From assembly GCA_907163225.1 (NCBI GenBank), contig OU015322.1:1354501-1418500 (forward strand): a DNA stretch of 64,000 nucleotides, read 5' to 3'. The notes beneath the pieces are model-generated. The model worked only from the letters and a program-made list of their open reading frames with translations, ran no database searches and was not told the DNA's origin. Source of the stretch: an uncultured Rhodocyclaceae bacterium. Lineage in GTDB: Bacteria; Pseudomonadota; Gammaproteobacteria; Burkholderiales; Rhodocyclaceae. This document shows, piece by piece, positions 1 to 64,000 of this stretch (its first letter is position 1; the number at the start of each line of letters is the position of its first letter). The position numbers and the translations under genes were made by a program.

Positions 1-236
1 GAAGAGCCCACCGTACTGCGCCCACCGTCATCCGGCAGCATGAAATGGTTCATGCCGCCGATGCCCGAGTCGGAATCCCGGACACAGGCCGCAACGCAAG
101 AGCCGAGCACCGTCACCAGCAAGGCTTCCTGACTGGAAACGAAATACTCACCTGGCAATATTTTCGCAGCTTCCAGGCCAAATTTCCGATCAAAATATCG
201 GTTTGTGGCCAGCGACTCGTCGTAAGGGTGGTGCAC
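1..236 (-). CDS. cheD: Chemoreceptor glutamine deamidase CheD (C-terminus outside window)
   Basis: This is the first 78 codons of CheD, which deamidates glutamines in methyl-accepting chemotaxis proteins and in many bacteria also binds CheC/CheY-P. The visible part begins at a GTG and includes the motif [10 protein letters not shown], which carries the catalytic Cys of the CheD fold, then [11 protein letters not shown], which carries the catalytic His. Both are hallmarks of the family. The GTG start is chosen because AAGGAAAG lies at the right distance upstream and because the preceding cheR ends 12 bases before it. It is the last visible gene of the che operon on the minus strand; the rest of the protein (families are about 160-200 aa) and any cheB lie beyond the edge. 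Confidence 0.9.
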
Positions 237-248
237 CGATTTCTTTCC

Positions 249-1151
249 TTATCGCCCTTGCGCCAGGGAATAGACCGTTTTTCCCTGAGACTTGAAAAGA
301 TCGGCCGCATGCAGAAAACTTTCTGAATGGCCGGCAAACATCAGCCCATCGGGCTGCATCATCGGAGCAAAACGCGAAAGAATCTTGTACTGGGTTGGTT
401 TATCGAAATAAATCATCACGTTGCGACAGAAAATTATGTCGAGCGGCCCCTTGACCGAATAGCTGGTGTCCAGCAGATTGAGGCGCTGGAACGTCACCAT
501 CTGTTTCAGCTCCGGGCGCACGGAGACAAACCCTTCCTGACTACCCGTGCCGCGCAAAAAAAACTTCCTCAAGCGTTCAGGTGAGAGCTTTTCGACCCGT
601 TCAATCGGATAAACACCTTTGCCGGCAGTGGCCAGTACATTGGTGTCGAGATCGGATGCCACAATGGAAACATGCGACATGTTGGCACCGAAGGTTTCAG
701 CAACCGTGATCGCGATGGAATAAGGCTCCTCTCCGGTTGAAGCGGCTGAGCACCACACCCGAACCGGCCGTTTCGTACCGATTTTACGAAGATGTTCGGC
801 AAAGATCGGGAAGTGGTGAGGTTCGCGAAAGAACGATGTCAGGTTCGTCGTCAAGGAATTGACGAAACGCTCCCATTCATCACCACCACCCCGCTCCAGC
901 ATGTCCAGATACTCGGCAAAGGACGACATGCCGGTAGCACGCAGACGCCGAGCCAGGCGCGAATACACCATATCCTGTTTGACGGGGGATAGCGAAATGC
1001 CGGCATGCTGATAAATCAGCTTGCGAACACGTTCGAAATCCGCCGTTGAAAACACAAACTCACGCGAACTATTGTCACGCGGAGGAAGACTGGCCGGCTG
1101 CGACGAGCGAAGGGTCGATGCCGGCAGTGCGGGCTTTCGCAAATCAACCAT
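249..1151 (-). CDS. cheR: Chemotaxis protein methyltransferase CheR
   Basis: This is an S-adenosylmethionine-dependent methyltransferase that methylates glutamates on chemoreceptors for adaptation. The 300-residue product has the all-helical CheR N-domain (about residues 40-95 here) followed by the Rossmann methyltransferase domain with VWCSAASTGEEPYS (SAM-binding motif I) and FCRNVMIYFD. I chose the ATG at 1151 over an in-frame upstream start at 1169 because a GGGAAGAG ribosome site sits just before it and the receptor gene upstream ends 2 bases away. The partner receptors in this operon end in EWEEF and EWAEF, which fit the pentapeptide tether bound by CheR, so CheR and its docking sites are encoded together. 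Confidence 0.95.
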   Translation of the reverse strand: MVDLRKPALPASTLRSSQPASLPPRDNSSREFVFSTADFERVRKLIYQHAGISLSPVKQDMVYSRLARRLRATGMSSFAEYLDMLERGGGDEWERFVNSLTTNLTSFFREPHHFPIFAEHLRKIGTKRPVRVWCSAASTGEEPYSIAITVAETFGANMSHVSIVASDLDTNVLATAGKGVYPIERVEKLSPERLRKFFLRGTGSQEGFVSVRPELKQMVTFQRLNLLDTSYSVKGPLDIIFCRNVMIYFDKPTQYKILSRFAPMMQPDGLMFAGHSESFLHAADLFKSQGKTVYSLAQGR

Positions 1152-1153
1152 GG

Positions 1154-4100
1154 TCAGAACTCTTCCCATTCATCGTCCAGGCTGGCTGCAAGTGCCGGCG
1201 CTTTTTTGGCTGCGACGCGCTCGGTGTTTGGCGTCGGCGCAGTAGTGTCGCGCAGATTGCGACGTGGTGCATCCAGGCGCGGCTTGCTACCAGTATCTGT
1301 CGTACGGAAGGTGGCTACGGTCTGGGTGAGATGATGCGCCTGCTCCTCCAGGCTTTCCGCAGCGGCGGCAGCCTCTTCAACCAAGGCCGCATTTTGCTGA
1401 GTTACTTCATCCATCTGACTCACCGCCAGGCTAACCTGTTCGATACCTGCGCTTTGCTCACGGCTGGCGTCGGAAATATCGCTCATGATTTTGGCAACGC
1501 GCTTGATACTGGAAACGACTTCTTCCATGGTTTGCCCGGCCTGATCAACCAGTTGGTTGCCGTTTTCAACCTTTTCAACAGAATCGGAGATCAGCTCTTT
1601 GATTTCCTTGGCAGCCGCGGCACTACGCTGGGCGAGATTGCGAACCTCAGTAGCAACGACAGCAAAGCCGCGCCCCTGCTCCCCGGCCCGGGCCGCCTCA
1701 ACTGCCGCATTCAGCGCGAGGATGTTGGTCTGGAAGGCAATACCATCGATGACACCGATGATGTCCGCGATCTTGCCACTCGAGTGGTGGATCGCACTCA
1801 TGGTGTCAACCACCAGGCCAACCACTTCACCGCCCTTGACTGCGACGGTCTGAGCATTGCCAGCAAGCTCATTGGCCTGCCGGGCATTGTCCGCATTCTG
1901 CTTCACCGTACTGGTCAGCTGCTCCATGCTTGAGGCCGTTTCTTCAAGGCTGCTGGCCTGCTGTTCAGTTCGGCTCGACAAATCCTGATTGCCCGAAGCA
2001 ATTTCCTTGGCGGCCGTATTGATTGTTTCAGAGGATTGCTGGATATCTCCCACCAGGGCGCGCAGCTTGGTGACTGTTTCGTTGGCATCGTCGCGCAAGC
2101 GGCCAAACGTACCCTGATAATCGCTGCTCACGGTCTGGGTGAGGTCACCCGCAGCCACCTTCGATAGCAGATCAGCGATCTCGCCAATGGCCGAGCCGCT
2201 GGTTTCAACCAGGCTGTTGATACCCGTACCCAGCTCCTTGTAGAAGCCTTCCAGTGCAGAAATATCCAGGCGCGCCTCAAGGTCACCAGCTGAAGCACGC
2301 GCGATCAGCGCAGCGACGGAGCGCTGCGCGTTCAATTCTGCTGTGCGGTCCACCCACTCACCAACAGTACCCAGGCGCTGACCACGATCATTGACGATTG
2401 GATTGGTGATGACGTTATAGATGCGACGGCCGATATCGAGTTCAGTCTGGCGTGTTCCCTGCAACTCGCGCAAGGACTTGAGCGCTGCTTCCGGATCCTG
2501 ATAAAAACCGCCAATATTGCTGCCAATAAAGCGGTCAACCGAAAAATTCGGCTGCTGTTCGCGCAATCCCGGTTCGATCTGGCGCAATGTAGTCAACAGA
2601 CCCTTGTTGGCGTAGATCACCGTGCCATCATCGTCGGCAATCCGAAGATTGGCTGAAACACAGTCCAGCGCGATACGGATGCGGAGGTTATCGTTGGCGA
2701 TACGATGCGATTCTGCGACGTTGAACCCTTGCTGAATCTGCATGGATTGCAAACCTTGAAGAACCTGTCCGACCTCATCATTCGCGCCAACATCCAGTGG
2801 CGTATCGTATCGACCCTCTGCAAGGTCGTTGAACACCGGCAGCACTTTTTTCTTAAGCGGAACGACGATCAGTTTTCCAATCAGCCAATACAGGAAAGCC
2901 GCTAGCAAGAGCGCCAGCGCCAAGCCGCCTAGCATGACAAAACGACTGACCTGAGCAGAAAGCGCGCGGAATTCTTCGACATACGTACCACCGGCGATCA
3001 ACCACTTGGTATCTGGCAAGGTGTCGAATACGACGATTTTTTCGCGCGCTGCCGTGTCGCCAAGTTCGGCATTGATCCAGGGATAGCTTATTTCGCCGCT
3101 GCCCCGTTCCAGCATTTCACGGATAAATTCGCGTCCGCCAGCATCCTTGGCCGACAGAATATTGGTTCCCTCCTTGGCTGGATGCACGATCAGACTGCCG
3201 TAGTCCTTGCCCGGATTTGCATCGAGCACATAGTAGTAACCACTCTCTCCCACTTTCAAGGCGCGTATCTGCTTCTTCAGCACATCGAGCTCGGTAGAGA
3301 TATCCAGGCCGATAAATGTTGCGCCGATGATTTTTCCGCCTTCGGCAAGAATCGGCGTATAGCTGGTGTAATAAGCCTTCCCGAAAAGGTTGGCGCGCCC
3401 CACATAGGCCTTTCCTGCCAACAAAGCCGCCAATGCCGGGTGCTCCTTGGCCAGATTGGCCCCAACCGCCCGCTCGCCATTTTCCTTCTTGACCGAAGTA
3501 GAAATTCGGGAGAAATCATCTCCTTTTCGGACAAAGATGGTCGCTACCGCCCCCGTTTTCTCGGTAAATCGATCAACCAGCTCAAATTTACCGTTGAGCA
3601 CCTCGCCCCTGGCCAGTTTCAATACGGGCTGCTCTTCCGGCCCATCCAGCACCACCTCATCATGGAACGACATATCAAAGCCACGATTCAGTTGAATGGC
3701 TTCTTTGCGCAGGGACGCGAGATTCGTCTCAACCATCCCGCGTATCAGTCCAACATCATTTTTAAGGGTGTCGCGCCCCTGGATATCAAGTAGCGTGCCG
3801 ACATGGTTGCCCAGCAACTTGGTCGCACCGCCAAGAATGATGCCGAAACCCAACAGGACACCCAGCACAATTTTCTGCGACGAGGAAGCGCCGGAAAACC
3901 AGCGATGCGCGGCGCCAAGGAGGCCGCCAGAAACCACATTGCCGTGGTAAATCTCTTTGCCGCCTGCTTTTTTCTCGCGAATCGCACGGTAGGCGGCATC
4001 AGCATCCGCAATCTGTTGCGGCGTCGCCTTACGACGAACGGACATGTAACCAACGACCTGGCCATTCTCGCGCAAGGGTGTGGCATTGGCCAGAACCCAG

Positions 4101-4378
4101 TAGTGATCGCCGTTCTTGCAGCGATTTTTGACCATGCCCGTCCACGGGCGACCATCCTTCAAGTCCCGCCAAAAATCAGCGAAAGCTTCGGTCGGCATGT
4201 CCGGATGACGAACGATGTTGTGGGGCTGTCCGATCAGTTCGGCTTCGGTAAAACCACTGATGTCAATGAAGTCCTTGTTGATGAATGTAATCTGCCCCTT
4301 CAGATCCGTCTTGGAGACGATAAGGACATGTTGATCCAGTTCAACTTCGACATTCGTCACAGGCAGGTTATTTCGCAT
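1154..4378 (-). CDS. Aer-like chemoreceptor with PAS, Cache-type sensor and second PAS
   Basis: This 1074-residue methyl-accepting protein has, in order: an Aer-type PAS domain (about 10-125) that in Aer binds FAD, a membrane helix (about 170-190), a Cache-like sensor segment (about 195-485, with GYYYVLDANP), a second membrane helix (about 490-512), a HAMP region, a PAS-like domain (about 560-690) and the kinase-control hairpin with tip sequence AFQTNILALNAAVEAARAGE. It ends in EWEEF, a CheR/CheB tether pentapeptide. A cytoplasmic PAS at the N-terminus plus an extracytoplasmic Cache suggests sensing of both redox/energy state and an external ligand; the ligand is unknown. A copy of the dispersed GCGGTCAACC repeat lies inside the second PAS at 2530-2551. 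Confidence 0.9.
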   Translation of the reverse strand: MRNNLPVTNVEVELDQHVLIVSKTDLKGQITFINKDFIDISGFTEAELIGQPHNIVRHPDMPTEAFADFWRDLKDGRPWTGMVKNRCKNGDHYWVLANATPLRENGQVVGYMSVRRKATPQQIADADAAYRAIREKKAGGKEIYHGNVVSGGLLGAAHRWFSGASSSQKIVLGVLLGFGIILGGATKLLGNHVGTLLDIQGRDTLKNDVGLIRGMVETNLASLRKEAIQLNRGFDMSFHDEVVLDGPEEQPVLKLARGEVLNGKFELVDRFTEKTGAVATIFVRKGDDFSRISTSVKKENGERAVGANLAKEHPALAALLAGKAYVGRANLFGKAYYTSYTPILAEGGKIIGATFIGLDISTELDVLKKQIRALKVGESGYYYVLDANPGKDYGSLIVHPAKEGTNILSAKDAGGREFIREMLERGSGEISYPWINAELGDTAAREKIVVFDTLPDTKWLIAGGTYVEEFRALSAQVSRFVMLGGLALALLLAAFLYWLIGKLIVVPLKKKVLPVFNDLAEGRYDTPLDVGANDEVGQVLQGLQSMQIQQGFNVAESHRIANDNLRIRIALDCVSANLRIADDDGTVIYANKGLLTTLRQIEPGLREQQPNFSVDRFIGSNIGGFYQDPEAALKSLRELQGTRQTELDIGRRIYNVITNPIVNDRGQRLGTVGEWVDRTAELNAQRSVAALIARASAGDLEARLDISALEGFYKELGTGINSLVETSGSAIGEIADLLSKVAAGDLTQTVSSDYQGTFGRLRDDANETVTKLRALVGDIQQSSETINTAAKEIASGNQDLSSRTEQQASSLEETASSMEQLTSTVKQNADNARQANELAGNAQTVAVKGGEVVGLVVDTMSAIHHSSGKIADIIGVIDGIAFQTNILALNAAVEAARAGEQGRGFAVVATEVRNLAQRSAAAAKEIKELISDSVEKVENGNQLVDQAGQTMEEVVSSIKRVAKIMSDISDASREQSAGIEQVSLAVSQMDEVTQQNAALVEEAAAAAESLEEQAHHLTQTVATFRTTDTGSKPRLDAPRRNLRDTTAPTPNTERVAAKKAPALAASLDDEWEEF
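2530..2551 (+). repeat. Dispersed GCGGTCAACC/A-tract repeat, copy 1 (inside mcp)
   Basis: Core GCGGTCAACC is followed by an A5 tract at +11. The second tract is missing, so this is one of the less complete copies. It is read as Pro-Asn-Phe-Ser-Val-Asp-Arg on the coding strand, nearly the same peptide as the copy in ccoI although the proteins are unrelated. Confidence 0.55.
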
Positions 4379-4408
4379 CGTTGCTTATCCGTCGAGTCGC
4401 TATGGTTA

Positions 4409-7400
4409 TTAGAATTCGGCCCACTCGTCTTCGCCCGGCGCAGCCAGCGCCGGTACCGAGTCGAAAGAGGTTTTTTTCGGGGTAGCTGCGGTCAACATCT
4501 TGGGAGGCACGCTTTTTCCCCCGGAACGCATGCTCTCAAGCAGGCCGATCACCCTTGCCGAGCGATTGCTAAACTCGCCTGCAATCTGCTCACGTGCCGC
4601 TTGGCTGTTACCAACCATGTGGGTGCGGATGACATCTGCTGCACAACGATGAAAGCCCGCGTGCTCTCCCTTGAGGGCGACATATTGTGTGTTTCCGCGC
4701 AACGAGCGGCCATCACCATGAATCCAGCAACCGAGGGCACACTGGTCATCTCGCCCCACGACAGAGGGATCAAGTTGCTCACCCCCTCCCGTGACGTAAT
4801 CCAGCAGGCGCTGTTTCCATTTACCGTGCGCCGTAATTGCCCCGTCGAAATCAAGTCCGGAGAGATCGGATTGACCTTGAATCACCAATCCGCCAGAGAG
4901 CCGAAATACCGACACTGACTCAGCCAGATTGCGAGCTTGCTCTTCAAGACTTTCTGCGGCAGCCGCGGCCTGCTCGACCAAGGCGGCATTCTGCTGCGTC
5001 ATCTCATCCATCTGGCTGACAGCCAGGCCAACCTGTTCGATACCCGCCGTTTGTTCGCGGCTGGCGTGTGAAATATCGGCCATGATCTTCGCAACGCGCT
5101 GGATGCTGGAAACAACTTCATCCATCGTCCGCCCCGCCTGATCAACCAGCCGACCGCCAGTTTGAACCTTGTCGACGGAGTCTGAGATCAAAACCTTGAT
5201 CTCCTTGGCGGCTGCCGCGCTGCGCTGGGCAAGATTGCGCACCTCCGTTGCGACCACTGCGAAACCCCGGCCTTGCTCGCCGGCACGCGCCGCTTCGACG
5301 GCCGCATTGAGCGCCAATATATTGGTCTGGAAAGCTATGCCATCAATAACGCTGATAATGTCGGAAATCTTGTTTGAGGACTGGTGGATGGCCCCCATAG
5401 TCTCCACAACCTGCCCCACAACTAGCCCACCTTTCTCCGCCACTTGCTGAGCGCTATTCGCTAGTTCATTGGCCTGACGGGCATTGTCTGCATTCTGTCT
5501 GACCGTGCTGGTCAACTCTTCCATGCTCGATGCAGTTTCTTCCAGACTGGATGCCTGCTGCTCGGTACGTGATGAAAGATCCTGATTGCCGCTGGCAATT
5601 TCCTGAGCCGCCGTATTAATTGCATCGGTCGCGCTCTTGATTGAAAAAACGATCTCCTGCAAGTTATCGACTGTCAGATTTGCGTCATCCTTCAAACGGC
5701 CAAGCACCCCTTGATACTCGGTATCAATCTTCCGGGTCAGATCACCCTGAGAGAGGCTGGTAAGCGTTGCACCCAAATCACTCAAAGCACGACTATTCAC
5801 TTCAAGCAGGTCGTTAATACCGGTGGAAATCTGGCGAAAAAAGCCGCTCAGGTTTTCAGCCGCGATGCGTCGCGAAAAGTCACCAGAAGTTGCTGCCGAA
5901 ATGATGCCGTTAACTTCGTTCTCAACGGCCACTTCGGCAGTGCGATCGATCCATTCAACTACAGTTCCAAGACGTTCGTTGCGCTCGTTACTGATCGGAG
6001 ACGCGACCAAACTAAATATCCGCCCGCCGACCGAAATCTGGGCGCGATGCACGCTTTTCAGTGCCCCGAGGAGGTTGCGCTGATGCGCGGGGTTCTTGTG
6101 GAAGATATCGATATTTGACCCGAGGATCGTGCTGGCTCTGAAATTCGGCAAATCCTTGCGGATGTCCTCTTCGGCTGCGCGCATCATTTCCAAGACTGCC
6201 GCGTTGCAGTAGACGACCCCGCCATTGGGGTCAGCGACCATCACACTATTTGAAGAGGAATCCAGAGCCACCTTGATACGCAAAGTCTCGTCTGCAGCCA
6301 TCCGGTCAGCTTCCAGGCGCCCACGAAGCTGGGTTTGCATGTCATCCATCCGCCGCACCATGTGACCGATTTCATCGTTGCCTTCGGCGGAAAGCGGCAC
6401 ATCGAGGCGACCACCAGCAATTTGGTCAAGCGCATTGGCCGCGCTTACTATGGCCCGATTGACACGCCGCAGGATAACGAAAGCCACCGCGGCCGATAAT
6501 GCAACGAGGCCAAGGGTAATCAGCAGGACAAATAGCCGATCTTTTTTAACCCGATCAATGCGCTGCTCCAGCGCCTGGTCAAGAAAGCGCGACCCTTCAT
6601 CGTAAAGTTTGAATGACGTATCAATGGCAGCTGTCGTTTCATCGAAAAACCGAGGCGCTTCATATACCAGCGGATCAGCCTTCAGAATATTTTTGTCTAT
6701 ATTGTCGATAAAAGTTGCTATTCCTGCTTTGGCAGCCCCAAAAACTTCGGTCAGCTTCTGCTTTGCTGATGCATCTGTTGCAAATATGCTTTCCCCATCC
6801 GCTGAAATGCTTTTTTGGCGCATCAGCGCCTCGGAATAGGCGGAAACGATGGCATCACGTCGATTGAGGTCAAGCGATTTCTCAGAAAGGATCACCGACC
6901 CCAAGGCACGGGCCTGCCCCATGCGTTCGGTAGACGGCGGAACCTGGAGAATGGTCAGATCCATTGCAAAATAGCTGACCGGTTCCGGATCCAAAATCAA
7001 GCCCGACTTCTCGGCAACATCATTCATTACATCCATCAGGACATTTATCCTGGCCGTATGCTGTTTGGCGTTCTCTTGCGGAGCGAGGGCTTTGAAATCG
7101 GATTTCAGCGACTGCCAACCAGACTTGAACTCACCCCACAATTCGGGTTTTGGCAGATCGGCCTCGACGCTCGTAATAACTGTATCAGCCTTGGCAATGG
7201 CCTCATCAACGCCAGCACGTGCCTTGTCGGCGCGTGCCCTGAACTCCTCTTTCCCGGAAAGCAGGGCAGTTGATGTTCCGCGATGTTTTTGTATTTCCTG
7301 CAGCACTTGCCTGAGTTCGCGATGAACTGATACCCCCGTCCGCTCCTTCTCGGCCAACGCGATCTGGTCGTTGTAACCTTTGACCAAGGGAACAATGGGT

Positions 7401-7474
7401 ACCGCCAGGGCAATCACGATCACCAACCCCAGCCCCAAGAACTTATTCGCCAATTTCGCAGACTTCATCGACAT
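4409..7474 (-). CDS. Chemoreceptor with PAS and C-terminal CZB zinc-binding domain
   Basis: This 1021-residue methyl-accepting protein has a membrane helix (about 14-34), an extracytoplasmic helical sensor (about 35-310) with RELRQVLQEIQKHRGTS, which looks like nitrate/nitrite-sensing NIT-type helices, a second membrane helix (about 313-335), HAMP, a PAS domain (about 400-510) and the signalling hairpin (NILALNAAVEAARAGEQGR). After the hairpin is a CZB domain (about 868-945) with AHGKWKQRL, CALGCWIHG and HAGFHRC, giving the His/Cys/His/His zinc ligands known from CZB proteins that sense zinc or oxidants such as hypochlorite. It ends in EWAEF, a CheR tether. It sits between cheW and the PAS-receptor and appears to be a tandem relative of the latter. 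Confidence 0.9.
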   Translation of the reverse strand: MSMKSAKLANKFLGLGLVIVIALAVPIVPLVKGYNDQIALAEKERTGVSVHRELRQVLQEIQKHRGTSTALLSGKEEFRARADKARAGVDEAIAKADTVITSVEADLPKPELWGEFKSGWQSLKSDFKALAPQENAKQHTARINVLMDVMNDVAEKSGLILDPEPVSYFAMDLTILQVPPSTERMGQARALGSVILSEKSLDLNRRDAIVSAYSEALMRQKSISADGESIFATDASAKQKLTEVFGAAKAGIATFIDNIDKNILKADPLVYEAPRFFDETTAAIDTSFKLYDEGSRFLDQALEQRIDRVKKDRLFVLLITLGLVALSAAVAFVILRRVNRAIVSAANALDQIAGGRLDVPLSAEGNDEIGHMVRRMDDMQTQLRGRLEADRMAADETLRIKVALDSSSNSVMVADPNGGVVYCNAAVLEMMRAAEEDIRKDLPNFRASTILGSNIDIFHKNPAHQRNLLGALKSVHRAQISVGGRIFSLVASPISNERNERLGTVVEWIDRTAEVAVENEVNGIISAATSGDFSRRIAAENLSGFFRQISTGINDLLEVNSRALSDLGATLTSLSQGDLTRKIDTEYQGVLGRLKDDANLTVDNLQEIVFSIKSATDAINTAAQEIASGNQDLSSRTEQQASSLEETASSMEELTSTVRQNADNARQANELANSAQQVAEKGGLVVGQVVETMGAIHQSSNKISDIISVIDGIAFQTNILALNAAVEAARAGEQGRGFAVVATEVRNLAQRSAAAAKEIKVLISDSVDKVQTGGRLVDQAGRTMDEVVSSIQRVAKIMADISHASREQTAGIEQVGLAVSQMDEMTQQNAALVEQAAAAAESLEEQARNLAESVSVFRLSGGLVIQGQSDLSGLDFDGAITAHGKWKQRLLDYVTGGGEQLDPSVVGRDDQCALGCWIHGDGRSLRGNTQYVALKGEHAGFHRCAADVIRTHMVGNSQAAREQIAGEFSNRSARVIGLLESMRSGGKSVPPKMLTAATPKKTSFDSVPALAAPGEDEWAEF

Positions 7475-7535
7475 CTCCCTACTCAGCGCTTGCGCTTCAA
7501 ATTTTTCTGACTCATTTCAACCCTACCGCCACGGC

Positions 7536-8036
7536 TCACTCGGCAGCGCTATCGATCAATTCCATATCAGCACTGGTCATCAGTCGCTCGATATCGGTGA
7601 CGATCATCATCCGGGTATCAATCGTTGCAAGGCCGAGAATGTATTTGGTATCGAATGTCCCGGAGAAGTCAGGCGCTGGACGTATTTGCGAGCGTGTCAG
7701 CGAAAATACGTCCGAAACACTGTCGACCACAGCACCGATAACCCTTCCGGCCACATTCAGGATGATGACTACGGTAAAGGGCGTGTATTCAACCGTTCCA
7801 AGATTGAACTTGATGCGCAGATCGACAATTGGCACGATGATGCCGCGCAAGTTGATGACCCCCTTTATAAACGGGGGGGCATTGGCGATCAAAGTTGGCT
7901 GTTCGTAACCACGAATTTCCTGCACTTTGAGGATATCAATTGCGTACTCCTCACTCCCCAGAGTGAACGTCAAATATTCGCTTGCCACCAAGTCATCGTC
8001 GCTCATTGCGCCACCGGCATGTGAAATCGCTTCCAT
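7536..8036 (-). CDS. cheW: Chemotaxis coupling protein CheW
   Basis: This 166-residue SH3-like adaptor joins chemoreceptors to the kinase CheA in the signalling array. The CheW fold is recognisable from [22 protein letters not shown], followed by [14 protein letters not shown] and a late [10 protein letters not shown] strand. The start at 8036 is preceded by a strong GAGGAG site. It lies directly after cheA (22-base gap) and before two receptor genes, so receptor, adaptor and kinase are co-transcribed. Confidence 0.95.
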
Positions 8037-8058
8037 CTCTTGCTCCTCGATTCAGCCG

Positions 8059-10395
8059 TCAGCCGGCCTTTTGCACACTTGTCTTCGCCATGCCGGCAAT
8101 TGCCGACACGTCCAAAATTAGCGCGACGTGACCATCACCCATGATGGTTGCACCGGAAATTCCTTGTACACGCCGGTAGTTCGCCTCCAAACTCTTAATC
8201 ACGACCTGGTGCTGTCCAACCAACGCATCGACAAACAACGCTGCGCGGATACCATCGGCATCTATGACCACCATGATGCCCTGCGAAAAATCATTTGCGC
8301 TCGGCTTGATGTTGAACAGTTCGTGCAAAACAATCACCGGGAGATACTCGCCTCGAACCTGAATTACCCTAGCCTGATTGGACATGGTTTTGATATCGCC
8401 GATTTCTGGCTGGAAGGACTCCATGACGAAAGAAAGCGGCAGGATATAGGTCTGGGCGCCCACGGCAATCGACATGCCATCAAGGATTGCCAGAGTTAAT
8501 GGCAGGCGAACCGTCATCCGGGTACCAACCCCCAGAATGGACTCGATATCGACCCGCCCCCCCATTGCCTGAATATTTCGGCGCACCACATCCATGCCCA
8601 CACCACGCCCGGAAACATCAGTCACCTGATCGGCAGTCGAAAATCCTGCCTCAAAAATCAGCAGAAAGACCTCCTGATCGGTCATTTGGTCGGAGACAGG
8701 AAGCCCTCGCTCACGGGCTTTGGCAAGAATTTTGTTACGTGGCAAGCCAGCGCCGTCGTCACCAACTTCAATAACGACATTCCCGCCCTGGTGGTAGGCC
8801 TTCAGCGTAATGGTTCCGACTGGATTCTTGCCCGCAGCAATGCGCGTTTCAGGTAGTTCGATTCCATGATCAAGACTATTTCGAATCAAGTGCGTTAGCG
8901 GGTCGGCGATTCGTTCAATCAGTCCTTTGTCTAGCTCTGTCGTTTCCCCTGAAGTTTTGAGTTCGACTTGCTTGCCTAGCTTGCTGGAAAGGTCTCGGAC
9001 GACGCGCGGAAAACGGGAGAACACAAAGGAAATCTGCATCATCCGGATGGACATCACCGACTCCTGCAGATCTCGTGTATTTCTCTCCAGCTGTGCCAAA
9101 CCGTTGATTAGCCGCTCCGGCGCGCTTTCTTGCATCTGTCCTGCAGTTTGCAGCAACATCGCCTGTGTAATCACCAACTCACCGACAAGGTTGATCAGTT
9201 GGTCGACTTTTTCAATGCTGACGCGGATTGAAGAATCCGTAGAAGCACTGGCTGGCGCCAACGCCTTGGCGCTCCTGACACGGGTTTCCGGTATCAGTTT
9301 TTCTGCAGAATCCACTTTTGGCGGTAGCGCGCCTTGTACTACCAATGGTGCGTTGACATGCGCCGGCTGAGCATCAGATTCCGCAGATGCTGGAATTGGT
9401 GCAAAAAATCCGAACCCATCACCGTCCTCAAGACCAGGGCTTGCGGCGACAGGCGTTGGCAATGGGGCAAAAAAACCATACCCGTCAGTTTCTTCGTTCG
9501 TGCTCGATGGCCCATCTGGGGCTGCCACAATAGATGGCATAGGTTCAAAAAAACCATAGCTCGCGTCATCTTCAAGCGAGGTACTGTCGAGCGGAGCGAA
9601 AAAACCGTAGCTTCGGTCCTCATCCGGAGCCCCGGGAGAATCTCCAAAGAAACCGAATGCAGAATCACCGTCATTAGAAACGGACATGTCTTCGACTACG
9701 CGCCATGCGCCATTTTCGGCAATGAAATCGATTTGATCGGAAAAGTCGTCCTGACACGCCTCTGTAGCCAAACGAACCTGCCAGTAGCCCACGTCGTGCA
9801 TCCCTGCCTCTGGCTGACTCAAAATCTCCAGAGCGCCCATCGAACGGAATTCATCAAGCAGGTTGGCAACACCATCACCTTTGGCGGATATTTCAGTAGG
9901 AACAAATTGAATATCGAATACACGCTTGCGGTGGGCAAGAGGGCCGGGCCCTTCTGGCACAACAATTTCAGCAGACACCTCGGGAGAATCCTGCGACGAT
10001 GCTTCATCGCCGGTAGACAATTGGCGAAGGCGGCTACAAATTGCCTCTACGGCAATGGGGTCTACCGCTCCTCGCCCCTGGTGCGCTTCAAGCATTTCGC
10101 GCAACAGATCTCCGGACTCGAGAAAGGCATCCACCATATCTGCCCGTAACTCAAGCTCCTGCTTACGGATGCGATCAAGCAGATTTTCAAGAATATGGGT
10201 AGTTTCCGCCAAGTCCGAAAACCCAAAAGTTCCAGCGCTTCCCTTGATCGAGTGAGCGGCACGGAATATGGCATTGAGTTGCTCGGAGTCTGGATTTTCA
10301 ATATCCAGACCGAGCAAGAGCCCCTCCATCGCCGCCAAATGCTCTGCCGATTCCTCGAAGAACACTTGGTAGAACTGACTCATATCGATAGTCAT
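8059..10395 (-). CDS. cheA: Chemotaxis histidine kinase CheA with repeated GFF linker motifs
   Basis: This 778-residue kinase phosphorylates CheY in response to receptor state. The HPt domain has the phospho-accepting His48 in AAHSIKGSAGTFGF; the dimerization helices (VDQLINLVGELVITQAM), the ATPase domain (HLIRNSLDHGIE, GDDGAGLP, GRGVGMDVV) and the CheW-like regulatory domain follow. Between HPt and dimerization lies a long linker holding five near-repeats of the form [Y/F]GFF-x-P-[L/M/I] (about residues 245-350) in an acidic, proline-rich context. The ATG at 10395 is chosen over an upstream in-frame start because AGGGGG precedes it and the HPt domain begins there. Confidence 0.95.
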   Translation of the reverse strand: MTIDMSQFYQVFFEESAEHLAAMEGLLLGLDIENPDSEQLNAIFRAAHSIKGSAGTFGFSDLAETTHILENLLDRIRKQELELRADMVDAFLESGDLLREMLEAHQGRGAVDPIAVEAICSRLRQLSTGDEASSQDSPEVSAEIVVPEGPGPLAHRKRVFDIQFVPTEISAKGDGVANLLDEFRSMGALEILSQPEAGMHDVGYWQVRLATEACQDDFSDQIDFIAENGAWRVVEDMSVSNDGDSAFGFFGDSPGAPDEDRSYGFFAPLDSTSLEDDASYGFFEPMPSIVAAPDGPSSTNEETDGYGFFAPLPTPVAASPGLEDGDGFGFFAPIPASAESDAQPAHVNAPLVVQGALPPKVDSAEKLIPETRVRSAKALAPASASTDSSIRVSIEKVDQLINLVGELVITQAMLLQTAGQMQESAPERLINGLAQLERNTRDLQESVMSIRMMQISFVFSRFPRVVRDLSSKLGKQVELKTSGETTELDKGLIERIADPLTHLIRNSLDHGIELPETRIAAGKNPVGTITLKAYHQGGNVVIEVGDDGAGLPRNKILAKARERGLPVSDQMTDQEVFLLIFEAGFSTADQVTDVSGRGVGMDVVRRNIQAMGGRVDIESILGVGTRMTVRLPLTLAILDGMSIAVGAQTYILPLSFVMESFQPEIGDIKTMSNQARVIQVRGEYLPVIVLHELFNIKPSANDFSQGIMVVIDADGIRAALFVDALVGQHQVVIKSLEANYRRVQGISGATIMGDGHVALILDVSAIAGMAKTSVQKAG

Positions 10396-10445
10396 GCTAC
10401 CCCCTGACCTCGGCCTCCAGAAAACTGGCAACCGGAAATGGAATG

Positions 10446-10470
10446 CAAAAGACCCGCGCTATTGCGGGCC
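10446..10470 (-). terminator. Hairpin with short U-run between cheY and cheA
   Basis: On the minus strand a CCCGC/GCGGG stem with a 6-base loop is followed by TCTTTT. It lies between the cheY stop and the cheA start, so it probably attenuates rather than ends the operon, allowing more CheY than CheA. Confidence 0.45.
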
Positions 10471-10482
10471 AGCCGGCTTTAC

Positions 10483-10848
10483 TCAGCCGATCACCTTGCG
10501 CACGACTTCGATCAGTTTCTGGGGATCAAATGGCTTGACCAGCCACCCCGTAGCGCCAGCAGCCCGCCCTTGACTCTTCATTGCATCTGATGACTCAGTC
10601 GTCAGCATCAAAATGGGAGTAGACGCGTATTGCGGCATTCCCCGCAAATTTTTGATTAGCGTTAGCCCGTCCATCCGTGGCATGTTCTGATCAGTCAAAA
10701 CAAGGTTTACGCTTTTAGTTTTTGCTTTATCCAGGCCATCCTGACCGTCAACCGCCTCAACTACATCGTAGCCTGCGCTTTTCAGGGTAAATGACACCAT
10801 CTGACGGATGGATGCGGAATCGTCAACTGCAAGAACGGTTTTTGCCAT
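10483..10848 (-). CDS. cheY: Chemotaxis response regulator CheY
   Basis: This 121-residue single-domain receiver, when phosphorylated by CheA, binds the flagellar switch. The acidic pair (VDD, residues 8-10), the phospho-acceptor Asp53 in LTDQNMPRMDG, the conserved Thr in LMLTTE and the Lys in WLVKPFDP are all present. It is the size of a stand-alone CheY with no output domain. It lies between a small receptor-like protein and cheA in the motor/chemotaxis operon. Confidence 0.95.
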   Translation of the reverse strand: MAKTVLAVDDSASIRQMVSFTLKSAGYDVVEAVDGQDGLDKAKTKSVNLVLTDQNMPRMDGLTLIKNLRGMPQYASTPILMLTTESSDAMKSQGRAAGATGWLVKPFDPQKLIEVVRKVIG

Positions 10849-10865
10849 TTTTTCCTCGTGAAAAA

Positions 10866-12080
10866 TCAGAACAACTCAACTTCGCCGCTTGCGAAGCTAG
10901 TTTGACTAACTGGATTATTGTCCACTTTTTGAGAAATTACACTTAATTTTTGAGAAATTTGGTCAATGTGCGAAGAGATCTCCGCTAATTCAACCAGTGT
11001 TGCCGGAGAGTCACCCCCATTTTGCAGCACGGTTGCCAGCTGCTGTTCATTCACCATGATTTCGTCCAAGGCATCAAGACGTAGCCCCACATGCCCTAGA
11101 AGCTGGGTCACCATGTCCTGGAATTGCAACGACATGATGGACTGATTGACGGCAAGCTCCACTTGCTGACCGATGGCATTCAGTTCGCCAACTGTTTCGC
11201 CGTTTCGCCGGTTTATCTCGTCAATTCCGCTCATTGCCACTTCAACATCCCCTTTGGAAGTCAGGGCAAACGTCATATCCCGCGCGGCCATTTGATTTAT
11301 CGCCTGTTCGGTAGCGCCAATAGTTGTCTGCATTTTGGACAACGAGCCGCGAATCTGCTTGCTGAAGTGATTCGTCCGACCTGAAAGCTCTCGCACCTGA
11401 TCAGCAACGACTGCAAACCCCCGCCCCGCTTCGCCGGCGCGAGCCGCTTCTATGGCCGCATTCAGCGCCAATAAATTTGTTTGCTTGGCTATTCCCTCAA
11501 TCTCTCCGAGCATGCCGCTTACGTCGCTCAGTTGAGAAACGATTCGGTCGGTCATTTCAACCAGCGACATCGCCAATTTGGAGTTTTCGACAACACTGTC
11601 GACAAATTGGCGAAGAGTATCTGATGTCTTGCTGGCAAACTCCTGAAACTCCGACACCGAACTGCCCTCGCTCCCAGCGACGACAAGCATGCCAAGGTGC
11701 CTTTGACGTTGAACCTGAAGATTCAGGTCCTGAAAACTGGCGATCAGCTTTCCTATCGCATCGTTGAATATATTCTGGGTACGCGCGACTTCATCCCGCA
11801 TTTCCACGATCTGCCGGGTTGCCTCACCCGAAACTTGGCGCATTGCCTCACCGCTTCGCTCCAGAATTTCGCGGTCAACCTGGAGGGATGCCGCCCTACT
11901 CTCATCTCCATTTGCATTTTGCCTACCTAAGTAGCCAATGAGCAGTACTCCAGCAGGCAGCGCAAACAACGCAGCCATTACCGGCAACGTGCGAGCCGCT
12001 GGCTCAATGCCGAGCAGGGCCGCCATTACCACCGTCGTCCAGCCAGCCCCAATCAGAATACGTTTGCTGTCTCTACTCAT
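10866..12080 (-). CDS. Short methyl-accepting chemotaxis-type protein without sensor domain
   Basis: This 404-residue protein has two membrane helices close together near the N-terminus (about 8-22 and 30-50) with almost no periplasmic loop, then a coiled region and a signalling hairpin with [35 protein letters not shown]. There is no ligand-binding domain and no C-terminal CheR tether pentapeptide, unlike the two large receptors downstream. It might sense membrane state or a partner, but this is inference. Its place between motB and cheY is typical of some beta- and gammaproteobacterial mot-che operons. Confidence 0.85.
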
Positions 12081-12114
12081 TTTTGCTGACTTTTATCGGT
12101 TGATCGAACCATAG

Positions 12115-13062
12115 TCATCCAGCTGTACCTTTGCCGTTAATAGGCAGCTTCAAACCTTCGGGAAGCGCGTCATCGGTCGCAATTTCAGACTCGGGCCCCT
12201 CCTCAAGAAGGATTGCGGTTTCTGTCTTTCGGTTCAAAACAACGATACTGATCCGCCGATTGATGGAGCTAAGTGGATCGTTTTTATCGAACAACACCGT
12301 CGAGGCCAGCCCGACAACTCGAATGACCTTGCTGTCATCCATCCCGCCTACGACTAATTCACGGCGCGAGGCGTTTGCCCGATTTGCCGAAAGCTCCCAA
12401 TTTGAAAAACCTTTTTCCCCGCCTGAAAATTGCGCGGCATCAGTATGCCCGGCAAGACTGACCCGGTTGGAAACACCGTTAAGGGCCTTACCTATCTGAC
12501 GGAGAATGTCGCGAGTGTAAGGTTTCAGGTCGGCACTACTGGAGTCAAACATGGGTCGATTCTGCTCATCAACGATCTGAATACGCAACCCCTCTGACGT
12601 AATGTCAAGCAGCATTTGCTTCTTGAACTGCGCCAACTGAGGCGTCTGTTCGATCATTTTTTCAATGTCAGCCTTCAGGCTCTCCAGTCGCTCCTGTTCT
12701 TTGCGGCGAAACTCTACCTGCGCCTCTTTCGAAAATGATGTGGATTTTTTCTGTTCAACATCGCCACGCTTGACCTGCCCGGCTTGCCTAGTCAAATCCT
12801 TGCCGCCCCCCTGAAGCACGCTGGTTGCGTCACCCGAACCACTCCCGCCCTGATGGGAAACTTTCAGCGGGTTCTGGAAAAACTCGGCGATACCCTGAAG
12901 ATCTCCCTTGGCTGTCGAACCGAGTAGCCACATCAACAGGAAGAAAGCCATCATGGCCGTCACGAAATCGGCGTAGGCAATTTTCCAGGCACCGCCATGC
13001 GCGCCGCCGGCAACGACTTTCTTGCGCTTGATGATTATGGGGCGGGTGGAATCGTCGCTCAT
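12115..13062 (-). CDS. motB: Flagellar motor stator protein MotB
   Basis: This 315-residue stator subunit anchors MotA to peptidoglycan and forms the ion channel. The single membrane helix near residues 25-47 begins with YADFVTAMMAFFLLMWLL, including the conserved Asp that carries the proton. The C-terminal OmpA-like peptidoglycan-binding domain has LAGHTDAAQF and NWELSANRANASRREL. The linker is rich in Lys and Gln. It lies immediately downstream of motA. Confidence 0.95.
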   Translation of the reverse strand: MSDDSTRPIIIKRKKVVAGGAHGGAWKIAYADFVTAMMAFFLLMWLLGSTAKGDLQGIAEFFQNPLKVSHQGGSGSGDATSVLQGGGKDLTRQAGQVKRGDVEQKKSTSFSKEAQVEFRRKEQERLESLKADIEKMIEQTPQLAQFKKQMLLDITSEGLRIQIVDEQNRPMFDSSSADLKPYTRDILRQIGKALNGVSNRVSLAGHTDAAQFSGGEKGFSNWELSANRANASRRELVVGGMDDSKVIRVVGLASTVLFDKNDPLSSINRRISIVVLNRKTETAILLEEGPESEIATDDALPEGLKLPINGKGTAG

Positions 13063-13091
13063 AGTAGTTACCTAGTGATCAGCTACGGGGG

Positions 13092-13949
13092 CTATTTGCC
13101 CTTGCGTGCCTTTAGTTCTTCCTCAAGTTCGCTGAAACTTGGCCGAACCCCGGAACCCAGCGTCTTCCGGCCAAACTCGATAGCAACTTGCGGGGCATAG
13201 CCAGACATAGATGCGAGCAAAACCATCTTGATCGTCTTGTAGATGGTTGCCCCTTCGTTAGCCTTCTGTTCGAGAAGTTTGGCGACGGGCTCGACAAAAC
13301 CGTAAGAAATCAAAATACCGAGAAAGGTACCAACCAGTGCTCCACCGATCATTTTGCCCAGAACGGCTGGTGGCGAGCCAACAGAGCCCATGACGTTGAC
13401 CACGCCCATAACCGCCACAACAATACCAAAGGCGGGAACCGCACCGGCAATATTCGAAACTACGTGTCCGGGCTCGGCTGCCTCGTGATGATGGGTTTCC
13501 AATTCAACATCCATGAGACTTTCGATCTCGACGGTATTCAGATTGCCACCCACCATCATCCGCAGGTAGTCGGTAACGAACTCCATGATGTGGTGATCGT
13601 GAACCAAATTGGGATATTTGCTGAAAATAGGACTTGCATCAGGGTTCTCAATGTCGCCTTCGATCGACATCAAGCCCTCTTTGCGTACCTTGGCGAGGAT
13701 TTCGAACAGCATGGCCAAGGCATCAATATAAAACGCCTTGTTATATTTCGACCCTTTGAGAATGCCGGGGATAGCGCCAACGGTTGCTTTGATGATTTTA
13801 ATGTCATTGGCAGCAAGGAAATAGCCGATGGTCAGACCAATAATCGCGACGTACTCTGTAGGCACCCACAGCGCAAGCAAGCTACCATGGATGGCGTAGG
13901 TACCCAACGCGGAAGCCAGAATGACGACATAACCGATAATCAGAAACAT
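13092..13949 (-). CDS. motA: Flagellar motor stator protein MotA
   Basis: This 285-residue membrane subunit of the proton-driven stator has four membrane helices: two at the start (about 1-50) and two around 165-225, including PAFGIVVAVMGVV. The large cytoplasmic loop in between (with KAFYIDALAMLFEILAKVRKEG) carries the charged residues that contact the rotor. It is the first gene of the mot-che operon and follows a sigma-70-like promoter at 14012-14041. Confidence 0.95.
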   Translation of the reverse strand: MFLIIGYVVILASALGTYAIHGSLLALWVPTEYVAIIGLTIGYFLAANDIKIIKATVGAIPGILKGSKYNKAFYIDALAMLFEILAKVRKEGLMSIEGDIENPDASPIFSKYPNLVHDHHIMEFVTDYLRMMVGGNLNTVEIESLMDVELETHHHEAAEPGHVVSNIAGAVPAFGIVVAVMGVVNVMGSVGSPPAVLGKMIGGALVGTFLGILISYGFVEPVAKLLEQKANEGATIYKTIKMVLLASMSGYAPQVAIEFGRKTLGSGVRPSFSELEEELKARKGK

Positions 13950-14011
13950 GCAAAGCCCCCTGTCACGTCAGCACCAAATGACGCAGATCCGCCCAGTAAT
14001 TGGTTTTCGCT

Positions 14012-14041
14012 ATTGTAGCCACATGATTTGCCGGAGTGCAA
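14012..14041 (-). promoter_or_regulatory. Putative promoter of the motAB-che operon
   Basis: On the minus strand TTGCAC (-35) and TACAAT (-10) are separated by 18 bases, about 65 bases before the motA ATG. No sigma-28 consensus was seen in this gap. Confidence 0.45.
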
Positions 14042-14129
14042 AGAAAGAAACGCCCGCCAATAGTGGCCTTCGAGACACCTATACGCTCGGTGATACACTA
14101 ATTCGACTTCAAATTTTCTGACTATTCCT

Positions 14130-14666
14130 GTGATCCAATTCTGCAACCATTGCGGCTCGTCGGTTTCATTCATCACCCCACCAGGCGATTCCTTGCGGCG
14201 ACATGTATGCTCAAATTGCGGCCATATTCAGTACGAAAATCCACGTCTGGTCGTTGGTTGCGTGGCGGAATGGGAAAATAAAATTCTCATTTGCCGGCGG
14301 GCAATCGAACCTCAATACGGTTTCTGGACACTGCCTGCGGGGTTTATGGAAAATGGAGAGACCACTGCGCAGGCTGCAATTCGCGAAACAGACGAAGAAG
14401 CTGGAGCCAATATTATCATTGATGCTCCTTTTGCCATGTTTAGCATCGCACATATAAATCAGGTTCATCTTTTCTACCGCGGACGTTTGAGCAGCCCGAA
14501 CTACGCTGCCGGAGAAGAAAGCCTGGACGTAAGATTGGTTCGACCTAACGAAATTCCCTGGCCAGAGCTGGCTTTTCGCAGCGTCACCCTCTGTCTGGAA
14601 CGCTATCTTGCCGATAGAACTGACGGCAGATATGGCTTTCACGAAGCAAAGATCGACCCGCTCTAA
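14130..14666 (+). CDS. Nudix hydrolase with N-terminal zinc ribbon
   Basis: This 178-residue protein begins with a zinc ribbon (CNHCGSSV and CSNCGHIQYENP, two CxxC pairs) followed by a Nudix domain. The Nudix box is present as GFMENGETTAQAAIRETDEEAGA, with the REx2EExG catalytic core. Such proteins hydrolyse nucleoside diphosphate derivatives such as NADH, FAD or ADP-ribose; the substrate cannot be told from sequence. It starts at a GTG and is transcribed divergently from motA. Confidence 0.85.
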   Translation: MIQFCNHCGSSVSFITPPGDSLRRHVCSNCGHIQYENPRLVVGCVAEWENKILICRRAIEPQYGFWTLPAGFMENGETTAQAAIRETDEEAGANIIIDAPFAMFSIAHINQVHLFYRGRLSSPNYAAGEESLDVRLVRPNEIPWPELAFRSVTLCLERYLADRTDGRYGFHEAKIDPL

Positions 14667-14744
14667 GCCTCCGCAGCCAATTGCGGCTGTTCTGAAAGTA
14701 GGAAAACTAGCGGTTTGACGCCATTGTTTCTGTTTTAACGATTA

Positions 14745-14776
14745 CTGCGGTCAACCTGAAAAACGTCCGAAAAATC
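14745..14776 (+). repeat. Dispersed GCGGTCAACC/A-tract repeat, copy 2 (intergenic)
   Basis: The core CTGCGGTCAACC is followed by A5 tracts starting at exactly +12 and +23 from the first G of GCGGT. It lies just past the end of the Nudix gene. Confidence 0.8.
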
Positions 14777-14921
14777 AATCATTCAAGTATTTTTAGCGAA
14801 TTGGCGCGCCGTCCTCTGTTCGACGATAAGCAAAATGACAAAGCCAGCAAACGTACTGGTGAAAGACGTCACAGCGCACCAACCTGCGCATGCCACAACA
14901 TGCCCCATACCCACCAACAAA

Positions 14922-14956
14922 AACCCCCAGCGGGCTAGGCCGACCGGGGGTCTTTT
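14922..14956 (-). terminator. Terminator of the ccoG-ccoH-DUF3149 transcript
   Basis: On the minus strand an ACCCCC/GGGGGT stem with an internally paired loop is followed by a T5 run. It is about 40 bases past the stop of the DUF3149 gene. Confidence 0.7.
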
Positions 14957-14995
14957 TGAACTCAGCACTCAACGAGCACTGAGGGCAGGTAAAAA

Positions 14996-15136
14996 TCACT
15001 TTCCGAGCTTACGAGACTCTTCATCCGCCTTGCTCGCGTACATTTTGCCCATCACGAGACCGATGACCAAAACACCTACGATAACCCCGAGGCTCGCCAA
15101 ACCAATATCACTACCGAACAAAAGTTCCCACGCCAT
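14996..15136 (-). CDS. DUF3149 small membrane protein
   Basis: This 46-residue peptide begins MAWELLFGSDIGLASL and has one membrane helix (about 10-30) followed by a charged tail. The sequence matches the DUF3149 pattern of short proteins found beside cbb3 oxidase assembly genes in betaproteobacteria. The start at 15136 is chosen because GGGAGGTGG precedes it at good spacing and because the longer in-frame version lacks hydrophobic or family-like sequence. It follows ccoH by 29 bases and is probably co-transcribed. Function unknown; a role in oxidase assembly is a guess from context. Confidence 0.75.
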   Translation of the reverse strand: MAWELLFGSDIGLASLGVIVGVLVIGLVMGKMYASKADEESRKLGK

Positions 15137-15165
15137 AAGCCACCTCCCAGTAACAAATAAAGAAA

Positions 15166-15690
15166 CTACTTCCCAACCTTGGCCGTCAGACGAAGTGGCT
15201 CTGCGGAGTCCGCAAGCCACTCGCCCTGAAGCCGCCAATGTCGAGCCGGATCCTCGATCGACACCAGCCAACGACCGGAAACATCTCCGGCGAGCTTACC
15301 CGTATAGAAACCCTGGCTCTCCAACTTCATCGTGACCAACTGATCCTGCCCGGCACGGGTCGGATGCGCGAGCTTCAGGACAACCTCGTTCGGCAACCCT
15401 GCATCCCTGTCAGCTGCGAGTAGCAGCCGAATATTGAGATCAGAGCGCATCACGTCTGCATGCAGACCCATGTCACCAGCCAAATGATCTCGTTGAAGCC
15501 GCTGATTCACAGTCATTCCCTGCTTGTAGTAGTCATCAGACACCAGGCCGTCATTGCTCGCGACAGCCAGCCACAGGGTAACAATGCCGGCGACCACCAC
15601 AACTGCCGGTCCCGCCATTAGCAACCAGGGCCAGCGCTCCTTGTACCACGGGCGATTCTCGCCGCTACGCAGTGTCATTGAATTGCTCAT
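15166..15690 (-). CDS. ccoH: Cytochrome cbb3 oxidase assembly protein CcoH (FixH family)
   Basis: This 174-residue protein has one N-terminal membrane helix (about 20-45) and a periplasmic domain of FixH type, with DYYKQGMTVNQRL after the helix and QGEW near the end. CcoH is needed for stable assembly of cbb3-type cytochrome oxidase in other bacteria. The ATG lies one base after the ccoG stop, so translation is likely coupled. Confidence 0.9.
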   Translation of the reverse strand: MSNSMTLRSGENRPWYKERWPWLLMAGPAVVVVAGIVTLWLAVASNDGLVSDDYYKQGMTVNQRLQRDHLAGDMGLHADVMRSDLNIRLLLAADRDAGLPNEVVLKLAHPTRAGQDQLVTMKLESQGFYTGKLAGDVSGRWLVSIEDPARHWRLQGEWLADSAEPLRLTAKVGK

Positions 15691-15691
15691 C

Positions 15692-17104
15692 TCACGGCAT
15701 CAGGAAAGAAGCTTTTTCACGAACGGAAATTTTTTCATGGTTCAGCGCCTTCGCATCAAAATAAATGGTGTTTGCACCCGTATTGCCGGAATCCGCTGGC
15801 ACCCGAACAACAATCGTTACCTCGTGATTTTCTGCGCTGGCAACATCCACAAACCGATCGCCGACGATTTCTATGCCGTCCATTCCGTCTACAGAAAGAG
15901 AATAGCGCTTGGGTTCCTCTGTCGTATTCATGAACTTGAGGTTGTAGACGTTTTCAATACGGCCATCATCCGCCTCACGCGCCAAGATGGAACGATCGCG
16001 TATTACATCAACCTTCAAGGGGACACGGACTGCCAGCGACCAAATAGATGCCACAGTGATAGCAACCAAAATCGTCGTGTAAAGGATGATGCGGGGACGA
16101 AGGATATGGGCAACGACCTCCTTCGGCGTCAGATGCTTCTCCAACGCATTTTCAGTAGTGTAGCGAATCAAGCCGCGAGGCTTTCCGACCTTGTCCATGA
16201 CCGGATCACAGGCATCAATGCATGCGCCGCATCCAATGCACTCGTACTGAATCCCTTTTCGAATATCAATTCCGGTAGGACAAACCGCTACGCACAAGCC
16301 ACAATCCACGCAATCGCCGAGTGCGTTGGCATCAGCTCCTTTCTTGCGAGCGCCACGAGGTTCTCCACGTGCGGGATCATAAGTGATGACAAGCGTATCC
16401 GGATCAAACATCACCCCCTGAAAGCGGGCGTAGGGACACATATATTTACAGACTTGCTCACGCAAAAATCCAGCCTGCATGTAACAAAAGCCCGCGTAGA
16501 AAAAGGTCCAGAACAGTTCCCAACCGGAAAAATCGAATGGCAATGCTGCAAGGAGTTCGGTGACTGGCGTAAAGTAGGCAACCAGCGTGAAACCTGTCCA
16601 CAGAGATATGAGCAACCAAATTGCGTGCTTTATCGCCTTCAGGCGAAAGTTTCGGGCGGTCATCGGCCCCTTGTCCAGCTTCATCCGCGCGGCACGATCC
16701 CCTTCTATCCGGTTTTCAACCCACATGAAAATTTCGGAATAGACCGTTTGCGGACAGGCGTATCCACAGAACAAGCGCCCAGCAATAGCCGTAAACAAGA
16801 ACAGCGCGTAGGCCGAAATTATCAACAACAACGCAAGATAGAAGACGTCCTGCGGCCACAAAACAAGGCCAAAAAGATAAAATTTGCGCTCGACAAGATG
16901 AAGCAGTACAGCTTGACGCCCATTCCACTCAAGCCACGGCGCACCATAGAATAACAACTGAGTGAACAGAACCAGTATCCAACGCCAATTGTTCCACCAA
17001 CCTTTTACGTCGCGGATATAAACTTTTTTGTGCTTTTCGTAAAAAGACACGACGACAGGTGTGGATGCGAGTTTCTCGCTGGTACTGTTTTCTGAAGGAT
17101 CCAT
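15692..17104 (-). CDS. ccoG: Cytochrome cbb3 oxidase accessory iron-sulfur protein CcoG
   Basis: This 470-residue membrane protein with several helices has Cys motifs CGYACPQTVY and CKYMCPYARFQ in the membrane part and a ferredoxin-like pair CVDCGLCVAVCPTGID and CIGCGACIDACDP, typical of the CcoG/FixG/RdxA family. CcoG is known as a cupric reductase that supplies Cu(I) for the CcoN CuB centre. A C-terminal Ig-like periplasmic domain follows the last helix. The gene starts a ccoG-ccoH-DUF3149 unit after the ccoNOQP terminator. A second ccoG paralogue lies at 35264-36679. Confidence 0.95.
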   Translation of the reverse strand: MDPSENSTSEKLASTPVVVSFYEKHKKVYIRDVKGWWNNWRWILVLFTQLLFYGAPWLEWNGRQAVLLHLVERKFYLFGLVLWPQDVFYLALLLIISAYALFLFTAIAGRLFCGYACPQTVYSEIFMWVENRIEGDRAARMKLDKGPMTARNFRLKAIKHAIWLLISLWTGFTLVAYFTPVTELLAALPFDFSGWELFWTFFYAGFCYMQAGFLREQVCKYMCPYARFQGVMFDPDTLVITYDPARGEPRGARKKGADANALGDCVDCGLCVAVCPTGIDIRKGIQYECIGCGACIDACDPVMDKVGKPRGLIRYTTENALEKHLTPKEVVAHILRPRIILYTTILVAITVASIWSLAVRVPLKVDVIRDRSILAREADDGRIENVYNLKFMNTTEEPKRYSLSVDGMDGIEIVGDRFVDVASAENHEVTIVVRVPADSGNTGANTIYFDAKALNHEKISVREKASFLMP

Positions 17105-17197
17105 ATTGGCCTTATTCGTATCGAAATTGCGCTGAACTTACGAAATTCAGCAGTCGGATCAATGCAATTTTGATACCAATCAGATTTTTTGTGCAAA

Positions 17198-17223
17198 TAA
17201 AAACGGGGCGGCAAAGCCGCCCC
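17198..17223 (-). terminator. Terminator after ccoP
   Basis: A perfect 8-bp GC stem (GGGGCGGC/GCCGCCCC) with a 3-base loop is followed on the minus strand by TTTTTATTT. It lies 12 bases past the ccoP stop and separates ccoNOQP from ccoGH. Confidence 0.85.
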
Positions 17224-17234
17224 GACCAAACAAA

Positions 17235-18134
17235 TTACTTGGCGCCCTGACTCAGGCTGATCACATACGCAGACAGCAGGTGAACCTTGGCATCTCCCAG
17301 GAAGTCTTTCCAGGCAGGCATCTGATTCTGACGCCCCTTGGTGATCGTCTCGGTAATGGTAGCTTCAGAAGAACCATACAACCAGACCTTGTCAGTCAGG
17401 TTGGGCGCACCAACAGCGGCCATACCCTTGGCATCCATACCGTGACAACCGACACAACCAGCCGAAGTAAATGCCTCCTTACCCTTGGAGGCACGAACGG
17501 AATCGTTCGGAAGACCCGACAGCGAACGCACGAAGTTAGCCAGATCCTTGATGCCATCCGCACCTAGCTGCTCATGCGGAGGCATGACACCCATACGACC
17601 GTTTGCAATGGTTTCCTTAATTTGCTCGGGCTCACCGCCATACTGCCAGTCGGAGTCGGTCAGATTCGGGAAACCTTTGGCACCACGGGCATCGGCACCG
17701 TGACACTGCATGCAGTAGGTCAGATATAGGCGCTTACCCATTTCCATGGCCTGCTTGTCGCCAGCAACCGCCTTGACATCCATCGCCATGTATTTGTCAA
17801 ACATCGGCTTGACGACAGCGTCCATTTTCTCGACTTCAGTTTTGTGCGCCCCTTGCTGCGTCCAGCCAAGAACGCCCTTGAAGTCACCCAAACCTGGATA
17901 AAGAACCAGATACACCAAGGAGAAAACGACGGTGAGAACAAACAACCAACTCCACCACTTGGGCATCGGGTTGTTGTATTCCTCAAGGGTTTCATCCCAG
18001 ACATGACCCATTGTCTTGCCCGGCGTAAATGTCGCCTTGCTCTGCATGTAAAGAAGGAGCGCGCAGGCCAAAATACTTCCTAGCACGATCACTATGACGT
18101 ACATGTTCCAAAAACCGCTAACGAAATCGCTCAT
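17235..18134 (-). CDS. ccoP: cbb3-type cytochrome c oxidase subunit CcoP (diheme cytochrome c)
   Basis: This 299-residue subunit has two N-terminal membrane helices (about 8-28 and 60-82) and two class I cytochrome c domains with heme sites CMQCHG and CVGCHG. The distal Met ligands fit MPPHE and MPAWKD. CcoP accepts electrons from soluble cytochromes and passes them to CcoO and CcoN in the high-affinity oxidase. It is the last gene of ccoNOQP. Confidence 0.95.
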   Translation of the reverse strand: MSDFVSGFWNMYVIVIVLGSILACALLLYMQSKATFTPGKTMGHVWDETLEEYNNPMPKWWSWLFVLTVVFSLVYLVLYPGLGDFKGVLGWTQQGAHKTEVEKMDAVVKPMFDKYMAMDVKAVAGDKQAMEMGKRLYLTYCMQCHGADARGAKGFPNLTDSDWQYGGEPEQIKETIANGRMGVMPPHEQLGADGIKDLANFVRSLSGLPNDSVRASKGKEAFTSAGCVGCHGMDAKGMAAVGAPNLTDKVWLYGSSEATITETITKGRQNQMPAWKDFLGDAKVHLLSAYVISLSQGAK

Positions 18135-18148
18135 TTGCTTTCCTTTGT

Positions 18149-18325
18149 TCAGCGAGGATGCGACGTGCGAGACGTCGTTTCCAGATCATCGTGTTCTGCG
18201 AAGGGCAAGTTAGCAGCTTCCTCGAACCCCTTCTTGCTGCTCTTGCCATATGCCCACCACACGATTGCCAGAAAACACAGCAATCCTGAAACCGTGATGA
18301 TGGAACGCAGATCGTTGATGTCCAT
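18149..18325 (-). CDS. ccoQ: cbb3-type oxidase small subunit CcoQ
   Basis: This is a 58-residue open frame between ccoO and ccoP, beginning MDINDLRSIITVSG. It has one membrane helix (about 8-28, ending WWAYGKSSKKGFEEAA), the pattern of CcoQ/FixQ. CcoQ protects or stabilises the oxidase. Position and length both fit; the frame starts 5 bases after the ccoO stop. Confidence 0.9.
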   Translation of the reverse strand: MDINDLRSIITVSGLLCFLAIVWWAYGKSSKKGFEEAANLPFAEHDDLETTSRTSHPR

Positions 18326-18330
18326 AGCTA

Positions 18331-18966
18331 TTACTTGACGTTCTTCAGCGCCGTACCCATGCCCTGCAGGTACGCAATCAGAACATCCAGCTCGGTCTTG
18401 TCGCCAATGGCTGCCTTGGCACCCTTGATTTCCTCATCGGTGTACGTCGGTATGCCTCGGGCATTTGCGTAACCACGCATCAACTCCATCTTGGCAACGA
18501 CATCGACGCCAACGGAGTCCTTGGCCTTGGTATTTGCCAGGAAAGCAAACGCAGGCATGTTGGACTCGGGAACCACGTCACGCGGATTCATCAAGTGAGC
18601 ACGTTGCCACTCATCGGAGTAACGACCGCCAACGCGATGCAGATCAGGCCCGGTACGCTTGGAACCCCACTGGAACGGATGATCGTATACGAACTCACCA
18701 GCGACAGAGTAATGACCATATCGCTCGGTTTCCGCACGGAACGGGCGAATCATCTGCGAGTGGCAGAGGAAACAACCTTCCCGAACATAAACATCACGAC
18801 CGACCAAGCGAACCGCATCGTAGGGCTTGGTGCCCTCCACTGGGGTTGTCGTCGATTTCTGAAAGAAGAGCGGAACAATTTCCAGCAGGCCGCCAATACT
18901 GACCACCAACAAGGTCAGAACAATAAGCAGCCCTACGCTCTTCTCAATTTGCTCGTGTTTCAACAT
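18331..18966 (-). CDS. ccoO: cbb3-type cytochrome c oxidase subunit CcoO (monoheme)
   Basis: This 211-residue membrane-anchored cytochrome c has an N-terminal helix (about 10-33), the heme site [12 protein letters not shown] and MPAFAFL, which carries a likely Met ligand. CcoO relays electrons between CcoP and the CcoN heme b. The sequence [18 protein letters not shown] is typical of the family. It is located 16 bases after ccoN. Confidence 0.95.
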
Positions 18967-18982
18967 TATTATTTCCCCCTAA

Positions 18983-20407
18983 TCAGGCGTGATGAGCAAC
19001 CGGGATAACCACCGGAGCGTCCTGAGTCTTGCCACCAGCCATGGTCTTGAACATGTTGTAAGCCATGATCAGCATGCCAGACAGGAACAAAACGCCACCC
19101 AGCCAACGGATTGCCCAGAATGGGTAGGAGCCCTTCACCGACTCGACAAAGCTGTAAGCCAAGGTCCCGTCAGCATTGACTGCACGCCACATCAAGCCTT
19201 GCATAACGCCGGCAATCCACATAGAGGCGATATAGAGAACGGTACCGATGGTAGCGATCCAGAAGTGGGTCGTGACCAGCTTGGTGCTGTACATCTCGGT
19301 CTTGCCGAACAATTTGGGCAGCAGGTAGTAGATTGAGCCGATGGAAACCATGGCCACCCAACCGAGGGCGCCGGAGTGCACGTGCCCGACAGTCCAGTCC
19401 GTGTAATGCGACAGGGCATTGACGGTCTTGATAGCCATCATCGGGCCTTCAAAGGTAGACATTCCGTAGAAGGACAACGAGGTGATCAGGAACTTCAGGA
19501 TAGGATCGTCACGCAGCTTATGCCATGCGCCAGACAGCGTCATGATGCCGTTGATCATGCCACCCCAGGACGGAGCCAGCAGAATCAGGGAGAAGATCAT
19601 GCCAACCGACTGAGTCCAGTCCGGCAGTGCGGTATAGTGCAGATGGTGAGGACCCGCCCACATGTACGTGAAGATCAGCGCCCAAAAGTGGACCACTGAC
19701 AGACGGTAGGAGTAAACCGGGCGGCCAGCCTGTTTCGGGACGAAGTAGTACATCATTCCCAGGAAGCCTGCCGTCAGGAAGAAGCCAACAGCGTTGTGAC
19801 CATACCACCACTGAATCATCGCATCCTGCACACCCGAATACGCTGAATAGGACTTTGTCAGAGTAACCGGCACTGCAGCGCTATTAACAAGGTGCAACAA
19901 CGCAACAGCGATAATGAACGCGCCAAAGAACCAGTTGGCGACATAAATGTGCGACACCGTACGCTTGGCGACGGTACCGAAGAAGACCAGCGCATAGGAA
20001 ACCCAGACCAGCGTGATCAGGATATCGATCGGCCATTCCAGTTCGGCGTACTCTTTGCCTTGGGTAAAACCGAGCGGCAAAGTGATTGCCGCCAGCAGAA
20101 TGACGATTTGCCAACCCCAGAAAGTAAACGGAACCAGCGGGCCACCCCAAAGGCGCGCATGGCTAGTGCGCTGAACGCACCAGTAAGACGTTGCAAAAAG
20201 GGCGCAGCCACCAAACGCGAAAATAACTGCGTTGGTGTGCAACGGGCGCAGACGGCCAAAGTGCAGGAAGCCCATATTGAGCTCCGGCCAGACCAGCTGA
20301 GCAGCAATGATGACACCGACCAGCATGCCAACAATGCCCCAGATGACGGTCATGACGGCAAATTGCCGTACGACCTTATCGTTATATGTGGTTTGCGATC
20401 CAGACAT
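18983..20407 (-). CDS. ccoN: cbb3-type cytochrome c oxidase catalytic subunit CcoN
   Basis: This 474-residue heme-copper oxidase subunit I has about twelve membrane helices. Heme and CuB ligands are visible as [33 protein letters not shown] and [10 protein letters not shown]. It reduces O2 to water with high affinity while pumping protons, supporting growth at low oxygen. It is the first gene of ccoNOQP; an FNR/Anr-type box lies about 100 bases upstream, so microaerobic induction is likely. Confidence 0.97.
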
Positions 20408-20482
20408 GAACCCACCTCTCGTGAATAAAAAACGGAATGCTCACCTCCCGTGAAGCCAAGGAAGCACATGGAAACGGATGTT

Positions 20483-20518
20483 ATTCTAGTTTAGTGAGTG
20501 CGTTTTGACCTAGATCAA
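20483..20518 (-). promoter_or_regulatory. FNR/Anr box and -10 element upstream of ccoN
   Basis: TTGACCTAGATCAA at 20505-20518 matches the FNR/Anr consensus TTGAY-N4-RTCAA in all ten fixed positions. On the minus strand TAGAAT at 20488-20483 could be the -10 element, placing the box at roughly -36 to -41 from the start site, as in FNR-activated class II promoters. Confidence 0.8.
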
Positions 20519-20586
20519 CCTACCGATTATCTAAGTCAAACTACTCCGAAATGCGTAGCAGGATAGTCAGGCAGCCAAAATTTGGA

Positions 20587-20614
20587 CAAAAAAAGGGTGC
20601 GTCGCAACGCACCC
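20587..20614 (-). terminator. Terminator between ccoS and ccoN
   Basis: An 8-bp stem GGGTGCGT/ACGCACCC with a 4-base loop is followed on the minus strand by T8. It ends the ccoI-ccoS transcript before the ccoN promoter. Confidence 0.8.
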
Positions 20615-20692
20615 CAACCCCAACAGAGAATTACGGTGAAGCCCCAACGCTTCACAGTGCGTTCATCATGCCAAGCAAACGAATGCCGAGCG

Positions 20693-20706
20693 TTGACGCA
20701 GGTCAA
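20693..20706 (-). promoter_or_regulatory. Second FNR/Anr-like box at the end of ccoS
   Basis: TTGACGCAGGTCAA fits TTGAY-N4-RTCAA. It overlaps the ccoS stop codon, about 290 bases upstream of ccoN and on the far side of the terminator, so its role is unclear. Confidence 0.4.
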
Positions 20707-20906
20707 TCTTTCTCGGGTTTGTTCGCCTTTTTGTTGACCTCGTTTGTGTCAGCGGGTGGGCTAGGTTGATCCTCGTCCATCAGAATGCGAAACCCTGGCC
20801 CTTCCAGGTCGTCAAATTGCCCGCTGCGAACCGACCACCAGAAAGCCACAGCGATACCAAACACCAGGATCACTGAAACCGGAATCAGCAAGTATATGCT
20901 TTCCAT
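20703..20906 (-). CDS. ccoS: cbb3-type oxidase assembly protein CcoS
   Basis: This 67-residue protein has one membrane helix near the N-terminus (about 5-25, ending FWWSVRSGQFDDLEGPG), a signature of CcoS. CcoS is required for heme and copper insertion into cbb3 oxidase. The ATG overlaps the ccoI stop codon (TGATG), so the two are translationally coupled. The tail is Asp/Lys/Pro-rich and probably disordered. Confidence 0.92.
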   Translation of the reverse strand: MESIYLLIPVSVILVFGIAVAFWWSVRSGQFDDLEGPGFRILMDEDQPSPPADTNEVNKKANKPEKD

Positions 20907-23347
20907 CAATCCGTCTCCACGCGCTGGATGCGCAGCGAATTAAGCACCACCAACAGAGAACTGGCTGACATGCCAATCCCGGCGATCCAGGGGGTTACGA
21001 ACCCCGCGATAGCCAACGGCAGAGCGACAAAGTTGTACGCGAAAGACCACCATAGATTCTGCCGGATGACCTGTAGCGTTTTCCGGGCGCGGCGCAAACC
21101 ATAGCGCAAATGGTCGAGGTTTTCAGAAAGCAGGATGAAATCAGATTGCGTTCTGGCCAACTGGGCGCCGCCGCCCATGGCGATCGAGACCTGCGCCTGC
21201 GCCAGCACGGGCGCATCATTGACGCCATCACCCAGCATGGCCACCACAGCACCCTGAGCCTGCAAGTCGGTCACGCAATCGTGCTTGCCCTGCGGAGTCA
21301 CCCCCGCCCGAACATCATCAATCCCCAGCTGGCGAGCCACACGATGGGCAACCGCCGGCGCATCGCCAGTCAGCAAGATGACCTTTTTGCCGGTGGCGCG
21401 AAGCTCGGCAACCAACGTGGCGGACTCTTTTCGCACCTCATCACCGATTCGAAAGAGCGCAATGCAACCCGACTCATCGCCGAGAACGACGACCGTATCG
21501 CCGCTATCCAGCCAGCCAATCGCGGCATCTGGCAAGTTTTCCGCACTCAAGCCAAGCGCGTAGTCAGGCCGACCAATTCGGCAACGACGCCCCGCCACCA
21601 CGGCCTCGATGCCCTGCCCCGGTTCGTTGATAGCGGCCACGGTATCGGGCAATTGGAGGCTCGCTGCCTGCTGCAACGCTCTTGCCACCGGGTGCTCGGA
21701 CGCATGCTCAAGTGCCGCAGCAATTGCAAGGCATTCTTCCTTAGTGCGCCCTGACAGGGGAAGCACATCGACCAGATGCATGCGCCCCGTTGTCAGGGTT
21801 CCCGTTTTATCGAAAACGAAATGGGTCGCCCTGGATAGGGTTTCGATGGCGTGCCCACGCGTCACGAGCAGACCATCCTTGGCTAATGCCCCCGCAGCCA
21901 CGGTCAGCGCAATCGGTGTGGCCAGCGAAAGCGCGCACGGGCAAGTCACGACGAGGACGGAAACGGTGATCCACAAGGCTTTGGCAGGATCGACGATGGT
22001 CCAGCCAACAGCCACCAGGACAGCGACAAGCAACAAGGCAGCGACGAAATAGCTGGCGATGCGATCGGCCAGAACGACAATTTTGGGCTTTTCAGTCGCC
22101 GCCCGCTCCATGAGTTGAATGATCGCCGACAGCCGGGTGCTTTCGCCCACTTGTTCGACTTGCACGACCAGCGGACTCTCGGCATTGACCGAACCGCCGG
22201 TGACCAGCTCGCCGGGCGCCTTCGGCACCGGTTTGCTTTCGCCGGTGAGCAGCGCCTCGTTGGCGCAACTGATGCCTTCAATGACACGCCCGTCAGCCGG
22301 CACAATATCGCCGGGTCGCACCAGGACGTAATCGCCCTGGCGCAGATCAGCGACGACACATTGCTCGGTGCTGCGGTCAACCGGAAAATTCGGCATTTTT
22401 TGAGAAAACGCCGGCATCAATCGGGCCAGCGCCTCGGTGACGCTGAGCGCCTTTTGTCGCGCCGTCATTTCAAGATAGCGGCCGCCGAGCAGGAAGAAAA
22501 CAAACATCGTCACCGAATCAAAATAGACCTCGCCAGCCTGGCTCAAAGTTGCCCAGCAACTGGCCAGGAAAGCGGCGCCGACACCCAGCGCCACCGGCAC
22601 ATCCATACCGACGCGACGTAGCTTGATGTCACGCCAGGCATTGCGAAAAAACGGGGCAGATGAATAAAAGACAACCGGCAAGGTGAGCAAGAAGCTGGCC
22701 CAGCGCATCAGGCTCTCAACGTCCGCCGTCATATCGCCATCGGCGATGTACATGGGGTAGGCGTACATCATCACCTGCATCATGCCGAAACCGGCCACCC
22801 ACAGGCGCCACAGGGCGTCACGCCGCTCCTTGCTGGAAATTTCCTCGTTTTTCGCGGCGTCGTACGGGTAGGCGCGATAGCCGATGGCTGCGATGGCACC
22901 GAGAATTTCCGAGAGCTTGATCCGTGACTCATCCCAGCGAACGCGCGCCCGACGGGTCGTGTAGTTGATATTGACCGCCGTCACCCCCGGCAAATGACCG
23001 ACATGCTGCTCGTTCAGCCAGATACAAGCGGAGCAGGTAATACCCTCGAGCAACAACGACGCCTCTCGCTCGGTTTCCCCCAAGGTCTTGACGAAGCTGT
23101 TCTGGAAGTCGGCATGATCGAAGAGGGCCAACTGATCGAGAATCGCCGGCACCGCCTCTCGCGGCGATTCAGGTAGTGCGTCGCGGCTGCGGTAGTACTC
23201 CGCCAGCCCGTTATCGACGATCGACTGCGCCACCGCCTGACAACCATTGCAGCACATTGACCGCGATTCTCCTGCGACAGTCACCGAAAGCTCGACGTCA
23301 TCCGGAACGGGCAGGCCGCAGTGATAGCAACAGTTAGCGTGAGACAT
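20906..23347 (-). CDS. ccoI: P1B-type copper ATPase for cbb3 oxidase assembly (CcoI/FixI)
   Basis: This 813-residue heavy-metal P-type ATPase exports copper for oxidase maturation. In order: an N-terminal Cys-rich zinc-finger-like segment (CCYHCG, CCNGCQ), an HMA domain with CSACIW, membrane helices including the CPC copper site (VVTCPCALSLATP), the phosphorylation site DKTGTLT, the HP motif (EHASEHPVARAL) and GDGVNDAPVL. The ATG at 23347 is the only ATG near the start; a TTG two codons earlier is possible. A dispersed repeat copy lies inside at 22370-22401, between the actuator domain and the preceding helices. Confidence 0.95.
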   Translation of the reverse strand: MSHANCCYHCGLPVPDDVELSVTVAGESRSMCCNGCQAVAQSIVDNGLAEYYRSRDALPESPREAVPAILDQLALFDHADFQNSFVKTLGETEREASLLLEGITCSACIWLNEQHVGHLPGVTAVNINYTTRRARVRWDESRIKLSEILGAIAAIGYRAYPYDAAKNEEISSKERRDALWRLWVAGFGMMQVMMYAYPMYIADGDMTADVESLMRWASFLLTLPVVFYSSAPFFRNAWRDIKLRRVGMDVPVALGVGAAFLASCWATLSQAGEVYFDSVTMFVFFLLGGRYLEMTARQKALSVTEALARLMPAFSQKMPNFPVDRSTEQCVVADLRQGDYVLVRPGDIVPADGRVIEGISCANEALLTGESKPVPKAPGELVTGGSVNAESPLVVQVEQVGESTRLSAIIQLMERAATEKPKIVVLADRIASYFVAALLLVAVLVAVGWTIVDPAKALWITVSVLVVTCPCALSLATPIALTVAAGALAKDGLLVTRGHAIETLSRATHFVFDKTGTLTTGRMHLVDVLPLSGRTKEECLAIAAALEHASEHPVARALQQAASLQLPDTVAAINEPGQGIEAVVAGRRCRIGRPDYALGLSAENLPDAAIGWLDSGDTVVVLGDESGCIALFRIGDEVRKESATLVAELRATGKKVILLTGDAPAVAHRVARQLGIDDVRAGVTPQGKHDCVTDLQAQGAVVAMLGDGVNDAPVLAQAQVSIAMGGGAQLARTQSDFILLSENLDHLRYGLRRARKTLQVIRQNLWWSFAYNFVALPLAIAGFVTPWIAGIGMSASSLLVVLNSLRIQRVETD
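22370..22401 (+). repeat. Dispersed GCGGTCAACC/A-tract repeat, copy 3 (inside ccoI)
   Basis: The core GCTGCGGTCAACCGG is complete, with AAAATT at +12 and an ATTTTTT tract at +22. On the coding strand it reads Asn-Phe-Pro-Val-Asp-Arg-Ser. Confidence 0.8.
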
Positions 23348-23357
23348 ACACAAATGG

Positions 23358-23381
23358 AAAAAGGCACCGAAGTGCCTTTTG
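23358..23381 (-). terminator. Terminator after the SDR gene
   Basis: AAAAGGCAC/GTGCCTTTT forms a stem with a tetraloop and a T-run on the minus strand. It sits directly before the ccoI start, so ccoI must use its own promoter or read-through. Confidence 0.75.
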
Positions 23382-23407
23382 GATCAAGGGCAGAGCAGCA
23401 GTATAGA

Positions 23408-24175
23408 TTATTTGACACCCATGCGGATTGCGCCATCCAGTCGAATAACCTCGCCGTTCAGATAGGAGTTCTCGACGATATGCTTGACCAGGGCAGCGTA
23501 TTCAGCCGGCTTGCCCATGCGCGTCGGGAAAGGAACCATCTTGTTCAGCGAATCCTGAACTTCAGGCGGCATGCCCAGCAACATCGGTGTTTCCATGATG
23601 CCCGGCGCAATGGTCATGCAGCGAATGCCGCTGCGCGCAAGCTCACGCGCCACCGGCAACGTCAGGGCCACGATACCGCCCTTCGAGGCCGCATACGCGG
23701 CCTGCCCAAGCTGGCCCTCATAGGCGGCCACCGAGGCGGTGTTGATAATCACCCCCCGCTCGCCACCCGCATCCGGCTCGTTTTTCATCATCGCATCGGC
23801 GGCCAGACGGATCATGTTGAAAGTACCGACCAAGTTGATGTTGATTACCCTGGCAAAACTCTCCAGGCGGTGCGGCCCCTCTTTGCCCAGCACCTTCTCC
23901 GCAGGCGCAACGCCGGCGCAATTGACCAAACCGTTCAGCGCGCCAAACTTCAGAATGGCCGTATTTATCGCGTTGACCGCAGAAGCCTCGTTCGCCACAT
24001 CGGTTTCAACAAAACAGGCATTGGCACCGAGTTCTGCTGCCATTTTTTCGCCTGCCTGAGCATTCAGATCAACCAACAACACCCGCGCCCCGGACGCCAC
24101 CAGCGCGCTCGCCGTTGCTGCACCCAAGCCGGAACCAGCACCGGTGACCAAAAACACTTTGTTATTTATCAGCAT
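23408..24175 (-). CDS. SDR-family 3-hydroxyacyl-CoA dehydrogenase-like protein
   Basis: This 255-residue short-chain dehydrogenase has the cofactor motif TGAGSGLG (about 10-17), Asp after the second beta strand (LLVDLNAQ, favouring NAD), NCAG, and the catalytic YAASKGG. The end [13 protein letters not shown] and the overall pattern resemble type II 3-hydroxyacyl-CoA dehydrogenases of the HSD10 group, which act in fatty-acid or isoleucine breakdown; this sub-assignment is from memory of the family. The start at 24175 is chosen because GGAGAGAG precedes it. It is followed by a terminator and appears monocistronic. Confidence 0.8.
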
Positions 24176-24344
24176 AATCTCTCTCCAAAAAAACAAAAAC
24201 CAAACGGTACCGTATGGAAAACGGAGACATATTACCCTTTGAGATAGAAGAGAAAAAGCCCCATACTTCCCATCACGGAAACGCTGATGCTATGATGACT
24301 TTGGCATCAAACTTTCGAACCATGACTTTCAATCCGATCCGCCA

Positions 24345-25301
24345 ATGCCAGACCAAAACAAGCCACACATCCTCGTTGTCGATCCCTCGGCAAGCAATCG
24401 TGCGCTGATCTGTGACTGTCTGCGCCAGCTACCTGAAGTACGGACCATTGCGACTGGTGACAGCGAGCAAGCACTGCATTTATTCCAGGAACGCAGACCC
24501 AGCCTGGTGCTACTCGACACCACCCTGCATGGCACCGATGGCATCGCACTGACACGAAAAATCCGCGCCTGGGAGCAGTCGAGAACCGAAGCGGGCATTT
24601 CCCCCTGGACGCCAATCCTCTTCCTCTCTTCCATCAGTGACGAAAACATCCTCACCGAAGGCATACAAGCGGGAGGCGACGACTTTCTGTGCAAACCGGT
24701 TTCCGAGGTTGTCCTGCTAGCCAAAGCGCAAGCCATGCTGCGCATTTCAACCCGGCAGCAGGAAATATGTGAAGTCCACCGCCAACTCAAGGAAATCGCC
24801 AGTCTCGACAGCCTGACCGGCATTCCCAACCGTCGCCACTTCGAAGACACGCTCTCCATTGAATGGAAGCGCTGCCTGCGCAACGCGATACCACTGAGCA
24901 TCGTCATCAGCGACGTCGATTTCTTCAAGCAGTTCAACGACATCTATGGCCACCAGGCTGGCGACGTCTGCCTGAAAGCCGTCGCCGGCTCGCTCAGCGA
25001 ATCCCTGTTCCGCGTCGAAGACAGCGTCGCCCGCTATGGCGGCGAAGAGTTTGTCGCCATTCTGCCCGGCACCGATGCCAGTGGCGCCTACGCAGTTGCC
25101 GAACGCATGCGGCAATCCGCCCGCGACCTCAGCATTCCCCACGAACGCGGCATAGACGGGCGCATCTCTTGCAGCTTTGGCGTTGCCAGCACCCGCCCGA
25201 CAACCGAAAAATTCCCGCAACAACTGCTGCAAACAGCGGACCTTGGCCTCTACGCGGCCAAGAGCGCCGGACGTAACCGGGTTGCGCTCAACCAGGAATA
25301 A
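24345..25301 (+). CDS. Response regulator with GGDEF diguanylate cyclase output
   Basis: This 318-residue protein is a receiver domain (phospho-acceptor Asp in LVLLDTTLHGTDG, about residue 55) joined by a short helix to a GGDEF domain (about 150-315). The active site is GGEEF in VARYGGEEFVAILPG, and RVED lies exactly five residues before it, matching the RxxD inhibitory site of product-regulated cyclases. It should make cyclic di-GMP when phosphorylated, as in PleD- and WspR-like proteins. No partner kinase lies next to it, so its input is unknown. Confidence 0.9.
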   Translation: MPDQNKPHILVVDPSASNRALICDCLRQLPEVRTIATGDSEQALHLFQERRPSLVLLDTTLHGTDGIALTRKIRAWEQSRTEAGISPWTPILFLSSISDENILTEGIQAGGDDFLCKPVSEVVLLAKAQAMLRISTRQQEICEVHRQLKEIASLDSLTGIPNRRHFEDTLSIEWKRCLRNAIPLSIVISDVDFFKQFNDIYGHQAGDVCLKAVAGSLSESLFRVEDSVARYGGEEFVAILPGTDASGAYAVAERMRQSARDLSIPHERGIDGRISCSFGVASTRPTTEKFPQQLLQTADLGLYAAKSAGRNRVALNQE

Positions 25302-25317
25302 TCCGCCTGATATTTCG

Positions 25318-25347
25318 TTTTTGGGCGATTTTCCCGGTTGACCGCAA
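25318..25347 (-). repeat. Dispersed GCGGTCAACC/A-tract repeat, copy 4 (intergenic)
   Basis: The minus-strand core is TGCGGTCAACCGG, with A-tracts at +13 and +23. It lies just past the GGDEF gene stop. Confidence 0.75.
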
Positions 25348-25436
25348 AGATGCCACCAAAGACAGCGTGAGCAGCCTCCCCTCCGAAGCGTGCCCAACGC
25401 ACACGACGCGTTAGCAGCCGCAGCATGCGACGACTA

Positions 25437-25465
25437 TTCACAGGCCTGCGCTATCCGGTTATAAT
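25437..25465 (+). promoter_or_regulatory. Promoter of tRNA-Thr
   Basis: TTCACA (-35) and a perfect TATAAT (-10) are separated by 17 bases, 31 bases before the mature tRNA. Confidence 0.75.
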
Positions 25466-25495
25466 GCAAAGCTCTGTTTGATTTGACAGACGTGT

Positions 25496-25571
25496 GCCGC
25501 TTTAGCTCAGTTGGTAGAGCAGTTCATTCGTAATGAAAAGGTCGCCAGTTCGATTCCGGCAAGCGGCACCA
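25496..25571 (+). tRNA. tRNA-Thr (anticodon CGU)
   Basis: A 76-base cloverleaf with acceptor pair GCCGCTT/AAGCGGC, D-arm GCTCAGTTGGTAGAGC, anticodon loop TTCGTAA (CGT), T-arm containing GTTCGATTC, and an encoded CCA. The anticodon reads ACG threonine codons. No integrase or att duplication is seen nearby. Confidence 0.95.
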
Positions 25572-25595
25572 AATCCCAACAAATCAGCAAACCAA

Positions 25596-25618
25596 AAGCC
25601 ACCCAGCGTGGCTTTTTT
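25596..25618 (+). terminator. Terminator after tRNA-Thr
   Basis: A GCCAC/GTGGC stem flanked by A- and T-runs (AAAA before, T6 after) lies 25 bases past the tRNA. Confidence 0.8.
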
Positions 25619-25846
25619 GCTTTCCGGCCCGGATCTGCCCCCTTAATTTGGTCGTGATAAAATCTGCCCCTGTCATTAATGCAGCCTATTTCCAGCACTT
25701 GCTGGCTTCCCTATTTCCCGCAAATGGCTTGGTGAAGATATTCAGCAAACCATTTTTCAAGGACGCGCGCTTGGATGTGGAGACATCCAAGCCACTGTAG
25801 TTAGCGTCGTTATTTTCCGCCCCACATCCGACAAGACGAATTCCGA

Positions 25847-27403
25847 ATGAATCTGCTGCGCGCACTGGCCACCGTCAGTGGCATGACCCTCCTCTCCAGA
25901 ATTCTCGGATTTGTCCGCGACTTCGTGATTGCCCGAACTTTCGGGGCAGGACTGGCGACCGATGTATTTTTTGTCGCGTTCAAACTGCCCAACCTGCTGC
26001 GCCGCATGTTTGCCGAAGGCGCTTTCTCACAGGCATTCGTCCCCATTCTGGGTGAGTATAAAAACACGCGCGGTGAAGACGATACGCGAACGCTGGTCGA
26101 TCACGTCGCCTGCATCCTCTCGCTTGCACTTTTTGCGGTCACCGTCATCGGCATCGTGGCTGCCCCGGTCCTTGTGTGGGTTTCTGCCCCCGGCTTTGCA
26201 GCCGAAACCGGCAAATTCGAGCTAACGGTCACACTAACCAGAATTACCTTCCCCTACATTTTCTTCATGTCGCTCGTTGCCCTGTCCGGAGGCATTCTTA
26301 ACAGCTGGAGTCGATTTGCCTTACCCGCTTTTACCCCGGTATTGCTCAATCTCACTTTCATCGGCATGGCCCTGTTTGCCGTTCCGTACTTTGACCCCCC
26401 CGTACTCGCGCTGGCCTGGGCCGTATTTATCGGTGGACTGCTGCAACTTGCCATCCAGATTCCCGCGCTGAAAAAAATCGCCATGCTTCCCCGGCCATCG
26501 CTGGACTGGCGAGCAGCATGGGCCGACCCCGGCGTCCGTCGCATCACCACGCTGATGGGGCCCGCACTGATCGGTGTCTCGGTCTCGCAAATCAGTTTGC
26601 TGGTCAACACGATTTTTGCCTCGTTCCTGAAAACAGGCAGCGTCTCCTGGCTCTATTACGCCGACCGCCTGATGGAATTCCCGTCCGGCCTGCTCGGTGC
26701 AGCACTTGGAACGATCTTGCTCCCGTCGCTCTCCCGCTACCACGCCAGCGGAAATCATGCCGAATACGCCCGGCTACTCGACTGGGGCTTACGCCTGACA
26801 CTGCTGCTCGCTGCACCGGCATCCCTGGCCCTCGGCATCCTTGCCGTACCGCTGCTAGCCACCCTGTTTTTTCATGGGGCATTTTCGGCGGATGATGTCT
26901 TTCGCACCCGCGAAGCGCTGGTCGCCTATACCGTCGGCTTGACCGGCCTGATTCTGGTCAAGGTACTGGCTCCCGGCTTCTACGCCCGCCAGAACGTCAG
27001 GACGCCGGTTCGTATCGCCTTGATTTCACTGACGGCAACACAGATCATGAACATCGCCTTCATTTTCTGGCTGGATCTTGGGCACGCCGGACTGGCGCTT
27101 TCAATCGGCCTGGCCGCTTGCCTGAACGCCGTCATGCTCTATCTCGGCCTGCGTAAACACAACATCTTCCAGCCCCAACCCGGATGGCTTGGTTTCATCC
27201 TCAAGCTGATACTCGCCATGCTGGTCATGGGCCTGGCGCTGTGGTTTGGCATGGGCACAGAAAAGAGCTGGTTGCAAAGCAGCTTTGTCGACCGGACAAT
27301 TCATTTGGCGTGGCTGGTGCCGCTTGGCGCCACCACCTATTTCGCTACACTATGGATTCTTGGCTTTCGTCCCGGCGACTTCAAACGCCGGGCGGCAACG
27401 TAA
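25847..27403 (+). CDS. murJ: Lipid II flippase MurJ (MviN)
   Basis: This 518-residue membrane protein with about 14 helices belongs to the MOP exporter superfamily. It flips the peptidoglycan precursor lipid II across the inner membrane. The N-terminus [25 protein letters not shown] and the motif [23 protein letters not shown] are diagnostic of MurJ. The gene is essential in most Gram-negative bacteria. It is followed 15 bases later by a PEBP-family gene. Confidence 0.97.
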
Positions 27404-27418
27404 TCAGGGGAAGCAATG

Positions 27419-28048
27419 ATGAAACTGACCAGCACCAGCTTTACGAATGGCGGCAAAATCCCGGGCGAATTCTCATTTTGCATCCCGGATGCAGCCCATC
27501 ACGTTTGCCTCGGCAAAAACATCAACCCGAATCTGGACTGGAGCGACGCGCCAGCAGCGACCAAATCCTTCGCCATCATCTGTCACGACCCGGATGTACC
27601 CAGCGAGGGCAGCGATGTCAATCAGGAAGGCAGAACCGTTCCCGCTGCATTACCGCGCGTTGATTTCTTTCACTGGGTGCTCATCGATCTGCCAGCCACG
27701 CTCAACTCCATCAAAGAGGGCGAGTTCTGCAGCGACGTGACACCACGCGGCAAGCCTGGCCCCCAGAGTCTCCATGGCAGCCGCCAGGGGATCAACAACT
27801 ATACCGACTGGTTTGCTGGCGACAACGACATGCGCGGCGACTATTTTGGTTACGATGGCCCCTGCCCTCCGTGGAATGACGAGATCATTCATCACTACAT
27901 CTTTACCGTCTATGCGCTGGACATCGAGAAACTGCCACTCGAAGGCAAATTTGGCGGCCCGGAAGTCCGTGCTGCGCTGCAAGGACACATCCTGGCCGAG
28001 GCCAGCCTGAGCGGAACCTACACGCTAAATCCCCGCCTGCCCGGCTAA
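27419..28048 (+). CDS. YbhB/YbcL (PEBP) family protein
   Basis: This 209-residue protein of the phosphatidylethanolamine-binding protein family is recognised by PNLDWSDAPAATKSFAIICHDPDVP and DFFHWVLIDLPA, plus GYDGPCPPWNDEIIHHYIFTVYALD near the end. These residues form the conserved anion-binding pocket of the family. Bacterial members have no agreed function. The second of two adjacent ATGs is chosen for its spacing from AGGGGAAG. It follows murJ closely and ends before a strong terminator. Confidence 0.85.
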   Translation: MKLTSTSFTNGGKIPGEFSFCIPDAAHHVCLGKNINPNLDWSDAPAATKSFAIICHDPDVPSEGSDVNQEGRTVPAALPRVDFFHWVLIDLPATLNSIKEGEFCSDVTPRGKPGPQSLHGSRQGINNYTDWFAGDNDMRGDYFGYDGPCPPWNDEIIHHYIFTVYALDIEKLPLEGKFGGPEVRAALQGHILAEASLSGTYTLNPRLPG

Positions 28049-28059
28049 AGCGGCCCAAC

Positions 28060-28089
28060 AAAAAGGCCATGCAACTGCATGGCCTTTTT
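28060..28089. terminator. Bidirectional terminator between convergent genes
   Basis: An AAAAAGGCCATGC stem pairs with GCATGGCCTTTTT around a 4-base loop. Symmetric A/T runs let it end both the PEBP gene and the TolC-like gene that faces it. Confidence 0.85.
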
Positions 28090-28135
28090 GTCCACTCACT
28101 GGCCACGGCCGGTGAGTGCATTATGTGGTGAAGGC

Positions 28136-29977
28136 TTACTTGCCCTTGCAGCCACCAACGGTATTGCCGGCACAAACCGCAGAACTTTCGCGATTGATCA
28201 GCCACTTGCCATTGACCCGTATCATTTCCAGCGTCTTCTGGGTCACGTCATTGAAGCCCTTGGACTGGTAGTTCTGACGGAATTCGGCGAACGCACGATC
28301 GTTGCCATCCATGCGAACCTTCACATCCTGAAGATCAACATTGATATCACCGCGGGTCGAGATACGGCTACGACGCAGCTGAGCCCAGTCTTCGCGGGAA
28401 ATACCGCCATCCGGCGTAAAGGTCGGTGCGTAGAAACCGGTGTAGGCAGAGTAGTCGCGGGCGGACCACGCGGCAGCCCAGGACTTGACTTGACTCATGA
28501 TGCCAGCCTCAGGCCCTGCGGCAACCAGCAACGGGGCGCGGGACGCGTTAAGTGCGGCAGCCTTGGCATCAAGCGCATCTCGCCCGGCGTTATCCAGGGC
28601 GATAGGATCGTTCGGGCACAGCTGGGCCGGATCGATATCCGCGAGATCCTTGCTGTCCGGCGTCTCGGCATCGAGACGCTGCAAACCGAGGTACTCAAGC
28701 AAGGTGCCCATGCCGGCGTAGGTCCGCAGGTATGACAAGGTCAGATCGGTATCGGCATTTACATTGGAGCGGCGCGCAACGAGAAGCTCGTTCTCGGTGT
28801 CGAGCAAGTCAAGCAAGGTGCGCTGACCGACGTTGAACTGATCACGGTAGGCGTCACGGGTCTTTTCAAGAAGCGCGACCTGACGCGCGAAGTGTGTTGA
28901 TTGCTCCTTCAGGCGCAGCACGTCGTTGTAGGCGATGAGCAAGGTCTGGCGGGTATCGCGGCAAGCCTTTTCACGAAGATCGAAAGCCAGGCTCTTCTTC
29001 TCGATGGTCTGCTTTTCGCGGGCACGATCGGAGCCGCCATTAAAAAGATTCCAGCTGACAACAAGTTCGGCGACATTGTGCTCACGCTGTCCATCGGCGC
29101 CCAGATAGTTCTGGGTATGATCCGTGCGGGCGCGGAAGTCCAGCTTGGGGGAATAGGCAGCGCGGCGCGTATTGATTTCATACTGGGCAGCTTCGATGTT
29201 TTCGCTGGCAGCAAGTATCTGCGGGTTTTTCTTGTACAGGGTATCGAGCGCCACTTTGGCTTGAGCCGGGAAAGCAGTACCCAGTTGCGTCGGTGGGGTA
29301 ATCGCGGTTTCGGGCTGCACGCCAACCAGGCGTTGGTAGCGGGCGCTAACGTCGTGAAGATTGGCCTTTTCCGTCACCAGATTGATTTCCGCCAGCGCCA
29401 GACGGCTTCCGGCTTGCTCCATATCAACACGACGGCCGATACCGCTCTGGGTACGGCGTTGAATCTGGTCAAAAGTCGCCTTGTGCTGAACATAATTGTC
29501 TTGTGCGAGGTCGACCAGATGGCGATAACGCAGCACATCAAGGTAGGCACGGCCAGCTTCAAGCGCGATGTTTTCCGAGGCATCAAGCAGTTCGTAGTAA
29601 CGAACAAGCTTGGCCTTGCCGAGACGACGGACTTCATTGCGCGTGGCAAAGCCATCGAAAATCATTTGGTTAAGGCTGAGCAGATAGCCACTGCGCGTGT
29701 AGTCGTCGCGCGCACCGAGTGGCGGTTGCTTGAGACTTTCGCGGCCGCCGCCAGCGGTGAGATCAACGCGCGGGTAATAGCCACCGCGGGCAACGCCAAT
29801 CTCTTCATCTGCCGCCCGATAGTTGTGCCACTTGGCGGTCACTTCCGGACTATTTAGAACCGCCCGCTGGGCAACATCTTTCAGAATCGCGGGGGCTGCA
29901 GGCTGGGCCTGAGAAACCTGGCCGATTGCAGGGAAAGCGGCCGAAACAAGCAGCGACACAAGGGCGATTTTTTTCAT
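28136..29977 (-). CDS. TolC-family outer-membrane channel with C-terminal NTF2-like domain
   Basis: This 613-residue protein starts with a signal peptide (MKKIALVSLLVSAAFPAIGQ). Residues about 35-450 form a TolC/OMF channel with two internal repeats (LNSPEVTAKWHNYRAADEEIG, QILAASENIEAAQYEI and the late NVGQRTLLDLLDTENELL). This part resembles LapE/AggA-type channels of type I secretion. Beyond it, about 480-610 forms a separate domain (SQVKSWAAAWSARDYSAYTGFYA to EMIRVNGKWLINRES) like the SnoaL/NTF2-like Cds6 fold. Most TolC homologues are 430-500 residues, so the fusion is unusual. No adhesin, ABC transporter or membrane-fusion gene is adjacent. The start is chosen at the signal peptide. Confidence 0.85.
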   Translation of the reverse strand: MKKIALVSLLVSAAFPAIGQVSQAQPAAPAILKDVAQRAVLNSPEVTAKWHNYRAADEEIGVARGGYYPRVDLTAGGGRESLKQPPLGARDDYTRSGYLLSLNQMIFDGFATRNEVRRLGKAKLVRYYELLDASENIALEAGRAYLDVLRYRHLVDLAQDNYVQHKATFDQIQRRTQSGIGRRVDMEQAGSRLALAEINLVTEKANLHDVSARYQRLVGVQPETAITPPTQLGTAFPAQAKVALDTLYKKNPQILAASENIEAAQYEINTRRAAYSPKLDFRARTDHTQNYLGADGQREHNVAELVVSWNLFNGGSDRAREKQTIEKKSLAFDLREKACRDTRQTLLIAYNDVLRLKEQSTHFARQVALLEKTRDAYRDQFNVGQRTLLDLLDTENELLVARRSNVNADTDLTLSYLRTYAGMGTLLEYLGLQRLDAETPDSKDLADIDPAQLCPNDPIALDNAGRDALDAKAAALNASRAPLLVAAGPEAGIMSQVKSWAAAWSARDYSAYTGFYAPTFTPDGGISREDWAQLRRSRISTRGDINVDLQDVKVRMDGNDRAFAEFRQNYQSKGFNDVTQKTLEMIRVNGKWLINRESSAVCAGNTVGGCKGK

Positions 29978-30270
29978 GGGCGGCGATTTAAATTTAGCTA
30001 GGAATGGGCAGGGAATTCTGTCAGAAGTGTGGCAACTCAGCACAAGAAAACGCAGGCGATAATGGAATGTATGCAATTTTTGGCGATTATATGCGGCACT
30101 TTTTCACAAATTGTAAGAAATCGTAAGCCTGTATTATATCGGCATAGCAGCCCGAATCTTTAGTCGACCATTTGCTCGATTGCTTGCCCTGATAGCACCG
30201 CCTAGTAACTACACCTCCAGTGCGGACACATCCAGCAGCGCCCAGATGAGTCTGCACGCGATCAGCCTGG

Positions 30271-30429
30271 TCAGGATTTCAGCCAGCTGGCCAACTCCTC
30301 CCTGCTCGGCAGGCGACCAGACACTTTGACCACCTCATCGACGACCAGAGCAGGCGTCGTCATGATCGGATAGGCCATGATTTCGTTCATGTTGGTTACA
30401 TGCTCGAATGTCGCAGCCATCCCCACGCC
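30271..30429 (-). pseudogene. Remnant of a thioredoxin-like redox disulfide protein
   Basis: This frame encodes GMAATFEHVTNMNEIMAYP followed by MTTPALVVDEVVKVSGRLPS and a final WLKS, which is the second half of the small thioredoxin-fold proteins (redox-active disulfide type) found beside arsenic permeases. The N-terminal half with the CxxC site is absent, and the frame upstream is out-of-phase permease sequence. The fragment begins where the permease homology stops, which points to a deletion that joined two neighbouring genes. Confidence 0.7.
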
Positions 30430-31478
30430 TGCACCCATTCCGGCCAGATAAAGACGCGAATGACACCGACCAAAAAGACGCCGACAACCAGCAGCGGAAA
30501 GATCTGTTTTACAAACCGCCATGTTTCCCACAGCCATTGCTGTACATCCCACGGGTCGAAACGGCGCGCCAGGGGCACCAAAGCGAGGCATAACACGAGC
30601 ACCACAGCTGCTCTCACGGTCAACGCGAAAAACAGGCCATTTTCGGAAACACGAATGCCCAGCGCCGCTATCACCAGTGTCAGCAAGGTAAGCCCTAGCG
30701 CCACTGGGGTCAGCCGATTGAAGCCATTGTCGACCAGCCCGAGTCCGCGCCAGGCCGCCGCGCCGATCGCCGCCAGCAGACCAATCAGGATCAGGCCCTG
30801 CACACTGAGCCCCTCCGCCCCCGTCGCTTCATCGATTGGCACCAGACGATCCAGCACGGCCTGCAAGGCGCCGGCGCCGGGCAAGGGCAACTGCCCGCTG
30901 AACAACACGGCTTTCAGAAAATCCAGCTTCAGCGTGCCGGCGAGCAGCAACGCAACCAGCACGACAAGGAAAAGCAGTGTCTGCTTCGAAATACCCTCAT
31001 CGCCGCCAAAGACTTCGCTCTGCGCAAGACGCTCGTTGTCGCCCTGCCGGAAGATGATCGCCATGATCATCCCGATGCCTATCCCGAATGAGAGCGCCAG
31101 CACAACGCGGGCGATGGCAAAGTCGGCGCCCAACGCAACGCCGGTATAGGAGAGGGCGAGAATGTTGGCTGCCGGCGCGAAGAACAGAAAAGTCATGGCC
31201 GGCCCCAGTCCGGCGCCCTTTTTATAGATACCGGCAAACAGCGGCTGGATCGTGCAAGAACAAACGGCAAGCAGGCTGCCAGCCCCCGCAGCGGCGGGGT
31301 AGGACACCCATTTCGAGGCATTCGGCCCGAGGAAACGAATGATCGACTGCTGCGGCACAAAGGCTGACAAAGCGCCGGCAATGAAAAAAGCCGGCACCAG
31401 ACAGAGCAGGACATGAGCCGCCAGATAGGAGGCCAGCCCGGCCAAGCCACCCTGCAGCGCTTCGACAACGACATTCAT
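30396..31478 (-). pseudogene. Permease of ArsP/YraQ (UPF0718) type, C-terminus replaced
   Basis: This 360-residue membrane protein has the family motif SLLAVCSCTIQPLFAGIYKK and FLFFAPAANILALSYTG. Such permeases export organoarsenicals or other ligands and are common in ars operons. Homologues continue for roughly another 100 residues with further membrane helices after VGVIRVFI-PEWVQ; here the sequence instead turns into WGWLRHSSM and stops, overlapping the thioredoxin remnant. I therefore read it as truncated by a deletion and likely impaired. It is the fourth gene of arsR-arsC-acr3-permease, about 30 bases after acr3. A dispersed repeat copy lies at 30614-30643. Confidence 0.7.
30614..30643 (+). 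repeat. Dispersed GCGGTCAACC/A-tract repeat, copy 5 (inside permease)
   Basis: A variant core CACGGTCAACG is followed by A5 at +12 and ATTTT at +23, the same spacing as the best copies. Confidence 0.55.
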
Positions 31479-31508
31479 GACGCCCTCCCCACCAGCCAGC
31501 GCCGACGA

Positions 31509-32576
31509 TCAAGTCGCTTCGTACCAATCCTTGCTGGCATTCACCACACGCACGACCAACAGCATGACCGGCACCTCGATCAGCACACCGACCACCGTTG
31601 CCAAGGCCGCGCCGGACTCAAATCCGAATAGGCCGATAGCCGCAGCGACGGCCAGCTCAAAGAAATTGGAGGCGCCGATCAGCGCTGACGGGCAGGCAAT
31701 GTTGTGCTTTTCGCCCACTACCCGATTCAGCCAGTAAGCCAGCGCCGAGTTGAAAAATACCTGGATCAGGATCGGCACAGCGAGCAGTGCGATGACCAGC
31801 GGCTGGCGCAGGATCGCCTCGCCCTGGAAGGCGAAGAGCAGCACCAGGGTCAGCAGCAAGGCACAGATCGACCACGGCCCGATTTTCGCCATCGCCGCCT
31901 CGAAGCTCGCCTGTCCGCGAGCGAGCAGCGACTTGCGCCACAGTTGCGCCAGCGCCACCGGGATCACGATGTAGAGCACCACCGAGATGAGCAGCGTCGC
32001 CCACGGCACGGTGATCGACGAGATACCAAGCAGGAAGGCGACGAGCGGCGCGAAGGCGAAAACCATGATGGTGTCGTTCACCGCCACCTGCGACAGCGTA
32101 AACAGCGGATCGCCGTTCGACAGCCGGCTCCAGACGAAAACCATCGCCGTACACGGGGCGGCGGCAAGCAGGATCAGCCCGGCAATGTAGCTATCCAGCT
32201 GGTCAGCCGGCAGGTAGTCGGCAAACAGGTGGCGAATGAACAGCCAGCCGAGAAAGGCCATAGAAAACGGCTTGACCAGCCAATTCACGAACAGCGTAAC
32301 GCCAATGCCCTTCACGTGCCGCTTCATCTCGCCCAGCGCGCCGAAATCGACCTTGACCAGCATCGGGATGATCATCACCCAGATCAGCAGCCCGACCGGC
32401 AGATTGACCTGCGCCACCTCCATGCGGCCAACTGCCTTGAAGAAATCGGGAAAAAACTGACCGAAGACAATCCCCGTGACGATGCACAGAAAAACCCAGA
32501 TGGTCAGGTAACGCTCGAAACCACTCATCGGCGCGCTTGCCGCCCGTTTCATCGCAACTTCGCACTGGGCGCTCAT
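31509..32576 (-). CDS. acr3: Arsenite efflux transporter ACR3
   Basis: This 355-residue carrier of the ACR3 (BART superfamily) exports arsenite with ten membrane helices. The family core LILLAAAPCTAMVFVWSRLSNGDP contains the Cys essential for As(III) transport, and NDTIMVFAFAPLVAFLLG follows. The ATG overlaps the arsC stop (ATGA), so arsenate reduction and arsenite export are coupled in translation. Confidence 0.95.
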   Translation of the reverse strand: MSAQCEVAMKRAASAPMSGFERYLTIWVFLCIVTGIVFGQFFPDFFKAVGRMEVAQVNLPVGLLIWVMIIPMLVKVDFGALGEMKRHVKGIGVTLFVNWLVKPFSMAFLGWLFIRHLFADYLPADQLDSYIAGLILLAAAPCTAMVFVWSRLSNGDPLFTLSQVAVNDTIMVFAFAPLVAFLLGISSITVPWATLLISVVLYIVIPVALAQLWRKSLLARGQASFEAAMAKIGPWSICALLLTLVLLFAFQGEAILRQPLVIALLAVPILIQVFFNSALAYWLNRVVGEKHNIACPSALIGASNFFELAVAAAIGLFGFESGAALATVVGVLIEVPVMLLVVRVVNASKDWYEAT

Positions 32577-33073
32577 GCCGAGGCCTCCACGTGAATATTC
32601 CTTGCCGCCTCGATGATCGCTGCGGTCGACATCGTTTCTAGCGGCAATTCCAAAAAGGCCACGATTCGCTTTTCCAGTTCAGCATAAGCCGTTTCAAACG
32701 CCACCCGGCGCGCCGCCAGCGGCTCGACGTGGGCCGGATCGGCGATGCCCCAGTGTGCCGTCGCCGGATGACCGGGCCAGATCGGGCACGCTTCGCCGGC
32801 CGCGCTGGCGCAAACGGTAAAGATAAAATCGAGCTGCAGGGCGTCCGGCCCGGCAAACTCGTCCCACGATTTGCTGCGTACTTCGGGCAGCGGCACGCCA
32901 TGCTTTTGCAAAGTTTCCAGCGCCACCGGATTGACCGTACCGCTCGGCTGGCTACCGGCCGAAAAGGCGCGAATCCTGCCTTTTCCCAGATGGTTGAACA
33001 GCGCCTCGCCGAGGATCGAACGGGCTGAATTGCCGGTGCACAGCACCAGCACGTTGAAAATTTTCATACGCAT
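32573..33073 (-). CDS. arsC: Arsenate reductase ArsC (low-MW phosphatase type)
   Basis: This 166-residue reductase of the low-molecular-weight tyrosine phosphatase fold has the active-site loop VLCTGNSARS (CX5R-like) near residue 10 and the pair of redox Cys in FTVCASAAGEACPIWPG. It reduces arsenate to arsenite using thioredoxin or glutaredoxin thiols. The ATG at 33073 follows GGAG and overlaps the end of arsR, so the arsR-arsC junction is coupled. Confidence 0.93.
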   Translation of the reverse strand: MRMKIFNVLVLCTGNSARSILGEALFNHLGKGRIRAFSAGSQPSGTVNPVALETLQKHGVPLPEVRSKSWDEFAGPDALQLDFIFTVCASAAGEACPIWPGHPATAHWGIADPAHVEPLAARRVAFETAYAELEKRIVAFLELPLETMSTAAIIEAARNIHVEASA

Positions 33074-33399
33074 TTCTCCGGACTGCAGGCATCGACCACC
33101 TCGCCGCAACCGAGTCCGCCGCAGCAGTCCTCCGTCAGGTAACGCAGCAAGTCGTTCATCACCGGGTAATTGGTCGAGTAATAGATGAATCGCCCTTCCT
33201 GGCGCGACACGGCCAGCCCGGCGCCAACCAGCTCCTTGAGATGAAAGCTCAGGCGGCCATTGGCCTCGACGCCCAGGCCCTCGGCGATGCGTCCGACAGA
33301 CAGGCCACCGGCGCCAGCACGAACCAGCAAGCGGAAGACTTCAAGACGGGTTTCATGGGCCAGCGCACCGAGCGCCGCCACGGCAAGTTTCGATTCCAT
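33064..33399 (-). CDS. arsR: ArsR-family arsenic-responsive repressor
   Basis: This 111-residue winged-helix repressor has the recognition region NGRLSFHLKELVGAGLAVSRQEGRFIYYS. The C-terminus is rich in Cys (LTEDCCGGLGCGEVVDAC), a likely As(III) site; this differs from the helix-3 CxC of E. coli ArsR. It heads the ars operon and a palindrome lies just before its start, so autoregulation is expected. Confidence 0.93.
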   Translation of the reverse strand: MESKLAVAALGALAHETRLEVFRLLVRAGAGGLSVGRIAEGLGVEANGRLSFHLKELVGAGLAVSRQEGRFIYYSTNYPVMNDLLRYLTEDCCGGLGCGEVVDACSPEKCV

Positions 33400-33419
33400 A
33401 TTTCAATAATAATTGAAAT
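33400..33419 (-). promoter_or_regulatory. Likely ArsR operator
   Basis: ATTTCAA and TTGAAAT form a perfect inverted repeat around an AT-only centre, ending directly against the arsR start codon. AT-rich palindromes of this kind are typical ArsR/SmtB sites. Confidence 0.6.
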
Positions 33420-33560
33420 CTTGGATTTGCAAAGGAAAATCTTGGCCGGACATTCATGCCGCGGCGCCGTCCCAAGCTAACGCTAAACATGCACCGAACT
33501 AACCTTCCACTGTCGCGGGAACAACGGCCGCCCCAACGGTGACAGCGTCAACTGATAGCC

Positions 33561-33596
33561 CTGCGGTCAACCGGAAAAATCGCCCAAAAACCAAAA
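33561..33596 (+). repeat. Dispersed GCGGTCAACC/A-tract repeat, copy 6 (intergenic, near consensus)
   Basis: This is the best intergenic copy: core CTGCGGTCAACCGG, A5 at +12 and A5 at +23, with a third short A-run after. It lies between arsR and the 3' end of the sigma-54 activator gene. Confidence 0.85.
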
Positions 33597-33601
33597 CCAT
33601 T

Positions 33602-34921
<1,320 letters not shown>

Positions 34922-35263
34922 GTCAGTTTTGTCGCTGGCGCCAAAATGGAGTGCCACCATTGTCCACGAAGCCACCACAAACACAAACCCCGGCTTTACG
35001 AAATTCCCAACCAACTGATTTATATAGATTTAATTCAGCAAGCAAAGCAGGCACACATCTTGATAATGACTACACTGGAAACCGGCGACGCACGCTGCCC
35101 AAGGCTACGTCTCCAGCCTGTTTTTGGGCAGGAGCTTGCTCACTGAACCTCAACCTGGCGGCATATCCCCCTTAGTTCGCCCCGCAGGCTTGCTCTATGC
35201 AACCCGGTTGAACAGTGCCAGCGCTCCGGTTTCCAACCTTATTCATAAACCGCTAGAGGATCG
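34922..35263. other. Divergent regulatory region between the sigma-54 activator and ccoG2
   Basis: This 342-base gap has an AT-rich stretch near 35015-35040, a possible sigma-70 promoter area for the activator, and the sigma-54 promoter at 35124-35140 for ccoG2. No gene is supported in it. Confidence 0.6.
35124..35140 (+). promoter_or_regulatory. Sigma-54 (-24/-12) promoter of ccoG2
   Basis: TTGGGCAGGAGCTTGCT matches the sigma-54 consensus layout TGG-N8-TTGCW, with GG at 35126-35127 and GC at 35138-35139 exactly ten bases apart. A start near 35151 would leave a leader of about 113 bases before ccoG2. Confidence 0.65.
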
Positions 35264-36679
35264 ATGAGTCAGCCAGAAATCAGCCCGCAGCCCGACGGCG
35301 CGGCAAAAGTTTCCTTCTACGAAAAGCGCAAGGTCATCTACGCCAAGCGCGTTCGCGGCTATTTCGACAACTGGCGGATCGCCCTCGTCATCTTCACGCA
35401 GATCCTGTTCTACGTCAGCCCGTGGTTGGTCTGGAACGATCGCCAGGCCATCCTGTTGCATCTTGTCGAGCGAAAGTTCTATATTTTCGGCATGGTTTTC
35501 TGGCCGCAGGACGTCATCTACCTCGCCGCCCTGCTCATCGTTTCCGCCTACGCGCTCTTCCTCGTCACTGCCGTAGCCGGTCGGCTTTTCTGCGGCTACG
35601 CCTGCCCGCAAACGGTCTACACACAAATCTTCATGTGGATCGAAAACAAGGTCGAGGGCGAACGCAACGCGCGCATCAAACTCGACAAAGAACCTTTCAG
35701 CGCCCGCAAGCTCCGCATCAAGGGCACCAAGCACGGTCTCTGGCTGCTCTTTTCGCTGTGGACGGGCTTCACGCTGGTCTGCTATTTCACGCCAGTCACC
35801 GAGCTGCTCAACAACGTCATGACCGGCGATCTCGGCTCGTGGGAAATCTTCTGGATATTCTTCTACGGTGGCTTTACCTACCTCTTCGCCGGCTTCATGC
35901 GCGAGCAGGTGTGCAAATACATGTGCCCGTACGCCCGCTTCCAGAGCGTGATGTTCGACCCGGATACGCTGATCATCACCTACGACCCGGAGCGCGGTGA
36001 AACGCGCGGGGCACGCAAGAAGGGCGTCGATGCCAAGGCAGCAGGCCTCGGTGATTGCGTCGATTGCGGACTCTGCGTGCAGGTCTGCCCAACCGGCATC
36101 GACATCCGCAACGGCCTGCAATACGAGTGCATCGGCTGCGCCGCCTGCGTCGATATCTGCGACCAGGTCATGGACAAGGTCGGCCTGCCGCGCGGCCTGG
36201 TGCGCTATTCGACCGAAAGCGCCATGGCCAAGCACCTTAGCAAAAAGGAAATCGTCGCTCACATCGTTCGCCCGCGCATCCTCCTCTACACGGTCATCCT
36301 CGTCATCATCACCGGCCTCGCCGCCTGGTTCCTCGCCCACCGCATTCCGCTCAAGGTCGACATCATCCGCGACCGTTCGGTGCTCGCTCGCGAAGCCGAT
36401 GATGGCCGGATCGAGAACGTCTACATGCTGCAGATCATGAACACCGAGGAACAGCCGCACCGCTATCGCGTCACGGTCGAAGGCCTGCCCGGTGCCGAAA
36501 TCGCCGGCCCGTCGGAAGTCGACGCCAAGGCAGCCGGGCTGACCTCGTTCAACACCGTCGTCAGCGTGCCGCCAGAAGCCGGCAAGACGGGCTCGAACCA
36601 GATTCACTTTGAAATTTCCGCGATCGACAATCCCGACATCAAGGTTCGCGAGAAAGCCGCTTTCCTCCTGCCTCAGTAA
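35264..36679 (+). CDS. Orphan second CcoG-type iron-sulfur membrane protein
   Basis: This 471-residue protein is a close paralogue of the ccoG at 15692-17104, with the same CGYACPQTVYTQ, CKYMCPYARFQ, CVDCGLCVQVCPTGID and CIGCAACVDICDQ motifs and a C-terminal Ig-like periplasmic domain. No oxidase genes lie beside it. It is transcribed from a sigma-54 promoter, divergent from a PAS/sigma-54 activator, so it is probably made under a different condition from the cco cluster copy. It may serve copper reduction for the same oxidase or another cuproenzyme. A clean ribosome site (AGAGGATCG) precedes the ATG. Confidence 0.9.
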   Translation: MSQPEISPQPDGAAKVSFYEKRKVIYAKRVRGYFDNWRIALVIFTQILFYVSPWLVWNDRQAILLHLVERKFYIFGMVFWPQDVIYLAALLIVSAYALFLVTAVAGRLFCGYACPQTVYTQIFMWIENKVEGERNARIKLDKEPFSARKLRIKGTKHGLWLLFSLWTGFTLVCYFTPVTELLNNVMTGDLGSWEIFWIFFYGGFTYLFAGFMREQVCKYMCPYARFQSVMFDPDTLIITYDPERGETRGARKKGVDAKAAGLGDCVDCGLCVQVCPTGIDIRNGLQYECIGCAACVDICDQVMDKVGLPRGLVRYSTESAMAKHLSKKEIVAHIVRPRILLYTVILVIITGLAAWFLAHRIPLKVDIIRDRSVLAREADDGRIENVYMLQIMNTEEQPHRYRVTVEGLPGAEIAGPSEVDAKAAGLTSFNTVVSVPPEAGKTGSNQIHFEISAIDNPDIKVREKAAFLLPQ

Positions 36680-36699
36680 AATTTGGCAGACTCCGCTTG

Positions 36700-36728
36700 G
36701 GCGGGAGCTTGGTCTCCCGCCTTTTTTT
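36700..36728 (+). terminator. Terminator after ccoG2
   Basis: GGCGGGAG/CTCCCGCC, an 8-bp stem with a 6-base loop, is followed by T7. Confidence 0.88.
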
Positions 36729-36737
36729 CGTCCGCAA

Positions 36738-37589
36738 TCAGCGCCGCATGGCGCGATCGAGAAAGTCCTGCAGGGCGCCGATCTGTCGGCCAATATCGCC
36801 ATAATCGTCATGGCTGCCCGGCACCAGCAGCAACTCAACCGCATCGCTGGCCCGCGCCGCGTAAATCTGCTGCGCCTCGGCCACCGGCACGGTGTCATCG
36901 GACAGACCATGAACGATGAGCACCGGACAAGTAACGCGGGCGATGGTGTTGCACGGCGCGATAGCATCGAAACGATGGCCAATCACCCGTTGCACGTAAG
37001 CCAGAATGTAGGCGCCAAGCGGCCAGTAAGGAATGTGCATGCCAGCCATCCAGCGCCGCATCATCGCCGCCGGATGAGCGAAGGCGGCCAGACTGACCAC
37101 CGCCCGCAAATCGGTGCGTCGCGAAGCAGCGAGCAGAGCAGCCCCCGCACCAACCGAATGGCCGACAACACCCAGCCGTTGCGCATCCACTTCCGGCTGA
37201 TCGGCCAGCCACCGCAGCGCTGCGTCGATGTCTTCCGCGAAACGCGGCAGCGAAGCAAACGTATCGCCATCGCTCTGGCCGTGGCAGCGAGCATCGACCA
37301 GCAGCAGCGAATATCCGGCCGTATGCAGGGGCGCCGCCAGGGGCAGCATCATTTCGGCGTTGCCGCCCCAGCCGTGCATGACGACCAGTGCCGGGCCGGG
37401 CGTCTCGGCGGGAATGAACCAGCCGTACAGTTTCTTGGCATTGCACGTCGGCATGCTCACTTCGCGCCACAGCAAACCTTCCGGGCGACCGGCTTCGGCC
37501 ACACGGGGCGCCGCCAGACCGCGCCGAATTCCAAAATTCAGAGCACCAACGCCGCCGGCCAGCAGCGGGATGCCCCATAGCCAGTGCAT
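36738..37589 (-). CDS. Alpha/beta hydrolase, membrane-anchored
   Basis: This 283-residue hydrolase starts with a hydrophobic segment (MHWLWGIPLLAGGVGALNFG) likely to be a membrane anchor. The catalytic set is visible: oxyanion-region VMHGWGGN, nucleophile in VVGHSVGAGAAL, acid in VHGLSDDTVP and His in VPGSHDDYG. It resembles the BAAT/dienelactone-hydrolase-like esterase group; substrate unknown. The start at 37589 is chosen because it lies 7 bases after the TDT gene stop and includes the hydrophobic anchor. Confidence 0.8.
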   Translation of the reverse strand: MHWLWGIPLLAGGVGALNFGIRRGLAAPRVAEAGRPEGLLWREVSMPTCNAKKLYGWFIPAETPGPALVVMHGWGGNAEMMLPLAAPLHTAGYSLLLVDARCHGQSDGDTFASLPRFAEDIDAALRWLADQPEVDAQRLGVVGHSVGAGAALLAASRRTDLRAVVSLAAFAHPAAMMRRWMAGMHIPYWPLGAYILAYVQRVIGHRFDAIAPCNTIARVTCPVLIVHGLSDDTVPVAEAQQIYAARASDAVELLLVPGSHDDYGDIGRQIGALQDFLDRAMRR

Positions 37590-37596
37590 GAACGGC

Positions 37597-38637
37597 CTAC
37601 GGATGCGGCTGAAAAATGGCGCCGCTGGCCACGCCGCGCGCCGTCCTGAGCAGCGTGATTCCCCAGAAGAAGCAGAGCAGCAGCCAGGCGGCAACGCCGA
37701 TGGCAAAAACACTGCTCCAGCCCAGCACCTTGGTCAGGCGCAGGCTTTCGGCGACAAAGGCGCCGAGCGGGAAGGTGAAACCCCACCACGACAGCGCAAA
37801 CGGCAGTTGCCCGCCAGCCCGCGCCGACAGCGTGAGCAGGCTGGCCATGACCAGCCACCAGACGCCGAAGCCCCAGACGAGCAGCATCAGCACCGTCGCC
37901 GCCTCACGCGCCGCCGGATAGGGCAGTTGCTCGGTGACGTTCATCAGGCTGACCGGAATGACGCCAATCGGCGCCAGATGAATCCACACCGTCGGCGTCA
38001 GAATGCCCATTGCCGGCTTGTGCAGGTATTTCCGGTGCAAGGTCAGACCGAGCAGGCCGAGGTACATCATGCTCCCCGCCCCCAGCCCGATGATATTGAT
38101 GGTGAGCGCCCACTCGCGCAGCGCGCTATCCATGTGCGCAAGCAGCGGCCCGCCGGCCAGCGGCATGACGACGAGGCCGACGGCCGGGATGAACTGGGCC
38201 GGCGTCACGTGCTCGGCCGCGACATGCTCGCCGCTGAACATAATGAAGAGCACGGCAAAGCTGAAGATGAAATGCAGGATCACACCCAGCCACCAGAAGG
38301 TCAGCGCCACTGCAACATGCGGCGTAAACATCAGCCACTGTGCCGCCAGAACCAGCAGGGCAATCGAAAAAGTCGGGTAAAAATTGGCCTGTACCGGATG
38401 CCGCAGCGTCTGCATCGCTGCCGGCCGGAAACGTAGCCAGCGCGTCAGCCAGGGCACCGCCAGCACCAGAAAAAGCACGCTGTTGAACCAGTGCAGCAGC
38501 TCCGCCGGGACGGACAACCAAGGCCAGTACTGGGCGAGGCCGTGCGTCGTCATGGCAAAAACGCCGGTGCCCATCACGGCGGCAAACCAGCCGGGGGCGA
38601 AGCTGCGGGAAATATCGGCGAAGCGGGGATAGCTCAT
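37597..38637 (-). CDS. TDT-family (TehA/SLAC1-like) transporter
   Basis: This 346-residue membrane protein has about ten helices. The opening SFAPGWFAAVMGTGVFAMTTH and later GSMMYLGLLGLTLHRKYL match the tellurite-resistance/dicarboxylate transporter family, which includes anion channels of the SLAC1 fold and sulfite exporters. Substrate cannot be assigned. It is co-directional with, and 7 bases ahead of, the hydrolase gene. Confidence 0.8.
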   Translation of the reverse strand: MSYPRFADISRSFAPGWFAAVMGTGVFAMTTHGLAQYWPWLSVPAELLHWFNSVLFLVLAVPWLTRWLRFRPAAMQTLRHPVQANFYPTFSIALLVLAAQWLMFTPHVAVALTFWWLGVILHFIFSFAVLFIMFSGEHVAAEHVTPAQFIPAVGLVVMPLAGGPLLAHMDSALREWALTINIIGLGAGSMMYLGLLGLTLHRKYLHKPAMGILTPTVWIHLAPIGVIPVSLMNVTEQLPYPAAREAATVLMLLVWGFGVWWLVMASLLTLSARAGGQLPFALSWWGFTFPLGAFVAESLRLTKVLGWSSVFAIGVAAWLLLCFFWGITLLRTARGVASGAIFQPHP

Positions 38638-38660
38638 GAGCCTGCTCTCTGAATTATTAG

Positions 38661-38691
38661 ATTTTGCTTATTTTATCCGGTTGACCGCAGC
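38661..38691 (-). repeat. Dispersed GCGGTCAACC/A-tract repeat, copy 7 (intergenic)
   Basis: The minus-strand core GCTGCGGTCAACCGG is followed by A-rich tracts at +12 and +23. It lies between the divergent TDT and pit genes. Confidence 0.82.
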
Positions 38692-38793
38692 AATGCCCGC
38701 CGGCGCCCAAGGCAAGGCTCATTCGGCGATATACTGGCCAAAACAAGACCAACCGAAACGGAGACGTGGCCAGCAATCCCCAGGCCGCTGCGC

Positions 38794-39837
38794 ATGGATA
38801 CCCTGTTCCTGCTCGCTGTCATCACCGTCGTCATTGTCCTGGTGTTTGATTACACCAACGGTTTCCACGACGCGGCCAACATCGTCGCCACCGTCATCGC
38901 CTCGCGTGCCATGACGCCGGCCCAGGCCGTCATCATCGTCGGTGTCTTCGAATTTCTCGGCCCCCTGCTCGGCGGCACGGCCGTCGCCAACACCATCGGC
39001 AAGTTCGTCGTGCTCGACGGCGTGGCGCCCGTGCTCGCGCTCTCCATCCTGCTCTGCGGCCTGATCGGCGCCATCGTCTGGAACCTGGGGACCTGGTATT
39101 TCGGCATCCCGTCGTCGTCGTCGCACGCGCTGGTCGGCGGGCTGATCGGCGCCGTTGTCGTTGCCGTGGGCAGCGAGCACGTCGCCTGGGGCTTTGCCGA
39201 ACTGGCCAACGGCCGCCTGACCGGCATCGTCAAGGTGCTCGCCGCCCTGGTGCTTTCGCCGCTCATCGGCTTCTGGGTCGGCTTTCTGGTCCACCGCCTG
39301 CTCAGCGCCCTGCTCGTCGCCGCCAAGCCTGCCGCCAACGCGCGGCTGCGCGGCCTGCAATTCCTCACCGCCGCCGGCCTGGCCTTCTCACACGGCGCCA
39401 ACGACGCGCAAAAAAGCATGGGCATCCTGACCCTCGTCTTGCTCCTCGGTGGTTTCATCCCCAGCTTCGAAGTTCCCTTCTGGGTCATGCTCGCCTGCGC
39501 CTCCGCCATCACCCTCGGCATCATGTCCGGCGGCTGGCGCATCGTCCGCACCCTCGGTTTCGCCATCTACCGCGTCCGCCCCATCCACGCGCTCGGCTCG
39601 CAACTCACCTCGGCCGGCGTCATCCTCGCCGCCTCGATAGCCGGCGCGCCGGTCTCCACCACCCACGTCGTCGCCACCTCGATCATGGGCATCGGCGCCT
39701 CGGAGCGCCCGCGCGCCGTGCGCTGGGCCAAGGCCAAGGAAATCGCGACGACCTGGCTGATCACCATACCCGGCGCTGCCCTCGTCGCCATCCAGGCCTA
39801 CGCGCTGATCCACCTGTTCATTGGAGGCACCCCATGA
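38794..39837 (+). CDS. pit: Inorganic phosphate transporter of the PiT family
   Basis: This 347-residue carrier has the twin PiT signatures FDYTNGFHDAANIVATVI near the start and AFSHGANDAQKSMGIL around residue 200, each with the conserved Asn-Asp/His residues. It moves phosphate (often as a metal complex) with protons. The TGA overlaps the ATG of the DUF47 gene, so both are made together, a standard pair. Confidence 0.95.
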   Translation: MDTLFLLAVITVVIVLVFDYTNGFHDAANIVATVIASRAMTPAQAVIIVGVFEFLGPLLGGTAVANTIGKFVVLDGVAPVLALSILLCGLIGAIVWNLGTWYFGIPSSSSHALVGGLIGAVVVAVGSEHVAWGFAELANGRLTGIVKVLAALVLSPLIGFWVGFLVHRLLSALLVAAKPAANARLRGLQFLTAAGLAFSHGANDAQKSMGILTLVLLLGGFIPSFEVPFWVMLACASAITLGIMSGGWRIVRTLGFAIYRVRPIHALGSQLTSAGVILAASIAGAPVSTTHVVATSIMGIGASERPRAVRWAKAKEIATTWLITIPGAALVAIQAYALIHLFIGGTP

Positions 39838-40478
39838 GCGAAGAACGCAATCCCTCCGTCTTCCGCCGCCTGTTCGACCGCGTTTTCCCCAAAATGCCCG
39901 ACTTCTTCACCCTGCTCACCGAACAATGCCAGCACGTCGGCATCACCGCCGGGCGGCTCGTCGAATTCATGGAAACCGGCGACGCCGCCATCGGCCAGCT
40001 CATTCGCCAGGACGAGCACGAAGCCGACCGCGTCAAGATCCGCAACCTGCACACGCTGAACGAGGCGTTCTCCACGCCGATCGACCGCGAAGACCTCTAC
40101 CGCGCCATCATCGACCTCGACGAAGTCGTCAATTACTGCAAAACCACGGTCAGCGAAATGGAAGTCCTCTGCCTCGCCCCTGACAAGCACTGCCTCGAAA
40201 TGGCCATGCACATCAAACTCGGCTGCGACGCCCTGGCGCAAGGCTTCGGGCGACTCGCCAAGGAGCCGAACGCTGCAGCCGCCGATGCCGACTCCGCGCG
40301 CAAGGCCGAACGCCGAGTCGAAAAGAACTATCGCCGTGCCATCGCCGAACTCTTCGTCGGCGACGACTACATCCACATGTTCAAACGCCGCGAAATCTAC
40401 CGCCACCTCTCCAACGCCGCCGACCGCATGGCCAACTGCGCCAACACCCTGCACGACATCGTCGTCAAGATGAGCTAA
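39834..40478 (+). CDS. DUF47 (PhoU-like) Pit accessory protein
   Basis: This 214-residue all-helical protein of the DUF47/PhoU-divergent family has FDRVFPKMPDFFTLLTEQ and LIRQDEHEADRVKIRNLH, with conserved acidic residues that likely bind metal. Family members regulate the adjacent Pit transporter. It overlaps pit by four bases. Confidence 0.92.
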   Translation: MSEERNPSVFRRLFDRVFPKMPDFFTLLTEQCQHVGITAGRLVEFMETGDAAIGQLIRQDEHEADRVKIRNLHTLNEAFSTPIDREDLYRAIIDLDEVVNYCKTTVSEMEVLCLAPDKHCLEMAMHIKLGCDALAQGFGRLAKEPNAAAADADSARKAERRVEKNYRRAIAELFVGDDYIHMFKRREIYRHLSNAADRMANCANTLHDIVVKMS

Positions 40479-40485
40479 GCCCGCC

Positions 40486-41043
40486 ATGCTGAAAACCCTC
40501 TCACGCCGCCTGTTCGCCCTCCTCGGCTGGAAACTGATCGAACCGCCGAATCGCCCGGCCAAAGCCGTCCTCGTCGGCTACCCGCACACCTCGAATTGGG
40601 ATGGCGTCTACGCCCTGCTCCTCAAATGGGCGCTCGGGCTCGATGCCCGCTGGGTCGGCAAGGACGCCCTGTTCCGCTGGCCCATCGGCGGGCTGATGCG
40701 CCGCCTTGGCGGCATCCCCGTCGACCGCCGAGCCAGCCACGGCTTCGTCGCCGAAATGGCGAACCAATTCGCCAAGCACCGCGAATTCCTCCTCGTCATC
40801 GCCCCCGAAGGCACGCGCAGCCTGACCAAAGGCTGGAAAAGCGGCTTCTACCGCATCGCGCTCGCCGCCAACGTCCCCGTCTCCCTCGCCTTCGTCGATT
40901 ACGCCAGGCGCGAAGCCGGCATCCTCGCCCATCTCACGCTCACCGGCGACCCGGCCACCGACATCGCCGCCATTGCCAAACACTACGAAAACAGGCCGGG
41001 CAAACATCCGGAACTCGCCTCGCCGATTCGCTGGCTAGAGTAG
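40486..41043 (+). CDS. 1-acyl-glycerol-3-phosphate acyltransferase-like protein
   Basis: This 185-residue PlsC-domain protein has the catalytic HTSNWD (HX4D) near residue 34 and the second motif APEGTRS around 106. It should transfer acyl groups onto a phospholipid or related acceptor. It is shorter than usual PlsC (about 240) and lacks an obvious N-terminal membrane helix, resembling a compact group of such enzymes often seen beside transporters. It follows the DUF47 gene by 7 bases. Confidence 0.82.
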   Translation: MLKTLSRRLFALLGWKLIEPPNRPAKAVLVGYPHTSNWDGVYALLLKWALGLDARWVGKDALFRWPIGGLMRRLGGIPVDRRASHGFVAEMANQFAKHREFLLVIAPEGTRSLTKGWKSGFYRIALAANVPVSLAFVDYARREAGILAHLTLTGDPATDIAAIAKHYENRPGKHPELASPIRWLE

Positions 41044-41078
41044 CCCCGGCAGCAGATTTACCAGCCCAGGCCGATTTC

Positions 41079-41107
41079 ATTTTTGGCCAAAATTTCCGGT
41101 TGACCGT
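41079..41107 (-). repeat. Dispersed GCGGTCAACC/A-tract repeat, copy 8 (intergenic, ACGGT variant)
   Basis: The minus-strand core CACGGTCAACCGG has A/T tracts at +12 and +23. The following 13 bases (GGGATTCAGCCAC on the plus strand) nearly match those beside the ampD copy, so the two share a longer unit. Confidence 0.75.
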
Positions 41108-41174
41108 GGGATTCAGCCACAGCCGCCCCCGGCCGCGCTATCCCAATCAAAATCCCGGCTAAAATCCCGCCATC

Positions 41175-44100
41175 ATGCAAATCGACACCTTCCTCGCCCG
41201 CTGGCGCGGCGCCGGCGGCTCCGAGCGCGCCAATTACCAGCTTTTCATCGCCGACCTCTGCGCCTTGCTGGAAGTCGCCCCACCCCAGCCCGCCAACGAA
41301 GACACGCGCGACAATCCCTACGTCTTCGAGCGCCGCGTCATCTTTCATCACGGCGACGGCAGCACCAGCAACGGCTTCATCGACTGCTACAAACGCGGCA
41401 GCTTCATCGGCGAAGCCAAGAAAATCCGCGCCGGTTCTGAAACCCGCCAGTTCGACGACGCCCTGCTCCGCGCCCGTGGCCAGGCTGAAAACTACGCCCG
41501 CCACCTGCCCGCCGAGGAAGGCCGGCCGCCCTTCCTCGTCGTCCTCGATGTCGGCAACGTCATCGAGCTCTACGCCGAATTCACCTGCACCGGCGGCAGC
41601 TACACGCCCTTCCCTGACCCGCGCAGCCACCGCATCCGGCTCGACGACCTCAACAAGCCGGAAATCCGCGCCCGCCTCCAGGCCGTCTGGCGCGACCCGC
41701 ACAGCCTCGACCCGGCCCGCCGCACCGCCCGCGCCACGCGCGAAATCGCCGTCCGCCTCGCCCGCGTCGCCCAGTCGCTGGAAGGCCCCGATGGTGGAAA
41801 ATACCAGCCCGAGCGCGTTGCCGCCTTCCTCTCGCGCTGCCTGTTCTCCATGTTCGCCGAAGACGTCGGCCTCCTCCCCAAAGTCGACAACGAAGGCGCC
41901 TTCACCGGCCTGCTGAAAACCCTGCAACACGCGCCACAACAATTCGTCCCCCTCGTCGCCGAACTCTGGCAAGCCATGGACGAAGGCAAGTTCTCCGTCG
42001 CCATCCGCGCCCAACTGCCGCGCTTCAACGGCAAGCTCTTCAAGCAGCCCGAGGTTTTGCCGCTCGACCGCGACCAGATCGACCTCCTGCTCGAAGCCAG
42101 CCGCGCCGACTGGGCCGAAGTCGAACCCGCCATCTTCGGCACCCTGCTCGAAAGCGCCCTCAACCCGCTCGAACGCCACGACCTCGGCGCCCACTACACC
42201 CCGCGCGCCTACGTCGACCGCCTCGTCCTGCCCACCGTCATCGAGCCGCTGCGCGCCAACTGGCACGACACCCAGGCCGCCGCCCTGCTCCTCGCCAACG
42301 AAGGCAAGCTCAAAGACGCCGCCGACCTCGTCCGCGCCTGGCACCACAAGCTGTGCACCACCCGCGTCCTCGACCCCGCCTGCGGCTCCGGCAACTTCCT
42401 CTACGTCACGCTCGAACACATGAAGCGGCTCGAAGGCGAAGTCCTCGACACCCTCGCCCAGCTTGGCGACACGCAACAACGCCTCGAAGTCGAAGGCCTC
42501 ACCGTCGACCCGCACCAGTTCCTCGGCCTCGAAATCAACCCGCGCGCCGCCGCCATCGCCGAAATGGTCCTCTGGATCGGCTACCTGCAATGGCACTTCC
42601 GCACCCAGGGCAGCGGCCTGCCGCCCAGCCCCATCCTGCGCGACTTCAAGAACATCGAATGCCGCGACGCCGTGCTCAGCGCCGACGCCATCGCCTTCGC
42701 CACCGATGAAGCCGGCAAACCGCTCACCCGCTGGGACGGCCGCACGACCAAACCCCACCCCGTCACCGGCGAACTCGTGCCCGACGAAGCCGCCCAAATC
42801 CCGCGCGAACGCTACACCAACCCGCGCCCCGCCACCTGGCCGCAAGCCGACTACATCGTCGGCAATCCCCCCTTCATCGGCGCCGCCGCCATGCGCCAGG
42901 CCCTCGGCGACGGCTACACCGAAGTCCTGCGCGCCGCCTGGCCGGCCGTCCCCGAATCGGCCGATTTCGTCATGTTCTGGTGGCACCACGCCGCCGACCT
43001 CACCCGCCGCGGCCAAGTCCAGCGCTTCGGCTTCATCACCACCAACAGCCTCAAGCAAACCTTCAACCGCCGCGTCCTCGAACACCACCTCAACGCCCAG
43101 CCGCCGCTCGCCCTCGCCTGGGCCATCCCCGACCACCCGTGGGTCGACGCCGCGAGCGGCGCCGCCGTGCGCATCGCGATGACCGTCGGCCAGCCCGGCG
43201 ACGCCCCAGGAACGCTGCAAACCGTCGTTGCCGAAGGCGGCGCTGACGGCGACGCCGTGCACATCGAACTCGCCGAAAAAACCGGCCGCATCCACGCCGA
43301 CCTCAGCATCGGAGCCGATGTCGTCGGCGCCAAGGCGCTGCGGGCGAATGAAGGTTTAGCCAATCGTGGCATTCAAGTTTTTGGCTCGGGTTTCGTTGTC
43401 ACAACCGACGAAGCAGCCCGCCTGCAACCCTGCGACCGCATCCGTCCCTACCGCAACGGCCGCGACCTGACCGACCAACCACGCGGGGTTTCAATCATCG
43501 ACCTCTACGGCCTGACCTCCGACGAAGCGCGCAGCCGCTACCCGGCGGCCTACCAATGGGTGCTCGAACGCGTCAAACCCGAGCGCGACCAGAACAATCG
43601 CGCCAGCTACCGCGACAACTGGTGGTTGCTCGGAGAAAACCAGCCGCTGATGCGAGCCGCGATCTCCGACCTTAACCGCTACGTCGTCACGACCCTCACG
43701 GCAAAGCACCGCATATTCCAGTTCATCGACGCATCGATTCTCCCTGACCAAGGTTTGGTTGCTTTCGCAAGCGCAAACGCCTACACCCTCGGCGTCCTCT
43801 CGTCGCAGGTCCACGTCGTCTGGGCGCTGGCTGCCGGCGGCACGCTGGAAGATCGTCCGCGCTACAACATCACGCGCTGCTTCGACCCATTCCCCTTCCC
43901 CGCCGCCAGCCCCGAACAGCAAACCCGCATCGCCGCCCTCGCCGAACAGCTCGACACCCACCGCAAGCGCCAGCAAGCCGCCCACCCGGACCTGACGCTG
44001 ACGGGCATGTACAACGTGCTGGCCAAACTGCGCAGCGGCGAACCGCTCACCGCCAAGGACAAGACCATCCACGAGCAAGGCCTCGTCGCCGTCCTCCGCC

Positions 44101-44657
44101 AGCTCCACGACGAACTCGACACCGCCGTCCTCGCCGCCTACGGCTGGCCCGACCTGCTCCCCTCGCCCGCGAGCGGGAGAGGGGCCGGGGGAGAGGGCAG
44201 CATCCCCACCGACGCCCTGCTCGACCGCCTCGTCGCCCTCAACGCCGAACGCAGCCGCGAAGAAGCCACCGGCCAAATCCGCTGGCTCCGCCCCGACTTC
44301 CAGAACCCGACTGCAACCCATCCCCCTCCCAACCTCCCCCTTGAAGGGGGAGGAGCCAACAGCCAAACCGCCGCCCTCCCTCCCCTTCAAGGGGAGGGCC
44401 GGGGTGGGGATGGGTCGCTCCCCCCCGCCACCAAACCCGCCGAAAAACGCCCCTGGCCCGCCAGCCTGCCCGAACAGGTCGCCGCCATCGCCCAACTGCT
44501 GGCCGAAAGCCCGCTGGCGCTCAGCGAGCCGGAAATCGCCAGCCGCTTCACCGGCAAGGGCCCCTGGAAAAAACGCCTGCCGCAACTGCTCGAAACCCTG
44601 GTCGCGCTGGGTCGCGCCCGCATGAGCGACGATGGCCGTTTTGGAGCTAGCAAATGA
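41175..44657 (+). CDS. Fused restriction-modification protein (type IIG-like DNA methyltransferase/nuclease)
   Basis: This 1160-residue protein combines an N-terminal nuclease-like region, where Asp70 and Glu80-x-Lys82 in FIDCYKRGSFIGEAKK fit a PD-(D/E)xK site, with an adenine methyltransferase domain: SAM motif VLDPACGSGNFLYV at about 398-410 and catalytic NPPF at about 562. A target-recognition region follows (about 720-960). It resembles single-chain type IIG/MmeI-like and phage-defence methylases. Between about residues 995-1080 two palindromic DNA repeats are inserted in frame, giving Pro/Gly-rich linkers. It overlaps the NERD gene by 4 bases. Whether the nuclease is active cannot be told. 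Confidence 0.85.
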   Translation: MQIDTFLARWRGAGGSERANYQLFIADLCALLEVAPPQPANEDTRDNPYVFERRVIFHHGDGSTSNGFIDCYKRGSFIGEAKKIRAGSETRQFDDALLRARGQAENYARHLPAEEGRPPFLVVLDVGNVIELYAEFTCTGGSYTPFPDPRSHRIRLDDLNKPEIRARLQAVWRDPHSLDPARRTARATREIAVRLARVAQSLEGPDGGKYQPERVAAFLSRCLFSMFAEDVGLLPKVDNEGAFTGLLKTLQHAPQQFVPLVAELWQAMDEGKFSVAIRAQLPRFNGKLFKQPEVLPLDRDQIDLLLEASRADWAEVEPAIFGTLLESALNPLERHDLGAHYTPRAYVDRLVLPTVIEPLRANWHDTQAAALLLANEGKLKDAADLVRAWHHKLCTTRVLDPACGSGNFLYVTLEHMKRLEGEVLDTLAQLGDTQQRLEVEGLTVDPHQFLGLEINPRAAAIAEMVLWIGYLQWHFRTQGSGLPPSPILRDFKNIECRDAVLSADAIAFATDEAGKPLTRWDGRTTKPHPVTGELVPDEAAQIPRERYTNPRPATWPQADYIVGNPPFIGAAAMRQALGDGYTEVLRAAWPAVPESADFVMFWWHHAADLTRRGQVQRFGFITTNSLKQTFNRRVLEHHLNAQPPLALAWAIPDHPWVDAASGAAVRIAMTVGQPGDAPGTLQTVVAEGGADGDAVHIELAEKTGRIHADLSIGADVVGAKALRANEGLANRGIQVFGSGFVVTTDEAARLQPCDRIRPYRNGRDLTDQPRGVSIIDLYGLTSDEARSRYPAAYQWVLERVKPERDQNNRASYRDNWWLLGENQPLMRAAISDLNRYVVTTLTAKHRIFQFIDASILPDQGLVAFASANAYTLGVLSSQVHVVWALAAGGTLEDRPRYNITRCFDPFPFPAASPEQQTRIAALAEQLDTHRKRQQAAHPDLTLTGMYNVLAKLRSGEPLTAKDKTIHEQGLVAVLRQLHDELDTAVLAAYGWPDLLPSPASGRGAGGEGSIPTDALLDRLVALNAERSREEATGQIRWLRPDFQNPTATHPPPNLPLEGGGANSQTAALPPLQGEGRGGDGSLPPATKPAEKRPWPASLPEQVAAIAQLLAESPLALSEPEIASRFTGKGPWKKRLPQLLETLVALGRARMSDDGRFGASK
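44157..44197 (+). repeat. Palindromic GC-rich repeat inserted in frame in the RM gene
   Basis: CTCCCCTC...GAGGGG with an inner GCCCGC/GCGGG palindrome forms a strong hairpin. Repeats of this look are common extragenic elements in GC-rich proteobacteria; here it is translated as Pro-Ser-Pro-Ala-Ser-Gly-Arg-Gly. Confidence 0.7.
44317..44414 (+). repeat. Inverted pair of CCCTTGAAGGG-type palindromic repeats in frame in the RM gene
   Basis: Two units, 44317-44353 and 44374-44414, each contain the palindrome CTCCCC(C)TTGAAGGGGGAG or its mirror. They face each other so that CCCATCCCC at one end pairs with GGGGATGGG at the other. The frame stays open across both. Confidence 0.7.
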
Positions 44658-45541
44658 GTTGGGCCTTAGTGCTGGAATTGATCGGACTCGCCCCAATGCT
44701 GGTTCTGGTCGCAATCATTCTCTGGAAAAAGCGACAACTGGACAGCAACGATCGACGCGATCCGATTCTCACTGAACTGCGCGTCCTGCCGGCGCACAGC
44801 CTGCGCGAGCGACTGGAGAAGATCGACGAAACGCGCATGGACAAACTGGTCTACGTGATCATGGCGGGCTTACTCACCGCCTTGATCATTTCGTCGCGCC
44901 GCATCGATATGAGCACCCATGCCTGGGACTGGCTGGACAGTTTTTTCATTTTGGCGGCGCTGGCAATTGCGGTGTATTTCGGCCGTCAAATCACCCGTGA
45001 AATGCCGCTGCAACGCAACTGCAGGCAAGGCGTTCGTGCCGAACAGGCGGTCGCCCAGGAACTGGCTTCTTCGCTGGCCGGTGACAACCGCATCATCCAC
45101 GATATCCAGTGCGGCGACTTCAACATCGACCATGTGGTCGTCACGCCGGCCGGCGTGTTTGCCGTGGAAACCAAGTCTCGCTTGAAACCGCCGGCAGGCA
45201 ACGGCGCACCGAAGGTGAAATACGATGGAAAGACGCTTGATTTCGGTGCTTGGAAGGAAAGTAAACCCATCGAACAGGCTGAGCGTCAAGCGCGCTGGCT
45301 GGCGAATTATCTGCGCAAGGAAACCGGCGAACCCCTCGCGGTGACGGCCGTTTTAGCCCTGCCCGGTTGGTGGATCGACCGTACCGCGCGGATTACGCCA
45401 AGCATGGTGCAGGTAATCAACCCAAAGAATTCGCGCTGGCTGTTGCTCCCGGACAAGAAGGCGCCGCTTCTCGACAGCCCGGCGATTCAGCGGGCGGCAA
45501 ATGCCATTGAGAAGCTGGCGCAGGCGGCCCCCGTTGGCTAA
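44654..45541 (+). CDS. Membrane protein with NERD (nuclease-related) domain
   Basis: This 295-residue protein has three hydrophobic segments (about 5-23, 67-80 and 93-112) followed by a NERD domain (about 125-235) with IQCGDFNIDHVVVTPAGVFAVETKS, in which the Asp and the Glu-x-Lys pair match the nuclease-like core of the family. NERD proteins are often found with helicases, methylases or toxin-antitoxin genes. The ATG overlaps the upstream methylase stop (ATGA), so the two form one translational unit. Confidence 0.85.
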   Translation: MSWALVLELIGLAPMLVLVAIILWKKRQLDSNDRRDPILTELRVLPAHSLRERLEKIDETRMDKLVYVIMAGLLTALIISSRRIDMSTHAWDWLDSFFILAALAIAVYFGRQITREMPLQRNCRQGVRAEQAVAQELASSLAGDNRIIHDIQCGDFNIDHVVVTPAGVFAVETKSRLKPPAGNGAPKVKYDGKTLDFGAWKESKPIEQAERQARWLANYLRKETGEPLAVTAVLALPGWWIDRTARITPSMVQVINPKNSRWLLLPDKKAPLLDSPAIQRAANAIEKLAQAAPVG

Positions 45542-45557
45542 ACTCAACACCTCGAAC

Positions 45558-45593
45558 TTAACGCTTGACGTTAAACGCCACTCGAACTAAATT
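45558..45593 (+). promoter_or_regulatory. Operator and promoter of higBA
   Basis: TTAACG and CGTTAA form a perfect inverted repeat at 45558-45574, overlapping a TTGACG -35 (45565-45570). TAAATT at 45588-45593 fits a -10 with 17-base spacing. The predicted start would fall on or next to the higB ATG at 45599, and no ribosome site is visible, so higB may be leaderless. Confidence 0.55.
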
Positions 45594-45598
45594 GAGCC

Positions 45599-45880
45599 AT
45601 GACGATACGTTCATTCCGCTGCGCCGATACTGAAGCCTTGTACGCAGGCGAGAGCCCCCGGCGCTTCCGGAACATCGAGAATGTGGCTCAGCGCAAGCTG
45701 CAAATGCTGGATGACGCGGTGGAATTGCGCGACTTGCGATCACCACCGGGCAACCGCCTGGAGGCGCTGAGCGGCAATCGGTCGGGGCAGCACAGCATCC
45801 GCGTCAACGATCAGTGGCGCGTCTGCTTTGTTTGGACAGATGGCGGACCGACGAACGTCGAGATCGTCGATTATCACTGA
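45599..45880 (+). CDS. higB: HigB-type toxin of the RelE superfamily
   Basis: This 93-residue ribosome-dependent mRNA endonuclease is recognised by MTIRSFRC at the start, LRDLRSPPGNRLEALSG in the middle and WRVCFVWTDGGPTNVEIVDYH at the end. The size and the toxin-first order are typical of HigBA. The predicted promoter lies directly before it. Confidence 0.92.
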   Translation: MTIRSFRCADTEALYAGESPRRFRNIENVAQRKLQMLDDAVELRDLRSPPGNRLEALSGNRSGQHSIRVNDQWRVCFVWTDGGPTNVEIVDYH

Positions 45881-45890
45881 GAGGCTGAAG

Positions 45891-46196
45891 ATGGCTACGA
45901 ACAACATGCGCGCGATCCACCCCGGCGAAATTCTCCGCGAGGAATTTCTCGTGCCGTTGGAAATGAGCGCCAATGCCCTGGCGATGGCCTTGCACGTGCC
46001 GGCGCCGAGGATCAACGATATCGTCCGTGAGCGACGGGCTGTGACGCCGGATACGGCGCTGCGACTGGCACGTTATTTCGACACGACGGCGCAGTTCTGG
46101 CTGAATCTGCAAAGCTCGTTCGACCTGAAACAGGCGGCAAACGAGAACGCCGAACGAATCGCGGAGGAAGTCCGGCCGCTGCAACGCGTCGCTTGA
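45891..46196 (+). CDS. higA: HigA-type antitoxin, XRE-family regulator
   Basis: This 101-residue helix-turn-helix protein is recognised by IHPGEILREEFLVPLEMSANALA and VPAPRINDIVRERRAVTPDTALRLARYF. It neutralises HigB and should repress the operon by binding the palindrome before higB. The start at 45891 follows a GAGGCTGAAG ribosome site 10 bases after higB. Confidence 0.92.
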   Translation: MATNNMRAIHPGEILREEFLVPLEMSANALAMALHVPAPRINDIVRERRAVTPDTALRLARYFDTTAQFWLNLQSSFDLKQAANENAERIAEEVRPLQRVA

Positions 46197-46221
46197 GTCG
46201 GCAGACTCGACCAGCAAGCGC

Positions 46222-46437
46222 CTATTCGGCGACGAGAACGACCTCTTCGTCGCCGATGCTCACAACCTGACCCGGTCTCATTTTTGCCCGTTTTCTCGTG
46301 TCGACCGCAGCATCGACCTTGACCCGCCCTTCGGCGATGGCGGCGTGGGCCGATCCGCCTGAATCGCACAGGCCGGTGGCTTTGAGCAGTTGGTCGAGCT
46401 GGATGTATTCGCCGCGAATGGCAAAGGTGATGCTCAC
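46222..46437 (-). CDS. Small S4-domain RNA-binding protein (YbcJ-like)
   Basis: This 71-residue single S4 domain is recognised by YIQLDQLLKATGLCDSGGSA, GRVKVDAAVDTRKRAKMRPG and IGDEEV, close to the YbcJ/RNA-binding S4 group. It probably binds structured RNA. The GTG at 46437 is chosen because the domain starts there; an upstream frame extension has no similarity to the family. A dispersed repeat copy overlaps the VDTRKR region at 46280-46311. Confidence 0.82.
   Translation of the reverse strand: MSITFAIRGEYIQLDQLLKATGLCDSGGSAHAAIAEGRVKVDAAVDTRKRAKMRPGQVVSIGDEEVVLVAE
46280..46311 (-). repeat. Dispersed GCGGTCAACC/A-tract repeat, copy 9 (inside S4 gene)
   Basis: The core is GCTGCGGTCGAC (one change) with A-rich tracts at +12 and +23. 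Part of the match may be due to the conserved RKR codons of the S4 family. Confidence 0.5.
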
Positions 46438-46573
46438 AATATTTCCGATCAGTTCAGTCTTCCCCAACAGGCATGACGGCCAGCGCTGAGGCGGGTGGTT
46501 AATTTGGCTGGCGCAGGGCCAGGTGAAGATAGTATCGACGAAATTTCTGGGCGCCAAAGCGCCCGCCAACCGG

Positions 46574-46987
46574 TCATTTGTAAAACTCGCTGCCGGCGAC
46601 CCGGTAGCTGAGTACTTCGCCGTCGCACAAGCGGGCGCTGGCCAGTTGGCCGACGTTGGCAGTGAGCAGACGCTTTCCCGGGTTGCTGTCGAGGCAGGCA
46701 TCGCCATGCTTTCCTTCGCACGTCATGCCGAGGTAATGCGAGGCAGCGCCGTCCTCCAGATAAAAACCACGGTTGACTTTGCGCACCAGGCCGGCGACGT
46801 CGTCGATCTTTTTTTCCGGCGCCAGACAGGCTTGGCGCCATGCGTTGTGCGCGGCCTCCGAATCATTGACCGAATAGAGAATGACGGCCAGCGGGATGAT
46901 CGCCACCGCGAGCAGGGCCCAGATTGTCCGCGCCGAGATGCGCTCAGGCTGTGCCACTCGGGCATTTTCGGTTGGGCGATCCGTCAT
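46574..46987 (-). CDS. Small predicted membrane-anchored protein in the lut operon
   Basis: This 137-residue protein has one hydrophobic helix (about residues 20-42, ALLAVAIIPLAVILY) and an extracytoplasmic part with four Cys (CLAPEKK, MTCEGKHGDACLD and LCDGE). I do not recognise the family. The ATG overlaps the lutC stop (ATGA), so it belongs to the operon; its role with lactate oxidation is unknown. Confidence 0.65.
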   Translation of the reverse strand: MTDRPTENARVAQPERISARTIWALLAVAIIPLAVILYSVNDSEAAHNAWRQACLAPEKKIDDVAGLVRKVNRGFYLEDGAASHYLGMTCEGKHGDACLDSNPGKRLLTANVGQLASARLCDGEVLSYRVAGSEFYK

Positions 46988-47643
46988 GGTGCAACGGCTC
47001 CGCTGCCAACCAGAATCAGATGCACCCGGCATGGCCCGTGGGCGCCGAGGACGATGGTTTGTTCGATGTCGCCGGTGCGCGATGGCCCGGAGATGAAATT
47101 GACGGCGCGCGGCAGGCTGCCATGTTCGGCCCTGAGCAGTGCGAAAGCGTCTTCCATGGTCGCCACGATACGCGCAACCTGAACCAGCGCGATGTGGGTT
47201 TCCGGCAGCAGGCTGACCGTGGCGGGCGTTTCCGGCCCGGAGAGTAGCAGCAGCGTGCCGGTTTCGGCGATGGCGCAGAAGGAGCCGGAAATTCCCACTT
47301 TATCGGCGTCGACCGCAGCACGCGCTTCGACCTGAAGGCCGGCAGCCGACAAGTTCAAGCCGCCGACGTCGGGTGTCGCCACGGCCTGCCTGCTCAAGCC
47401 ATTGGCAGAAAGATAGGCGGCAACAGCGGCCGGCACCTCGGCCAAAGCGGCCACCGTGTCGACGGTGCTGGCCAAATATTCGGCCTTGACCTTGAAGCGG
47501 GCGACAAGGTCAGCGGCCATCACCGGCTGTGGGCCACGCGCTGGCGTCTTCAAGCCAGCCTCCGCCGCGGCTCGACGCGCGGCAAAATCATCCTTGCCGA
47601 CGCCACGCCGAACCCGCCCGAGAATCTCGTCGCGGGCGCTCAT
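46984..47643 (-). CDS. lutC: Lactate utilization protein LutC (LUD domain)
   Basis: This 219-residue LUD-domain protein has SARDEILGRVRRG at the start and AETGTLLLLSGPETPATVSLLPETHIAL, then FISGPSRTGDIEQTIVLGAHGP at the end, which are family signatures. With LutA and LutB it forms an L-lactate oxidising complex in other bacteria. The start at 47643 overlaps the upstream dehydrogenase stop (ATGA). In this operon lutC is separated from lutAB by two dehydrogenase-like genes. Confidence 0.9.
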   Translation of the reverse strand: MSARDEILGRVRRGVGKDDFAARRAAAEAGLKTPARGPQPVMAADLVARFKVKAEYLASTVDTVAALAEVPAAVAAYLSANGLSRQAVATPDVGGLNLSAAGLQVEARAAVDADKVGISGSFCAIAETGTLLLLSGPETPATVSLLPETHIALVQVARIVATMEDAFALLRAEHGSLPRAVNFISGPSRTGDIEQTIVLGAHGPCRVHLILVGSGAVAP

Positions 47644-48596
47644 GCCACGCGGTTCTGCGGCGCCCCGGCGACGAAGGCTTCGATGTTGGCGGCGAGCTGG
47701 TCGACCAGCGTTTGCATGGCCGGCCGGCTGGACCACGCGACGTGCGGGGTGAGCAGGAAATTGGGCAGGGCCAGCAAGGCTGGATCAACCATCGGATGGT
47801 CGGCCGGCGGCGGTTCAGCGGTGATGACATCGAAACCGGCGCCGGCGATCCAGCCATCCTTGAGCGCCCGGATCAGCGCCGCCTCGTTGACGAGACCGCC
47901 GCGCGCCGTGTTAATCAGCAAGGCTGACGGTTTCATCGCCTTCAATTCCGCTTCGCCGATCAGGCCGGCGGTTTCCGCACTCAGCGGGCAATGCAGGCTG
48001 ATCGCGTCGGCCTCAGCCAGCACGTCAGCGAAGGCGGTGTAGCCGGGGCGCACAATTGCCGCCCCCTTGCGCTCTGCGCGCAGCACGCGCATGCCGAAAG
48101 CTTCGGCCAGCCGCGCCACGCCGTTGCCGAGCGTGCCGCTGCCGATCAATCCCAGCGTTGCTCCATGGAGGTCGCGTATCGGGTGATCGAACAGGCAGAA
48201 TTGGTCGGAACGCTGCCAGCCACCGGCCTGCAGGGTTTCCCGCCAGGCAACGAGGTTGCGCGAGAGGGCGAGCAGCAGCGCCATCACATGTTCCGGCAGG
48301 GTATGTTGGGCGTAGCCGCGAATATTGGAAACAACGACGCCATGCGCCCGACAGGCGTCAAGATCGACGTTATTGGTGCCCGTAGCCGAGACCGCAATCA
48401 TCTTCAGGCCGGGCAGCGCGGCGAGCGCCGCCGCATCGATTGCCACCTTGTGGGTGATCGCAATCGTCGCCCCGGTCAGACGCGCGATGACTTGCTCGGG
48501 TGCCGTCTGCGGATAGTCGACCCAGTCATTCTTGAAGCAAGGCCGCCGGACATCGGCGATCAGCGACTCTCTGTCGAGCTGGACGATGCGCAGCAT
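47640..48596 (-). CDS. D-2-hydroxyacid dehydrogenase (hydroxypyruvate reductase-like)
   Basis: This 318-residue NAD-dependent dehydrogenase has the nucleotide motif GLIGSGTLGNGVAR (about residue 150), the active-site Arg in NTARGGLVNE, a Glu in AEPPPADHP and the His in TPHVAWSS. It resembles glycerate dehydrogenase/hydroxypyruvate reductase and may handle D-lactate, glycolate-derived or related 2-hydroxyacids. The ATG overlaps the half-ALDH stop (TGATG), so it is part of the operon. Confidence 0.88.
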   Translation of the reverse strand: MLRIVQLDRESLIADVRRPCFKNDWVDYPQTAPEQVIARLTGATIAITHKVAIDAAALAALPGLKMIAVSATGTNNVDLDACRAHGVVVSNIRGYAQHTLPEHVMALLLALSRNLVAWRETLQAGGWQRSDQFCLFDHPIRDLHGATLGLIGSGTLGNGVARLAEAFGMRVLRAERKGAAIVRPGYTAFADVLAEADAISLHCPLSAETAGLIGEAELKAMKPSALLINTARGGLVNEAALIRALKDGWIAGAGFDVITAEPPPADHPMVDPALLALPNFLLTPHVAWSSRPAMQTLVDQLAANIEAFVAGAPQNRVA

Positions 48597-49294
48597 CAGG
48601 CCGCTTTCATCTCGAACGGCACGCCGGCGGACTCGGCCATGGTGCCGACTTGCGCGCCTAACGCCGCGTTGCCGCCATAGACCAGGCGGTCGATGCCGGC
48701 CGCGCACAAGCCGGCAATCGCCGCGCTGTCGCCCTGCAGCAGGTTGAGCACACCGGCCGGCCATTCGGCCCGGCTGGACAGTTCACACAGGGCGAACACC
48801 GCCGATGGCGCCTTGGGACTCGGCTTGACGACTAGCGTTGCGCCAGCCATGACAGCCGGCGCCATGATTTCGGCAAAACTGGCCAGCGGCCGCGAGGCGT
48901 CGAGAACCAGGCCGAAGACGCCGGTCTGGCCGACCATGGCACCGTGCAGCGCGGCAACGGCCGCGCCGACTTCAGCCTTGGCCCTCGCCTCGTCAAACCC
49001 ACACTCCTCGCTCAGCAATTTGGCGAAATGGCCGGTGTAGCGATCCAGCGCATCGGCCAGATTGGCCAGGCAAACCCGGCGCGCCGGCAGGCCCATGTCG
49101 GCCCAAGCCGCTTGTGCCGCCTGCGCCGCGTTGACTGCCTCGGCCGCTTCACTGGCGCCGCTCAGCGGTACGCGACGAATGGCCTCGCCGGTGGCGGGAT
49201 TGGTCACGTCAAAAAAGGAATCGGTGACGCTCAAAAAGGCGTGGCCGTTAATCCAGCAGGGAATGGCCTTGGGGCCGTCGGACTCAAATTGCAT
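48596..49294 (-). CDS. Half-length aldehyde dehydrogenase-like protein lacking the catalytic Cys
   Basis: This 232-residue protein matches only the N-terminal nucleotide-binding half of aldehyde dehydrogenases (WINGHAFLSVTDSFFDVTNPATGE, APAVMAGATLVVKPSPKAPSA, GVLNLLQGDS). It ends just before the region that would carry the catalytic Glu and Cys, which are absent. The stop overlaps the next gene start and the frame is clean, so the short form looks settled rather than recently broken. It may be structural or regulatory; that is inference. Confidence 0.8.
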   Translation of the reverse strand: MQFESDGPKAIPCWINGHAFLSVTDSFFDVTNPATGEAIRRVPLSGASEAAEAVNAAQAAQAAWADMGLPARRVCLANLADALDRYTGHFAKLLSEECGFDEARAKAEVGAAVAALHGAMVGQTGVFGLVLDASRPLASFAEIMAPAVMAGATLVVKPSPKAPSAVFALCELSSRAEWPAGVLNLLQGDSAAIAGLCAAGIDRLVYGGNAALGAQVGTMAESAGVPFEMKAA

Positions 49295-49296
49295 GG

Positions 49297-50739
49297 TCAA
49301 TCTCGCTTTCTTGCAGCATAAAGTTCGTGAAATGTCTTTCCCGATGCTACCGGTAGATCGCGTCCAGCGGTCCACTCAGGCACCAGGCCAAAAATTCGAA
49401 TGCGGCCGCTGCCGTCGGCCAGCCAGTTCAGATAGCGCGCCGCGCGCCGGGCAAACCAGCGGTAGAGCGCCGGCCGGCCGGCGATCCACGCCCAGACATT
49501 CAAGCTCAGGCGCTCTGACCATGGGCGCAAGCCGCGCTCATTCTGCTCTTCACGCAGACGATGCATCAGCGTCGGCAGCGGAATATCAACCGGGCAAACG
49601 CTGCCGCACTGGTTGCAGCCCGTGGACGCGTGCGGCAGATCAAGGGCATTTTCGATGCCAGTGTACAGCGGCGTCAGCACCGACCCCATCGGGCCGGGAT
49701 AAACCCAGCCGTAGGCGTGGCCGCCGAGCGAGAAATAGACCGGGCAGTGGTTCATGCAGGCGCCGCAGCGGATGCAGCGCAGCATGTCCTGGTAGTCGGA
49801 GCCGAGCAGATTGGCGCGACCATTGTCGACGAGGATGAAAATCGTTTTTTCCGGGCCGTCGTGGTCGCCGGGCTGCTTCGTTCCGGTCAGCAAGGACACG
49901 TAGTTCGAGATGCTCTGGCCGGTCGCCGAACGCGGCAGCAGGCGCATCAGCGTGGCGAAGTCCTCCAGCGTCGGGACGATTTTCTCGATGCCGGTGATCA
50001 CGACGTGCACCTTGGGCAGCGTCGTCACCATGCGGCCGTTGCCTTCGTTGGTGACCAGCGCCGCCGAGCCGGTTTCGGCGATCAGGAAATTGGCGCCGGA
50101 AATGCCCATTTCTGCGCTCAGGAAATGCTGGCGGAGCACCGCGCGCGCCTCCTTCGCCATCTCGGGAATATCGGCTGAAGTTCGCGTCTCAAGCGGCCGG
50201 CCATGCTCTTTGGCAAACAGCGCCTCGACCTCGCCGATGGTCTTGTGCACCGCCGGCGCGATGATGTGCGATGGCGGCTCGCCGGCCAGTTGCACGATGT
50301 ATTCGCCGAGATCAGTCTCGACCGGCTGAATGCCGGCGGCACTCAGCGCCTCATTGAGCCGCGCCTCTTCGGAGAGCATCGATTTCGACTTGGCCACCTT
50401 GGTCACGCCATGACGGCGGGCGATGTCGACGACCAGTTTGCTCACTTCTTCGCCGTCACGCGCCCACAGCACCTCGGCGCCGCTGGCCGTGGCCCGTTCC
50501 TCGAAAAGTTCGAGCCAGACATCGAGATCGGCCAGCGTTCGATTTCGGATGTTTTTTCCGGTTGACCGCAGCAACTCGAAATCCAGCCCATCCTCGGCCA
50601 GCGAGGCAAGACCCTTGGCCCGCTTGGCGACAAACAGCGGCTTGGCTTTCTGCAAAGTCCGCTGCAGGGCCGCATTGCGCACCTTTTCACCGGCCCGCGC
50701 ATGAAAGTGCATCGCCTGCGAATGCTTCACCGCCGCCAT
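49297..50739 (-). CDS. lutB: Lactate utilization iron-sulfur protein LutB
   Basis: This 480-residue protein has an N-terminal LUD domain (AETGSAALVTNEGNGRM, TLPKVHVVITGIEKIVPT) and a C-terminal 2x[4Fe-4S] ferredoxin part (CIRCGACMNHCPVY and CNQCGSVCPVDIP). It passes electrons during L-lactate oxidation to pyruvate. The ATG overlaps the lutA stop (TGATG). A dispersed repeat copy replaces the usual codons around residues 57-64 (RSTGKN) at 50542-50572 without changing length. Confidence 0.95.
   Translation of the reverse strand: MAAVKHSQAMHFHARAGEKVRNAALQRTLQKAKPLFVAKRAKGLASLAEDGLDFELLRSTGKNIRNRTLADLDVWLELFEERATASGAEVLWARDGEEVSKLVVDIARRHGVTKVAKSKSMLSEEARLNEALSAAGIQPVETDLGEYIVQLAGEPPSHIIAPAVHKTIGEVEALFAKEHGRPLETRTSADIPEMAKEARAVLRQHFLSAEMGISGANFLIAETGSAALVTNEGNGRMVTTLPKVHVVITGIEKIVPTLEDFATLMRLLPRSATGQSISNYVSLLTGTKQPGDHDGPEKTIFILVDNGRANLLGSDYQDMLRCIRCGACMNHCPVYFSLGGHAYGWVYPGPMGSVLTPLYTGIENALDLPHASTGCNQCGSVCPVDIPLPTLMHRLREEQNERGLRPWSERLSLNVWAWIAGRPALYRWFARRAARYLNWLADGSGRIRIFGLVPEWTAGRDLPVASGKTFHELYAARKRD
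50542..50572 (-). repeat. Dispersed GCGGTCAACC/A-tract repeat, copy 10 (inside lutB)
   Basis: The minus-strand core GCTGCGGTCAACCGG is followed by A6 at +12 and a short A-rich stretch at +24. It is translated as Leu-Arg-Ser-Thr-Gly-Lys-Asn, a frame not used by the copies in ccoI or the aminotransferase. Confidence 0.8.
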
Positions 50740-51467
50740 CAATCGCAGCCGCCGGCCAGCACTTCGGCGATATGCAAAACACGCGTCGTCTCATCGCCAC
50801 GGCGGCGCAGTCGGCCTTCAATATTGAGCAGGCAGCCGAGATCGCCGCCAACCACCGCATCGGCTCCTGCGGCCAGAATGGAATCACACTTGCGATCGAC
50901 AATCTGAGTCGATACCTCACCGAATTTCACCGCGAATGCGCCGCCGAATCCGCAACATTCCTCGCAGTCCGGCATTTCCTTGAGCGATAGCCCGCGCACC
51001 TGCATCAGCAACTCACGCGGCTGTCGCTTGATGCTCAACCCGCGTAGCCCCTTGCAGGAATCGTGATAGGTCACGCTGCCGTCAAACATGGCCGATGCCA
51101 AATCCTGCTTGGCCACATCGGCCAAAAAACTCGTCAGCTCGTAGGTGCGCGCCGCCAGAGCACGCGCCCGCGGGCCCCAATGCGAATCATCAGCGAACAA
51201 TTGCGGATAGACATTCCGGATCTGGTCGGTGCATGAGCCCGAGGGAATCACCACGGCGTCATAGCCTTCCAGTTCGGCAATCGCCTTCCTCGCCAGATCG
51301 CTGGCAAGGGCTCGATTTCCCGCACTCCAGGCCGGTTGACCGCAGCAAGTCTGCCCTTCCGGGACAATTACCTCGCCGCCCAGCCCTTCAAGCAGACGCA
51401 GCGCAGCAAAGCCGACCGACGGTCGCATCAGATCGACCAGGCAGGTAACGTAGAGAGCTAAGCGCAT
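50739..51467 (-). CDS. lutA: Lactate utilization Cys-rich oxidoreductase LutA
   Basis: This 242-residue protein has two CCG domains: QTCCGQPAW (about residue 40) and ECCGFGGAFAVKF (about 180), as in GlpC and heterodisulfide-reductase-like subunits that bind iron-sulfur clusters. It is the first gene of lutA-lutB-aldh-hpr-lutC and is divergent from an IclR-family regulator. The start at 51467 is chosen to match the LutA N-terminus MRLALYVTCLVD. Confidence 0.93.
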   Translation of the reverse strand: MRLALYVTCLVDLMRPSVGFAALRLLEGLGGEVIVPEGQTCCGQPAWSAGNRALASDLARKAIAELEGYDAVVIPSGSCTDQIRNVYPQLFADDSHWGPRARALAARTYELTSFLADVAKQDLASAMFDGSVTYHDSCKGLRGLSIKRQPRELLMQVRGLSLKEMPDCEECCGFGGAFAVKFGEVSTQIVDRKCDSILAAGADAVVGGDLGCLLNIEGRLRRRGDETTRVLHIAEVLAGGCD

Positions 51468-51537
51468 GCTAATATTGCGGCGCACAAGAAAATGAAGTGG
51501 CTAATGCTACTCAAACCGCACCAATAAAGGAATCCAG

Positions 51538-52326
51538 TTGTCAGAAGCAGTCAGCGGCCCGGCCAAGGCACCCGGCACCATTCAGGTCATCGAGCGCATG
51601 ATGTCGCTGCTCGACGCCCTCGCCGCCTCCCCCGAATCTGCCAGTCTGAAACAACTGGCCCAGGCCACCGATCTCCATCCGTCGACAGCGCATCGCATTC
51701 TGGCCGCCATGAGCGCCGCCCGCTTTGTCGAACGGCAGGATGCCGGCACCTACCGCCTCGGCATTCGCCTGCTTGAACTCGGCGGCATCGTCAAATCGCG
51801 CATCAACATGCGCGAAGTCGCCCTGCCCTTCATGCAGGAACTACACGAAAAAATCGGCGAAGCGATCAACCTCGGCGCCCGTCACGACGACGAAATCGTT
51901 TATCTCGAACGCACCTCGTCAGGCCGCGCCCTGGTTCGTGTCGTATATTTGGTTGGCGGTCGCGCCCCCCTGCACCTGACGTCGCTGGGCAAACTTTTCC
52001 TGGCCGCCGAAAGCCCGCAGAAAGTCCGCGATTACGCCAAGCGCACCGGCCTGCCCGGCAAGACACCGCACTCGCTGACCACCCTCGTCGCACTCGAAAA
52101 AGAACTCGACAAGGTGCGCCGCCATGGCATCGCCTACGACGACGAAGAAGCCGAAATGGGCCTCAAGTGCGTTGCAGCGCCCATCCACGACGACGAAGGC
52201 AACGTCGTTGCCGCGCTTTCCGTCTCCGCCCCTGCCGACCGCCACGACCCGGACTGGGCTCGGCAGGTCAAGCTGGCGGCCGATGCCGTTTCGCAAACAC
52301 TAGGCCACATTTCCCCAAAAAAATAA
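51538..52326 (+). CDS. IclR-family transcriptional regulator
   Basis: This 262-residue regulator has an N-terminal winged helix (LKQLAQATDLHPSTAHRILAAM) and a ligand-binding domain (EAINLGARHDDEIVYLERTSS, AYDDEEAEMGLKCVAAPI). It starts at a TTG with AAAGGAA just upstream; no ATG is available in frame. Its divergence from the lut operon suggests it controls it in response to a 2-hydroxyacid or related ligand. Confidence 0.88.
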   Translation: MSEAVSGPAKAPGTIQVIERMMSLLDALAASPESASLKQLAQATDLHPSTAHRILAAMSAARFVERQDAGTYRLGIRLLELGGIVKSRINMREVALPFMQELHEKIGEAINLGARHDDEIVYLERTSSGRALVRVVYLVGGRAPLHLTSLGKLFLAAESPQKVRDYAKRTGLPGKTPHSLTTLVALEKELDKVRRHGIAYDDEEAEMGLKCVAAPIHDDEGNVVAALSVSAPADRHDPDWARQVKLAADAVSQTLGHISPKK

Positions 52327-52346
52327 AGGCCGCATCAGCGGCCTTT
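52325..52346 (+). terminator. Terminator after the IclR gene
   Basis: A 9-bp stem AAAGGCCGC/GCGGCCTTT with a tetraloop overlaps the stop of the IclR gene. The T-run is only three bases; it may also serve the convergent endopeptidase gene. Confidence 0.6.
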
Positions 52347-52365
52347 GGCGATGGCGGTCAGACGA

Positions 52366-53568
52366 TCAGACCGGCCGGCGCTCCGATACCAGGCCAGCAC
52401 TTTCCATCCAGCGCTTGATCCGGTTCGCATCGCCAACACGGGTCATCTTCCCCGTCGAGTCGAGCAATACGATAACCACCGGTTTGTCGGCCACACGCGC
52501 CTGCATCACCAGGCAACGCCCAGCCTCTGAAATATAGCCCGTCTTGGAAACACCAATTTCCCAGTTTTCGCTGCGCACCAGCGCATTGGTGTTGTGGAAA
52601 TCGCGGATATGTCCGTTCAACTCAACCTTGGCTTCGGCCGTCGTCGAATAGCTGCGAATTTCCGGGTAGCGCGCCGCGGCAGCGACCATACGAGCCAGGT
52701 CATGGGCGGTCGAGACGTTGTTGCTGGAAAGGCCCGTCGGCTCCTCGAAGCGCGAGGTGTACATGCCTAAAGCATGCGCCTTCTTGTTCATAGCCAGAAC
52801 GAATGCCCGCATTCCGCCCGGGTAATGCCGCCCCAATGCATGTGCTGCGCGGTTTTCGGAAGACATCAGCGCCAGCAACATAGCCGCCTCGCGCGTCATC
52901 GTCGTTCCCACCGGCAGGCGGGAACGCGTTCCCTTCAAGCCGTCGACGTCTTCATCTCCGATGGCAATAACTTCCTGCAAATCGAGCTTGGCATCAAGGA
53001 CAACCATAGCAGTCATCAGCTTGGAAATGGAGGCAATCGGAACCACCATGTCCGGCTGCTTTTCCAGCATCACATGGCCATTGCTTTGATCGATAACCAG
53101 CGCCGAAGCTGAGTACAGCGCCAACCGGCTAGGGTCCACATCGGCCATGGCGACATGACGAACCGGCTTTCTGGACGCTTCTGCGGTCAGGTGGGTTTTG
53201 TGAGCAGTGTGCGCAGCGGCCGTTTTGGTGGCCTTGCCATGCTTGGCCATTTTCCCATGCTGTTTCGCAGGGGCGGCTACAGATTTGGTCGCTTTGCCCA
53301 TGGCAGCGGATTTCGTTGCCTTGGTGCTTGATTTGGTGTTTGCGGCAACTTTTGTTGCCTTAGCCTTTGTTGCCGCTTTGGGATTCGATTTCGAACCGTG
53401 CTTTTCTGCCGCCTTGGCGACAACGGGCGCCTTTTTATCGGCTTTCGCATGGCCTTTTTTGACCGAATGCTGCTCGGCCTTCTTCGCCGGCGCTGCCGAT
53501 AGCGGCGCCTGGGCGCCGAGGCCCAGCAACGCTGCAACCAGCAGGGCTACTTTAAATTTATGCTTCAT
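52366..53568 (-). CDS. D-alanyl-D-alanine endopeptidase (PbpG-like, peptidase S11) with Lys/Ala-rich linker
   Basis: This 400-residue penicillin-binding protein has a signal peptide (about 1-26), then a long Lys/Ala/His-rich low-complexity stretch (about 28-130) and the S11 peptidase domain with SISK (SxxK), SEN (SxN) and KTG in order. It cleaves peptidoglycan cross-links as in PBP7. The basic linker resembles histone H1-like repeats and could bind teichoic-like or anionic cell-wall polymers or nucleic acid; no homologous function is known to me. Confidence 0.85.
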   Translation of the reverse strand: MKHKFKVALLVAALLGLGAQAPLSAAPAKKAEQHSVKKGHAKADKKAPVVAKAAEKHGSKSNPKAATKAKATKVAANTKSSTKATKSAAMGKATKSVAAPAKQHGKMAKHGKATKTAAAHTAHKTHLTAEASRKPVRHVAMADVDPSRLALYSASALVIDQSNGHVMLEKQPDMVVPIASISKLMTAMVVLDAKLDLQEVIAIGDEDVDGLKGTRSRLPVGTTMTREAAMLLALMSSENRAAHALGRHYPGGMRAFVLAMNKKAHALGMYTSRFEEPTGLSSNNVSTAHDLARMVAAAARYPEIRSYSTTAEAKVELNGHIRDFHNTNALVRSENWEIGVSKTGYISEAGRCLVMQARVADKPVVIVLLDSTGKMTRVGDANRIKRWMESAGLVSERRPV

Positions 53569-53672
53569 TCACTATCTCCTGCCAACGTCAGCGCAATTTT
53601 ACCGGAGTTTAGCAGGAGATCTGGAAATATCAATAAAAATATGTAGATACAACAATAACTTAAAGCCGGTAG

Positions 53673-55952
53673 TTATACGGCATCAACCACCGTGAGTGCG
53701 GTCATATTGACGATCCGACGCACTGTCGCGGTCGGGGTCAGGATGTTAACCGGCTTGGCAGCCCCCAGAAGGATTGGACCAATGGTCAGGTTGTCACCCG
53801 CCGCAACCTTGAGCAGGTTGAACGAGATGTTGGCTGCGTCCAGCGTCGGCATGACCAGCAGGTTGGCCTGACCCTTGAGGCGGGAGTTCGGGAAGGCACT
53901 TTGGCGAATGCGTTCGTCGAGCGCCGCGTCACCGTGCATTTCCCCCTCTACTTCGAGATCCGGCGCCCGCTGGCTGAGAATGGCCAACACTTCGCGCATC
54001 TTTAGCGAGGTCGGCGTATCTTCCGTGCCGAAGGTTGAGTGCGACAGCAGCGCCACCTTGGGCTGAATACCGAAATTGCGGATTTCTTCGGCCGCCAGCA
54101 AAGCCATATCGGCCAGTTGACCGGCTGTCGGATTGTAATTGACGTAGGTGTCGCCAATGAACACGGTGCGCCCCGGCAGCATCAGCAGGTTCATCGCGTA
54201 GTACCGATCCAGGTCGCCGCGGGTGCCGATGACGCTCTGAACATAGTCGCGATGGGTCTCATGGCGACCGAAGGTGCCGCAAATGAGGCCGTCGGCATAG
54301 CCAAGACGAACCATCAGCGCACCATACAGGGTGGCCCGGCGACGCACTTCGCGGCGGGCGTAATCGGGCGAGACGCCTTTGCGCTCCATGAGTCCGTGAT
54401 AGGTAGTCGAGAACTCTTCAAAGTGCTGATCGAAAAACTCGCAGTTGTCCGCGTGGACGACCTCGAAGTCCTCCCCTTCGCGGATACGCAGGCCAGCAGC
54501 CTCGATACGGCGACTAATTTCGCTGGTCCGACCGATGAGGACGGGCCGGGCAATGCCTTCATCACGAATAACCTGAACTGCCCGCAGCACACGCTCGTCT
54601 TCACCTTCGGCAAAGACGATGCGCTTGGGCGCCATCTTGGCCTGCGAAAAGACCGGTTTCATGATCATGCCGGAGTGGTAGACGAATTCGTTGAGGCCCT
54701 GGAGGTAGGCATCCCAGTCCTTGATCGGCCGGGTGGCGACGCCGGAGTCCATGCCGGCTTTGGCGACAGCCGGGGCGATCTTGACGATCAGGCGCGGATC
54801 GAACGGATTCGGGATCAGGTATTCCGGGCCGAAGCTGGCAACTTTTTCACCGTAGGCGCGGGCGGCGACTTCCGACTGTTCGGCGCGAGCAAGTTCGGCG
54901 ATGGCCTTGACGGCAGCCATCTTCATCTCTTCGGTGATGGTGGTCGCGCCGACATCAAGGGCGCCCCGGAAGATGAAGGGGAAGCAGAGGACGTTGTTGA
55001 CCTGGTTCGGGTAGTCCGAGCGGCCGGTACAGATGATGGCGTCGTTGCGGACGCTCTTGACCAGTTCCGGGGTGATTTCCGGGGTCGGGTTGGCCAGCGC
55101 CATGATCAGCGGGTTGGCGGCCATCTTGGCGACCATTTCCGGCTTGAGGACACCACCGGCGGAGAGGCCGAGGAAGACATCGGCGTCGGCGATGACTTCA
55201 CCGAGAGTACGGGCGTCGGTGACTTTGGAATATCGGGCCTTGATTTCGTCCATTTCTTCGACCCGGCCTTCGTAGACCAGGCCTTTGATGTCGGTGACCC
55301 AGATGTTGGCGGGCGGGGCGCCGAGCATGACCAGCAGGTCGAGACAGGCGAGTGCGGCGGCACCAGCGCCGGAGGTGACGATTTTTACGGTCGACAGGTC
55401 TTTGCCGATCAAATGCAAACCGTTCAGGACGGCGGCGCCGACGACGATGGCGGTGCCGTGCTGGTCGTCATGGAAGACGGGGATCTTCATCCGTTCGCGC
55501 AGCTTCTTTTCGATGTAGAAGCACTCGGGGGCTTTGATGTCTTCGAGGTTGATGCCGCCGAAGGTGGGTTCGAGCGAGGCGATGGTGTCGATCAGTTTGT
55601 CGGGGTCACGTTCTTCGATTTCGATGTCGAAGACGTCGATGTTGGCAAATTTCTTGAAGAGGACGCCTTTACCTTCCATGACCGGTTTGGCGGCGAGCGG
55701 GCCGATGGCGCCGAGGCCGAGAACGGCGGTGCCGTTGGTGATGACGCCGACCAGGTTGGCACGCGCTGTAAGGGTGCTGGCTTCACGTGGATCGGCGACG
55801 ATTTCTTCACAGGCGAAGGCAACGCCCGGCGAGTAGGCCAGTGACAGGTCGTACTGGTTGGTCAGCTGCTTGATCGGGGTGACCGCAATTTTGCCCGGCT
55901 TGGGCTCGCGGTGATAGTAGAGCGCTGCTTCACGTAGTTTCCGAGAATCCAT
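53673..55952 (-). CDS. maeB: NADP-dependent malic enzyme MaeB with phosphotransacetylase-like domain
   Basis: This 759-residue enzyme converts malate to pyruvate and CO2. The N-terminal malic enzyme part (about 1-430) has [21 protein letters not shown] and the NAD(P) domain with [15 protein letters not shown]. The C-terminal part (about 430-759) is a phosphate acetyltransferase-like domain ([27 protein letters not shown]-like helices) known to bind acetyl-CoA and regulate MaeB. The start at 55952 follows GGAG 7 bases upstream. The gene is divergent from pckG. Confidence 0.95.
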
Positions 55953-56197
55953 GTTTGTCTCCATTTTGTATCGTGAAATACGATTTCGAATTGCGGAATA
56001 TCCTATCACGCTTTTTCAGCCATTTCACCCGTGGAAAACACTTAGTCACCCCGAGTCAAGTGGATGTTTACCCTAATTTCATGCATAATTACGGGCTTCC
56101 CAGCCGACGGCTTCAGCGCCGCTCGAAGTCTTGGCAGCAGCTCCCGGCGACTGGCGTGAAAACTAACTATTTCAGTAACTTAGAGAGAGACACCGCC
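55953..56197. other. Divergent maeB-pckG regulatory region
   Basis: This 245-base gap must hold promoters for both carbon-node genes. It is AT-rich near 55960-56095 and includes a CATAAT element at 56084-56089, but no convincing -35 was found. Confidence 0.4.
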
Positions 56198-58042
56198 ATG
56201 ACCGCACCGCTGAATGCACCTGACTACGTCAAACACGAAGGTTTGAAGAAATGGGTCGCCGAGATCGCCGCACTGACCCAGCCTGACCGTATCCACTGGG
56301 CCGATGGCTCGCAGGAAGAGTATGACCGCCTGTGTGCCGAAATGGTAGAGGCCGGCACGCTGATCAAGCTCAACGAAGCCAAGCGCCCGAACTCATTCCT
56401 TGCCTTCTCCGACCCTTCCGACGTGGCGCGTGTCGAAGACCGCACCTACATCTGCTCCGAGAACAAGGAAGACGCCGGCCCGACCAATAACTGGGAAGCG
56501 CCGGCCAAGATGCGCGAAACCATGAATGGCATCTTCAAGGGCTGCATGAAGGGCCGTACGATGTACGTGATCCCGTTCAGCATGGGCCCGCTTGGATCGC
56601 CGATCGCCCACATCGGTTTCGAAATCACCGACTCCGCCTACGTCGTCGTCAACATGCGCACGATGACCCGCATGGGCAAGGCCGTCTTCGACGTCCTGGG
56701 CACCAACGGCGAGTTCGTGCCCTGTATCCACACCGTCGGCGCCCCGCTCAAACCGGGCCAGCAGGATGCCAAGTGGCCTTGCAACCCGACCGTCAAGTAC
56801 ATCGTTCACTACCCGGAAACCCGTGAAATCTGGTCCTACGGTTCCGGCTACGGCGGCAACGCCCTGCTCGGCAAGAAGTGCTTCGCGCTGCGTATCGCCT
56901 CCAACATGGCGCGCGACCAGGGCTGGCTGGCTGAGCACATGCTCATCCTCGGCGTCGAATCGCCGGAAGGTGAAAAGTCCTACGTCGCTGCTGCCTTCCC
57001 GTCGGCTTGCGGCAAGACCAACTTTGCCATGCTGATCCCGCCGAAGACCCTCGACGGCTGGAAGATCACCACCATCGGCGACGACATCGCCTGGATCAAG
57101 CCGCGTGTCGACAAGGACGGCGTCACCCGCTTCTACGCCATCAACCCGGAAGCCGGCTTCTTCGGCGTCGCTCCGGGCACCTCGGAAAAGACCAACTTCA
57201 ACGCGCTGGCCACGTTGAAGGAAAACATCATCTTCACCAACGTCGCGCTGACCGACGACGGCGACGTGTGGTGGGAAGGCCTGACCAAGCAGGCGCCGGA
57301 TCACCTGATCGACTGGCAGGGTAACGACTGGACGCCGGAAGACGGCAAGGCAGGCAAGAAGGCCGCCCATGCCAACTCCCGCTTCACCGCCCCGGCCAAC
57401 CAGTGCCCGTCTGTCGACAGCGCCTGGGAAGATCCGGCTGGCGTGCCGATTTCCGCCTTCATCTTCGGCGGCCGTCGCGCTACCACCGTGCCGCTGGTGT
57501 ACGAAGCCTTCAACTGGAACTACGGCGTCTATATGGCTGCCACCCTCGGTTCTGAAACCACTGCCGCCGCTTTCGGCCAGCAGGGTGTCGTCCGTCGCGA
57601 CCCGTTCGCCATGCTGCCGTTCTGCGGCTACCACATGGGCGACTACTTCAATCACTGGTTGAAGATGGGCAAGACCGTCGATGCAGCCCCGAAGATCTTC
57701 TGCGTGAACTGGTTCCGCATGAACGAAAAAGGCGAATTCATGTGGCCGGGCTTCGGCGACAACATGCGCGTTCTGAAGTGGATCGTTCAGCGTTGCAAGG
57801 GCAAGGTTGCCGCCAAGGAAACCGCGCTGGGCTGGATGCCGCAGTTCGAGGACATCGACTGGACCGGCCTGGACATCACCAAGGCCGACTTCAACAGCCT
57901 GACCAACATCGATGCCGATGCGTGGAAATCAGAACTGGCCGGCCACAAGGAGTGGTTCGACAAGATGGGCGAAAAGCTGCCGCGTGAATTCACGCTGAAG
58001 CGCGAGCTGTTCGAGATGTCTCTGTTCAAGAGCGCAGCCTGA
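56198..58042 (+). CDS. pckG: Phosphoenolpyruvate carboxykinase (GTP)
   Basis: This 614-residue GTP-type PEPCK converts oxaloacetate to phosphoenolpyruvate. The kinase-1 P-loop is in [31 protein letters not shown] is the kinase-2/metal region, and [15 protein letters not shown] carries GTP-form residues. The ATG at 56198 follows AGAGAGAGA; an upstream in-frame extension lacks family similarity. Divergent maeB and pckG together set flux between C4 and C3 pools, useful for growth on acetate or lactate. Confidence 0.97.
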
Positions 58043-58060
58043 TTTAAGTTTCCGCTTTGA

Positions 58061-58099
58061 AAAACGGCCACCGCGGTTAGCCAACCCGGTGGCCGTTTT
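58061..58099 (+). terminator. Terminator after pckG
   Basis: A 12-bp stem AAAACGGCCACC/GGTGGCCGTTTT is followed by a T-rich stretch. It ends 4 bases before the ribosome site of the aminotransferase, so that gene may be expressed by read-through. Confidence 0.8.
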
Positions 58100-58114
58100 G
58101 TTTTGGAGAACCGC

Positions 58115-59308
58115 ATGTACCGCCCAGCCCAACGCCTTGCCGACATAGAGCCATTCCACGTCGTCGAACTGCTGACCCGTGCCCGGCAGCTTGAAGCCGA
58201 GGGCCGCGACATCATTCACATGGAAGTCGGCGAGCCGGATTTCCCGACACCTGAGCCGATCACGAATGCTGCGGTCAACGCGATAAAAGGCGGAAAAACG
58301 AAATACACGCAGGCGCTGGGTTTGCCTGAGTTGCGCGAGGCGATCAGCGCCTTCTACCGCGAGCGCTATGGCGTCATCGTGCCGGCCGGGCGGATTGCCA
58401 TCACCAACGGCGCATCTGGCGCGTTGAATCTGGCCTTTGCCTGCCTGGCCGATCCCGGCAGCGAATGGCTGCTGACCGACCCCGGCTATCCGTGCAATCG
58501 TCACATTTTGCGTGCTTTTGACGGTCGACCGCTGAACATCCCGGTTGGCCCCGAGACCAATTTCCAACCGACGCCGGCGCTGCTGCGCCAGCACTGGAAG
58601 CCGAGTACGGCCGGCCTGCTGGTCGCCTCACCCGCCAATCCGACCGGCACGCTGCTGACGCTGGCCGAGATCAAGGCGCTGGCTGAGGTTTGTCGCGAGA
58701 ACAGCGGCCATTTTCTGGTCGACGAGATTTATCACGGGCTGACCTATGCCTCGGCGGAAGCCCCTTTGGGGAACGAATACGACGTCCCTACCGCCTGTGC
58801 GGCCGGCGACGACATCTGGGTGATCAACAGCTTCTCCAAATATTTCCAGATGACAGGCTGGCGCCTGGGCTGGATGGTCATTCCGGATGCCTACGTACGC
58901 GACGTCGAAAAGCTGGCGCAAAATCTCACGCTCTGCCCGTCCACGCCAGCCCAATACGGCGCACTGGCCGCCTTCGAGCCGGAAACCATCGCCATCCTTG
59001 AATCCCGGCGCGCCGAATTCCGGATACGCCGTGACTTTCTCGCCCCGGCGCTCGAACAAATTGGCTTTCGCGTCACCGCAAAACCAGCGGGCGCGTTCTA
59101 CCTTTATTGCGACAGCTCGGCACTGGCTGACGACAGCTTCACGCTGGCCAAGGATTTGCTGGAGAAAACAGGGGTCGCTGCGACGCCGGGGCTCGATTTC
59201 GGCAGCAACGCCCCCGAAAAGCACATCCGCTTCGCCTACACGACCAGCGTTGAGCGGCTAGCTGAAGCAGCGGAACGCCTAAGCCGTTATTTCGGCCGGC
59301 AGCGTTAG
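58115..59308 (+). CDS. Class I/II pyridoxal-phosphate aminotransferase
   Basis: This 397-residue enzyme has VGEPDFPTPEPI (substrate site), PANPTGT, DEIYHGLTY and the PLP-binding Lys in NSFSKYFQMTGWRLGW. It belongs to the aspartate/aromatic/alanine aminotransferase group; the exact amino acid is uncertain. The ATG at 58115 follows TTGGAGAA. A dispersed repeat copy covers residues about 52-62 (AAVNAIKGGKT) at 58268-58299. The 3' end overlaps the convergent ampD end by 30 bases. Confidence 0.88.
   Translation: MYRPAQRLADIEPFHVVELLTRARQLEAEGRDIIHMEVGEPDFPTPEPITNAAVNAIKGGKTKYTQALGLPELREAISAFYRERYGVIVPAGRIAITNGASGALNLAFACLADPGSEWLLTDPGYPCNRHILRAFDGRPLNIPVGPETNFQPTPALLRQHWKPSTAGLLVASPANPTGTLLTLAEIKALAEVCRENSGHFLVDEIYHGLTYASAEAPLGNEYDVPTACAAGDDIWVINSFSKYFQMTGWRLGWMVIPDAYVRDVEKLAQNLTLCPSTPAQYGALAAFEPETIAILESRRAEFRIRRDFLAPALEQIGFRVTAKPAGAFYLYCDSSALADDSFTLAKDLLEKTGVAATPGLDFGSNAPEKHIRFAYTTSVERLAEAAERLSRYFGRQR
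58268..58299 (+). repeat. Dispersed GCGGTCAACC/A-tract repeat, copy 11 (inside aminotransferase)
   Basis: The core GCTGCGGTCAAC is followed by an A-rich tract at +12 and A5 at +23. It matches copy 6 at 25 of 32 positions. Translated as Ala-Ala-Val-Asn-Ala-Ile-Lys. Confidence 0.75.
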
Positions 59309-59845
59309 CCCGGGGTAGCGCGCGCGCAGCGCGGCCCAATCGAAACAGGGCCCGGGGTCAGTCTTGCGTCCGGGCGCAATATGGCAGTGTCCGGCGATGG
59401 CGGTGATTGGGTACTGCGTGCGCAACGCATCCAGCACGCGCCAGAGTGCCGAGTATTGTTCGGCCGTGAACGGCTGCGTATCCGAGCCCTCAAGTTCGAT
59501 GCCCACCGAATAGTCGTTGCAGTTGTCCCGCTCGCACCAGCATGACTGCCCGGCATGCCAGGCCCGCTGACCACAGCCGACGAACTGGATGATCCGACCA
59601 TCTCGTCGGATGTAAAAATGGGCCGAGACCTGCATCTCGAAAATTGTCGAAAAATACGGGTTGACCGTGGGATCCAGCCGATTGAGGAAAAAGTCCTCGA
59701 CCCAGTCGCCGCCAAACTCGTCCGGCGGCAAACTGATGTTGTGGATGACCACCAATGACACCGGATCGCCGGCCGGCCTTTCGCCAAAATTGGGCGAAGG
59801 CAGCCAGCGCACGCCATCCAGCCAACCGTCAGCCTGCCACGACAT
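59279..59845 (-). CDS. ampD: Cytoplasmic N-acetylmuramyl-L-alanine amidase AmpD
   Basis: This 188-residue zinc amidase of the peptidoglycan recycling pathway cleaves anhydro-MurNAc-peptides. Zinc ligands fit VVIHNISLPP (His34-like) and AGHCHIAPGRKTDPGPCFDW (His and Asp). There is no signal peptide, as expected for AmpD. The ATG overlaps the pilR stop (TGATG). A dispersed repeat copy lies at 59644-59668. Confidence 0.93.
   Translation of the reverse strand: MSWQADGWLDGVRWLPSPNFGERPAGDPVSLVVIHNISLPPDEFGGDWVEDFFLNRLDPTVNPYFSTIFEMQVSAHFYIRRDGRIIQFVGCGQRAWHAGQSCWCERDNCNDYSVGIELEGSDTQPFTAEQYSALWRVLDALRTQYPITAIAGHCHIAPGRKTDPGPCFDWAALRARYPGLTLPAEITA
59644..59668 (-). repeat. Dispersed GCGGTCAACC/A-tract repeat, copy 12 (inside ampD, ACGGT variant)
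   Basis: The minus-strand core CCACGGTCAACCCG has AT-rich tracts at +12 and +23. It shares about 20 contiguous bases (one mismatch) with the intergenic copy at 41079-41121. Confidence 0.6.
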
Positions 59846-61161
59846 CACTCGATGCCCAGGCGCTCAAGACGGTAGCGCATCGAGCGAAAAGTGACACCCA
59901 GCAAGCGAGCTGCCGCGGTTCGATTGCCCTCGGCTTTTTGCAGGGCTTCGAGAATCGCCTGACGCTCCAGGCGATTGAGGTAGTCATCCAGCGACTCAGC
60001 GCCGCGACCTTGCTCCTCGCCACCCGGCATATCCTCCGGGCCAAGGTGCAGGTCTTCAACTTCGATGCTGTCATCGGCGCAAAGCGCTGTCGCCCGTTCG
60101 AGAATATTCTCCAGTTCGCGGACATTGCCCGGGAATGAATATAACGACAGCGCCTTCACGGCGGCGCTCGACAGCTTGGGCGGCGAATCCCCGAAAACCC
60201 GGCGCAAGATGGCCTCGACCAGCGGCACGATGTCTTCCATGCGCTCGCGCAGAGGCGGCATGCGCAATTCAATGACGTTCAGGCGGTAATACAAGTCCTG
60301 CCGGAACGCGCCCTTGTCGACCAATTCGCGCAGATTTTTGTGAGTGGCGCAGATGATCCGGACATCGACCGGCTCTTCGGCAACACTGCCCACCTTGCGC
60401 ACGCGCTTCTCCTGAATGGCGCGCAGCAACTTGACCTGCATGGCCAGCGGCAGGTCGGCGACTTCATCCAGAAACAGGGTGCCACCGTGGGCTGCGTGGA
60501 AAAAGCCGTCGCGCTCGCTATCTGCGCCGGTGAACGCACCTTTGCGATAGCCAAAAAACTCGCTTTCCATCAGGTTTTCAGGGATTGCACCGCAGTTGAC
60601 CGGGACAAACGTTCCGGCCGCCCGCGCGCTGCGGCTGTGGATAAGGCGCGCCGCCAGTTCCTTGCCGCTACCGGATTCGCCGGAGATATAAATGGGCGCC
60701 TGGCTGCGCGCCAGCTTCTCGATCATCGCCCGCACCTGCTGCATGCTGGGCGAATCACCGAGCAAGGACTGCAGGGGATTTTCGCTATCGGCCGCCCCAC
60801 CGGGCAAACGCAAGGCGGATTTGATCAGGGTTCGCAACTGTTCGAGGCCAACCGGTTTGGACAGATAATCGAAAGCGCCCGCCTTGAGAGCAGCCACCGC
60901 ATTTTCGGCGCTGCCATAGGCCGTAATGACGGCAACCGGGGTCTGGGGATGGTGCTCGGTAATGTAGCGAACAATGTCCAGGCCCTCGCCATCGGGCAGA
61001 CGCATATCGGTCAGGCAAAGCTGAAACTCGTCAGCATCCAGCACGGCGCGCGCTTCGGCAACCGAACCAACGCATTCGGTCGCCAGGCCCATGCGGACCA
61101 GCGTCAGATCGATCAGTTCGCGGATATCGGCCTCGTCATCGATGACGAGCACCCGGCTCAT
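59845..61161 (-). CDS. pilR: Type IV pilus response regulator PilR (sigma-54 activator)
   Basis: This 438-residue NtrC-family regulator has a receiver domain (Asp in CLTDMRLPDGEG, about residue 51), an AAA+ domain (GESGSGKELAARLIH, GAFTGA, FLDEVADLPL) and a Fis-type helix-turn-helix (NRTAAARLLGVTFRSMRYRLERLGIE). In other bacteria PilR turns on pilA transcription. The start at 61161 overlaps the pilS stop (ATGA). No pilin gene is in the window. Confidence 0.92.
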   Translation of the reverse strand: MSRVLVIDDEADIRELIDLTLVRMGLATECVGSVAEARAVLDADEFQLCLTDMRLPDGEGLDIVRYITEHHPQTPVAVITAYGSAENAVAALKAGAFDYLSKPVGLEQLRTLIKSALRLPGGAADSENPLQSLLGDSPSMQQVRAMIEKLARSQAPIYISGESGSGKELAARLIHSRSARAAGTFVPVNCGAIPENLMESEFFGYRKGAFTGADSERDGFFHAAHGGTLFLDEVADLPLAMQVKLLRAIQEKRVRKVGSVAEEPVDVRIICATHKNLRELVDKGAFRQDLYYRLNVIELRMPPLRERMEDIVPLVEAILRRVFGDSPPKLSSAAVKALSLYSFPGNVRELENILERATALCADDSIEVEDLHLGPEDMPGGEEQGRGAESLDDYLNRLERQAILEALQKAEGNRTAAARLLGVTFRSMRYRLERLGIE

Positions 61162-62765
61162 TTCGCCGCGTGGGCGCCGTTCAGTTCTGGCAACAGACAC
61201 GTGTCGTTTCTCCCTGCAACAATGAAATGCGCCCCGCTGGTCGAGGCCGCCAGCTCCAGGCTGGCGCCGTTGGTCGCGCACAACTCCCGGGCGATAAACA
61301 AGCCAAGCCCGGTGCCCTGCGTATGGGTCGTGAAAAATGGTTCAAAAATCTGCTCGCGCACGGTTTCCGGAACACCCGGGCCATCGTCGAGCACATGCAA
61401 TTCTACCCGCCCATCGTTGGCGACGCCCGCCAGTTCAATGCGAACGGCACCCGGGCCACGGCTCGAGTGGCGCAGGGCGTTGCTGACCAGGTTCCACAGA
61501 ACCTGATGCAGATGCGAGCGATCGAAACACAGGCTGAGCGGCATGGTTTCAAGCACGACGACGCCCGGCACCAGGTTTTCGGTTGCCATGAAGTGTTCGA
61601 GAAATCCGGCGCAAAACTCATCGGCACGAAGCAGCTCCGGCTGCGCCCTGCTCTGGCGCCCAAGCTCCAGGATATCGCCCACAATCCGATCCAGACGAAT
61701 TACATTGTCATTCAAAATGCGAAACAGCCGCTCCTGCATCTCGACCCGGCGCTCTTCGCGCAGCAGTTCGCCAGCATGGCCAATCGCCGACAACGGGTTG
61801 CGAATCTCATGGGCAATACTTGCGGTCAACCGACCCAGCGAAGCCAATTTCAACTGCTGCGCGCGCTCCTTGATGCGACCCACATCCTCCAGAAACACAA
61901 GGATTTCACCATCGGTACTCGCAGTCCGCTCAAAACGCGCCTGCAAATCCCGCCCATCCGCACCGCAGAAATGAAGCCCGCCCTCACCGCCCCCCTCAAG
62001 CCACCGCTGAATGGCCGTAGCCAGTGTCGGCACCTGCGATTCAAGCGAGGCTTCGCCCTCGTTCGGCAAGCCAAGCATCGCACTCGCCACGGGATTGCAT
62101 CGGCTAACCAGCCCGTTCTGGGCAACGATCAACACGCCATCCTGCATTCGCTCGACCACACGCTGACTGATACGAATCTGGTTATCCAGCGCCACCCCTC
62201 TTCGCCGCGCCAGGTCCTCATTGACCATCGCTCGCTGGCCCAGCAAGCGGGCCAAAATAGCCGTCGCGAAAAAGCCGGCGGAGATAAACCCGGCCTGTAC
62301 GATCGATGCCGAATCGAAGCCCAGGGCAACGATCCCGTACGCTTGTGAGAGCAACACGGCCATCGTGGCCAAGGCTGCATAAAAAAGTACGAGGCTGCCC
62401 CGCCCAACCAGGCTGGCTGCCGCGAGCGATACCAGCAGAAATACGCTCAGCCCGCTGCCCACGCCACCAGCCATCGACATCAGCGAACATACGACCGCGA
62501 TATCGACGGACATCTGCACCGACAACTGCTGATTGAAATAGCGCCGCCAGTGCGTTGCCAAAAGCAGTCCGGCAAGCGTCGAAACAATATAAACGCCGGT
62601 CAACAGAAACAGAACCGGCGAAGGCTGCAGATTCAGGCGCGATGTCCATTCATGCGGAAAAACGATCGCCAGAAAAAACAATGCCGCCAACACGAGGCGG
62701 TAAAGATTGAAATACTGGAACGAACGCCAGTTGGCCTCCCAAGTTGAAGAGAGCCAATTGACCAT
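61158..62765 (-). CDS. pilS: Type IV pilus sensor histidine kinase PilS
   Basis: This 535-residue kinase has six predicted membrane helices in its first 200 residues, a PAS-like middle part (about 225-330), the H-box LGRLTASIAHEIRNPLSAIGHAGELL with phospho-acceptor His, and the ATPase with NLVSNALRHS, DDGPGVPE and GTGLGLFIAREL. It controls PilR. The start at 62765 overlaps the PP0621-type gene stop (TGATG). Confidence 0.92.
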   Translation of the reverse strand: MVNWLSSTWEANWRSFQYFNLYRLVLAALFFLAIVFPHEWTSRLNLQPSPVLFLLTGVYIVSTLAGLLLATHWRRYFNQQLSVQMSVDIAVVCSLMSMAGGVGSGLSVFLLVSLAAASLVGRGSLVLFYAALATMAVLLSQAYGIVALGFDSASIVQAGFISAGFFATAILARLLGQRAMVNEDLARRRGVALDNQIRISQRVVERMQDGVLIVAQNGLVSRCNPVASAMLGLPNEGEASLESQVPTLATAIQRWLEGGGEGGLHFCGADGRDLQARFERTASTDGEILVFLEDVGRIKERAQQLKLASLGRLTASIAHEIRNPLSAIGHAGELLREERRVEMQERLFRILNDNVIRLDRIVGDILELGRQSRAQPELLRADEFCAGFLEHFMATENLVPGVVVLETMPLSLCFDRSHLHQVLWNLVSNALRHSSRGPGAVRIELAGVANDGRVELHVLDDGPGVPETVREQIFEPFFTTHTQGTGLGLFIARELCATNGASLELAASTSGAHFIVAGRNDTCLLPELNGAHAAK

Positions 62766-62995
62766 CAGGATTTCCCGTCTTGCGCGGCGACCCGATGCGC
62801 CTCGCAACAATAGACCCGGCCACGATCCGCCACCCCCTCGCTTTCGGGCAGATGAACCGAACAAAACGAACAGGTGACCATTTTCTCCGGGGGAGGATCA
62901 CGCCGAGTCGATGCATGGTTATCACGCGAAGATCCACGTTTCACCCACATCCACCAGACCACACCCAGCAATGCAAACAAAATCAGGTATTTCAT
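62765..62995 (-). CDS. PP0621-family small zinc-ribbon protein
   Basis: This 76-residue protein has one N-terminal membrane helix (MKYLILFALLGVVWWMWV) and a Cys-rich tail (CSFCSVHLPE and RGRVYCCEAH) that looks like a zinc-binding ribbon. It belongs to the PP0621 family found just before pilS in many beta- and gammaproteobacteria. The start at 62995 is chosen because it begins the membrane helix. Confidence 0.8.
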   Translation of the reverse strand: MKYLILFALLGVVWWMWVKRGSSRDNHASTRRDPPPEKMVTCSFCSVHLPESEGVADRGRVYCCEAHRVAAQDGKS

Positions 62996-63383
62996 CGCGT
63001 CCCCAGAAACAAAAAAAGCCCACGAAAAATCCGCAAGCCTCAATGGATTTGGGTCAAAACCAGCGCACTTGAAAGTATCTCAAGTACGTTAAAAAGACGT
63101 TTCAGACCCAGCATTTACGTCGTGCATCAACACAATCATCAAAGCGCAATTCGCCCGCAAGACATCAAGCAAGATACTCGAAGAATTTACCATATATATT
63201 TAGCGAGTATCGCAGCAGCCGGCAAGGTGAAATCTCAATTTCATTGATAACGAAAGTCACCTGCCAAGGCGTATAGGCAGCATGCCGGAATGACGTCTGC
63301 CTTTGACGCTGCGGTCAACCGTGAAAAAGGCCGAAAAAAAGGCGCCAGTCAGCCTTGGCGCCACTCCACTGAAAGCCTGACTC
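62996..63383. other. Intergenic region between the PP0621-pilS-pilR operon and the SRPBCC gene
   Basis: This 388-base AT-rich gap holds an inverted repeat ACTTGA-N7-TCAAGT at 63067-63085, a TATATAT stretch near 63191-63200, and one dispersed repeat copy. Promoters for the pil operon should lie here but none could be fixed. Confidence 0.5.
63307..63339 (+). repeat. Dispersed GCGGTCAACC/A-tract repeat, copy 13 (intergenic)
   Basis: The core GCTGCGGTCAACCG is complete, with A5 at +13 and A7 at +23. Confidence 0.85.
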
Positions 63384-63830
63384 TCAACCGGGAATCTCTG
63401 CCTCGACCAGTTGCGCCAGCAGGGTAAGGGATTCCTGCCAGCCGAGATAGCAGGCTTGGGCCGGGATGGCTTCAGGGATGCCTTGTTGCACGATGTCCAG
63501 CTCGACGCCGCAAAAGACCGGCTTGATCGAGATGGTGGTTTCCATTTCTCCCGGCAGGTTGGCGTCGTCGAAGGCGTCGGTGTGGCGGATGCGTTCGTTA
63601 GGGACCAGTTCAAGGTATTTCCCGCCGAAGGAGTGACTTTGGCCGTTGGAGAAGTTGGTGAAGGACATCTGGTAGGTGCCGCCGACTTTTGCCTCCAGAT
63701 GGTGAACTTTGCCCGTGAAGCCATGCGGTGGAATCCATTTGACCAAGGCGTCCGGATCGAGAAATGCCCGATAGACCCGGTCGGGCGTGGCGCGCAGAAC
63801 GCGGTGCAGGCGGACGGTGTTGCTGGCCAT
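63384..63830 (-). CDS. SRPBCC (AHSA1-like) domain protein
   Basis: This 148-residue START/SRPBCC-fold protein has RVLRATPDRVYRAFLDPDALVKWIPP at the start and GGTYQMSFTNF, ERIRHTDAF in the middle. These make a hydrophobic ligand cavity in the activator-of-Hsp90/polyketide-cyclase-like family. Ligand unknown. The start at 63830 follows GAGG with 8-base spacing. Confidence 0.85.
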   Translation of the reverse strand: MASNTVRLHRVLRATPDRVYRAFLDPDALVKWIPPHGFTGKVHHLEAKVGGTYQMSFTNFSNGQSHSFGGKYLELVPNERIRHTDAFDDANLPGEMETTISIKPVFCGVELDIVQQGIPEAIPAQACYLGWQESLTLLAQLVEAEIPG

Positions 63831-64000
63831 GATCATTTCCTCTTTGGTTGTGCGCGCCGACTGGGTGGAGCACTGATCGGTTGATGTATTTATTGAGCCT
63901 GCTGGCATCGCGAAGGTTCAGGATATTTGTTGCCGCTCGCCTCGAATTGTTGCACCGCAATAGCGTGCCGTGCCTTGTTTTGGTGCGGGCCTTCGCTTCT

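What the first reader, a model, noticed from the sequence alone, without database searches (positions are those of the whole stretch)
2530..63339. Dispersed 32-bp repeat that resembles an extended DNA uptake signal sequence
At least 13 copies of GCTGCGGTCAACC followed by two A-tracts occur across 64 kb, at 2530, 14745, 22370, 25318, 30614, 33561, 38661, 41079, 46280, 50542, 58268, 59644 and 63307. Seven are on the plus strand and six on the minus. In most copies the A-tracts start at +12 and about +23 from the first G of GCGGT, one helical turn apart. Six of the 13 lie in intergenic DNA although that is a small share of the window. A GCGGT core followed by helically phased A/T tracts is the architecture known for the extended Pasteurellaceae uptake signal (core AAGTGCGGT). 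I am not aware of such a signal reported in Rhodocyclales. Other readings are a binding site for a DNA-organising protein or a small mobile palindrome-free repeat.
Basis: partly seen in the sequence, partly recalled or inferred. Interest (0 to 1): 0.9.

Follow-up and report, generated by a model that had tools for sequence, protein, structure and literature searches.

The report
Likely new DNA-uptake signal sequence
A roughly 37-letter DNA word is scattered through this bacterium's chromosome and those of many relatives in the way known uptake signals are, so this group has probably evolved its own mark for recognising and taking up DNA of its own kind; no uptake experiment has been done.

Summary
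The repeat is real. A 33-bit motif, TGCT-RCGGTCRAC-CGG-(A/T)5-n5-(A/T)5, occurs 161 times in a 464-kb sample of this chromosome (about 1 by chance), so about 1,200 copies per genome, equally on both strands. It is abundant in 40 of 76 genomes of the genus (by named records Dechloromonas/Azonexus), intermediate in 7, near background in 29, and has 0-5 hits in 241 sampled genomes of 67 other genera of the family. Details differ between species (dialects; five examined). Copies arose by substitution, not insertion. Exact cores are in excess, one-mismatch cores are not; 65% lie within genes; close pairs are avoided. These are marks of USS/DUS uptake signals. It is not a Pasteurellaceae USS: the core is CGGTCRAC, the first G is not conserved, the A/T tracts sit elsewhere. 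ComEC, DprA and pilus genes are present, but this strain has lost comEA and may no longer be competent. No receptor was found and uptake was not tested. Best reading: a third, independently evolved uptake-signal family.

The parts
14743..14779 (+). motif copy, intergenic, 35.8 bits
   Evidence: matrix scan
22369..22405 (+). motif copy inside a gene, 40.1 bits
25313..25349 (-). motif copy, intergenic, 43.2 bits
30612..30648 (+). motif copy inside a gene, 36.9 bits
33559..33595 (+). motif copy, intergenic, 46.1 bits
38656..38692 (-). motif copy, intergenic, 40.3 bits
41075..41111 (-). motif copy, intergenic, 46.4 bits
46276..46312 (-). motif copy inside a gene, 37.6 bits
50537..50573 (-). motif copy inside a gene, 41.1 bits
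58267..58303 (+). motif copy inside a gene, 43.0 bits
59636..59672 (-). motif copy inside a gene, 31.6 bits
63307..63343 (+). motif copy, intergenic, 30.6 bits
12075..12111 (-). marginal motif copy, intergenic, 15.4 bits; below 14 bits when the window is held out of training
   Evidence: found; not found

Best explanation
The repeat is a genus-specific DNA uptake signal. During natural transformation a receptor of the type IV pilus or envelope is inferred to bind the CGGTCRAC core; the A/T tracts about one helical turn apart are inferred to help the DNA kink into the outer-membrane pore, as proposed for the Haemophilus USS (PMC7811141, passages). DNA carrying the word is taken up and recombined more often than other DNA, so alleles carrying it spread, and copies build up by point mutation through the genome. 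Shown here: the motif, its copy number, distribution, dialects, origin by substitution, and ComEC, DprA and pilus genes. Inferred: receptor binding, uptake bias, and the drive that accumulates copies. In this strain the system may be a recent relic, because comEA is gone.
For: About 1,200 copies per genome: 161 in 464 kb at 14 bits or more, against about 1. Only exact cores are in excess: without any demand on the tracts exact cores 194 against 45 in reversed and Markov-3 sequence, one-mismatch cores 680 against 822 and 737 (no excess); with both tracts fully A/T, exact 106, one mismatch 10, two 10, against 0, 2, 9 reversed. PMC1626085 describes such an excess of exact copies for USS and DUS (passages). 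No strand bias: by GC skew of each stretch 79 copies on the G-rich strand, 82 on the other; counts per 20 kb mean 7.1, variance 8.0. Close pairs avoided: under 200 bp 1 against 10.5 simulated, under 500 bp 10 against 24.9. 105 of 161 copies (65%) wholly inside called genes, 49 intergenic, 7 at edges; random placement about 83/13/4%; for H. influenzae 65% genic is printed. Of 64 same-strand in-gene copies 49 read RCG GTC RAC. Substitution, not insertion: of 176 pairs of a copy and a motif-poor genome lacking it, 88 have unchanged spacing; of the 91 with tight flanks 69 are unchanged and none is 30-60 bases shorter. Genus-limited: 40 of 76 rich, 7 middling, 29 poor; 0-5 hits in 241 sampled genomes of 67 other genera. 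Species dialects in five genomes. Four motif-poor genomes show no comparable 8-mer in 100 kb each. ComEC, DprA and a pilus operon are present. Two islands lack copies: filamentous-phage genes and a restriction/conjugation region (chosen after the fact).
Against: This strain has no ComEA: the only ComEA/HHH_3 hits are in an 834-aa and a 1,075-aa frame, and the comEA locus of its relative is replaced by unrelated DNA. G015, G062, and the less complete G003 (76%) and G058 (77%) are also motif-rich without a ComEA over the cut-off. By presence, no searched gene tracks motif abundance: ComP-family pilin in 70 of 76, ComEC 71, FimT-like 69, ComEA over the cut-off 67, DprA 75. comEC looked split, short or interrupted in 3 of 33 rich against 4 of 18 poor genomes of at least 90% completeness, p = 0.23; two of the seven may be contig breaks. 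No receptor identified. Motif windows in ortholog alignments carry more small gaps than control windows: 5 of 20 against 14 of 199 (poor), 5 of 20 against 14 of 190 (rich), 16 of 41 against 55 of 403 (other loci); I think because copies favour intergenic DNA, but did not test that. Avoidance of close pairs differs from H. influenzae, where 17% of USS are within 30 bp of another. Counts across the genus form a continuum (0-42, then 71 to 789) rather than two clean classes. No uptake data.
Confidence: 0.77

Rival explanations
1. Binding site of a chromosome-organising (nucleoid) protein: a DNA-bending protein recognises the core and phased A/T tracts at about 1,200 sites and helps fold the chromosome.
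For: Dispersal over the whole sample and avoidance of close pairs; phased A/T tracts; intergenic enrichment.
Against: Near-absence in 29 of 76 congeners and in 241 sampled genomes of other genera is hard to square with a housekeeping role; excess confined to exact cores, unlike sites of intracellular proteins as PMC1626085 argues (passages); dialects; copy-free stretches over 10 kb in islands.
Confidence: 0.12
2. Recombination or repair signal read directionally by a replication-linked enzyme (Chi-like or KOPS-like).
For: Over-represented word spread over the whole chromosome sample.
Against: No orientation bias with GC skew, 79 against 82; 33 bits is far longer than such signals (recalled); A/T tracts unexplained.
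Confidence: 0.04
3. Short mobile repeat (REP/MITE-like) copied by insertion.
For: High copy number with a strong consensus.
Against: No clean insertion in 91 tight flank comparisons, 69 with identical spacing; the 9 of 176 pairs that are 30-60 bases shorter come from 3 copies with loosely aligned flanks; in ortholog alignments different dialect forms occupy the same site; almost nothing conserved outside -4..+34.
Confidence: 0.02
4. Transcription signal: read on the other strand it resembles an UP element followed by a -35 box (TTGACC), or it acts as part of a terminator.
For: A/T tracts upstream of TTGAC on the reverse strand (sequence); intergenic enrichment; one inverted pair 26 bases apart near 127.07 kb of the chromosome.
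Against: No -10 box at the right distance: 0 of 156 sites match 5 of 6 bases, controls 6 of 936; 65% inside genes; in the 464-kb sample no pair of separate sites within 120 bp, one within 200 bp.
Confidence: 0.02

Closest known systems
Uptake signal sequence (USS) of Pasteurellaceae, Hin type AAGTGCGGT and Apl type ACAAGCGGT
   Same: Long motif with a strict core followed by two A/T segments about one helical turn apart; hundreds to over a thousand copies per genome; in H. influenzae 65% in genes; excess of exact copies; arises by substitution; clade-specific types; no general orientation bias (PMC1626085, PMC7811141, PMC12616744, PMC1939737, PMC2346458, passages).
   Different: Core is CGGTCRAC with base 1 A or G; AAGT/ACAA absent; tract centres near +16 and +26 here against about +9.5 and +21.5 in the Hin type (my reckoning from the numbering in PMC1626085, assuming its core starts at position 12); genome of 59% GC; close pairs avoided rather than common; this strain lacks ComEA.
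DNA uptake sequence (DUS) of Neisseriaceae and its ComP receptor
   Same: Same kind of genome-wide mark, with dialects inside one lineage (PMC3630211, PMC12616744, passages); a PF16732 (ComP_DUS) pilin is present.
   Different: Sequence unrelated (no invariant CTG core), longer, with A/T tracts; the PF16732 pilin here lies in the pilus operon and is present in motif-poor genomes too.

Membership tests
Pasteurellaceae USS | Core AAGTGCGGT or ACAAGCGGT with inner core GCGG | tested here: not met
   Base 1 is G 51%/A 47% in G000 and A 92% in G068; upstream TGCT, TGCY or TTTTC-like instead of AAGT/ACAA
Pasteurellaceae USS | Two downstream A/T segments about one turn apart | tested here: met
   A+T at least 0.9 at +14..+17 and +25..+28, at different offsets from the core
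Pasteurellaceae USS | Receptor ComN/PpdA (a prediction, PMC12616744) | not tested
   No ComN/PpdA ortholog search was made; only PF16732 and PF12019 pilins were searched
Neisseriaceae DUS | 10-12 bp motif with invariant CTG core | tested here: not met
   No invariant CTG in any of the five matrices
Neisseriaceae DUS | ComP receptor | tested here: inconclusive
   PF16732 pilin in 70 of 76 genomes, rich and poor alike
Uptake-signal class in general | Hundreds to thousands of dispersed copies, both strands, far above chance | tested here: met
Uptake-signal class in general | Copies arise by substitution in place | tested here: met
   69 of 91 tight pairs with identical spacing, none 30-60 bases shorter
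Uptake-signal class in general | Exact cores in marked excess over singly mismatched cores | tested here: met
   Exact 194 against 45 expected, one mismatch 680 against 737-822; with both tracts 106 against 10. Raw counts without the tract condition are dominated by chance one-mismatch words
Uptake-signal class in general | Host encodes DNA-uptake machinery | tested here: inconclusive
   ComEC, DprA, pilus operon present; ComEA absent in this strain, over the cut-off in 67 of 76 genomes of the genus
Uptake-signal class in general | DNA with the motif is taken up preferentially | not testable with these tools
   needs an uptake assay

The most novel reading that the evidence does not exclude
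A third, independently evolved family of self-recognising DNA uptake signals, in environmental betaproteobacteria, with at least three dialects inside one genus and repeated loss or gain among species; its core converged on an A/T-tract layout like that of Pasteurellaceae, and its receptor is a still unknown pilin or envelope protein that does not track with the type of pilus operon.
Probability: 0.68. Interest if true: 0.88.

Novelty: new variant of a known kind. Interest (0 to 1): 0.82.

Why it matters
The papers seen describe sequence-specific DNA uptake in two families only (PMC7811141, passages), so it has been hard to separate causes from accidents of history. A third origin, confined to one genus in which 40 genomes carry the signal and 29 lack it, would give a natural experiment on how uptake specificity starts, diverges into dialects and is lost. 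Features shared across origins (strict core plus phased A/T tracts) would point to mechanical needs of DNA entry. It would also show who exchanges genes with whom in these communities, and offer a practical tag for transforming these bacteria.

Tried and rejected
An apparent run of plus-strand hits beyond 2.05 Mb is, I judge, the listing's cap; the totals, 65 and 70, are balanced. Mobile-repeat, promoter and Chi-like readings tested and disfavoured. A link between motif abundance and presence of ComP-family pilin, ComEC, FimT-like pilin, ComEA or DprA was looked for genus-wide and not found. The pilus operon as seat of the receptor: in G000 and G073 the PF16732 and PF12019 pilins lie within about 1 kb, in G068 about 7 kb apart, yet G068 and G073 share a dialect, so those pilins do not obviously track it. 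Other uptake words in four motif-poor genomes: none as strong, 8-mers reach z 6.1 at most in 100 kb each (the motif words reach 7.3 and 6.8 in equal samples of G068 and G073, but in G064 and G039 other repeats swamp the list, so a weaker word could be missed). A comEC tree (40 genomes, one gene) shows rich and poor genomes intermingled: 10 changes for rich against 13.1 shuffled, 33 of 500 as low; 7 for poor against 9.9, 4 of 500 as low. BLAST alignments spanning copies (81) showed more small gaps in motif windows than in controls and are biased against long gaps, hence the separate flank test. G039's own matrix is weak (19.6 bits). No structure prediction was run.
Full report
OBSERVATION. The 10-mer GCGGTCAACC with at most one mismatch occurs 23 times in the window against 6.4 expected (0 of 100 shuffles as high). 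The window is part of a single-contig 3,463,890-base genome, G000. There GCGGTCAACCNNNAAAA occurs 135 times (65 and 70 on the two strands) and its reversal 0 times. From a roughly even sample (window plus 20 stretches of 20 kb; 464 kb including 2,500 masked letters) a weight matrix over -4..+33 was built. It carries 32.9 bits and finds 161 copies at 14 bits or more, against a mean of 1.0 in Markov-4 sequence and 1 in the reversed sequence: about 347 per Mb, or 1,200 per genome by extrapolation. Trained without the window it finds 18 copies in the window and 0 in the reversed window.

ANATOMY. Consensus TGCT-[A/G]CGGTC[A/G]AC-CGG, then an A/T tract at +14..+18, a G/C-rich gap, an A/T tract at +24..+28 and a weak A-rich patch at +31..+34. 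Each tract may be A or T: typed by at least 3 of 4 letters, A/A 59, A/T 25, T/A 14, T/T 9 of 161, the rest mixed or unclassed. Outside this only bases -6 and -5 rise above 0.1 bit (0.17 and 0.13; an earlier matrix covers -20..+60). The excess lies in exact cores alone: exact RCGGTCRAC 194 against 45 in both reversed and Markov-3 sequence; one mismatch 680 against 822 and 737; two mismatches 6,090 against 6,308 and 6,211. With both tracts fully A/T: 106, 10 and 10 against 0, 2 and 9 reversed (the same counts).

DISTRIBUTION IN THE GENOME. Using the GC skew of each stretch, 79 copies lie on the G-rich strand and 82 on the other; counts per 20 kb have mean 7.1 and variance 8.0. Copies keep apart: 1 pair under 200 bp against 10.5 simulated, 10 under 500 bp against 24.9. 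With genes called by a simple codon-usage method of my own (398 genes, 85.5% coding), 105 of 161 copies are wholly inside genes, 49 intergenic, 7 at edges; random placement gives about 83, 13 and 4%. Of the 57 strongest copies (38 bits or more) 33 are intergenic. Of 64 same-strand in-gene copies 49 read RCG GTC RAC. For H. influenzae the printed figures are 65% of USS in ORFs with about 86% of the genome coding (passages of PMC2346458; 956 copies, 65%, PMC1626085). Two copy-free stretches hold mobile or foreign genes: about 13.8 kb with replication-initiator, Zot-type and secretin genes as in filamentous phages, and about 14 kb with type I restriction and TraG-type genes. They were picked because they lacked copies, so this is suggestive only.

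DISTRIBUTION AMONG SPECIES. With RCGGTCRACNNNNWWWWNNNNNNNWWWW, 76 genomes of the genus give 0 to 789 hits, reversed control 0-4: by my cut-offs 40 have 60 or more, 7 have 18-59, 29 have 17 or fewer; the counts form a continuum rather than two clean classes. In the family, 241 genomes of 67 other genera, drawn evenly from a larger group, give 0-5. With the stricter pattern 59 genomes of other families of the order give 0 or 1. Named records were found with the 20-mer GCTGCGGTCAACCGGAAAAA: 44 of 46 stretches come from Dechloromonas, Azonexus or unnamed Betaproteobacteria, Rhodocyclaceae or Proteobacteria MAGs, among them the isolate Dechloromonas sp. Dech2017 and D. denitrificans ATCC BAA-841 (3 copies in 8 kb); the hits in a Sphingobium and in a MAG called Desulfotomaculum, and one in an Azonexus MAG (C21), have no second copy nearby. 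That the window's genus is Dechloromonas/Azonexus is inferred: contigs of congener G034 have the same lengths as two Dech2017 contigs (361,935 and 309,325). Matrices re-estimated in 100-kb samples differ: G068 and G073 TGCYACGGTCAACCGGAAAAA..CCAAAATTgAAA, G064 TTttCACGGTCGACcgtgaaaa, G039 CGGTCGACc..ATTTTc (weak, 19.6 bits), all around CGGTCRAC. Four motif-poor genomes show no comparable 8-mer in 100 kb each. On a comEC tree of 40 genomes rich and poor are intermingled, though the six-genome group holding G000 is all rich, 669-789 hits.

ORIGIN OF COPIES. Of 246 copies from rich or middling genomes, 40 have both flanks in at least one of 11 motif-poor genomes (177 pairs; the copy is missing in 176). 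Spacing between flanks is identical in 88 of 176 and within 6 bases in 118. Nine pairs, from 3 copies, are 30-60 bases shorter but with loosely aligned flanks. Among the 91 pairs whose flanks align close to the motif, 69 are identical, 22 differ by -12 to +18, and none is 30-60 shorter. So copies form by substitution in existing DNA. Direct alignments (81) agree, but motif windows carry more small gaps than controls: 5 of 20 against 14 of 199 in poor genomes, 5 of 20 against 14 of 190 in rich ones, 16 of 41 against 55 of 403 in other loci.

MACHINERY. This genome encodes ComEC/Rec2 (TIGR00361, 363.6 bits), DprA and a pilus operon with a PF16732-type pilin, a GspH/FimT-type pilin, a PilV-like protein (just under the family cut-off), PilW and PilY1. 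It lacks ComEA: the only hits are in an 834-aa frame (below the TIGR00426 cut-off) and a 1,075-aa frame. In G073 comEA lies between a patatin-Omp85 gene and a PD-(D/E)XK nuclease gene. In G000 homology stops inside the first (residue 368) and resumes inside the second (residue 184), and about 3.56 kb of unrelated DNA replaces about 2.48 kb; seven frames in it gave no Pfam match. Nine of 76 genomes have no ComEA over the cut-off, 5 of them rich and 4 poor, several of them incomplete. Loss of competence genes with signals retained is also described for Pasteurellaceae (PMC1626085, passages). None of five competence or pilin families tracks motif abundance by presence; sequence covariation was not tested.

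INTERPRETATION. Insertion elements, promoters, terminator pairs and replication-oriented signals are disfavoured. A nucleoid-protein site remains possible but does not readily explain the excess confined to exact cores, the dialects and the near-absence from 29 congeners. A signal read by a DNA-uptake receptor and accumulated through biased uptake and recombination explains all of these; that mechanism (Danner et al., as told in PMC7811141, passages) is inferred here, not shown. USS and DUS are regarded as convergent (PMC12616744, passages), and this motif would be a further convergence: it shares CGGT and the two-tract layout with USS but neither core nor offsets.

LITERATURE. Ten searches of the held open-access library showed, in the rows listed, no report of an uptake signal in Dechloromonas, Azonexus, Rhodocyclaceae or Rhodocyclales; some lists were cut (20 of 651, 8 of 14, 12 of 19). 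'Uptake signal sequence' with 'Dechloromonas' gave 0 papers. Subscription journals and preprints are not covered; the Mell and Redfield review was not held. Six papers were seen as found passages (PMC7811141; PMC12616744, with abstract and outline; PMC1626085; PMC1939737; PMC2346458; PMC3630211), and two more (PMC9045156, PMC10257627) were checked for mentions only.

Noticed in passing
L276 (G000:C1:1627001-1641000), about 3741-7305: About 3.6 kb of DNA unrelated to the sister genome G073 replaces comEA and cuts into both neighbouring genes in this strain; seven frames in it match no Pfam family.
   Followed up: partly
G043:C1 about 2218607-2251879 and G002:C33 about 109525-144033: The start of the ComEC domain lies about 33 kb from the rest in two genomes, suggesting an element inserted inside comEC.
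   Followed up: no
G039 and G064 samples (L208-L212, L193-L197): Very strong 8-mers: in G039 they look like a CRISPR repeat (about 90 occurrences), in G064 like a tandem repeat array; neither was examined.
   Followed up: no
own genome sample (window and L107-L126): Words TTGGAGAG, TCTCCAAC and GGAGAGGG are over-represented (TTGGAGAG 30 against 3.8 expected) and unrelated to the motif.
   Followed up: no
L123 1-13800: Possible filamentous prophage (replication initiator, Zot-type, secretin) without any motif copy.
   Followed up: partly
window 1154-7474: Two neighbouring large frames (1,074 and 1,021 aa) share 77% identical DNA over 300 bases, probably tandem paralogs.
   Followed up: no
window 9377-9558: Three spaced 38-base repeats with A-rich ends, 63-74% alike to the reference copy (family D10).
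   Followed up: no
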